IMG/VR virus record: IMGVR_UViG_3300047357_001131
Location: 1 to 27,412 of that record
DNA: 27,412 nucleotides
Direction: 5' to 3' (one strand)
DNA from: a virus
Shown here: in pieces, positions 1-27,412 of the stretch
How positions within the stretch are numbered: the first letter of the stretch is position 1
Layout of the letters: the number at the start of each line of letters is the position of its first letter
Notes under the pieces: generated by a model
Seen by the model: only the letters and a program-made list of their open reading frames with translations
What the model was told of the DNA's origin: nothing
Databases searched by the model: none
Position numbers and translations under genes: made by a program

Positions 1-1
1 T

Positions 2-424
2 AAATATTTGATGGAGCAAGGTATTCCACTCAATACAGATTCAACATTAAAAGGTCAAACTATATTTTTGGCTGAACGTTGTGCTGAATTAATTCAAACA
101 GATATTATAACAGATAGAACTGTTATTGATGTTATGGCATTTACACAAAATGCTAAGTCTATACCTTATCAAGATAAAGATAAATTTATTGATTATGCGA
201 AAGAATTTATTAGAGAATATGATTATATTTTTTATATTTCTTCTGATGGCTTGCCTATTGAAGATAATGGAGTACGCGAAACAGATGAACATTATAGGGA
301 TATAATTGATTTTACTATTACAAGTTTTATTAGAAAGTATGCATATATGATGAAAAATATAGAAACAATTAAGGGTTCAACAGAGGAACGAATTGAACAA
401 ATATTGAATATTACTGGTCTTTAA
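2..424 (+). CDS. AAA-type ATPase/kinase-like protein, C-terminal part (5' end outside window)
   Basis: The reading frame is open from base 2, so the first in-frame ATG (base 11) is probably internal and the gene starts upstream of the window. The visible part contains TDIITDRTVIDVMAFT, which resembles the Walker-B region and following helix of the AAA_28/NadR-like nucleotide-binding family. Further on are DYIFYI, then GVRETDEHYRDIIDF, and a C-terminal GSTEERIEQIL, which fit the lid and C-terminal helix of such ATPases. The P-loop would lie before base 1 and cannot be seen. The family includes nicotinamide-riboside-kinase-like and other small-molecule kinases; the substrate here is unknown. 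It precedes the structural genes and is probably not a virion protein. A gap of 27 bases containing a TATTTATAA element separates it from the next gene. The family call is by motif memory only. Confidence 0.55.
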   Translation, partial: KYLMEQGIPLNTDSTLKGQTIFLAERCAELIQTDIITDRTVIDVMAFTQNAKSIPYQDKDKFIDYAKEFIREYDYIFYISSDGLPIEDNGVRETDEHYRDIIDFTITSFIRKYAYMMKNIETIKGSTEERIEQILNITGL

Positions 425-426
425 CA

Positions 427-435
427 TATTTATAA
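427..435 (+). promoter_or_regulatory. TATTTATAA element upstream of the 452 gene
   Basis: Exact copy of the recurring intergenic word, here followed by TAAAA. It lies 16 bases before the ATG at 452, with no Shine-Dalgarno sequence between. It may be a phage late promoter or leader element; its complement reads TTATAAATA. Confidence 0.55.
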
Positions 436-451
436 TAAAAACTCTAATATA

Positions 452-1072
452 ATGAAGAAATCTGAATTAAAATCGTTTATAAAAGAAAACATCGTAGATA
501 CTTTAAATGAAAGCCCTTCATCTGAAGAAATTAGAATGGCAAGACAAGCTGTAGCTAGGTTTATGAAGTATAGAAATGTAGGTGAAAGCCAAGCAATTCG
601 TGATCTAATGAATGCTTTAAAAGAAATCCAACCTAAAGAAGATGATCAACGATATATAGATTATTTAAGAAGAAGTGGTAGAGATAAAGAAGCAGATGAG
701 TTAGTAGGAAAAAATGTTAATCTAAAAGAAGTAGACCCTAAAGATGTTAAACTTCAACAAGATTTAAACGCAGAACTTGAAAAAACTGTACAGTTAAAAA
801 AAGATGCTGGTATTGAAGAAGATATTGATGACGATGATGTAGATGCTGATGCAATTAAAGCTGCAAAAGGAGCTAGAGGTAAACATAAAAAATTAGATTT
901 AGCACTTAAAGCTTTAAAATCAATCACTGCAGAAATGAAATCATTAGCTAGAAAATATAGTCAAGGTGATGAAGCAGAAAAAGAAAAAATTAAAGATATA
1001 TTAAGGAAAAAAACTCCACAAAAGAAAGAACTAGAATCATTAGTTGCAAAGTTAGAAAAAGATGTTGTCTAA
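452..1072 (+). CDS. Hypothetical helical, highly charged protein
   Basis: This 206-residue protein is not recognised. It begins MKKSELKSFIKENIVDTLNE, an amphipathic helix. Most of the rest is rich in Lys, Glu and Asp and predicted helical, with an acidic run IDDDDVDADA at about residues 128-137. There is no signal peptide, membrane segment or Cys. The ATG lies 16 bases after a TATTTATAA element. Its last 11 bases overlap the next gene (ATG at 1062 before the TAA at 1070), suggesting translational coupling with the spanin-like pair. It lies two genes before the terminase, but no feature identifies it as the small terminase subunit; a structural or accessory role is equally possible. Function unknown. 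Confidence 0.75.
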   Translation: MKKSELKSFIKENIVDTLNESPSSEEIRMARQAVARFMKYRNVGESQAIRDLMNALKEIQPKEDDQRYIDYLRRSGRDKEADELVGKNVNLKEVDPKDVKLQQDLNAELEKTVQLKKDAGIEEDIDDDDVDADAIKAAKGARGKHKKLDLALKALKSITAEMKSLARKYSQGDEAEKEKIKDILRKKTPQKKELESLVAKLEKDVV

Positions 1073-1445
1073 AGAAAGATTAATTACTTATAGTATAATT
1101 TTTATTCTATTAAGTGCACTAGTTTATTTTGTATTTTTAGGAGATGAAAAATATGTAGAGGACTATAATATTAAAATAGATGCTTTGGAAGCTAAAGTAG
1201 ATTCTTTACACCATATAAACGATGATTTAGTATTTAAAATAGATACTTTAAATCAACAAATCGTAAAGTTAGATACAGAAATAGACAAGCAAGATAAAAA
1301 GATTGTCACTTTAAAATATAAAGTAAATGAAAAAGTTAATTCCGTTGATTCTTTTAATGATGATGAGCTTACAAGGTTTTTCACAGAGCGTTATAGACAC
1401 TACGAAGATTCAATTAAAAAAGCCGATAGCGCGTCTAGTAATTAA
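1062..1445 (+). CDS. Putative inner-membrane spanin (Rz-like): N-terminal TM plus coiled coil
   Basis: The protein has 127 residues. Residues about 9-27 (TYSIIFILLSALVYFVFLG) form one hydrophobic helix with positive charges before it, so the expected topology is N-in/C-out. Residues about 30-100 form a charged heptad-type coiled coil (for example DALEAKVDSLHHINDDLVFKI), and the tail is polar. This is the layout of phage i-spanins such as lambda Rz. The start overlaps the end of the preceding gene by 11 bases. The last 119 bases overlap, in another frame, a second ORF that begins with a signal peptide, the arrangement known for Rz/Rz1. No homology can be tested here. Alternatives are a membrane-anchored structural or superinfection-exclusion protein. 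The position just before the terminase is compatible with a lysis or late cluster. Confidence 0.5.
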   Translation: MLSKERLITYSIIFILLSALVYFVFLGDEKYVEDYNIKIDALEAKVDSLHHINDDLVFKIDTLNQQIVKLDTEIDKQDKKIVTLKYKVNEKVNSVDSFNDDELTRFFTERYRHYEDSIKKADSASSN

Positions 1446-1737
1446 AGACCTAATAATAGGGGACGGTGCCAAAGAAGAATTAAAATTATTATCTAATAAA
1501 TTAGGTTTATTAGAAACAAAAATAGTTGTTAAAGATAGTGTTATATTTAATTTAAATAAAAGTGTTATGAATTTTGAAAATATATTATTAGCAAAATCTG
1601 ACCAATTAGCTATATCACAAGAATTATCTCTAAAATTACAAACAGATTTAAAAAAACAAAAAGCCAAAACTAAATTGTTTCAATTAGGTTCGGGCGCATT
1701 AGTAGTTGGAGGAATAGTACTACTATTAGCAAAATAA
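1327..1737 (+). CDS. Putative secreted spanin partner: signal peptide, coiled coil, C-terminal TM
   Basis: The protein has 136 residues and starts inside the preceding gene in a different frame. Residues 1-20 (MKKLIPLILLMMMSLQGFSQ) are a textbook signal peptide with a probable cleavage near the FSQS sequence. This supports the ATG at 1327, because the next in-frame ATG lies at about 1567. Residues about 47-112 are helical and coiled-coil-like. Residues about 117-135 (LFQLGSGALVVGGIVLLLA) form a C-terminal membrane helix. There is no Cys at all, so this is not an Rz1-type lipoprotein. A signal sequence plus a C-terminal TM resembles a unimolecular spanin without its lipobox. The stop lies one base before the terminase ATG. 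A lysis role is inferred from architecture and gene overlap, not from homology. Confidence 0.5.
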   Translation: MKKLIPLILLMMMSLQGFSQSVIDTTKIQLKKPIARLVIKDLIIGDGAKEELKLLSNKLGLLETKIVVKDSVIFNLNKSVMNFENILLAKSDQLAISQELSLKLQTDLKKQKAKTKLFQLGSGALVVGGIVLLLAK

Positions 1738-1738
1738 T

Positions 1739-3310
1739 ATGTCAGATTTAAAAAAAGTAATACGTCAAGAATATTTAAAATGTGCTAAGGATCCAGTGCA
1801 TTTTATGCGTAAATATTGTTATATACAACACCCACAACGTGGACGTATACAATTTAATTTATATCCATTCCAAGATAAAGTATTAACGCTATGGCGTGAT
1901 AATCCTTATTCTATTGTATTAAAATCTAGACAGTTAGGTATATCTACTCTATCAGCAGGTTATTCTTTATGGTTAATGACTTTCCATAAGGATAAAAACG
2001 TACTTTGTATTGCAACAAAGCAGGACACAGCTAAAAACATGGTAACAAAGGTAAAATTTATGTATGAAAATTTACCATCATGGCTTAAAATAGATGCACC
2101 TGAAAATAATAAATTAACACTACGATTAGCAAATGGATCCCAAATTAAAGCAACATCAGCTTCAAGTGATGCCGGTAGATCAGAAGCAGTATCTTTACTA
2201 CTAATTGATGAGGCAGCCTTTATTGAAAATATTGGTGAAATATGGGCATCAGCACAACAAACACTAGCAACTGGGGGTGGTTGTATAGCATTATCTACAC
2301 CTTATGGTACAGGTAATTGGTTTCACCAAACATGGTCAAGAGCAGAAGCAGCAGAAAATGACTTTTTACCTATCAAATTACCTTGGTATGTACACCCAGA
2401 TAGAGATGAAGCATGGAGAAAAAGACAAGATGAATTATTAGGTGATCCTAGAATGGCAGCACAAGAATGTGATTGTGATTTTAGCACCTCTGGTGATATT
2501 GTATTTTATCCTGAATATATAGAATACTATGAAAAATCATTTGTTAAAGACCCCTTAGAAAGAAGAGGTAATGATCAAAATTTATGGGTTTGGGAACAAG
2601 CAGATTATTCAAGAAATTATATGGTAGTAGCTGATGTATCTAGGGGTGATGGTAAAGATTATTCTGCATTTCATGTTATAGATACAGAAACAAATGTACA
2701 AGTAGCTGAATATAAAGGACAAATTGGAACTAAAGAATATGGACACTTATTAGTAGGTATAGCTACAGAATATAATGAAGCAATGTTAGTAATAGAAAAT
2801 GCTAATATTGGGTGGGCAACTATACAAGTTGTTATTGATAGACAATATCAGAACCTCTACTATTCACAAAAGGGTGGAGAAGCCAATGTTAATTCGTATT
2901 TTGATAAATATCAAGATCATTCAAAAATGGTTCCTGGATTTACTATGTCATCAAGAACGAGACCTATGGTAATTGGTAAATTTCAAGAATACATAGGTGA
3001 TAAAGGAGTAACAATACAATCTAAAAGATTAGTAGAAGAAATGAAAACATTTATATGGCGTAATGGAAGACCAGAAGCTCAATCAGGATACAATGATGAT
3101 TTAGTTATGGCTTTTAGTATTGCTATGTACATTAGAGATACAGCATTAAAATTTAAACAAAGAGGAATAGACTTAACCAGACAATCCTTAAATAATATGC
3201 AAGTTAATAGAACAGCATATCAAGGGAGTTATGGTAATAACCAACAAATGAAAAATCCTTATCAAATTGATACAAATAAGGGTAAAGAAAACATTGATTG
3301 GTTATTATAG
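1739..3310 (+). CDS. 17: Terminase large subunit (gp17-like packaging ATPase/nuclease)
   Basis: This 523-residue protein is the DNA-packaging motor and headful nuclease that docks on the portal. The ATPase domain has the Walker-A-type motif KSRQLGIST at residues 62-70, Walker B LLLIDEAA at 153-160 (catalytic Glu158), and coupling motif LSTPYG at 185-190. The C-terminal RNase H-like nuclease domain shows the acidic cluster in VADVSRGDG (Asp299), VIENANIG (Glu353) and YNDDLVMA (Asp453/454). The Walker A lacks Lys at the classical GK(S/T) position; Lys62 at the start of the motif may replace it, as in lambda gpA. T4 gp17 is longer (610 residues). The ATG lies one base after the preceding stop. 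A TATTTATAA element follows the gene, ahead of the portal. Confidence 0.95.
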   Translation: MSDLKKVIRQEYLKCAKDPVHFMRKYCYIQHPQRGRIQFNLYPFQDKVLTLWRDNPYSIVLKSRQLGISTLSAGYSLWLMTFHKDKNVLCIATKQDTAKNMVTKVKFMYENLPSWLKIDAPENNKLTLRLANGSQIKATSASSDAGRSEAVSLLLIDEAAFIENIGEIWASAQQTLATGGGCIALSTPYGTGNWFHQTWSRAEAAENDFLPIKLPWYVHPDRDEAWRKRQDELLGDPRMAAQECDCDFSTSGDIVFYPEYIEYYEKSFVKDPLERRGNDQNLWVWEQADYSRNYMVVADVSRGDGKDYSAFHVIDTETNVQVAEYKGQIGTKEYGHLLVGIATEYNEAMLVIENANIGWATIQVVIDRQYQNLYYSQKGGEANVNSYFDKYQDHSKMVPGFTMSSRTRPMVIGKFQEYIGDKGVTIQSKRLVEEMKTFIWRNGRPEAQSGYNDDLVMAFSIAMYIRDTALKFKQRGIDLTRQSLNNMQVNRTAYQGSYGNNQQMKNPYQIDTNKGKENIDWLL

Positions 3311-3313
3311 TAA

Positions 3314-3322
3314 TATTTATAA
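3314..3322 (+). promoter_or_regulatory. TATTTATAA element upstream of the portal gene
   Basis: Exact copy of the recurring word, here followed by CAATAA. It lies 19 bases before the portal ATG at 3342, just after the terminase stop. Confidence 0.55.
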
Positions 3323-3341
3323 CAATAATTAATATATAGAA

Positions 3342-5234
3342 ATGGCAAATACAAGCATATTTTCAAGATTACAAAGATTATTTTCAACTGACGTTGTTAT
3401 CAGGAACGTTGGTGGTAATCAAATTAAAACAATAGATTCAGGTCATATACAATCAAGTGGCGAATATGAAACTAATGCTTTAGTTGACCGATTTAATCGA
3501 GTATACTCAACAGCTCCTTCATCTTTATATGGAGCCCAATTTAACTTAAATTATAATTATTTAAGACCCCAACTATATTCAGAATATGATATAATGGATC
3601 AGGATGCTATTATTGCCTCTGCTTTAGATATATTAGCTGATGAATCTACCCTTAAAAATGATATGGGTGAAGTACTTCAAATTAGAAGTTCAAATGAAGA
3701 TATACAAAAAATTCTTTATAATTTATTTTATGATGTATTAAATATTGAATTTAATGCTTGGATGTGGATTAGACAAATGTGTAAGTATGGTGATTTTTTC
3801 CTAAAAATGGAAATATCAGAAAAATTTGGTGTTTATAATGTAATACCTTATACTGCTTATCACATTGAAAGAATGGAAGGTCAAAATCCTGAAAACCCAT
3901 CAGAAGTAAAATTTAGATGGAATCCTGATGGATTCGCAGGTGGTTCTTATGGTTACTATAATGTACCTAATCAAAATGTAAATGATGATAGAGGTGGTAT
4001 TGTGTTTGATAATTACGAAATGGCACATTTTAGATTTGTAGCTGATGTTAATTATCTTCCTTATGGTAGAGCATATATTGAACCAGCTAGAAAATTATTT
4101 AAACAATATACATTAATGGAAGACGCGATGTTAATTCATAGAATTGCTCGTGCTCCAGAAAAAAGAGTATTTTATGTAAACGTTGGAGCTATTCCACCTA
4201 ATGAAGTAGAAGCATTTATGCAGAAAACTATTTCAAGTATGAAACGTACTCCTATGATGGATGAAAAAACAGGTGAATATAACTTGAAATATAACATGCA
4301 AAATATGTTAGAAGATTTCTATATTCCTGTTCGTGGAAATGATAACGCAACAAAAATAGATACTACTCCAGGATTATCATATGATGGTATTCAAGATGTA
4401 GAATATCTAAGAGATAAATTATTTGCTGCTCTTAAAATACCTAAAGCATTCTTAGGATATGATGAAAACACAGAAGGTAAAGCTACATTAGCAGCTGAAG
4501 ATATTAGATTTGCTCGTACAATTGATAGAATACAAAGAATTATACTATCAGAATTTAATAAAATAGCATTAGTACACTTATATACTCAAGGCTATACAGA
4601 TGAGACATTGACAAACTTTGAATTATCAATGACTACTCCATCTATTATATATGACCAAGAAAAAATTGAATTATTAAAAGCTAAAACAGAATTAGCAGGT
4701 TCATTATTAGAACAAGGTTTAGTTCCATCTGATTGGATTTATCATAATGTATTCCACTTTAGTGAAGATCAATATGATGAATATAGAGATTTAGCTCGAG
4801 AAGATGCTAAACGTCAATTTAGATTAGATCAAATAAAAGCAGAAGGTAATGACCCAGTTGCAACTGGTAAATCATATGGTACACCTCATGATTTAGCTTC
4901 ATTATATGGTATGGGTAGAACACAATCAGACCCAGCAAATGTACCTGATGGATATGCTAAAGATGATCCTAAAAAAGGAAGACCAATTGATTCAATGACT
5001 ACAAGAGGTAAACAAGAAAATAATTTTGGTAAAGATCCATTAGGCGTAAAACGTATGAAAGATACAGATAAAAATGATGGTGATGGAAGACCAAGTTTAA
5101 GTGAATCAGAAAGTGCCCATGTAACTTATTTAAAAAACAAGGACATTTTTAGATCTCTTAACAAGAAAAAATTAATATTTGAGGAAGATGAAAACACATC
5201 GTCACTACTTGATGAATCTCAACTAAAAAGCTAA
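3342..5234 (+). CDS. 20: Portal protein (gp20-like)
   Basis: The product has 630 residues and forms the dodecameric ring at the head vertex through which DNA is packaged and to which the neck attaches. The stretch at residues about 80-105 (YSEYDIMDQDAIIASALDIL) and the aromatic-rich helix after it (FNAWMWIRQMCKYGDFFLKM) are typical of the T4 portal family. So is the core at residues about 354-372 (YLRDKLFAALKIPKAFLGYD), followed by EGKATLAAEDIRFARTIDRI. T4 gp20 has 524 residues; the extra length is mainly a polar, low-complexity C-terminal tail after about residue 510. The gene lies between the terminase and the prohead-core genes, as in T4. The start is set by the TATTTATAA element 19 bases upstream and the lack of another good start. 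Confidence 0.93.
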   Translation: MANTSIFSRLQRLFSTDVVIRNVGGNQIKTIDSGHIQSSGEYETNALVDRFNRVYSTAPSSLYGAQFNLNYNYLRPQLYSEYDIMDQDAIIASALDILADESTLKNDMGEVLQIRSSNEDIQKILYNLFYDVLNIEFNAWMWIRQMCKYGDFFLKMEISEKFGVYNVIPYTAYHIERMEGQNPENPSEVKFRWNPDGFAGGSYGYYNVPNQNVNDDRGGIVFDNYEMAHFRFVADVNYLPYGRAYIEPARKLFKQYTLMEDAMLIHRIARAPEKRVFYVNVGAIPPNEVEAFMQKTISSMKRTPMMDEKTGEYNLKYNMQNMLEDFYIPVRGNDNATKIDTTPGLSYDGIQDVEYLRDKLFAALKIPKAFLGYDENTEGKATLAAEDIRFARTIDRIQRIILSEFNKIALVHLYTQGYTDETLTNFELSMTTPSIIYDQEKIELLKAKTELAGSLLEQGLVPSDWIYHNVFHFSEDQYDEYRDLAREDAKRQFRLDQIKAEGNDPVATGKSYGTPHDLASLYGMGRTQSDPANVPDGYAKDDPKKGRPIDSMTTRGKQENNFGKDPLGVKRMKDTDKNDGDGRPSLSESESAHVTYLKNKDIFRSLNKKKLIFEEDENTSSLLDESQLKS

Positions 5235-5243
5235 TATTTATAA
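5235..5243 (+). promoter_or_regulatory. TATTTATAA element upstream of the 5259 gene
   Basis: Exact copy that begins immediately after the portal stop codon and lies 15 bases before the ATG at 5259. In this copy the following bases are ATAAA, making ATTTATAAAT a palindrome. Confidence 0.5.
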
Positions 5244-5258
5244 ATAAATATATTTTTG

Positions 5259-6122
5259 ATGAAAATAAAACATTCAAAATTTAAAAATACTGGTATATTA
5301 TTCGAATTGCTAGTAAGACAGATTACCGCGGATACTTTAAAAGGGGGAGATTCTCCTGCAATTGATATACTTAAAGAATATTTTGTAAAAACAGAACTGG
5401 GACGTGAGTATAAATTGTATGAATCCATATTGAAATCAAAGGTAATATCAGAAGGAAAAGCTAATTCTTTAATATCTACTATTTTAGAAAGTTCTAAAAA
5501 GTTTAATAGATCTGTACTTAGAAAACAAAAGTACAATCTAATTAATGAAATTAAAAAACATTATAACTTAGAATCCTTTTTTGGGTCTAAAGTAAAAAAT
5601 TATAAAGAAATAGCTTCTATTTATACTTTAATAGAAAGTTATAACTACAAAGAAGTTACTAATATAGATCAAATTAACAATAATAAAGTTACTATATTAG
5701 AATTTTTAACTAAAACTAAAGTAGTTAAAGCACCAAAAGAAAAAGTAGTTCAAGAATTTACATCTTATGATAAAGATTTAAGAACTTTAACTTATAAAAT
5801 ATTATTAGAGAAATTTAATGATAAGTATGATGGGTTAAGTATAGAGCAAAAAGAAATACTAAAAGAATTTATATACTCAGTAGATTCAACACCTTCATTA
5901 AGAGAATTTTACAATAATAAAGTAAATACTTTAAAATCAACTTTAGAAACTATATCAGAATCAATAAAAGATACAGCTACTAAAATTAAAATTACAGAAG
6001 TAGCTAAATTATTGACTGAATTAAATAAAACTGATAAAGTAGATAATGATAATTTAGTTGATTTGTTACAATATTACGAACTAGTAAAAGAAATACAAGT
6101 AGCAAATGGCGTACAAATATAA
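5259..6122 (+). CDS. Hypothetical protein in the prohead-core position
   Basis: The protein has 287 residues from the ATG at 5259; a TTG one codon upstream is a less likely start. The N terminus MKIKHSKFKNTGILFELLVR, followed by QITADTLKGG, looks well formed, and the rest is Lys/Glu-rich and almost wholly helical. There is no signal peptide, membrane segment or enzymatic motif. It lies between portal and protease, where T4 has genes 67 and 68 (prohead core), so a role in prohead initiation or as an internal virion protein is plausible from position only. Its last 17 bases overlap the next gene (ATG at 6106), suggesting coupled translation. Not recognised as a named family. Confidence 0.8.
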   Translation: MKIKHSKFKNTGILFELLVRQITADTLKGGDSPAIDILKEYFVKTELGREYKLYESILKSKVISEGKANSLISTILESSKKFNRSVLRKQKYNLINEIKKHYNLESFFGSKVKNYKEIASIYTLIESYNYKEVTNIDQINNNKVTILEFLTKTKVVKAPKEKVVQEFTSYDKDLRTLTYKILLEKFNDKYDGLSIEQKEILKEFIYSVDSTPSLREFYNNKVNTLKSTLETISESIKDTATKIKITEVAKLLTELNKTDKVDNDNLVDLLQYYELVKEIQVANGVQI

Positions 6123-7179
6123 ACTTAGTGAAATGTCCAAAACTGCTTCACCAGAAGCAGCAGCAAAAGAACTTGAACGTAAAGATGGAGAAGGATTCCA
6201 AGTAGGTCAAGTTACTTATGCTGCAGATGGTCAATCCAAATCTACTATTACTAATATAGATAGTGAAACAGGTGCTGTTTCTTGGAAAATTACACAATTA
6301 CCTGGATTTGATAAATTATATGACGAAATGGATCAGTTAGTTGATGTATCTAAAAGAGTTTATGTTAAAACTAAGGATGATGATAAATTTAGAGAAATTT
6401 ATGATGAAGCTCGTAAATTAAGAAATAAAGTAAGAACACATCTTAGAAACGAATACCCAGACGAGTATAAAAGAATGACTAGGATTGGTGAAGCTTATAG
6501 TGGTTTTATAAGAAACCCAGAAGACCCAGATTACAAAAAATTTGAACCAACTTCTCAAAGAATAAAGGGAAAAGTAGATCAATTTAAAGAAGATTTAAGA
6601 ACATTATTTGGTAAATTTAAAGGTGATTTAAATAATCCTGATTTTATAAGAGGAGTAGCTGAAATAATGGTTAGTTGGAAATCACTTTTAAGAAGTCAAA
6701 TGTCTGAAACTGATGTAGATGAAGCGTCAATGTCAGGTGCAGCTGGTGCTTATAATACACCATATGCTTTTGTAAGAAAAAAATTAAAAAAAGGTAAAAA
6801 GAAAAAAGGAGTTAAAATGAATAAACCTTCAGGTTTAGTCAATTATATGGATTATTCTGTTAATGAAGGTAATGAAGAAGCTATTACTTATTTTCAACAA
6901 GCAATAAAGTTAAGTCATACTAATAAAGTAAGAAACCTTATATTAAAAGCTGCTAAAGAATTAGGGTTAGAAATCCCTAAAGTATGGACAGAAACTGTAA
7001 ATGAAAATAACAAAAACCCAGGAGCAACATTAGGCCCAGGCCCTAAAGCAAGTGAAAATGGGGTAGCAGATAATGCATATGTAAAACAATTTAAATATAA
7101 ACTAGTTAAGAAAAATAAAGACGGTACTTATGTACAGCCTCCATCAACTTTACCAGTTCGTAAACTTTGGGGAGAATAA
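6106..7179 (+). CDS. Hypothetical probable virion or core protein with basic linker
   Basis: The protein has 357 residues. It starts inside the end of the preceding gene. Residues about 66-200 are charged and helical. A Gly/Ala turn at about 209-216 (MSGAAGAYNTPYAF) is followed by a strongly basic stretch at about 224-240 (RKKLKKGKKKKG). A second helical region lies at about 256-288, and the tail is Gly/Pro-rich and polar (PGATLGPGPKASENG). The basic stretch could contact DNA or an acidic scaffold. No catalytic motif, signal peptide or TM is visible. The position between portal and protease suggests a prohead-core or internal head protein, but function is unknown. Confidence 0.8.
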   Translation: MAYKYKLSEMSKTASPEAAAKELERKDGEGFQVGQVTYAADGQSKSTITNIDSETGAVSWKITQLPGFDKLYDEMDQLVDVSKRVYVKTKDDDKFREIYDEARKLRNKVRTHLRNEYPDEYKRMTRIGEAYSGFIRNPEDPDYKKFEPTSQRIKGKVDQFKEDLRTLFGKFKGDLNNPDFIRGVAEIMVSWKSLLRSQMSETDVDEASMSGAAGAYNTPYAFVRKKLKKGKKKKGVKMNKPSGLVNYMDYSVNEGNEEAITYFQQAIKLSHTNKVRNLILKAAKELGLEIPKVWTETVNENNKNPGATLGPGPKASENGVADNAYVKQFKYKLVKKNKDGTYVQPPSTLPVRKLWGE

Positions 7180-7182
7180 TAA

Positions 7183-7191
7183 TATTTATAA
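7183..7191 (+). promoter_or_regulatory. TATTTATAA element abutting the 7193 start codon
   Basis: Exact copy lying only one base before the ATG at 7193. If it worked as a minus-10 element for plus-strand transcription, the mRNA would begin inside the gene. This copy therefore constrains what the element can be. Confidence 0.45.
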
Positions 7192-7192
7192 C

Positions 7193-7432
7193 ATGAAGGA
7201 TAGACTAGTTAAAGAAGAAGAAGCTAAATTAGAAAAATTCCAACAAAGCCGTATTGATGCTTTTGGGGAAATTGAAGATGAATTAAAATCTCTAATTAAA
7301 CCCTTAAGACAGGCAAAAATAGATACGGTTAAATATTATAGACAAGATGAACCTAAAAGTTATTCTGTCGTTTATGGAACAGATTTAATTAAAGATTATA
7401 TTAAAGATATTAAAACATTATTAGAAAAATAA
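7193..7432 (+). CDS. Small charged helical protein, possible gp67-like prohead core protein
   Basis: The protein has 79 residues from the ATG at 7193. The same frame is open back to an ATG at 7130 inside the preceding gene, but the shorter start is preferred. It directly follows the intergenic TATTTATAA element, and MKDRLVKEEEAKLEKFQQSR is a natural amphipathic helix, whereas the 21 extra residues are not. No other Met is present. The protein is highly charged and probably all helix. T4 gene 67, also next to the portal gene and encoding an 80-residue prohead core protein, is a positional and size parallel; sequence similarity cannot be judged. Only 5 bases separate it from the next gene. Confidence 0.7.
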   Translation: MKDRLVKEEEAKLEKFQQSRIDAFGEIEDELKSLIKPLRQAKIDTVKYYRQDEPKSYSVVYGTDLIKDYIKDIKTLLEK

Positions 7433-7437
7433 AAACA

Positions 7438-8772
7438 ATGAAAAAAACAGCTGAACAACTACACAAGGAGTTAACAGATAAGTTAATTACAGAAAATTAT
7501 GTTGATTTAAAACCAATCAACAAAATCGAGGCAACCCCTAAAGAAGGATGGGAAGCTAAATATTTTAATTACATTAATGAAGCAGGTGAAAAATCACTTA
7601 ATCCTATCGTTAACGATGATATGAAAGCTAATACCCTAAAATCAGAAGAAAAGGTATCTGCAGATCCTAATTATAAGTTTTCTATGGATAATAAATTGGC
7701 GGGTTCATATAAAGTCTCTGATGGTGTAGAAAATATCGCTTCACATAATTACGACTATTCTCCAAAAGTAGATAACATTAACAATGTTAATGCTCAAGAA
7801 ATGATGAATGGTGTATACTGTGAAATAAAAAATAATCCAAAACTAACATTAGAAGAAGCTCAAGCTAAAGTAATTAAAAATTTAGCTAAAGATCAAATGT
7901 ATTATGTAAAAGAAGGACAATTTGGTGTTGCAGGATTAGGATACCAAGAAGAATCAGCTGGTTTACCTGCAATTGATAATCAAATGGAAGTAGTTAAAGA
8001 ATCAACTACATCAAAAATTAAAAATATACTTAAAGAACACTTTATGGGTGTTAGTAATGGTAACAAAAGTAGCTTTGCTTCAATATCAGGTGAAGTTATT
8101 AATAAAATGTTAGCTGAAGAAGGATTAGTTGAAACTCCAAATTCATTAGATAATTTTGTAAATGAATTAAATAAAGAAGATGATCTTCCAATGAGTGAAG
8201 ATAAATTTGATGAAGCAAGAGAAAAAGCTATAGAATCATCTCAAGAAAAAGCAGGTATGGCTGAAGAAGCAAGACCAGATTATCCAGATATCGATGGAGA
8301 TGGTGATAGAAAAGAGCCAATGGCTAAAGCAGCTAAAGATAAAGAAAAGAAAAAGAAAGTAAAAAAAGAATCAATCGATACTAAATTAGCTGAAATAGGT
8401 AAAGAAGCTGAAGCAGTAAAATTAGAGGCACAGTTAGATTTCTTACATGATCATATTGCTGAAAAAGTAGATAGAGTAAATTCAATTAATGAAGATGAAA
8501 ATCTTAAAGAATTAATTGATAAAGCTAAGATGAAGCAAATGCAGAAAGAAATTAAAGAACTAGAAAAGAAAAAATCTAAAATGGAAAAGATTTACGAAAA
8601 ATCTTGTGGTAAAAAATATGCTAAAAAAGAAATGGTAGACGAAACTGAAGAAGTAGAGGAATCATTTGATAGTGTAGTAGATGATATCATGGATCAAGGT
8701 AAATCAAGAGAAGATGCTGAAAAAATTGCAGGTGCAATTAACGCTAAATACGTAGGCAACTACAAAGATTAA
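7438..8772 (+). CDS. Hypothetical prohead-core-like protein with DxDxDG motif and Lys-rich segment
   Basis: The protein has 444 residues. The N-terminal half (to about residue 185) is mixed and carries possible gp21-type substrate sequences. Residues about 250-300 are acidic and include PDIDGDGD (284-290), a DxDxDG calcium-loop-like motif, followed by a basic run KDKEKKKKVKK at about 300-310. A charged coiled coil spans about 312-390. The C terminus, SFDSVVDDIMDQGKSREDAE followed by KIAGAINAKYVG, looks like a small conserved helical module. No enzyme motif, signal peptide or TM is seen. A position immediately before the protease gene suits a scaffold or core protein that is processed in the prohead. 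Function is inferred only from context. Confidence 0.78.
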   Translation: MKKTAEQLHKELTDKLITENYVDLKPINKIEATPKEGWEAKYFNYINEAGEKSLNPIVNDDMKANTLKSEEKVSADPNYKFSMDNKLAGSYKVSDGVENIASHNYDYSPKVDNINNVNAQEMMNGVYCEIKNNPKLTLEEAQAKVIKNLAKDQMYYVKEGQFGVAGLGYQEESAGLPAIDNQMEVVKESTTSKIKNILKEHFMGVSNGNKSSFASISGEVINKMLAEEGLVETPNSLDNFVNELNKEDDLPMSEDKFDEAREKAIESSQEKAGMAEEARPDYPDIDGDGDRKEPMAKAAKDKEKKKKVKKESIDTKLAEIGKEAEAVKLEAQLDFLHDHIAEKVDRVNSINEDENLKELIDKAKMKQMQKEIKELEKKKSKMEKIYEKSCGKKYAKKEMVDETEEVEESFDSVVDDIMDQGKSREDAEKIAGAINAKYVGNYKD

Positions 8773-8784
8773 TCAAGTTATTAT

Positions 8785-9384
8785 ATGAAGACATTACTAA
8801 TAGAAACTCACGAGTTTAAGGCCTCACCCCAACAGCTAACTGAAAATGTATCTGAAAATGGTAATTTATTAGTTGAGGGTGTTTTAGCAACTGCTGAAGT
8901 TAAAAACGGTAATGGTCGTTACTACTCTAAAGATTTATGGGAAAGAGAAATGAATAAATATGCTGAACTTGTTGAACAAAGACGTTCAATGGGAGAACTA
9001 GATCACCCTGAATCATCAGTAGTAAATTTAAAAAATGTATCTCACCTAATATCTGATTTTTGGTGGGATGGAGATAACGTAATGGGTAAAATAGAAATTT
9101 TACCTACTCCCTCAGGAAATATACTTAAAGAACTAATAGGACATGGTGTTACAGTAGGTGTATCATCAAGAGGAATGGGTTCATTACAAGATAGAGGTGG
9201 TGTAATGGAAGTACAAGATGACTTTGAATTACTATGTTGGGATTTTGTTTCAACACCATCAAACCCAGGTTCTTATATGCATACTATTAAAGAAGGTAAA
9301 GAAATGGTTAATTATGATTATACAAAAGTTAACCAAATTGTTACTGAGATCCTTTGCTCAAAAGGCTCTTGTCCTGTAATGTAA
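8785..9384 (+). CDS. 21: Prohead maturation protease (gp21-like)
   Basis: This 199-residue serine protease cleaves scaffold, core and capsid proteins during head maturation. After a short N-terminal arm come the strand VEGVLATAEVKNGNGRYYSK (residues 30-49) and GELDHPESSVVNLKNVSHLI (70-89), which carries the catalytic His74. The nucleophile sits in GVTVGVSSRGMGS (121-133), Ser127 or Ser128. LLCWDFVSTPSNPGS (149-163) closes the fold. This is the T4 gp21 / herpesvirus-assemblin-type prohead protease; T4 gp21 has 212 residues, a similar length. The extreme C terminus (ILCSKGSCPVM) holds two Cys. The gene lies just before the scaffold and capsid genes, as in T4. It has no TATTTATAA element and starts 12 bases after the preceding stop. 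Confidence 0.93.
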   Translation: MKTLLIETHEFKASPQQLTENVSENGNLLVEGVLATAEVKNGNGRYYSKDLWEREMNKYAELVEQRRSMGELDHPESSVVNLKNVSHLISDFWWDGDNVMGKIEILPTPSGNILKELIGHGVTVGVSSRGMGSLQDRGGVMEVQDDFELLCWDFVSTPSNPGSYMHTIKEGKEMVNYDYTKVNQIVTEILCSKGSCPVM

Positions 9385-9511
9385 TTTTAAGATATTTTCA
9401 TATACGTATAACCGTAATACATCATGATTATCTTTATATGATGTTAGACTATTAATAATTTTCTATTACGTCTCATGAATAGACGTATTTCACAAACTAA
9501 ATTTTGGGATT
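9385..9511 (+). promoter_or_regulatory. Structured leader between protease and scaffold genes
   Basis: This is the longest gap in the head cluster. It holds a perfect 10-base palindrome TATACGTATA (9401-9410), an inverted repeat CATCAT/ATGATG (9420-9425 and 9438-9443) and a 7-bp hairpin TACGTCT/AGACGTA (9467-9473 and 9481-9487, 7-base loop). No hairpin is followed by a U-run, so none is a standard terminator. The TATTTATAA element is absent. It may hold the promoter or a stabilising 5' structure for the highly expressed scaffold and capsid genes. Confidence 0.45.
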
Positions 9512-10723
9512 ATGGCAACAAACAGAGATTTGCTAAAAGAGGCAATTGCCGATGCGAAGTCCGTAAGGGAAACAGCAATCGCAAACGCCAAACTTGCTCT
9601 TGAAGAAGCTTTCACTCCACATCTAAAATCTATGCTAGCTGCAAAGTTAGAAGAAATGGACAAAGATGATGAAGTAAAAGAAGAAAAAGAAGACAAAGTT
9701 GAAGAAATGGATGCTTCTAGTTTCGAAAGAAAGAACTCTCCAGCCGGTGACTCTTTAAAAGATCTTGCGCCGAAAAAAGTAGGTCAATCTACAGTGCAAG
9801 AAGAAAAAGAGGAAGTGGATGAAGAAATCGATCTTGATGAACTATTAGCTGAACTTGAAGATTCTAAAGATTTATCTGAGGACGCTAGAACTGACGCAGA
9901 AGAAGAAGGCTACAAAGATGGCATGAAAGACGAGAAAGAAGATCTTGAAGAAGATGCTCGTACTGACGCAGAAGAAGAAGGGTACAAAGATGGAATGAAG
10001 GACGAAAAAGAAGACATGGAAGACGAGGAAATTGATCTCGAAGATATGTCAGAAGACGACCTTAAAGGATTTATCGAGGATGTCATTAAAGACATGGTCG
10101 CTGACGGCGAAATTGAGCCAGGTGACGAATTCGTAGAAGACGAAGTTGAAGTTGAAGACGTTGAAGACATTGATGTTGTAGACGACTTAAGCGTAGATGT
10201 AGAAATCGACGAAGCCAAAAAAGAAGAAATGGATGAAAGTGAAAAAGTTGATGAAGCAAAAGACGAGATCGATGAAGCATCTCGTGTAAAAGGTGAAAAA
10301 GGTGTCGGAAACGAGGATGGAGACAAAGATGACTCTAAAATCGAAAAAGAAACTGAAAAAATGAGATTCAAAGAAGCAATGGATGAAATTCAAGCGCTTA
10401 AAGTTGAATTGAATGAAGTTAACCTTTTAAATGCTAAGTTACTTTACACTAACAAAATTTTCAAGGCAAAAAACTTAACTGAAAGTAAAAAAGTTAAGGT
10501 ATTAAAAGCGTTTGACAAAGCGAAGGATGTACAAGCAGCGAAAACAATTTTTGAAACATTATCAGAAGGTTTACTAGATAAATCTCCAGTAAATGAATCA
10601 AGAAACTTAGGATCTGCATCGAAAGCTAGTGGTTTAGAACCAAAAGCGACGTCAACAAAACAACCAATCATTGAGTCAAATGACGTTTACAACCGTATGC
10701 GTAAGCTAGCGGGATTAATTTAA
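9512..10723 (+). CDS. 22: Acidic prohead scaffold/core protein (gp22 position)
   Basis: The protein has 403 residues. The N terminus NRDLLKEAIADAKSVRETAI and the following helix (to about residue 50) resemble scaffold or core proteins of T4-like phages. Residues about 50-280 are extremely acidic (Glu/Asp with Lys) and contain a 22-residue unit repeated in tandem at residues 123-144 and 147-168 (core DARTDAEEEGYKDGMKDEKE). Residues about 282-355 form a coiled-coil region, and the C terminus ends DVYNRMRKLAGLI. The location between protease and major capsid protein matches T4 gene 22, the main scaffold that gp21 degrades; T4 gp22 is shorter (269 residues). Codon choice uses more C-ending codons (GAC, AAC, TTC) than neighbours other than the capsid gene, consistent with high expression. 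Confidence 0.8.
   Translation: MATNRDLLKEAIADAKSVRETAIANAKLALEEAFTPHLKSMLAAKLEEMDKDDEVKEEKEDKVEEMDASSFERKNSPAGDSLKDLAPKKVGQSTVQEEKEEVDEEIDLDELLAELEDSKDLSEDARTDAEEEGYKDGMKDEKEDLEEDARTDAEEEGYKDGMKDEKEDMEDEEIDLEDMSEDDLKGFIEDVIKDMVADGEIEPGDEFVEDEVEVEDVEDIDVVDDLSVDVEIDEAKKEEMDESEKVDEAKDEIDEASRVKGEKGVGNEDGDKDDSKIEKETEKMRFKEAMDEIQALKVELNEVNLLNAKLLYTNKIFKAKNLTESKKVKVLKAFDKAKDVQAAKTIFETLSEGLLDKSPVNESRNLGSASKASGLEPKATSTKQPIIESNDVYNRMRKLAGLI
9878..10015 (+). repeat. Tandem in-frame repeat inside the scaffold gene
   Basis: Two 66-base units (9878-9943 and 9950-10015), separated by six bases, encode identical 22-residue blocks. The DNA differs at 9 positions in 8 codons, all synonymous (for example AGA versus CGT for Arg, GGC versus GGG and GGA for Gly). 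Confidence 0.85.
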
Positions 10724-10746
10724 AAATTATTATTAACAATTTAAAC

Positions 10747-10755
10747 TATTTATTA
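10747..10755 (+). promoter_or_regulatory. Variant TATTTATTA element overlapping the capsid start codon
   Basis: A one-base variant of the recurring TATTTATAA word; its last A is the A of the ATG at 10755. It may be degenerate or coincidental in this AT-rich leader. Confidence 0.25.
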
Positions 10756-12467
10756 TGAGCTTAAATACTCTTTTAGAAAGCGCTAACCCATATCAGTCTC
10801 TACAGTCTGATGCAGCTAAATTAGCTGGTAAATGGGAAAAAACAGGTCTTTTAGAAGGTTTAAATGGTGCCCACAAAAACAACATGGGAATCATTTTAGA
10901 AAACCAAGCTAAACAACTTGTAGTAGAATCTTCTCAAACAGGAGGAGGTACTGCGTCTTCAGGTACATTCTCAAGCCAAACTGCTGTTAACATCGGTGGT
11001 CAATGGGCTGGAGTTGCTTTACCATTAGTAAGAAAAGTATTTGGTCAAATCGCAGCAAAAGAATTTGTTAGCGTTCAGCCAATGAACTTACCTTCTGGTC
11101 TAGTATTTTACCTAGATTTCCAATACGGAAATGACAAAACTCCATTCGCTGCCGGTGATTCATTATACGGTAACGAAGGTGGAAATGCACCATTCGGAAA
11201 CACTAACGAAGGTGGTCTTTATGGAGCAGGTAGATTTGGATATTCTATTCAAAATACTTCTTCACAAGTAAACGTTGCTGCAGTAGCAACAGCTAAATGG
11301 TCTGACTTTAACTATGATTCTGATTACTCAGCATCATTCGGAGACTATAAGAAATTCTCATTCGCTAAATCAGGTTTAGGAATGGCTGATTTCGAAGGTG
11401 TTAAAGGATTCCAATTATACTCAGGTTCAGCTGCATCAAGAATCCCTTCTTTACTAGTTAAAACAGGATCTGCAGGTAAACAAGTATCAGCATTTACTTC
11501 AGTAGATGATACTAATGTACATTTCCTTGCACTAGCCGCTGATTGGGCTGGAGCTACAGGTAATGCTGCAACTGCACAATCAATTGTATTCCAAGTACAA
11601 CCTACTGATCAATACAGAGGTGACTTTGAAGCTGGAAACAGCGTACCAAACACTTGGAATGATTCAGGTTCAAACGGAAACAGCGGATGCTGTCCTCCAC
11701 AAGTTATTCCAGAAATCAACATTCAGATGAAATCATCTGCAATCGTTGCTAAAACTAGAAAACTTAAAGCAGTTTGGACTCCAGAATTCGCACAGGATTT
11801 AAATGCATACCATGCATTAGATGCTGAAGCAGAATTAACTTCTATCCTTAGTGAGTATATCTCATTAGAAATTGACCTAGAAATTCTTTCTATGTTGATC
11901 GAAGGAGCAGGAGCTGGAACTGAAAACTGGTCAGCAGTTAACAATACTGCAATTTCAACAGCTGCTAACGGTAATGCTGTTGTTACTGACTTAGGATTCT
12001 ATAACTCACAAGGACAATGGTTCCAAACTTTAGGAACTAAAATCCAAAAGTTGAGTAATATCATTCACCAGAAAACTCTTAGAGGTGGTGCTAACTTCTT
12101 AGTATGTTCTCCAACTGTAGGTACAATTTTGGAAAGTATTCCAGGATTTGCTGCTGATTCAGATGGCGATGCTGCTAAAGCTAGCTACGCATTTGGTGTA
12201 CAAAAAGTAGGTTCAATTAATGGACGTTACAAAGTATACAAAAACCCTTACATGACTGAAAACAAAATCTTATTAGGATTTAGAGGTTCTCAGTTCCTTG
12301 AAAGTGGTGCTGTATTTGCTCCGTACATTCCGTTAATCATGACTCCACTAGTATACGATCCAAATACTTTCACACCAAGAAAAGGATTGTTAACTAGATA
12401 TGCTAAGAAAATGGTAAGACCAGAATTTTATGGTACTATCAACATCTCAGGATTAAACACTCTATAA
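10755..12467 (+). CDS. 23: Major capsid protein (gp23-like)
   Basis: The product has 570 residues and forms the capsid hexamers. T4 gp23-type signatures are GQWAGVALPLVRKVF (82-96), VSVQPMNLPSGLVFYLDFQYG (105-125), and the block after about residue 318. That block includes INIQMKSSAIVAKTRKLKAV, then FAQDLNAYHALDAEAELTSI, in the position of the T4 segment with LAQDL and LDAE. The N-terminal 58 residues look like a removable propeptide ending LVVE before a Ser/Gly-rich stretch (SSQTGGG), comparable to gp21 cleavage of T4 gp23 after residue 65. A vicinal Cys pair (312-313, GCCPP) lies just before the conserved block. Codon choice is enriched in C-ending codons. An intrinsic terminator follows the gene. 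T4 gp23 has 521 residues. Confidence 0.95.
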   Translation: MSLNTLLESANPYQSLQSDAAKLAGKWEKTGLLEGLNGAHKNNMGIILENQAKQLVVESSQTGGGTASSGTFSSQTAVNIGGQWAGVALPLVRKVFGQIAAKEFVSVQPMNLPSGLVFYLDFQYGNDKTPFAAGDSLYGNEGGNAPFGNTNEGGLYGAGRFGYSIQNTSSQVNVAAVATAKWSDFNYDSDYSASFGDYKKFSFAKSGLGMADFEGVKGFQLYSGSAASRIPSLLVKTGSAGKQVSAFTSVDDTNVHFLALAADWAGATGNAATAQSIVFQVQPTDQYRGDFEAGNSVPNTWNDSGSNGNSGCCPPQVIPEINIQMKSSAIVAKTRKLKAVWTPEFAQDLNAYHALDAEAELTSILSEYISLEIDLEILSMLIEGAGAGTENWSAVNNTAISTAANGNAVVTDLGFYNSQGQWFQTLGTKIQKLSNIIHQKTLRGGANFLVCSPTVGTILESIPGFAADSDGDAAKASYAFGVQKVGSINGRYKVYKNPYMTENKILLGFRGSQFLESGAVFAPYIPLIMTPLVYDPNTFTPRKGLLTRYAKKMVRPEFYGTINISGLNTL

Positions 12468-12496
12468 TCAGAGATAACTCTTAGTTAGTAAGAATT

Positions 12497-12526
12497 AGCC
12501 CGAACTCACGTTCGGGCTTTTTTTTT
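12497..12526 (+). terminator. Intrinsic terminator after the major capsid gene
   Basis: The perfect 9-bp stem AGCCCGAAC / GTTCGGGCT (12497-12505 and 12510-12518) has a TCAC loop and runs into nine consecutive T (12518-12526). It lies 29 bases after the capsid stop and just before the next TATTTATAA element, so it separates two transcription units. Confidence 0.95.
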
Positions 12527-12529
12527 CAA

Positions 12530-12538
12530 TATTTATAA
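12530..12538 (+). promoter_or_regulatory. TATTTATAA element upstream of the neck gene cluster
   Basis: Exact copy (extended AATATTTATAATAAA) directly after the terminator and 14 bases before the ATG at 12553. Its place behind a strong terminator favours a transcription-initiation role. Confidence 0.6.
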
Positions 12539-12552
12539 TAAAATACTCAACT

Positions 12553-14049
12553 ATGAATGTACCAATTTATGATGGTTGTCCAATTTGGAACGAAAAATCC
12601 GTACCATTTGGATTCTATAATACCGATACTACATTTCAAATCGATGCTATAAAAGTCACAAAATTTTGTGCTTCAAGGTTAGGTTATCCTTTAGTAGATG
12701 TTGAACTACAATCAAGTTCATTTTTTACGGCATTTGAAGAAGCAGTAACTACATATGGAAATGAATTATATGCATATAAAATACGTGATAATCAATTATC
12801 ACTTGAAGGAATTACAACAGGGTCATCTTTAAACCAGGCATTAATAACACCAAGTTTTGAACCAATTGTTAGATTAACTGAACAATATGGTGAAGAAGCA
12901 GGTAGTGGAGGAAATGTACCGTATTACTCAGGCTCATTCCAATTAACTTCTAGTATTCAAGATTATGATTTCCAAACTTTTATGACAGGAAGTGGATTAA
13001 CAGGGTCTGAATACGAAAATGGTATAGAAGTAAAAAAAGTATATTATGAACCAAAATTCCCAGCATCAGCAAGATATTTAGATCCTTATAATGGATTTGG
13101 ATTTGGAGGTGCTGTAGCAGCAGGTATTGTTGGATTTGGAGGATTTGGTCAAGGAATGGGATATTTAATGGCTCCATTAAATTATGATTTACAAGTAATA
13201 CAACAAATAGAAATGAATGAAATGGTTAGAATGTCTAACTATTCATTTAGAGTACAAGATGATAAATTAAGAATATTCCCTATACCTAATTTTGATGGGA
13301 CATTCCATTCAGGTTCATCTTTACTATTAAATAATGCTTTATCAGCATCCAATCCACCATCAATAACATTTGCAAGTGATTTAACTTCATCTTTAATTGA
13401 TATAACTGGAGGAACTGGTGAAGGTAAAGATGCACAAGGTGTTATTATAGGAAGTCAAGGAACAAATACTACATATGAATTTAAAGTAAAATCATCAGGT
13501 AGTGGATACACAGCTGGTGATGTAATTACAATATCAGCAGCTACTATAGATGGTTCTAGTAATGATATTAGTAATGCATCTGGAGATTTAGTATTTACTT
13601 TAAGAGAACAAGACATAACAGCTATTTGTGGTGGAGGAACTTTATGGTTTGATTACATTTTAAGAGATGAAAGAATAAATAGTTCAGTTAAACAAACTCC
13701 AACTAAAGTTACAAATGTATCAAATGCACCATTTGAAAATCCTACATATGAATTTATTAATTCAGTAGGTAGACAATGGATATTCGAATACACACTAGCT
13801 TTAGCAAAAGAAATGTTAGGGTATGTAAGAGGAAAATATAGTAGTATTCCAATACCAAATGCTGAAGTTAATTTAAATCAAGGTGATTTAATATCAGCAG
13901 CAACAACAGAAAAAGCAGCATTAATAGAAAGATTAAGAACATATCTTGATGAAACATCAAGACAAGCATTATTAAATAGAAGAGCATCTGAGGCTGAATC
14001 TAAGATGATTGAGTTACAACAAGTGCCTTACACAATTTATATAGCATAA
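12553..14049 (+). CDS. 13: Neck protein gp13-like, with inserted beta module
   Basis: This 498-residue protein is a head-completion (neck) protein in the gp13 class. The C-terminal third is the best evidence: LALAKEMLGYVRGKYSSIPI, PNAEVNLNQGDLISAATTEK, and an ending in VPYTIYIA, a strongly conserved pattern in T4-like gp13. The central part has a Gly-rich stretch (residues about 179-204, GFGFGGAVAAGIVGFGGFGQ) followed by QQIEMNEMVRMSNYSFRVQD. T4 gp13 has only 309 residues. Part of the excess is an inserted Gly/Ser/Thr-rich beta segment at residues about 279-358, related in pattern to one in the tail sheath. The next gene starts one base after the stop, forming a 13-14-15 cluster. Confidence 0.75.
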   Translation: MNVPIYDGCPIWNEKSVPFGFYNTDTTFQIDAIKVTKFCASRLGYPLVDVELQSSSFFTAFEEAVTTYGNELYAYKIRDNQLSLEGITTGSSLNQALITPSFEPIVRLTEQYGEEAGSGGNVPYYSGSFQLTSSIQDYDFQTFMTGSGLTGSEYENGIEVKKVYYEPKFPASARYLDPYNGFGFGGAVAAGIVGFGGFGQGMGYLMAPLNYDLQVIQQIEMNEMVRMSNYSFRVQDDKLRIFPIPNFDGTFHSGSSLLLNNALSASNPPSITFASDLTSSLIDITGGTGEGKDAQGVIIGSQGTNTTYEFKVKSSGSGYTAGDVITISAATIDGSSNDISNASGDLVFTLREQDITAICGGGTLWFDYILRDERINSSVKQTPTKVTNVSNAPFENPTYEFINSVGRQWIFEYTLALAKEMLGYVRGKYSSIPIPNAEVNLNQGDLISAATTEKAALIERLRTYLDETSRQALLNRRASEAESKMIELQQVPYTIYIA

Positions 14050-14050
14050 T

Positions 14051-14581
14051 ATGGCAATGTTTACAAGACAAAGGGACTGGTCCCTTATGAGGCACTTAAA
14101 TAGAGAAGTAATGGGTAACATTATAACTCAACAAGCCGCTATCTATCAGTTTCAATTAGAAGAAACAAAAGTTAATATTTACGGTGAAGCAGCTGAAGAA
14201 AAATATTATAATGGTCCTTTTCTATTCAATGTTTTAATTAATAGGTCAAATGAAGAATATGGTGAAAATGTAGAAGGTATCCAATTTAACCAACCTATTG
14301 AATTTTATTTTTTAAGAGATGATTTAGTAGAAAAAGATATAGTACCTAGAGTAGGTGATATCATATTATATCAAGAAGGATATTATGGAGTACAAAGTAC
14401 AGTAGCAAACCAATATTGGGGAGGTAAAAATCCTGAATATCCTAATAATGATTCTGATGGAGAACCTAATCCACTTAATCCTGGATTAGAAGAATTTGGT
14501 AATAACATATCAATTCTAGTTTCAACTTATTATATACCTGCTGATAAAGTAGCTATTTCACCATATCAAGAAAGATTCTAA
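14051..14581 (+). CDS. 14: Neck protein gp14-like
   Basis: The protein has 176 residues. With gp13 it would close the packaged head and present the tail-binding surface. The pattern matches T4-like gp14: an N-terminal helix (RQRDWSLMRHLNREVMGNII), then YQFQLEETKVNIYGEAAEEK. PIEFYFLRDDLVEKDIVPRV and GDIILYQEGYYGVQST follow, then QYWGGKNPEYPNND. T4 gp14 has 256 residues, so this is a short version. Its stop overlaps the next start (TAATG at 14579-14583), pointing to coupled translation with gp15. No membrane or signal segment is present. The order 13-14-15 supports the call. Confidence 0.72.
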   Translation: MAMFTRQRDWSLMRHLNREVMGNIITQQAAIYQFQLEETKVNIYGEAAEEKYYNGPFLFNVLINRSNEEYGENVEGIQFNQPIEFYFLRDDLVEKDIVPRVGDIILYQEGYYGVQSTVANQYWGGKNPEYPNNDSDGEPNPLNPGLEEFGNNISILVSTYYIPADKVAISPYQERF

Positions 14582-15528
14582 TGGCAAAACCAAGAAAACC
14601 CATACCAAAATCACAATTAACCTTAAGCACAAATAAACATACGGCTTTTAGGGGTAGAGAAGAACAAGGGATACAAACTAATCCTAATAATGATATTATC
14701 CCTAATAATCCAAATTACTCAGAAACTGGTATCCAACATAATAGATCGGATCAAATGAGTTTTAGAGATGATGATACTAAACAATTTTCTGTAGGTGTTA
14801 AAGATATTGATGAAGCAGTATTTTATTATTTTGAAAATAAAATTAAACCTTTTGTTTATCAAAATGGAGCTAGAAGAGAAGTACCTATAATATATGGTGC
14901 TCCTGAAAGATGGAAATCATTTCAACGTGATGGATATTATAGAGATAAAAAAGGTGCAATTATGTTACCTATTATCGTATTAAAAAGAGATAAAATAACA
15001 AAAGATAGAACAGTTGCAAATAAATTAGATGCAAATCAACCAAATTTAACTGGGGTATTTTCTAAACAATTTAGTGCTAAAAACTTTTATGGTAATTTTG
15101 CAGCTCTAAATAATAGAATACCAGTAGACACATTTCATGTAGTAGCACAACCAGATTATGTTACTATGGACTATAGTTGTTTAATACAAACTTATTATAT
15201 GGAACAACTAAATAAAATTATTGAAGCATGCGAGTATGCATCAGATGCGTATTGGGGCAATCCTGAAAGATTTATGTTTAGATCATTTATAGATAGTTTT
15301 TCTACAGCCACAGAATTAACAATTAATAAAGATAGGTTGGTTACTGGAACTTTTAATATTAGATTACGTGGATATTTAATCCCTGATACTATACAAAAAG
15401 ATTTAGCATCAACTAAAAAATATAATTCAAAAGCAAAAGTTACAATTAACATGGAAACTGTAAGTGATGTAGAAGGAGCAGGAATACAAACTTCAAACCC
15501 TACTACAGACCATAGAAGTAGAAGTTAA
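14581..15528 (+). CDS. 15: Tail completion/sheath-stabilising protein gp15-like
   Basis: The protein has 315 residues. In T4, gp15 forms the ring at the head-proximal end of the tail and joins it to the neck. The family pattern seen is an N-terminal helix (DIDEAVFYYFENKIKPFVYQ), the strand motif REVPIIYGAPERWKSFQRDG, then KGAIMLPIIVLKRDKITKDR, and a C-terminal beta part (YVTMDYSCLIQTYYMEQLNK, then TGTFNIRLRGYLIPD). The N-terminal 60 residues are polar and probably disordered, and the last 25 are Thr/Ser-rich. T4 gp15 has 272 residues. The position directly after gp14, with start and stop overlapping, fits. The call rests on motif pattern and order. Confidence 0.65.
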   Translation: MAKPRKPIPKSQLTLSTNKHTAFRGREEQGIQTNPNNDIIPNNPNYSETGIQHNRSDQMSFRDDDTKQFSVGVKDIDEAVFYYFENKIKPFVYQNGARREVPIIYGAPERWKSFQRDGYYRDKKGAIMLPIIVLKRDKITKDRTVANKLDANQPNLTGVFSKQFSAKNFYGNFAALNNRIPVDTFHVVAQPDYVTMDYSCLIQTYYMEQLNKIIEACEYASDAYWGNPERFMFRSFIDSFSTATELTINKDRLVTGTFNIRLRGYLIPDTIQKDLASTKKYNSKAKVTINMETVSDVEGAGIQTSNPTTDHRSRS

Positions 15529-15546
15529 TCTTAACAAATAATAACA

Positions 15547-15555
15547 TATTTATAA
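15547..15555 (+). promoter_or_regulatory. TATTTATAA element upstream of the 15576 gene
   Basis: Exact copy, followed by TAAAT, 20 bases before the ATG at 15576. Confidence 0.55.
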
Positions 15556-15575
15556 TAAATTAAAAACCAAAAATT

Positions 15576-15827
15576 ATGGCGAGTAAAAAGTTATCAGAAA
15601 GTGAGTTGCAAATTTTAGAAGAATTCCAAACTAGAAACAATGATATTGTAGTACAGACAGGAGCAACTGAATTAAGAATTGATGTCCTAGAGAGACAAAA
15701 GGAACAACTTTTAGAAAAGTTTCAAAAATTAACAAAAGACCAAGCTAAATTTGGTAAGGAGTTACAAGAAAAGTATGGTGATGGTAATATAGACTTAGAA
15801 AAAGGAGAATTTACCACAGCAGAATAA
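15576..15827 (+). CDS. Small coiled-coil protein between neck and sheath genes
   Basis: This 83-residue protein is not recognised. It is mostly a single charged helix with heptad character (SELQILEEFQTRNNDIVVQT, then TELRIDVLERQKEQLLEKFQ), followed by a short acidic tail. There is no Cys, TM or signal peptide. It has its own TATTTATAA element upstream, and another follows before the sheath gene, so it may be expressed as a separate unit. A role as a tail-assembly helper or minor tail protein is possible from position only. Confidence 0.75.
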   Translation: MASKKLSESELQILEEFQTRNNDIVVQTGATELRIDVLERQKEQLLEKFQKLTKDQAKFGKELQEKYGDGNIDLEKGEFTTAE

Positions 15828-15847
15828 ATTTTTGAGATATTTTCTAA

Positions 15848-15856
15848 TATTTATAA
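15848..15856 (+). promoter_or_regulatory. TATTTATAA element upstream of the sheath gene
   Basis: Exact copy (AATATTTATAATAAAA), 29 bases before the ATG at 15886, the longest spacing seen for this element. Confidence 0.55.
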
Positions 15857-15885
15857 TAAAACAATATTAAATATAATATAAGACA

Positions 15886-17892
15886 ATGGCAGAAACATTA
15901 ATATCTCCAGGTGTATTAGCAAGAGAAAATGATCAATCCTTCATTGGAGCACCACCAATTTCATTTGGTGCTGCAATAATTGGACCAGCAGTTCAAGGTC
16001 CAGTTGGAATTCCAACGGCAGTATCTTCATTCTCGCAATACGAAGCTATATTCGGAGGGTCAATTGAAAGTGGCTCACGATCATACTCATACCTAAACTC
16101 AGCAGCAGCATCTAATTACTTCCAACAAGGTGGTGAATCATTACTAGTCGTAAGAGTAGTTAGTGGATCAGCAGGATGGTCAGAAGCTTCATCTTCAATT
16201 GATAATATAGCTACTACCCCAGCAGGAGTACTGAGAACTGACATTAATATGTCTGCTTCTATTTCAGCAAATACTCTTGCAAGTCAAGTTGCAGGAACAC
16301 ATGCTTTAGGTACAGTTACTGGTGGAGCAGGAAATTCAGCAGCAGGAACATATACAGTAACTGCAGATGGAGTTGTTACTTCAGTTAATTTTACAGCAGG
16401 ACAAGCTTATGTAGCTGGTAACGCATTAACCGTTCAAGGAAGTCAAGGAGGAGGAAGTGGAACATTTGTAATTACTCTTAAAGCTTCAGATTTAGAAAGT
16501 GAAGTAGCATTTAAATTATCTACAATATCAGAAGGTGCTGTAATGAATAATTACCAAGCAGGACCAGATAGTGCAAATGGTACATTAACAAATGGTACTA
16601 GAAATAATGTAAGATGGGAAATTACAGGTGCTAATACAGGATCTGGACAATTTTCATTAGCTATTAGACGTGGTAATGACACAGCTACTCAAAAAGCAGT
16701 ATTAGAACAATACAATAACTTATCAATGGATCCATTGGCTGCAAATTATGTAGAAAAAGTTATTGGTAATACTTACTACTCAGTAGAACAAGATGGTGTT
16801 GATTATTATGTAAAATCAAATGGTGAATATCCAAACAATAGTGCTTATGTTTATGTAAGCGCAGTAAATTCACCTACACCAAATTATTTTGATAATAATG
16901 GAGCAGCTAAACCAGCATATTTTACAAGCATTCCAGCTATAGGATCAGGTTCGTTCCAAGGTGGTAGTGGTAATAATATAGCAATGGGGCCTGTGAAATT
17001 TAACGAAAATATCACGAATACAAACATTCAAGGATTAATTGCAGCAGAATATACACAATCATTAAACTTATTGTCAAATACCGATGCTTACAACTTTAAT
17101 GTAATTACAGCTCCAGGACTAATTAACTCATTATCAGATCACTCACCAGTAGTATCTCAGATGGTAGCATTAGCTCAATCAAGAACTGACTGTATTGCAG
17201 TAGTTGATTTAGTACCTTATAACAGTACAGTAAATACTGTAGTAACTCAAGCATCAGCATTTGATAGTTCATATGCAGCAACATATTGGCCTTGGCTACA
17301 ATCAATTGACGCAAACGCTCAGTATGTTTGGTCGCCAGCTTCTGTGTTTATACCGGGAGTATACGCATTTACAGATGCTTCTTCAGACCCATGGTTCGCA
17401 CCAGCAGGTCTAATTAGAGGTGCGCTAGGTAACGTAGTTAAAGCAGAAAGAAAATTAACATCAGGTAACAGAGATAACCTATATGAAGCAAATGTTAACC
17501 CAATTGCAACATTCCCAGGAAGTGGAGTTGTAGTATTTGGACAGAAAACATTACAGAAAAGAGCAAGTGCTTTAGATAGAGTAAATGTACGTAGATTATT
17601 AATAGCATTAAAATCATACATTGTACAAGTATCAGATAACTTAGTATTTGAACAAAATACAATAAGCACAAGAAATAATTTCTTAGCACAAGTTAACCCA
17701 TACTTAGAAAGTGTACAACAAAGACAAGGTTTATACGCGTTTAAAGTTGTAATGGATGCTACAAATAACACACCAGATGTAATCGATAGAAACGAGCTAG
17801 TAGGACAAATTTACTTACAGCCAACTAAAACAGCTGAATTCATAATTCTAGATTTCAATGTTTTACCAACTGGAGCAACATTTCCATCATAA
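15886..17892 (+). CDS. 18: Contractile tail sheath protein (gp18-like)
   Basis: The product has 668 residues (T4 gp18 has 659) and polymerises around the tail tube, contracting during infection. The N terminus SPGVLARENDQSFIGAPPIS and the early GAAIIGPAVQGPVGIPTAVS with a following EAIFGG are standard sheath signatures. The C-terminal domain (residues about 500-668) shows GLIRGALGNVVKAERKLT, LDRVNVRRLLIALKSYIVQV, and the ending EFIILDFNVLPTGATFPS. The N-terminal part contains a Gly/Thr/Ser-rich beta insertion at residues about 136-204, resembling one in the gp13-like protein. The gene lies directly before the tube gene, as in T4, and has its own upstream element. Confidence 0.95.
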   Translation: MAETLISPGVLARENDQSFIGAPPISFGAAIIGPAVQGPVGIPTAVSSFSQYEAIFGGSIESGSRSYSYLNSAAASNYFQQGGESLLVVRVVSGSAGWSEASSSIDNIATTPAGVLRTDINMSASISANTLASQVAGTHALGTVTGGAGNSAAGTYTVTADGVVTSVNFTAGQAYVAGNALTVQGSQGGGSGTFVITLKASDLESEVAFKLSTISEGAVMNNYQAGPDSANGTLTNGTRNNVRWEITGANTGSGQFSLAIRRGNDTATQKAVLEQYNNLSMDPLAANYVEKVIGNTYYSVEQDGVDYYVKSNGEYPNNSAYVYVSAVNSPTPNYFDNNGAAKPAYFTSIPAIGSGSFQGGSGNNIAMGPVKFNENITNTNIQGLIAAEYTQSLNLLSNTDAYNFNVITAPGLINSLSDHSPVVSQMVALAQSRTDCIAVVDLVPYNSTVNTVVTQASAFDSSYAATYWPWLQSIDANAQYVWSPASVFIPGVYAFTDASSDPWFAPAGLIRGALGNVVKAERKLTSGNRDNLYEANVNPIATFPGSGVVVFGQKTLQKRASALDRVNVRRLLIALKSYIVQVSDNLVFEQNTISTRNNFLAQVNPYLESVQQRQGLYAFKVVMDATNNTPDVIDRNELVGQIYLQPTKTAEFIILDFNVLPTGATFPS

Positions 17893-17908
17893 GAATTAAA
17901 AAACAGAA

Positions 17909-17917
17909 TATTTATAA
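17909..17917 (+). promoter_or_regulatory. TATTTATAA element upstream of the tail tube gene
   Basis: Exact copy (AATATTTATAATAAAA) between sheath and tube genes, 21 bases before the ATG at 17939. Confidence 0.55.
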
Positions 17918-17938
17918 TAAAATAAATAAAATAATAAA

Positions 17939-18427
17939 ATGGCAGTATTAGACCCAAACGAAATATTTTTCACAGCTTTTGAGCCAAAACAAAAGAATAG
18001 ATTTATTCTTTATGTAGATGGAATCCCATCTTACCAGATTAAAGGTATGGGAGCTGTAACAATCTCACAAGGCACAGTAGCTTTAAATCATATCAACGTT
18101 CAAAGATTTGTAAAAGGTAAATCTACTTGGAACCCAATTTCAATGACGTTATTTGATCCAATTACACCATCAGGTGCTCAAGCAGTAATGGAGTGGGTTA
18201 GATTACATCACGAATCAGTAACAGGTAGAGATGGATATAGTGATTTCTATAAAAAAGATCTAACATTAAATGTACTAGGACCTGTAGGTGATATCGTATC
18301 TGAATGGATTATAAAAGGTGCAATCATTACTTCAGCAGATTTCGGAGATTTCAATTGGGACACTGAAAATGCCGCTCAAGAAATTAGCTTAGAAGTACAA
18401 CCAGATTACTGTATATTAAATTTCTAA
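17939..18427 (+). CDS. 19: Tail tube protein (gp19-like)
   Basis: The protein has 162 residues; T4 gp19 has 163. It stacks as hexameric rings to make the inner tube of the contractile tail. The pattern is typical: the N-terminal FEPKQKNRFILYVDGIPSYQ, then IKGMGAVTISQGTVALNHIN. FVKGKSTWNPISMTLFDPIT precedes GAQAVMEWVRLHHESVTGRD, and the end is a VQPDYCILNF strand. It follows the sheath gene and is followed by an intrinsic terminator, matching a very abundant, separately controlled product. The start is supported by the upstream TATTTATAA element. Confidence 0.95.
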   Translation: MAVLDPNEIFFTAFEPKQKNRFILYVDGIPSYQIKGMGAVTISQGTVALNHINVQRFVKGKSTWNPISMTLFDPITPSGAQAVMEWVRLHHESVTGRDGYSDFYKKDLTLNVLGPVGDIVSEWIIKGAIITSADFGDFNWDTENAAQEISLEVQPDYCILNF

Positions 18428-18453
18428 GAAATTTTACGCATATTTTGAAAAAT

Positions 18454-18480
18454 AGCTTGGCTTCGGTCAAGCTTTTTTTT
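18454..18480 (+). terminator. Intrinsic terminator after the tail tube gene
   Basis: The 8-bp stem AGCTTGGC / GTCAAGCT (one G-T pair) has a stable TTCG tetraloop (18462-18465) and is followed by eight T (18473-18480). It lies 26 bases after the tube stop. Confidence 0.93.
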
Positions 18481-18529
18481 ATATTGATATGTATAACTAG
18501 AAACACGTTACGAACTAAATAAAGATTAT

Positions 18530-19258
18530 ATGAGTGATTTTAAATTCCCCACGGAAGAAGTAGATTTACCCTCTAAAGGATTAATTTATTCAAAAGAAAA
18601 CCCACTATCAAGCGGTAAAGTAGAAATGAAATATATGACTGCTAAAGAAGAAGATATTCTTTCTAACCAAGCTTATATTCAAAAAGGTGTAGTATTAGAT
18701 AAATTATTAAAATCATTAATTGTTGATGATAAAATTAATATTGATGATTTAATTGTAGGAGATAAAAATGCATTATTGATTGCATCTAGAGTATTAGGTT
18801 ACGGTAAAGATTATAAAGTAACAGTAGATGAATCAGAACATACTATTGATGTATCTACTTTAGAAAATAGAAAATTCGATGAATCTAAATATGAAGCAGG
18901 TAAAAATGAATTTTCATTTACATTACCAACCTCAGGAACAATTATTACATACCAATTAGTAACTGGAAAACTTGAAAAAGCAATTGAAAGAGAAATTGCT
19001 GGACTAAAGAAAATAAGTAAAGATTCTGCAGCCACTTTAAGTACAAGATATAAACATATGATATTATCAGTTGATGGTAATGAGGAAAAGAAATATATCA
19101 GAGAATGGGTTGATAAAGCATTTTTAGCACGAGATTCTAGAGCCTTCAGAGAACACATTAAAAATAGTCAACCAGATGTTGATTTGTCCTATATTTTGGA
19201 CAATGGGAAGGAGGTAGTTGTACCCATTGGGTTGAACTTTTTTTGGCCTGACGCTTAA
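18530..19258 (+). CDS. 26: gp26-type baseplate/tail chaperone protein; upstream partner of a probable frameshift pair
   Basis: The protein has 242 residues. LPSKGLIYSKENPLSSGKVE (residues 13-32), then MKYMTAKEEDILSNQAYIQK and the helix IDDLIVGDKNALLIASRVLG YGKDY match the T4 baseplate hub gp26 family (Pfam T4_baseplate pattern). In many long-tailed phages this slot, between tube and tape measure, holds a tail assembly chaperone. The C terminus ends LNFFWPDA just after a run of seven T. A plus-one shift there would replace the last five residues and continue into the downstream frame. The gene follows the tube terminator and has no TATTTATAA element. Whether the protein stays in the virion or acts as a chaperone cannot be told. 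Confidence 0.75.
   Translation: MSDFKFPTEEVDLPSKGLIYSKENPLSSGKVEMKYMTAKEEDILSNQAYIQKGVVLDKLLKSLIVDDKINIDDLIVGDKNALLIASRVLGYGKDYKVTVDESEHTIDVSTLENRKFDESKYEAGKNEFSFTLPTSGTIITYQLVTGKLEKAIEREIAGLKKISKDSAATLSTRYKHMILSVDGNEEKKYIREWVDKAFLARDSRAFREHIKNSQPDVDLSYILDNGKEVVVPIGLNFFWPDA
19238..19244 (+). other. T7 slippery run, candidate programmed +1 frameshift site
   Basis: The sequence around it is AAC-TTT-TTT-TGG in the upstream frame. A plus-one (or minus-two) slip of the Phe tRNA on the seven T leads into a frame that is open from 19236 and continues through 19541. The upstream frame stops at 19256-19258, 12 bases after the run. Confidence 0.6.
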
Positions 19259-19292
19259 GACCGCACCCCTAGCAAGGAAGAATTTATTTAAA

Positions 19293-19541
19293 GTGATCCA
19301 TGATATAGTATTTCATGGTAATGGTGGATTTGATTATCACACTGTTTATAATATGCCTATCTGGCTACGAAAATTTACATTTAAAGAAATCCAGGACCAT
19401 TTTGACGCTCAGAATGCTGAAATGAAAAAATTAGATAAAAAGAAAGGGGAAAAAAATATGGTAAATGCAGATGGTAAAATAAATGTACCTGACTTCAAAC
19501 AAGCAAGTGCTCCATATAAAGGTAAAACAAGTTATAAGTAA
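19293..19541 (+). CDS. Downstream half of gp26-like/tail-chaperone pair, probably made by frameshifting
   Basis: The only plausible own start is a GTG at 19293, giving 82 residues. The frame is open from 19236, so the coding region probably begins at the T7 run by plus-one frameshifting. The extra upstream residues would read FFGLTLKTAPLARKNLFK before VIHDIVFHGNGGFDYHTVYN and MPIWLRKFTFKEIQDHF. The protein is compact and aromatic-rich, then ends in a Lys-rich helix and polar tail. No ATG, Shine-Dalgarno or TATTTATAA element precedes the GTG. The layout (tube, chaperone, frameshifted extension, tape measure) is the classical lambda G/GT arrangement. Alternatives are reinitiation at GTG 19293, 34 bases after the upstream stop, or a homopolymer sequencing error splitting one gene. 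Confidence 0.65.
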   Translation: MIHDIVFHGNGGFDYHTVYNMPIWLRKFTFKEIQDHFDAQNAEMKKLDKKKGEKNMVNADGKINVPDFKQASAPYKGKTSYK

Positions 19542-19544
19542 TAA

Positions 19545-19553
19545 TATTTATAA
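19545..19553 (+). promoter_or_regulatory. TATTTATAA element upstream of the tape measure gene
   Basis: Exact copy (AATATTTATAATAAAA), 12 bases before the ATG at 19566 and just after the upstream stop. Confidence 0.55.
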
Positions 19554-19565
19554 TAAAACCTATTA

Positions 19566-21935
19566 ATGGCGGCCGATCCTAAAAAAATTCAAGAACAATT
19601 AAAGCAAATCCAGTCTTTATATGATAGACTTGGAAAAATCAACCCTTATGCAGGAATGGATGCTGGGGAAATTTCTAAGTCTGTAAATGAAGTTAAAAAG
19701 TTAGAAAATGCTTTAATGGGGGTTCAATCTCAAGTAGAGAATATGAGCCAGTCTTTCTCTGATTTAAGTGCCCAATTAGAAGCAACCATAAATGAAATAT
19801 CAAAAGGACCTACTGCAACACAAAAATTTGCTAAAGGTTTTAAAGGGGTACTTGCTGAAGTAAAAAAATTAAAATATGAAGAAGAAGGCCTTGATAGTTT
19901 AAATCTAAGACAGCTTCAAAACCTTAAAAAAAGAGCTCTTAAAAGAACAGCAGATGCTAAAGAGGCAGCGATCCAATTGCTTCAAGAATCTGGTCTTCAA
20001 GGTATGATCAATGAAAAAATTGATAAAAGAACAAAAGCATATAAAGACCTTACTGACGCTCAAAAATCAGCACTTGGATTCTTACAAAAAGAAGACAAAA
20101 CTGTTGAGTCTATAAACAATAAGATTAATAATAGAATAAAGAAAGAGAAAGAGTTATTAGAAAGAATGGGCGGCACAGGTGCTGCGTTAAAGGGGATAGA
20201 AGGGCTTCTACAAAAAATAGGTTTAGGTGATTTATCGAATGCCATGGGCTTCGATCAAATTAATGCGGATTTAAGAGAATTTGCTGAAACTGGAGCAAGC
20301 AGTCAAGAAATATTTCAAAAAGGAATTGAATTATCTGGTGAAGCTATCGAAACAGCCCTCAAAGATCCACTAGTTCAAGTAGCTATAGCAGCAAAAGCCT
20401 TTGCTACTGGGTTTAAAATGTCAATTGGGGCAGTAATAAAAGGCATAAAACAACTAGAAGAAGATACAGGAAAACTAGCTAAAAATCTAAATGTAGGTGC
20501 TCAAGAAGCTAGACAAATGTCAGAAGACTTTGCAGCAGCAGCTATCGGAAGTGATAGATTATTTGTTTCTAGTGAAGGGTTAGCACAAAGTACTGTAGAT
20601 ATAAATGATGCTTTAGGTACAACTGTTAGATTTAATGCCGAAAACTTAGCTACATTTACAAAGTTAAGAGAAACAGCAGGTCTAACTAGTGAAGAAATGA
20701 TGGGGATACAAAAATTATCCCTTGCAACAGGACAATCTTTTGATGATATTGCAGATTCAACATTAAAACAAGTAGCAGCCCTAAATGAATCAACAGGAAT
20801 ACAGATAAATTCTAAAAAGGTTATGGCTGAGATTGCAAATACATCTGAAGCCACACAATTATCTTTAGGAAAAAGTGGTCCTGCATTAGCAGCAGCAATT
20901 ACTACTGCAAAAGGTTTAGGTATGGAATTATCTAAAGTAGAGGATATTGCAGGAAGTATTTTAAATTTCGAACAATCAATACAAGATGAATTAGCAGCTG
21001 AATTACTGTTAGGTAAAAATATTAATTTAGAAAAAGCAAGACAAGCAGCATTAAATAATGACCTTGAAACAGTAGCAACAGAAATAGCTAAACAAGCAGG
21101 ATCAGCAGCTGAGTTTGCAGAAATGAATAGAATTCAACAAGATGCATTAGCTAAAGCTGTTGGTATGTCTAGAGATGAGTTAGGTAAAACTTTATTTATA
21201 CAAGAACAATTAAAAGGAGCTAGTGGTATTGATAAAGAGAATAGAGCTAAAATGCTAGAATCTCTAACAGATCAATATGGTTTAGAAAAAGCCCAACAAA
21301 TGTTAAAAGAAAAAGGGTTAAAAAACTTATTAAACCAAGCTAGTGAAACAGAAAAAATACAAGCATCATTTGATAAAATAAATGAATTTGTTAAAAAGAT
21401 AGGAGCTGCATTTGCTCCTGTTGTAGAAATGATGGGTAGTGTAGCATCCGCCCTTGCACAATCAGAAGTTGCTATGGCAGCTTTAGTAGGTATTCTTGGT
21501 GCTGTTGGAGTAGCATTAACAGTAGTAGCAGGTAAAGCATTATTAAATTTTGCAATTTCTGTTGGTCAGATGTTTGCAAAAGTAGTTGGTGGAATGTCAG
21601 CTTTAGGACCTCCAGGTGTTATAGCAGGTTTAGCATTAGGGGGAGTAGCAGTTGCTGGTGCCATAGGTGCTTATCAGTCATTAAAAGCAGATGATATGGC
21701 AATGGCTCCTTCATCACCTGGTTATGGTGATAGAATATTATCAACACCTAAAGGTTCAATTTCATTAAATAATGAAGATACTGTAGTAGCAGGAACTAAC
21801 TTAGGAGGAGGTAATGGTAAAGCAATGGCAGCAATGGCTAATTCTTTAAAAACAATAGCACAATCATCAGCTGAAACGGCTAAAGGTCTTAAACGACAAA
21901 AACCAGTACCTTTATATCAAATAACGAGAGGTTAA
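19566..21935 (+). CDS. Tail tape measure protein
   Basis: The protein has 789 residues and is long, almost wholly helical and Ala/Lys/Glu-rich. It has two hydrophobic stretches near the C terminus at about residues 636-660 (MAALVGILGAVGVALTVVAG) and 681-705 (GPPGVIAGLALGGVAVAGAI). After them comes the DRILSTPKGSISLNNEDTVV segment, a pattern I associate with C termini of phage tape measures. These features and its place after the chaperone pair identify it as the ruler that sets tail length and passes through the tube at ejection; T4 uses gp29 (590 residues). At about 1.5 angstrom per residue, 789 residues would suggest a tail near 110-120 nm. No lysozyme or peptidase motif was noticed inside it. 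Confidence 0.82.
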   Translation: MAADPKKIQEQLKQIQSLYDRLGKINPYAGMDAGEISKSVNEVKKLENALMGVQSQVENMSQSFSDLSAQLEATINEISKGPTATQKFAKGFKGVLAEVKKLKYEEEGLDSLNLRQLQNLKKRALKRTADAKEAAIQLLQESGLQGMINEKIDKRTKAYKDLTDAQKSALGFLQKEDKTVESINNKINNRIKKEKELLERMGGTGAALKGIEGLLQKIGLGDLSNAMGFDQINADLREFAETGASSQEIFQKGIELSGEAIETALKDPLVQVAIAAKAFATGFKMSIGAVIKGIKQLEEDTGKLAKNLNVGAQEARQMSEDFAAAAIGSDRLFVSSEGLAQSTVDINDALGTTVRFNAENLATFTKLRETAGLTSEEMMGIQKLSLATGQSFDDIADSTLKQVAALNESTGIQINSKKVMAEIANTSEATQLSLGKSGPALAAAITTAKGLGMELSKVEDIAGSILNFEQSIQDELAAELLLGKNINLEKARQAALNNDLETVATEIAKQAGSAAEFAEMNRIQQDALAKAVGMSRDELGKTLFIQEQLKGASGIDKENRAKMLESLTDQYGLEKAQQMLKEKGLKNLLNQASETEKIQASFDKINEFVKKIGAAFAPVVEMMGSVASALAQSEVAMAALVGILGAVGVALTVVAGKALLNFAISVGQMFAKVVGGMSALGPPGVIAGLALGGVAVAGAIGAYQSLKADDMAMAPSSPGYGDRILSTPKGSISLNNEDTVVAGTNLGGGNGKAMAAMANSLKTIAQSSAETAKGLKRQKPVPLYQITRG

Positions 21936-21943
21936 AAAATCAA

Positions 21944-21952
21944 TATTTATAA
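21944..21952 (+). promoter_or_regulatory. TATTTATAA element upstream of the baseplate gene group
   Basis: Exact copy (AATATTTATAATAAAT), 27 bases before the ATG at 21980. It heads a group of four closely spaced genes that runs off the window. Confidence 0.55.
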
Positions 21953-21979
21953 TAAATTAATTAACATAAACTAAAAATC

Positions 21980-22210
21980 ATGGGTCTATTAGATAAATTA
22001 ACATCAGGTAAAACTCAATTATCAGGCTTGAATGGTCAAACACCAAGTGTTCCTAATTTTCAACAGTCTACTTTACATAAGGATTATTCTATAGTAGGAA
22101 AACCTAATGCACAAGAAGTAAAACCAGAAAACGGAGTACTACCTTTACCATCAACTTTGGAAAGAGCAGTATCACCACAAGACAAATATTTGAATAATTT
22201 GCCAAAATAA
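21980..22210 (+). CDS. Small hypothetical tail/baseplate-region protein
   Basis: This 76-residue protein is not recognised. MGLLDKLTSGKTQLSGLNGQ is followed by a Pro/Asn/Gln-rich, probably extended sequence (PENGVLPLPSTLERAVSPQD). It has no TM, Cys or catalytic motif. Only 6 bases separate it from the following large protein, which also starts with an extended, polar N terminus. Co-expression with baseplate genes suggests a small baseplate or tube-initiation component, but that is context only. Confidence 0.65.
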   Translation: MGLLDKLTSGKTQLSGLNGQTPSVPNFQQSTLHKDYSIVGKPNAQEVKPENGVLPLPSTLERAVSPQDKYLNNLPK

Positions 22211-22216
22211 AACAGT

Positions 22217-24112
22217 ATGCCATTAGTCAATTTGACAACAAACCTTAAATCTTTAAGGTATGGCAAGGATACAGTAGGTGGTGGTAATAGTAATCAACCT
22301 TATGTAACTAGGTCAATTCCTAAAGATATTGACGATGTAGGAAGAACAGGGGGACCTGACTTTCTATTACGTGGGGGAACTTTATTACCTAGAAGAATAG
22401 GTAATGATGTATCTAGATTGGCACAAATGTTTTTTGATTTTAAATCACCAGCAGGTCCATTATTTATAGCAAAACAAAATGTATTATCATTAACTAACGT
22501 TAATGGTGAAGCAGGATTTGCAGAACCTGCAAAACTAGTAATGAATCAAGGAGTTTATACTCCTTTAGAAGCAATTATACAAGCAGGAACTAATGCAATT
22601 GGAATGCACGTTCCAAAACAAGGTTACAATCCATTTGATAACTTAAACCCAGATGGTCCAAGAAATTTTGGATTTAGTTCAAATCGAAATCAACCATTAG
22701 CATTTCCAACTTATTTACGTACTATTATGCCTGATGGTGTAATAAGAAGTAGATTAGAAAATTTACAATTAACAAAAATTGATAATATAGCAGCTCCAAG
22801 TGAGCAAAATTTACTAACATACTCAGGAGGACCAGGAGCAATATTAGGTGTTGGTAAAACAAGAATTCCAATTACTAGTAGAACAACATTTCAACCAACA
22901 GATGTAAATTTTTATGGTAGTGGTACAAGCAACAGTATAGGTAAATCAGTATTATCCTATAATCAATTATTTAATGTATCAAGTGATCCTTTAAATGCTG
23001 TTACATCAGTTGTTAATACAATTTCTGGATTATTTGGTATCCCCTCACTTCCTTTAATTCCAGGTAATTCAACTCCAAGAATACCAAACAGTCAAGGAGG
23101 TACTAATTTAACTAACCCTAATTTCCAACAAACATTAGGTCCAAGTCAAACAAGACCTTCAACTATAGCTTGGGAATTTGATAAACAATTTGAACAAAGA
23201 GTTAACTTAGGTAATCCTGGTAAAAGAGGAAATTTATCAAGTTATACTATAGGTAAAAGAGACATTAATACTTCAATATCTGGATCAATATCTAATAATT
23301 CAGGATATAAAAATGCTGTAGATAAAATTAATGCCTTTCCATTATATAAGTCGACTTCAGTAACATCTGACAATGATAAAAATGATTTTGTTAAATTTAG
23401 AATTGGTGTTATAGATAATAATAATCCTAGTGAAAAAACTTATATCCATTTTAGAGCCATAATTAATTCTTTAAGTGATTCATACCAATCAGAATGGGGA
23501 GGTCAAAGATTTATGGGAAGATCTGAAGAGTTTTACAAATATAAGGGGTTTGGCCGAACAGTTTCATTAGATTGGACCGTAGCAGCACAATCAAAACAAG
23601 AACTAATACCAATGTATCAAAAATTAAATTATTTAGCTTCAGTTTGTGCTGGTGATTATTCAGATGTTGGGTATATGAGAGGAAATTTAATAACATTATC
23701 TGTAGGTGGTTGGTTCCAAGAACAAGTTGGATTTATGAGTGGTATAACATTAGATGTACCACAAGAAGCCCCATGGGAAATTGGAATAACAGACGCAGGG
23801 AATGTAACATCAATAGGAGCAGGAGATAGAACACGAGAAATAAACTCAGATCCTAGTGTACAAGAAATGCCTATGATAGTTAATGTATCAGGATTCCAAT
23901 TTACTCCAATTCATGACTTTGTTCCTAGATTACAAAGAAATTCATTTAATGGAGGTAAAGTAGAAGGTGGTGGTAATTTCATTTCAAGATATGGACAAGA
24001 AAGGTTCATTAACTTGAAAGGTGGATTAGGATCTAACTATGATGGAGGACCAGGCAATACAGAAGTTTCAAATGGGTCTTTAAATTATATGCCACCTAAA
24101 TCTGGAGAATAA
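22217..24112 (+). CDS. Baseplate/tail-tube-associated protein, gp48/gp54-like (tentative)
   Basis: The protein has 631 residues. The N-terminal 390 are Gly/Asn/Pro-rich and probably extended (for example NQGVYTPLEAIIQAGTNAIG). The C-terminal region at residues about 392-515 is compact. It holds IHFRAIINSLSDSYQSEWGG, then FMGRSEEFYKYKGFGRTVSL and DWTVAAQSKQELIPMYQKLN, and later GNLITLSVGGWFQ and a conserved-looking PWEIG. This resembles tube-like, baseplate-to-tube initiator proteins in T4-like phages (gp48 and gp54 roles), but I cannot confirm the family. Its stop overlaps the next start (TAATG at 24110-24114), linking it to the gp53-like wedge protein. A role in starting the tube on the baseplate is inferred. 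Confidence 0.5.
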   Translation: MPLVNLTTNLKSLRYGKDTVGGGNSNQPYVTRSIPKDIDDVGRTGGPDFLLRGGTLLPRRIGNDVSRLAQMFFDFKSPAGPLFIAKQNVLSLTNVNGEAGFAEPAKLVMNQGVYTPLEAIIQAGTNAIGMHVPKQGYNPFDNLNPDGPRNFGFSSNRNQPLAFPTYLRTIMPDGVIRSRLENLQLTKIDNIAAPSEQNLLTYSGGPGAILGVGKTRIPITSRTTFQPTDVNFYGSGTSNSIGKSVLSYNQLFNVSSDPLNAVTSVVNTISGLFGIPSLPLIPGNSTPRIPNSQGGTNLTNPNFQQTLGPSQTRPSTIAWEFDKQFEQRVNLGNPGKRGNLSSYTIGKRDINTSISGSISNNSGYKNAVDKINAFPLYKSTSVTSDNDKNDFVKFRIGVIDNNNPSEKTYIHFRAIINSLSDSYQSEWGGQRFMGRSEEFYKYKGFGRTVSLDWTVAAQSKQELIPMYQKLNYLASVCAGDYSDVGYMRGNLITLSVGGWFQEQVGFMSGITLDVPQEAPWEIGITDAGNVTSIGAGDRTREINSDPSVQEMPMIVNVSGFQFTPIHDFVPRLQRNSFNGGKVEGGGNFISRYGQERFINLKGGLGSNYDGGPGNTEVSNGSLNYMPPKSGE

Positions 24113-24432
24113 TGGGAAGATATACAAGAAGAAAAATAGTTAGAAAAATTAATCCTAAACAACAGTTAGGAGTTAAAAATTATTTAGGTACAAGATATCC
24201 AAGAATCCCTTTATCTGTAAATGACACTTATGTATATGCAGAACAGGGAGATCGTTTTGATACCTTAGCTTTAGAATATTATGGTAATTCTGATCATTGG
24301 TGGGTTATATCAATTGCAAATGAAAATTTAAAACAAGATTCATATTACTTACCTTTAAATCAACAGATTAGAATTCCAACAAACATTGAAGCTATTATAA
24401 AATTATATAATGCAATAAATGGAGTTATTTAA
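24112..24432 (+). CDS. 53: Baseplate wedge protein, gp53-like with LysM-type fold
   Basis: The protein has 106 residues. After a basic N terminus (MGRYTRRKIVRKINPKQQ) comes a LysM-like segment: YAEQGDRFDTLALEYYGNSD, then HWWVISIANENLKQDS, then LPLNQQIRIP. The spacing of the YYG, WWVI, AN and IRIP elements is what is seen in T4 gp53 and in small phage LysM/gpX-type baseplate proteins. T4 gp53 is longer (196 residues), so the gp53 name is tentative, but a baseplate role is likely. The start overlaps the stop of the upstream gene. Two bases separate it from the last gene. Confidence 0.65.
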   Translation: MGRYTRRKIVRKINPKQQLGVKNYLGTRYPRIPLSVNDTYVYAEQGDRFDTLALEYYGNSDHWWVISIANENLKQDSYYLPLNQQIRIPTNIEAIIKLYNAINGVI

Positions 24433-24434
24433 TC

Positions 24435-27412
24435 ATGGGGAACATTGTAGGAGAACAATTTGAAAATTATGTCCTTAACCAAATAAGAGTAAGGCAAAAT
24501 CTCTATGGAAGTGGGGTAGGGGAAGATTCTCTACGAAATCAAAACCAACTTCAATTACTCAATAATAAACAAGCTTGGTTAAAAATGGCATCATCAGTTG
24601 CTGTAGTAGGTAATTCTTCACCTTCAATATTTAATAAAACTTCAGGAGAATATGTAGACGCTAATATTAGTACTGGAGAGAAAAGATTAAGGGATATAGG
24701 TATTACAAATACAGATGAATTTGTAGGTAGTGGATTAGCTGAAAAAACAGTATTATTTAATACATTATCAACTTTAAATCCAACATCTTACGATGATGAT
24801 GGAACTACGGTTGATATTGAAGGTAATTACAATTTTAGATCTGGGGTAAGTAAAACTAATTCTTTATGGAATAATTCAAATTCATACGGTTTAGGAGGTA
24901 CAAATAAAGGTTTAGTACCTGCACCTGGATTAATTTCATTTACTATGGATTCCCAAAATAGAGGATCTATTAGAAAAGGTACAATAGAGTTAAAATGTTA
25001 TAATAGGTTCCAGTTTGAGTTAATAGAATTAGTATACCTTAGATTAGGTTTTACTTTAATGATTGAATGGGGATGGGATAAGTATACTACAAATGGAAAA
25101 GATATAAATAATGTTGGTAATACAATTATTGAGGATAAATGGTTCCAAAATAATACTAACATGACTCAACTTGAAATGATTAATTCTATTAAGGCTTATC
25201 AAGAATTATATCATGGTAATTATGATGGTTTTTATGGTAGGGTAACTAACTTTAATTGGTCATATGATACTGATGGTACTTATGGTGTTAGTATAGATTT
25301 AATATCTGTAGGAGATGTAATTGAATCATTAACATTAGCTACAAAATCAACAGCATTATCAGTAAAAGAAATAAATGCCACTACAGGATCAAATGCTTTT
25401 GAAAATACAGGATTAACAGCTGATGATTCACCAATAGTATCAAACGCGGGTAGTACAGCTTTATCTCAAGATATGTTTACTGATATATTAGGACAAAAAT
25501 GGGATGCTGAGCAATCCAATTTTACTAACCCATCATTATACTTTAATAATTTTGAGTCTTCTCAAAAAGCTAATGAAGCAGGTTCTTTAGATAAATATAA
25601 TTACTATATGACTTTTGGGGAGTTAGTAAGAAAATTAGAAACATATTGTATCCCAAAATTATTAAATGATTTCGGAGAAGCATCAGAAATGATTTATTTT
25701 GATTCTAATACAGACACAAATTTATGTGTAGCTTTTCCAAATCAAATATCATTAGACCCTAGAGTTTGTCTTATAAGACCTCCACTTGCAATTAATTCTC
25801 AAGAACAAAGTTCAACAACTTGGTTATACAATAACGCTGGGTGGGCAAGATTAAAACCATTTGCACAAACACAAGATTTTGGAGATAAAACTGTTATATA
25901 TGGGCAAATAATGAATATTTATCTTAATTATGATTTTATTTCAAAATTATTAGCAAAAGCAACTGATGAAACTGATAGAGGTAAACAAGTTTCTATATTT
26001 TCATTTTTAACAAATATATGTGATGGTATTAATGATGCTTTAGGTGGTATTAATAACTTAGAGGTAGCATTAAAAAATGATAATACTATTACCATAGTAG
26101 AACAAAATACTATACCAGGAATAGAAGCACTTTCTTTTAATAAAGGAAAAATGAATTCTATCCCTTCATTTAATGTTTATGGAGTAAAAAAAGATAGAGG
26201 AAGTTTTGTAACTGATTTTAATTTTGATACAAAAATTACACCCGAATTAGCAACTATGATTTCTGTTGGTGCAACAGCAGCGGGAGGGAATACTAAAGAC
26301 TATGATGCAACTGCTTTTTCTAAATGGAATGTTGGGTTATATGATAGATACAATAAAGAATTTATAGATCCTGCTTTAGATGCTATAATGAAAGAACAAT
26401 TAGCATTAGCAGATCAAGCTAATGAATTAGGAATAACGAGTTTTAGAGATATTACATCAATACAAGCAACACAATTATATAATGCTTGGACAGGAGGTGA
26501 AGAAGATAGAGGTCACGACGAAGTAGTACAAGATGCATTTAATGCTGTAGCAGATGGAGCATACACAGCAGTTGAAGGTTTAGGTCATGCCACAGATGCA
26601 GCAGCAGAATTTGCCGTAGATATTTACAACTCAGTTGGTAACTGGTTTAGGGATGATGATGAACAAGTATCTACTTTTGGAACAGACAATGTAGCAAATA
26701 TAACTAATCCTGATTTATCAGAGAGAAGAGATGATAATTATTCTCAAAACAAAACTTTTAAAGCTTGTGGGGTTGAAAATAAAGGATATAGAATAGCTTT
26801 AGTTAACTCAGTTTACCCCTTTGTAGGTGAAGACACTAATGGTGGGTTAAACTGGGAAGAGTATGTTAATAAAGTAGCAGATTATTTACATGCTGAGAAG
26901 ATGAAGAAAATTACAGGGCAAATGAGCCATGAAGAATTGGCAGCTAAATTTTCAAATAATTATATTTTTTATTTAACAAGACTATTAGGGGGTGATTTTG
27001 CAGCAGGAACTAATGATTCTGCTGGTGCAGTCGCAAGTAAAGATAAAATAGGTTATACGGCTAAAAATAAATACGCTTACTTTTTATATAACGACGCTAT
27101 TATAAAAGAAGGAAAAGCTGCATTTAATGCTTATGTTACAACTATTAATAATACACTTTATCAAAAAACTGGAGCACCATCAGGAATGATAGGTTTTATT
27201 CCTATAGATATGAGTTTAACATTTGAAGGATTATCAGGTGTTAAAATATATAATCAAATTAATGTTGAACAAGGGTTTTTACCTAATCAATATCCTAAAA
27301 CTTATAAATTTTTAGTTTCAAAGGTAAACCATGAAATATCAGAAAATTCATGGTCAACATCTATTGATACTGTCACTATCCCAAGAACATTCGTTTCAGG
27401 TAAATTTAATTT
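24435..27412 (+). CDS. Large baseplate-hub-like structural protein (3' end outside window)
   Basis: The frame is open from the ATG at 24435 to the window end, 992 codons without a stop. Residues about 160-235 (LVPAPGLISFTMDSQNRGSI, then YNRFQFELIELVYLRLGFTL, then MIEWGWDKYT) and the C-terminal part at about 920-990 (PIDMSLTFEGLSGVKIYNQI, then FLPNQYPKTYKFLVSKVNHE, then NSWSTSIDTVTIPRTF) look like the two halves of a hub domain of the gpD/gp27 class, where the late part often reads as H-x-I-x-x-x-x-W-x-T. Between them lies a long, divergent region with an Ala-rich amphipathic helix at about 698-745. The call rests on motif pattern and the baseplate context. It could also be a large tail protein that acts next to the hub. 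Confidence 0.5.
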   Translation, partial: MGNIVGEQFENYVLNQIRVRQNLYGSGVGEDSLRNQNQLQLLNNKQAWLKMASSVAVVGNSSPSIFNKTSGEYVDANISTGEKRLRDIGITNTDEFVGSGLAEKTVLFNTLSTLNPTSYDDDGTTVDIEGNYNFRSGVSKTNSLWNNSNSYGLGGTNKGLVPAPGLISFTMDSQNRGSIRKGTIELKCYNRFQFELIELVYLRLGFTLMIEWGWDKYTTNGKDINNVGNTIIEDKWFQNNTNMTQLEMINSIKAYQELYHGNYDGFYGRVTNFNWSYDTDGTYGVSIDLISVGDVIESLTLATKSTALSVKEINATTGSNAFENTGLTADDSPIVSNAGSTALSQDMFTDILGQKWDAEQSNFTNPSLYFNNFESSQKANEAGSLDKYNYYMTFGELVRKLETYCIPKLLNDFGEASEMIYFDSNTDTNLCVAFPNQISLDPRVCLIRPPLAINSQEQSSTTWLYNNAGWARLKPFAQTQDFGDKTVIYGQIMNIYLNYDFISKLLAKATDETDRGKQVSIFSFLTNICDGINDALGGINNLEVALKNDNTITIVEQNTIPGIEALSFNKGKMNSIPSFNVYGVKKDRGSFVTDFNFDTKITPELATMISVGATAAGGNTKDYDATAFSKWNVGLYDRYNKEFIDPALDAIMKEQLALADQANELGITSFRDITSIQATQLYNAWTGGEEDRGHDEVVQDAFNAVADGAYTAVEGLGHATDAAAEFAVDIYNSVGNWFRDDDEQVSTFGTDNVANITNPDLSERRDDNYSQNKTFKACGVENKGYRIALVNSVYPFVGEDTNGGLNWEEYVNKVADYLHAEKMKKITGQMSHEELAAKFSNNYIFYLTRLLGGDFAAGTNDSAGAVASKDKIGYTAKNKYAYFLYNDAIIKEGKAAFNAYVTTINNTLYQKTGAPSGMIGFIPIDMSLTFEGLSGVKIYNQINVEQGFLPNQYPKTYKFLVSKVNHEISENSWSTSIDTVTIPRTFVSGKFN

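Follow-up and report, generated by a model that had tools for sequence, protein, structure and literature searches.

A nine-letter word, TATTTATAA, stands in front of gene after gene in the stretch of viral DNA analyzed here (27,412 nt, hereafter the window), which raises the question of whether it is a promoter, a promoter pointing the other way or a signal in the RNA, and of what would read it. Exact matching on the + strand returned ten matches and no others, at 427, 3314, 5235, 7183, 12530, 15547, 15848, 17909, 19545 and 21944, the ten positions given in the initial annotation. All ten lie in intergenic gaps, provided that an open reading frame overlapping the 7183 copy (7130-7432) is taken as spurious, and the coding DNA of the window, as defined by the 26 reading frames that we accepted as genes, holds no copy on either strand, in agreement with what had been noted by eye. 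The distances from the end of the word to the ATG (16, 19, 15, 1, 14, 20, 29, 21, 12 and 27 nt, in order) reproduce the 1-29 bases previously described, as does the extension to TATAATAAA in seven of the ten copies; the full motif reads ATATTTATAA[TCA]AA[AT]A. A comparison against shuffled sequence, which the annotation had proposed, was run on the window. Counting both strands, there are 11 matches, against a mean of 2.64 and a maximum of 7 in 100 whole-window dinucleotide shuffles, and 2,000 shuffles of the gaps averaged 0.30 copies and never exceeded 3, against the ten observed there. The single - strand match (5238-5246) exists because the copy at 5235 is the palindrome TATTTATAAATA. Genes lacking the word had been described as mostly coupled to an upstream gene; this does not extend to all of them, since real gaps without the word precede gp22 (127 nt), gp23 (31 nt), the hub gene at 18530 (102 nt) and the gene at 19293 (34 nt). 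Canonical sigma-70 promoters were discarded as an account of positions 9000-19500, where 38 were found versus 47.7 in shuffles, and an Rfam scan at the curated threshold and a tRNA scan of the window both came back empty.

Comparison with orthologous gene boundaries in related sequences showed that most of these copies are conserved in place. All are on the + strand. The first (CATATTTATAATAAAA, 425..440; 21.0 bits with the position weight matrix, PWM) precedes gene 452 and is kept at 10/10 distinct orthologous places. The copy at 3312..3327, before the gp20 portal gene (3342), is exact at 64 of 68 distinct places and retains TATTTAT at all 68, and the palindromic copy at 5233..5248, before gene 5259 and overlapping the sole antisense match, recurs at 55 of 56. 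Further downstream the word is found before gene 12553 (12528..12543; 11/13 places), gene 15576 (15545..15560; 2/2), the tail sheath gene at 15886 (15846..15861; 5/6), the tail tube gene at 17939 (17907..17922; 6/6), and gene 21980 (21942..21957; 1/1 other place); no orthologous loci were obtained for the copy at 19543..19558, before gene 19566 (789 aa). The doubtful member of the set is 7181..7196, which lies a single nucleotide from its ATG (7193, coinciding with the predicted +1), is found in only 5 of 33 orthologous places and might represent a leaderless start. The word is absent from the gp17 boundary of marine relatives (0/78 orthologous places), and gp22 and gp23 have no box. The isolate of this T4-like group with a Bacteroidota host is Flavobacterium phage immuto, whose terminase is 60% identical to that of the window and whose orthologous genes, including gp20 and those for the tail sheath and tail tube, are preceded by the same word.

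The initial annotation had pointed out that the reverse complement of the element contains the T4 late-promoter core, leaving two options: a late promoter whose sense-strand sequence differs from that of T4, or an element firing antisense. The core TATTTATA is indeed the exact reverse complement of the T4 core TATAAATA, and one window copy is a palindrome, as expected if a T4-type promoter on the opposite strand sent antisense RNA into the upstream gene. The same core, however, also agrees with TATAAATA at 6/8 positions in the sense direction, differing by two substitutions and so departing from the T4 consensus, and the orientation of the copies is strongly one-sided. Non-palindromic intergenic copies number 163 sense versus 5 antisense in 81 sequences that were not dereplicated, PWM matches in gaps 67 versus 2 in seven records outside the training set, and cores in immuto gaps 37 versus 3. 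The bias is weaker when palindromes are counted on both strands (213 versus 65) and for ATATTTAT in loci fetched through the sigma gene discussed below (83 to 35), and one record (G016) has a clean antisense intergenic copy; the 17 minus genes of Microcystis phage Mel-JY01, with one sense and one antisense copy within 80 nt, are too few and therefore provide no orientation test from opposite-strand genes. The element moreover tracks the downstream start (12-20 nt from word end at gp20 and 15-19 nt at gene 5259 in relatives), is placed after terminators and seldom in the other orientation, and keeps flanks beyond the core (A before, AA[AT]A after), while an antisense reading would leave the structural genes without a late promoter. 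On orientation and position we reject the antisense T4 promoter, which we consider very improbable, and favor the sense option. An action in the RNA had also been proposed, given that hosts of the Bacteroidota type lack Shine-Dalgarno control; the element would then enhance translation or be a site of processing. The closeness of the element to the start codon fits this proposal, as do the preference of Flavobacterium translation for A at -3 and for upstream sequence rich in A described in PMC6847099 and the position of the core 13-19 nt from the ATG in three of nine core-bearing structural-region genes of Mel-JY01. In the other six, however, the core lies 33-37 nt from the ATG with GGAG-like sequence in between, and this Shine-Dalgarno-like spacer in most copies speaks against a translation signal. 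The element also heads units and not each gene, five of the nine letters of the word are T and not A, and in 14 of 17 gaps with an intrinsic terminator, several of which are apparently one and the same orthologous gap, the core lies between the terminator and the next gene. The window itself has one such arrangement, with a terminator (12497..12526, + strand; 9-pair stem and T run) after the capsid gene and directly upstream of the 12530 copy, which thus sits between terminator and ATG. An RNA element is accordingly disfavored, and we regard it as unlikely.

If the element is a sense promoter, it could still be one for a main or alternative host sigma factor. Bacteroidota sigma-A promoters (-33 TTTG / -7 TAnnTTTG) align with the late box at the A at -11 and at TTT, and ATATTTAT resembles both the host -7 box and the immuto early box TATATTTAG, with TTG at the right distance at some sites. 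The small-gene block of immuto carries promoters of this same host type, TTG-N~20-TAnnTTTAG, instead of the late core. Within the block (60.5-77 kb, limits set after the matches were known) late PWM matches number 0/19 and host-type matches 26/35 (Fisher p 4e-8), versus 9/19 and 2/35 in the head-tail region (117-160 kb), and the bare core occurs once per 2,958 gap bases versus 19 times per 1,714. All 26 of the immuto TAnnTTTAGRTA boxes have an upstream TTG. The late box, in contrast, lacks the leading T and the final G of the host box, and a TTG 18-23 nt upstream is present at 0/62 gp20 sites, so that it does not combine the -33 TTG with the -7 TAnnTTTG of sigma-A promoters; with no -33 element at gp20, we reject a host -33/-7 promoter there. 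In a set of 33 late sites, TTG occurs at this distance in nine, versus 8% at random positions. The excess is gene-specific (26/54 at gene 5259, 8/10 at gene 452), falls within upstream coding DNA at gene 5259 and is not fully explained; given its frequency at these two genes, TTG may still have a role at some sites. Three further observations stand against a host factor: the same core accompanies a sigma homologue in the cyanobacterial phage Mel-JY01, the core follows nearly all of the phage sigma genes described next, and two unrelated Cellulophaga phages, phi38:1 and phi14:2, contain 0 and 1 intergenic sense matches, respectively, in 50 kb each. We consider reading by a host sigma factor improbable, if less so than an RNA element.

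The annotation had suggested looking for a gp55-like gene elsewhere in the genome. An unannotated candidate, not encoded in the window, was located in immuto (gene 153), after the small-gene block, and in relatives, and is labeled 'hypothetical protein' in three immuto isolates and in Mel-JY01. Among relatives, [AC]TATTTAT lies within 80 nt after the sigma gene in 75 of 77 distinct downstream stretches. Structural comparison with VIA-align placed T4 gp55 in the open complex (7d7c_F) in the top row, tied with two others, at Z 9.4, a value of a size reachable by chance for helical models; the alignment covered 132/137 residues, and nearly all other rows were sigma factor or RNA polymerase entries. 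The best Foldseek match in the PDB had E 0.8. The Pfam sigma-70 region 2 profile (Sigma70_r2) matched 18 of 26 family members at E<=1, with the member shown below the curated cut-off, and the gp55 PHROG matched 11/26 at the same threshold; across 19 records it matched T4 and, weakly, immuto gene 153, and a search with phrog_12791 matched T4 only. Profile-profile comparison gave a weak score against eight gp55 proteins (probability 3%, E 0.015). Sequence kinship to gp55 is thus weak, and it is fold and synteny that indicate that the protein is probably a sigma factor. Its C-terminal domain is conserved in the family and folds alone with a pLDDT of 81.5; the best Foldseek match in the PDB (E 3.0) was not convincing and the best Z (6.5) was to a domain N-terminal to an integrase domain, and the domain is therefore left without a name.

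Comparisons meant to link the sigma gene to the terminase clade of the window did not do so. The sigma gene was not found on G001, a 56-kb record whose terminase is identical, or on two others (G003 and G015), nor did immuto genes 150-164 match any of the three. A blastn comparison of 80 sigma loci with 88 terminase-clade stretches gave no match at 1e-20 and, in a run whose positive control worked, only one 37-base match at 1e-5. LR756508 (484 kb) encodes a sigma homologue at 40%, and within the 42 kb around its terminase intergenic sense matches number zero for ATATTTAT and one for TATTTAT. Profiles for gp45 and DnaN matched nothing in the complete immuto genome, and nothing in Mel-JY01 despite annotated clamp-loader genes, which makes the sensitivity of these clamp profiles doubtful.

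Taken together, these results make it likely that TATTTATAA forms the core of a phage late promoter in the sense orientation, T4-like in its working, with a sequence of its own, and probably read by a gp55-like phage sigma factor. Early genes would rely on promoters like those of host sigma-A (TTG-N~20-TAnnTTT); these lead towards the gene of a putative diverged member of the sigma-70 family whose region 2 is gp55-like. This protein would then redirect host RNA polymerase to late boxes, each a -10-like ATATTTATAA[TCA]AA[AT]A without a -33/-35 partner, that head many structural transcription units of the T4-like group. With the host -7 box as a guide, its A-11 corresponding to the conserved A before TATTT, transcription would begin two bases past the end of the word, at an A in nine of the ten window copies; predicted leaders measure 11-28 nt in nine cases, and there would be none at 7183. 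That the element is the main regulatory code of the region, as first supposed, holds for most units and not for the scaffold and capsid genes. The scaffold (gp22-like) gene is preceded instead by a different, conserved two-hairpin leader (9387..9502, + strand) without TATTTATAA, in which 14 pairs in 16 sequences are paired in 224/224 cells, seven of the pairs with two-sided changes, and which, as RNA hairpins or as DNA dyads, is a possible alternative control element for these genes.

The proposed promoter shares with T4 late promoters, which depend on gp55, the co-activator gp33 and gp45, an AT-rich octamer acting as a -10-like box only and a position at the head of structural genes. In T4 the -35 region shows no conservation (PMC7892883), a trait that the TTG counts reproduce at gp20 and less cleanly at gene 5259; placement upstream of virion genes is likewise shared, and these would be expressed late. 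The candidate factor would resemble gp55 in being a sigma-70-family phage protein with a predicted region-2 fold. Unlike in T4, the box has a conserved 3' flank, AA[AT]A, and the putative sigma carries its own conserved domain at the C terminus; gp45 is the sliding clamp of the T4 late system, and none was recognized in immuto with the clamp profiles of doubtful sensitivity. T4-like cyanophages, of the same structural lineage and with gp55, are treated in PMC3037559, where their late promoters were sought as TATAAAT, versus ATATTTAT in Mel-JY01 here.

Scans of viral contigs returned at least 599 relatives of the window terminase and at least 600 of the sigma, and the group is therefore abundant. 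Among the matches listed in open PMC text, as judged by titles and abstract openings, no description of the promoter or the sigma was found. More tentatively, and with rather less than even confidence, we suggest that in a large T4-like branch, comprising Immutovirus, its marine relatives and one or more Microcystis phages, late transcription needs no clamp and relies on a gp55-like sigma; this sigma would have a promoter code of its own, ATATTTAT, and an extra C-terminal domain doing the work of gp33. The code would follow from the phage sigma and persist from one host phylum to another, with leaders fitted to the translation style of the host. Apart from this suggestion, the pair of promoter and putative late sigma would contrast with T4 in that no sliding clamp was recognized in immuto. 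It may also yield a way of predicting promoters on marine phage contigs and, for the T4-like phages of Bacteroidota, a late switch that can be put to the test.

The window, which is the entire IMG/VR fragment of 27,412 bases, carries a T4-like head and tail cluster lying wholly on the + strand, with genes for gp17 terminase, gp20 portal, gp21 protease, gp23 capsid, sheath, tube and baseplate. A megablast search with its first 25 kb against the phage collection returned no match, and at the protein level its terminase is closest to that of Flavobacterium phage immuto (60%), followed by Microcystis phage Mel-JY01 (52%) and an uncultured 484-kb phage (42%). Because the closest terminase is that of a Flavobacterium phage, the host is likely a member of the Bacteroidota. 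Just upstream of the terminase gene, two small genes (1062-1737) share 119 bases in different reading frames; as judged by eye, one has a membrane-like segment at its N-terminus and the other a signal-peptide-like start. Their arrangement is reminiscent of spanin pairs.

All ten intergenic copies of the word reported in the initial annotation were recovered by matching the window sequence, and its claim that coding DNA lacks the word was borne out, with 0 copies on either strand when 26 frames are taken as genes. These copies occupy 10 gaps within an intergenic total of 721 bases, compared with a mean of 0.30 and a maximum of 3 in 2000 gap shuffles. Among 80 relatives, the best 80 of at least 599 terminase relatives, TATTTATAA is the 9-mer present in the most gaps (155 of 353 distinct gaps), at 157-fold the coding rate. 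Upstream conservation was counted gene by gene over distinct upstream regions of orthologues from every fetched locus except T4, RM378 and one Mel-JY01 piece, so that immuto and the record whose terminase is identical are counted; some orthologues do not start with ATG, so some regions are offset. With genes named by start coordinate, the exact word precedes gene 452 in 10/10 orthologous regions, gp20 in 64/68, gene 5259 in 55/56, gene 12553 in 11/13, gene 15576 in 2/2, sheath in 5/6, tube in 6/6 and gene 21980 in 1/1. The corresponding counts are 0/78 for gp17, 0/10 for gene 7438, 0/26 for gp21, 0/23 for gp22, 1/21 for gp23, 0/4 for gene 19293, 0/2 for gene 22217 and 5/33 for gene 7193, while gene 19566 yielded 0 orthologous upstream regions. 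Gene 18530 has the exact word in 1/5 regions and a match in 3/5 by late PWM. The window gap at 18428-18529 holds a terminator (18454-18473) and then the degenerate ATATTGATATGTATAA as its nearest word; since the immuto gap upstream of the baseplate hub gene has a late match (9.1 bits), this gap may contain a late box in decayed or variant form.

The gap between gp21 and the scaffold gene (9387-9502) harbors a strongly conserved element of a different kind, with CATATACGTAT invariant and two 7-bp hairpins. In 16 sequences, selected with a pattern that itself prescribes some of the element, all 14 pairs are maintained (224/224 cells), with compensatory changes in 7 pairs, one-sided changes in none and no G-U; because G-U is absent, both an RNA leader and DNA dyads are possible. 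A search against Rfam gave no match at the curated threshold. In the acidic scaffold-like protein that follows (9512-10723), a stretch of 21 residues, DARTDAEEEGYKDGMKDEKED, forms a tandem repeat, with one copy at 9881-9943 and the other at 9953-10015.

When 136 distinct sites around TATTTATAA are aligned on the word, excluding the palindromic form TATTTATAAATA, A stands at -1 in 99%, and the word is followed by T or C, A (93%), A (97%), A or T, and A (95%); with palindromes kept in (194 sites seeded on TATTTAT), the base after the word is shared by A, C and T. Passages of PMC6847099 give the host -7 box as T-12, A-11, T-8, T-7, T-6, G-5. Aligning the late box to it by the A and the TTT would place +1 at the second base after the word, an RNA start that we infer from this alignment. 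The leader would then measure 11-28 nt at nine of the copies in the window and 0 nt at 7183.

Non-palindromic intergenic copies in 81 sequences, not dereplicated, number 163 sense vs 5 antisense, with 33 in coding DNA; direction is judged by bias only, because gene DNA in these sequences is nearly all plus (712 kb vs 2.5 kb minus). Scoring palindromic copies on both strands gives 213 vs 65 in 80 loci. With a PWM trained on L008-L087 and a threshold of at least 10 bits, intergenic matches in ten records are 95 sense vs 3 antisense, or 67 vs 2 without the three records containing training loci (G001, G003 and G015); one of these two is a palindromic sense site read from the opposite strand. The bare core [AC]TATTTAT occurs 37 times sense vs 3 antisense in immuto gaps, and exact ATATTTAT only 83 vs 35 in the gaps of 87 sigma-selected loci.

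The complete 160-kb immuto genome holds two promoter classes. In its 60-77 kb small-gene block, a TAnnTTTAG-type box was counted by eye in 22/30 upstream gaps, and a GTTGC-N~20-TATATTTAGGTAT array precedes most small genes (about 10,900-26,300 of L089, the immuto stretch). These boxes match the Bacteroidota sigma-A promoter type described in parts of PMC9723704 and PMC6847099. Between 60.5 and 77 kb lie 26/35 matches to the early, host-type TTG-N18-22-TAnnTTTAG vs 0/19 late PWM matches, and between 117 and 160 kb 9/19 late vs 2/35 early, with limits chosen after inspection and one late match just outside, at 60.0 kb. Other late matches are scattered, some near tail fibre genes. The bare core has 1 copy in the small-gene block vs 19 in the head-tail region, which has fewer gap bases. 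Host-type sites are also clustered in three other viral records (G016, G017 and G024), and are few in the remaining scanned records.

An unannotated gene for a candidate gp55-like sigma lies at L089:28174-28872, with further copies on L099-L178; it is not encoded within the window. The T4 gp55 family phrog_234 has one weak immuto match, gene 153 (E 0.008), and 18/26 aligned members of the gene 153 family match sigma-70 region 2 at E<=1. Among 21 records searched, the family was found in five, immuto, G016, G017, Mel-JY01 (8e-46) and RM378 (6e-4), and not in T4. For an AlphaFold2 model of the candidate (pLDDT 79, pTM 0.51), the top VIA-align row, tied with two others, is T4 gp55 in the gp55-dependent open complex (7d7c_F, Z 9.4, rmsd 5.5, 132/137 residues, 14% identity), and nearly all remaining listed rows are sigma factor or RNA polymerase entries. 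Plain Foldseek against the PDB gave no significant match; in the viral library the best match was one unnamed protein (E 6e-5), followed by several sigma-annotated proteins with weak scores, and direct profile comparison with eight gp55s was weak. In immuto, G017, G024 and, if circular, G016, the gene comes immediately after the cluster of host-type promoters, and its neighbours, genes 151-159, are kept in six records. The core occurs within 80 nt after the sigma stop codon in 75/77 distinct windows and its reverse complement in 9, at loci selected by sigma alone and including many close relatives (87 loci, less duplicates, cut windows and the partial L245); in the two windows without it (L242 and L244) the sigma match ends early. 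In immuto this downstream late site, before gene 154, is gatatttatataataaatag. Eight of the contigs with the sigma (L238-L245) fall in Winogradskyella, Flavobacteriales, Bacteroidetes and non-Bacteroidota bins, labels that are unreliable for phage contigs.

Intergenic sense PWM matches number 0 and 1 per 50 kb in Cellulophaga phages phi38:1 and phi14:2, 0 in 44 kb of T4, 1 in 41 kb of RM378 and 0 in 42 kb of LR756508, the 484-kb phage. Mel-JY01 lacks TATTTATAA and has ATATTTAT upstream of gp20, tube and others, with ten copies at 9/39 structural-region genes, six at 33-37 nt from the ATG with GGAG-like sequence between and four at 13-19 nt; genome-wide, 20 gap copies lie on the + strand vs 6 on the - strand. 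Searches with gp45 and DnaN profiles recognised no sliding clamp in immuto, nor in Mel-JY01 despite its annotated clamp-loader genes, which makes the sensitivity of these profiles doubtful. According to parts of PMC7892883, gp55 by itself suffices for basal late transcription in T4.

LR756508 carries a sigma homologue at 40% but no intergenic sense ATATTTAT around its terminase (one TATTTAT), so the late code is not universal among sigma carriers. The late box of the window departs from the T4 consensus and is therefore classed as a variant, not a member, of the T4 late promoters. Its mode of action is most likely that of a T4 late promoter, with timing and sigma-box contact as putative parts of this reading.
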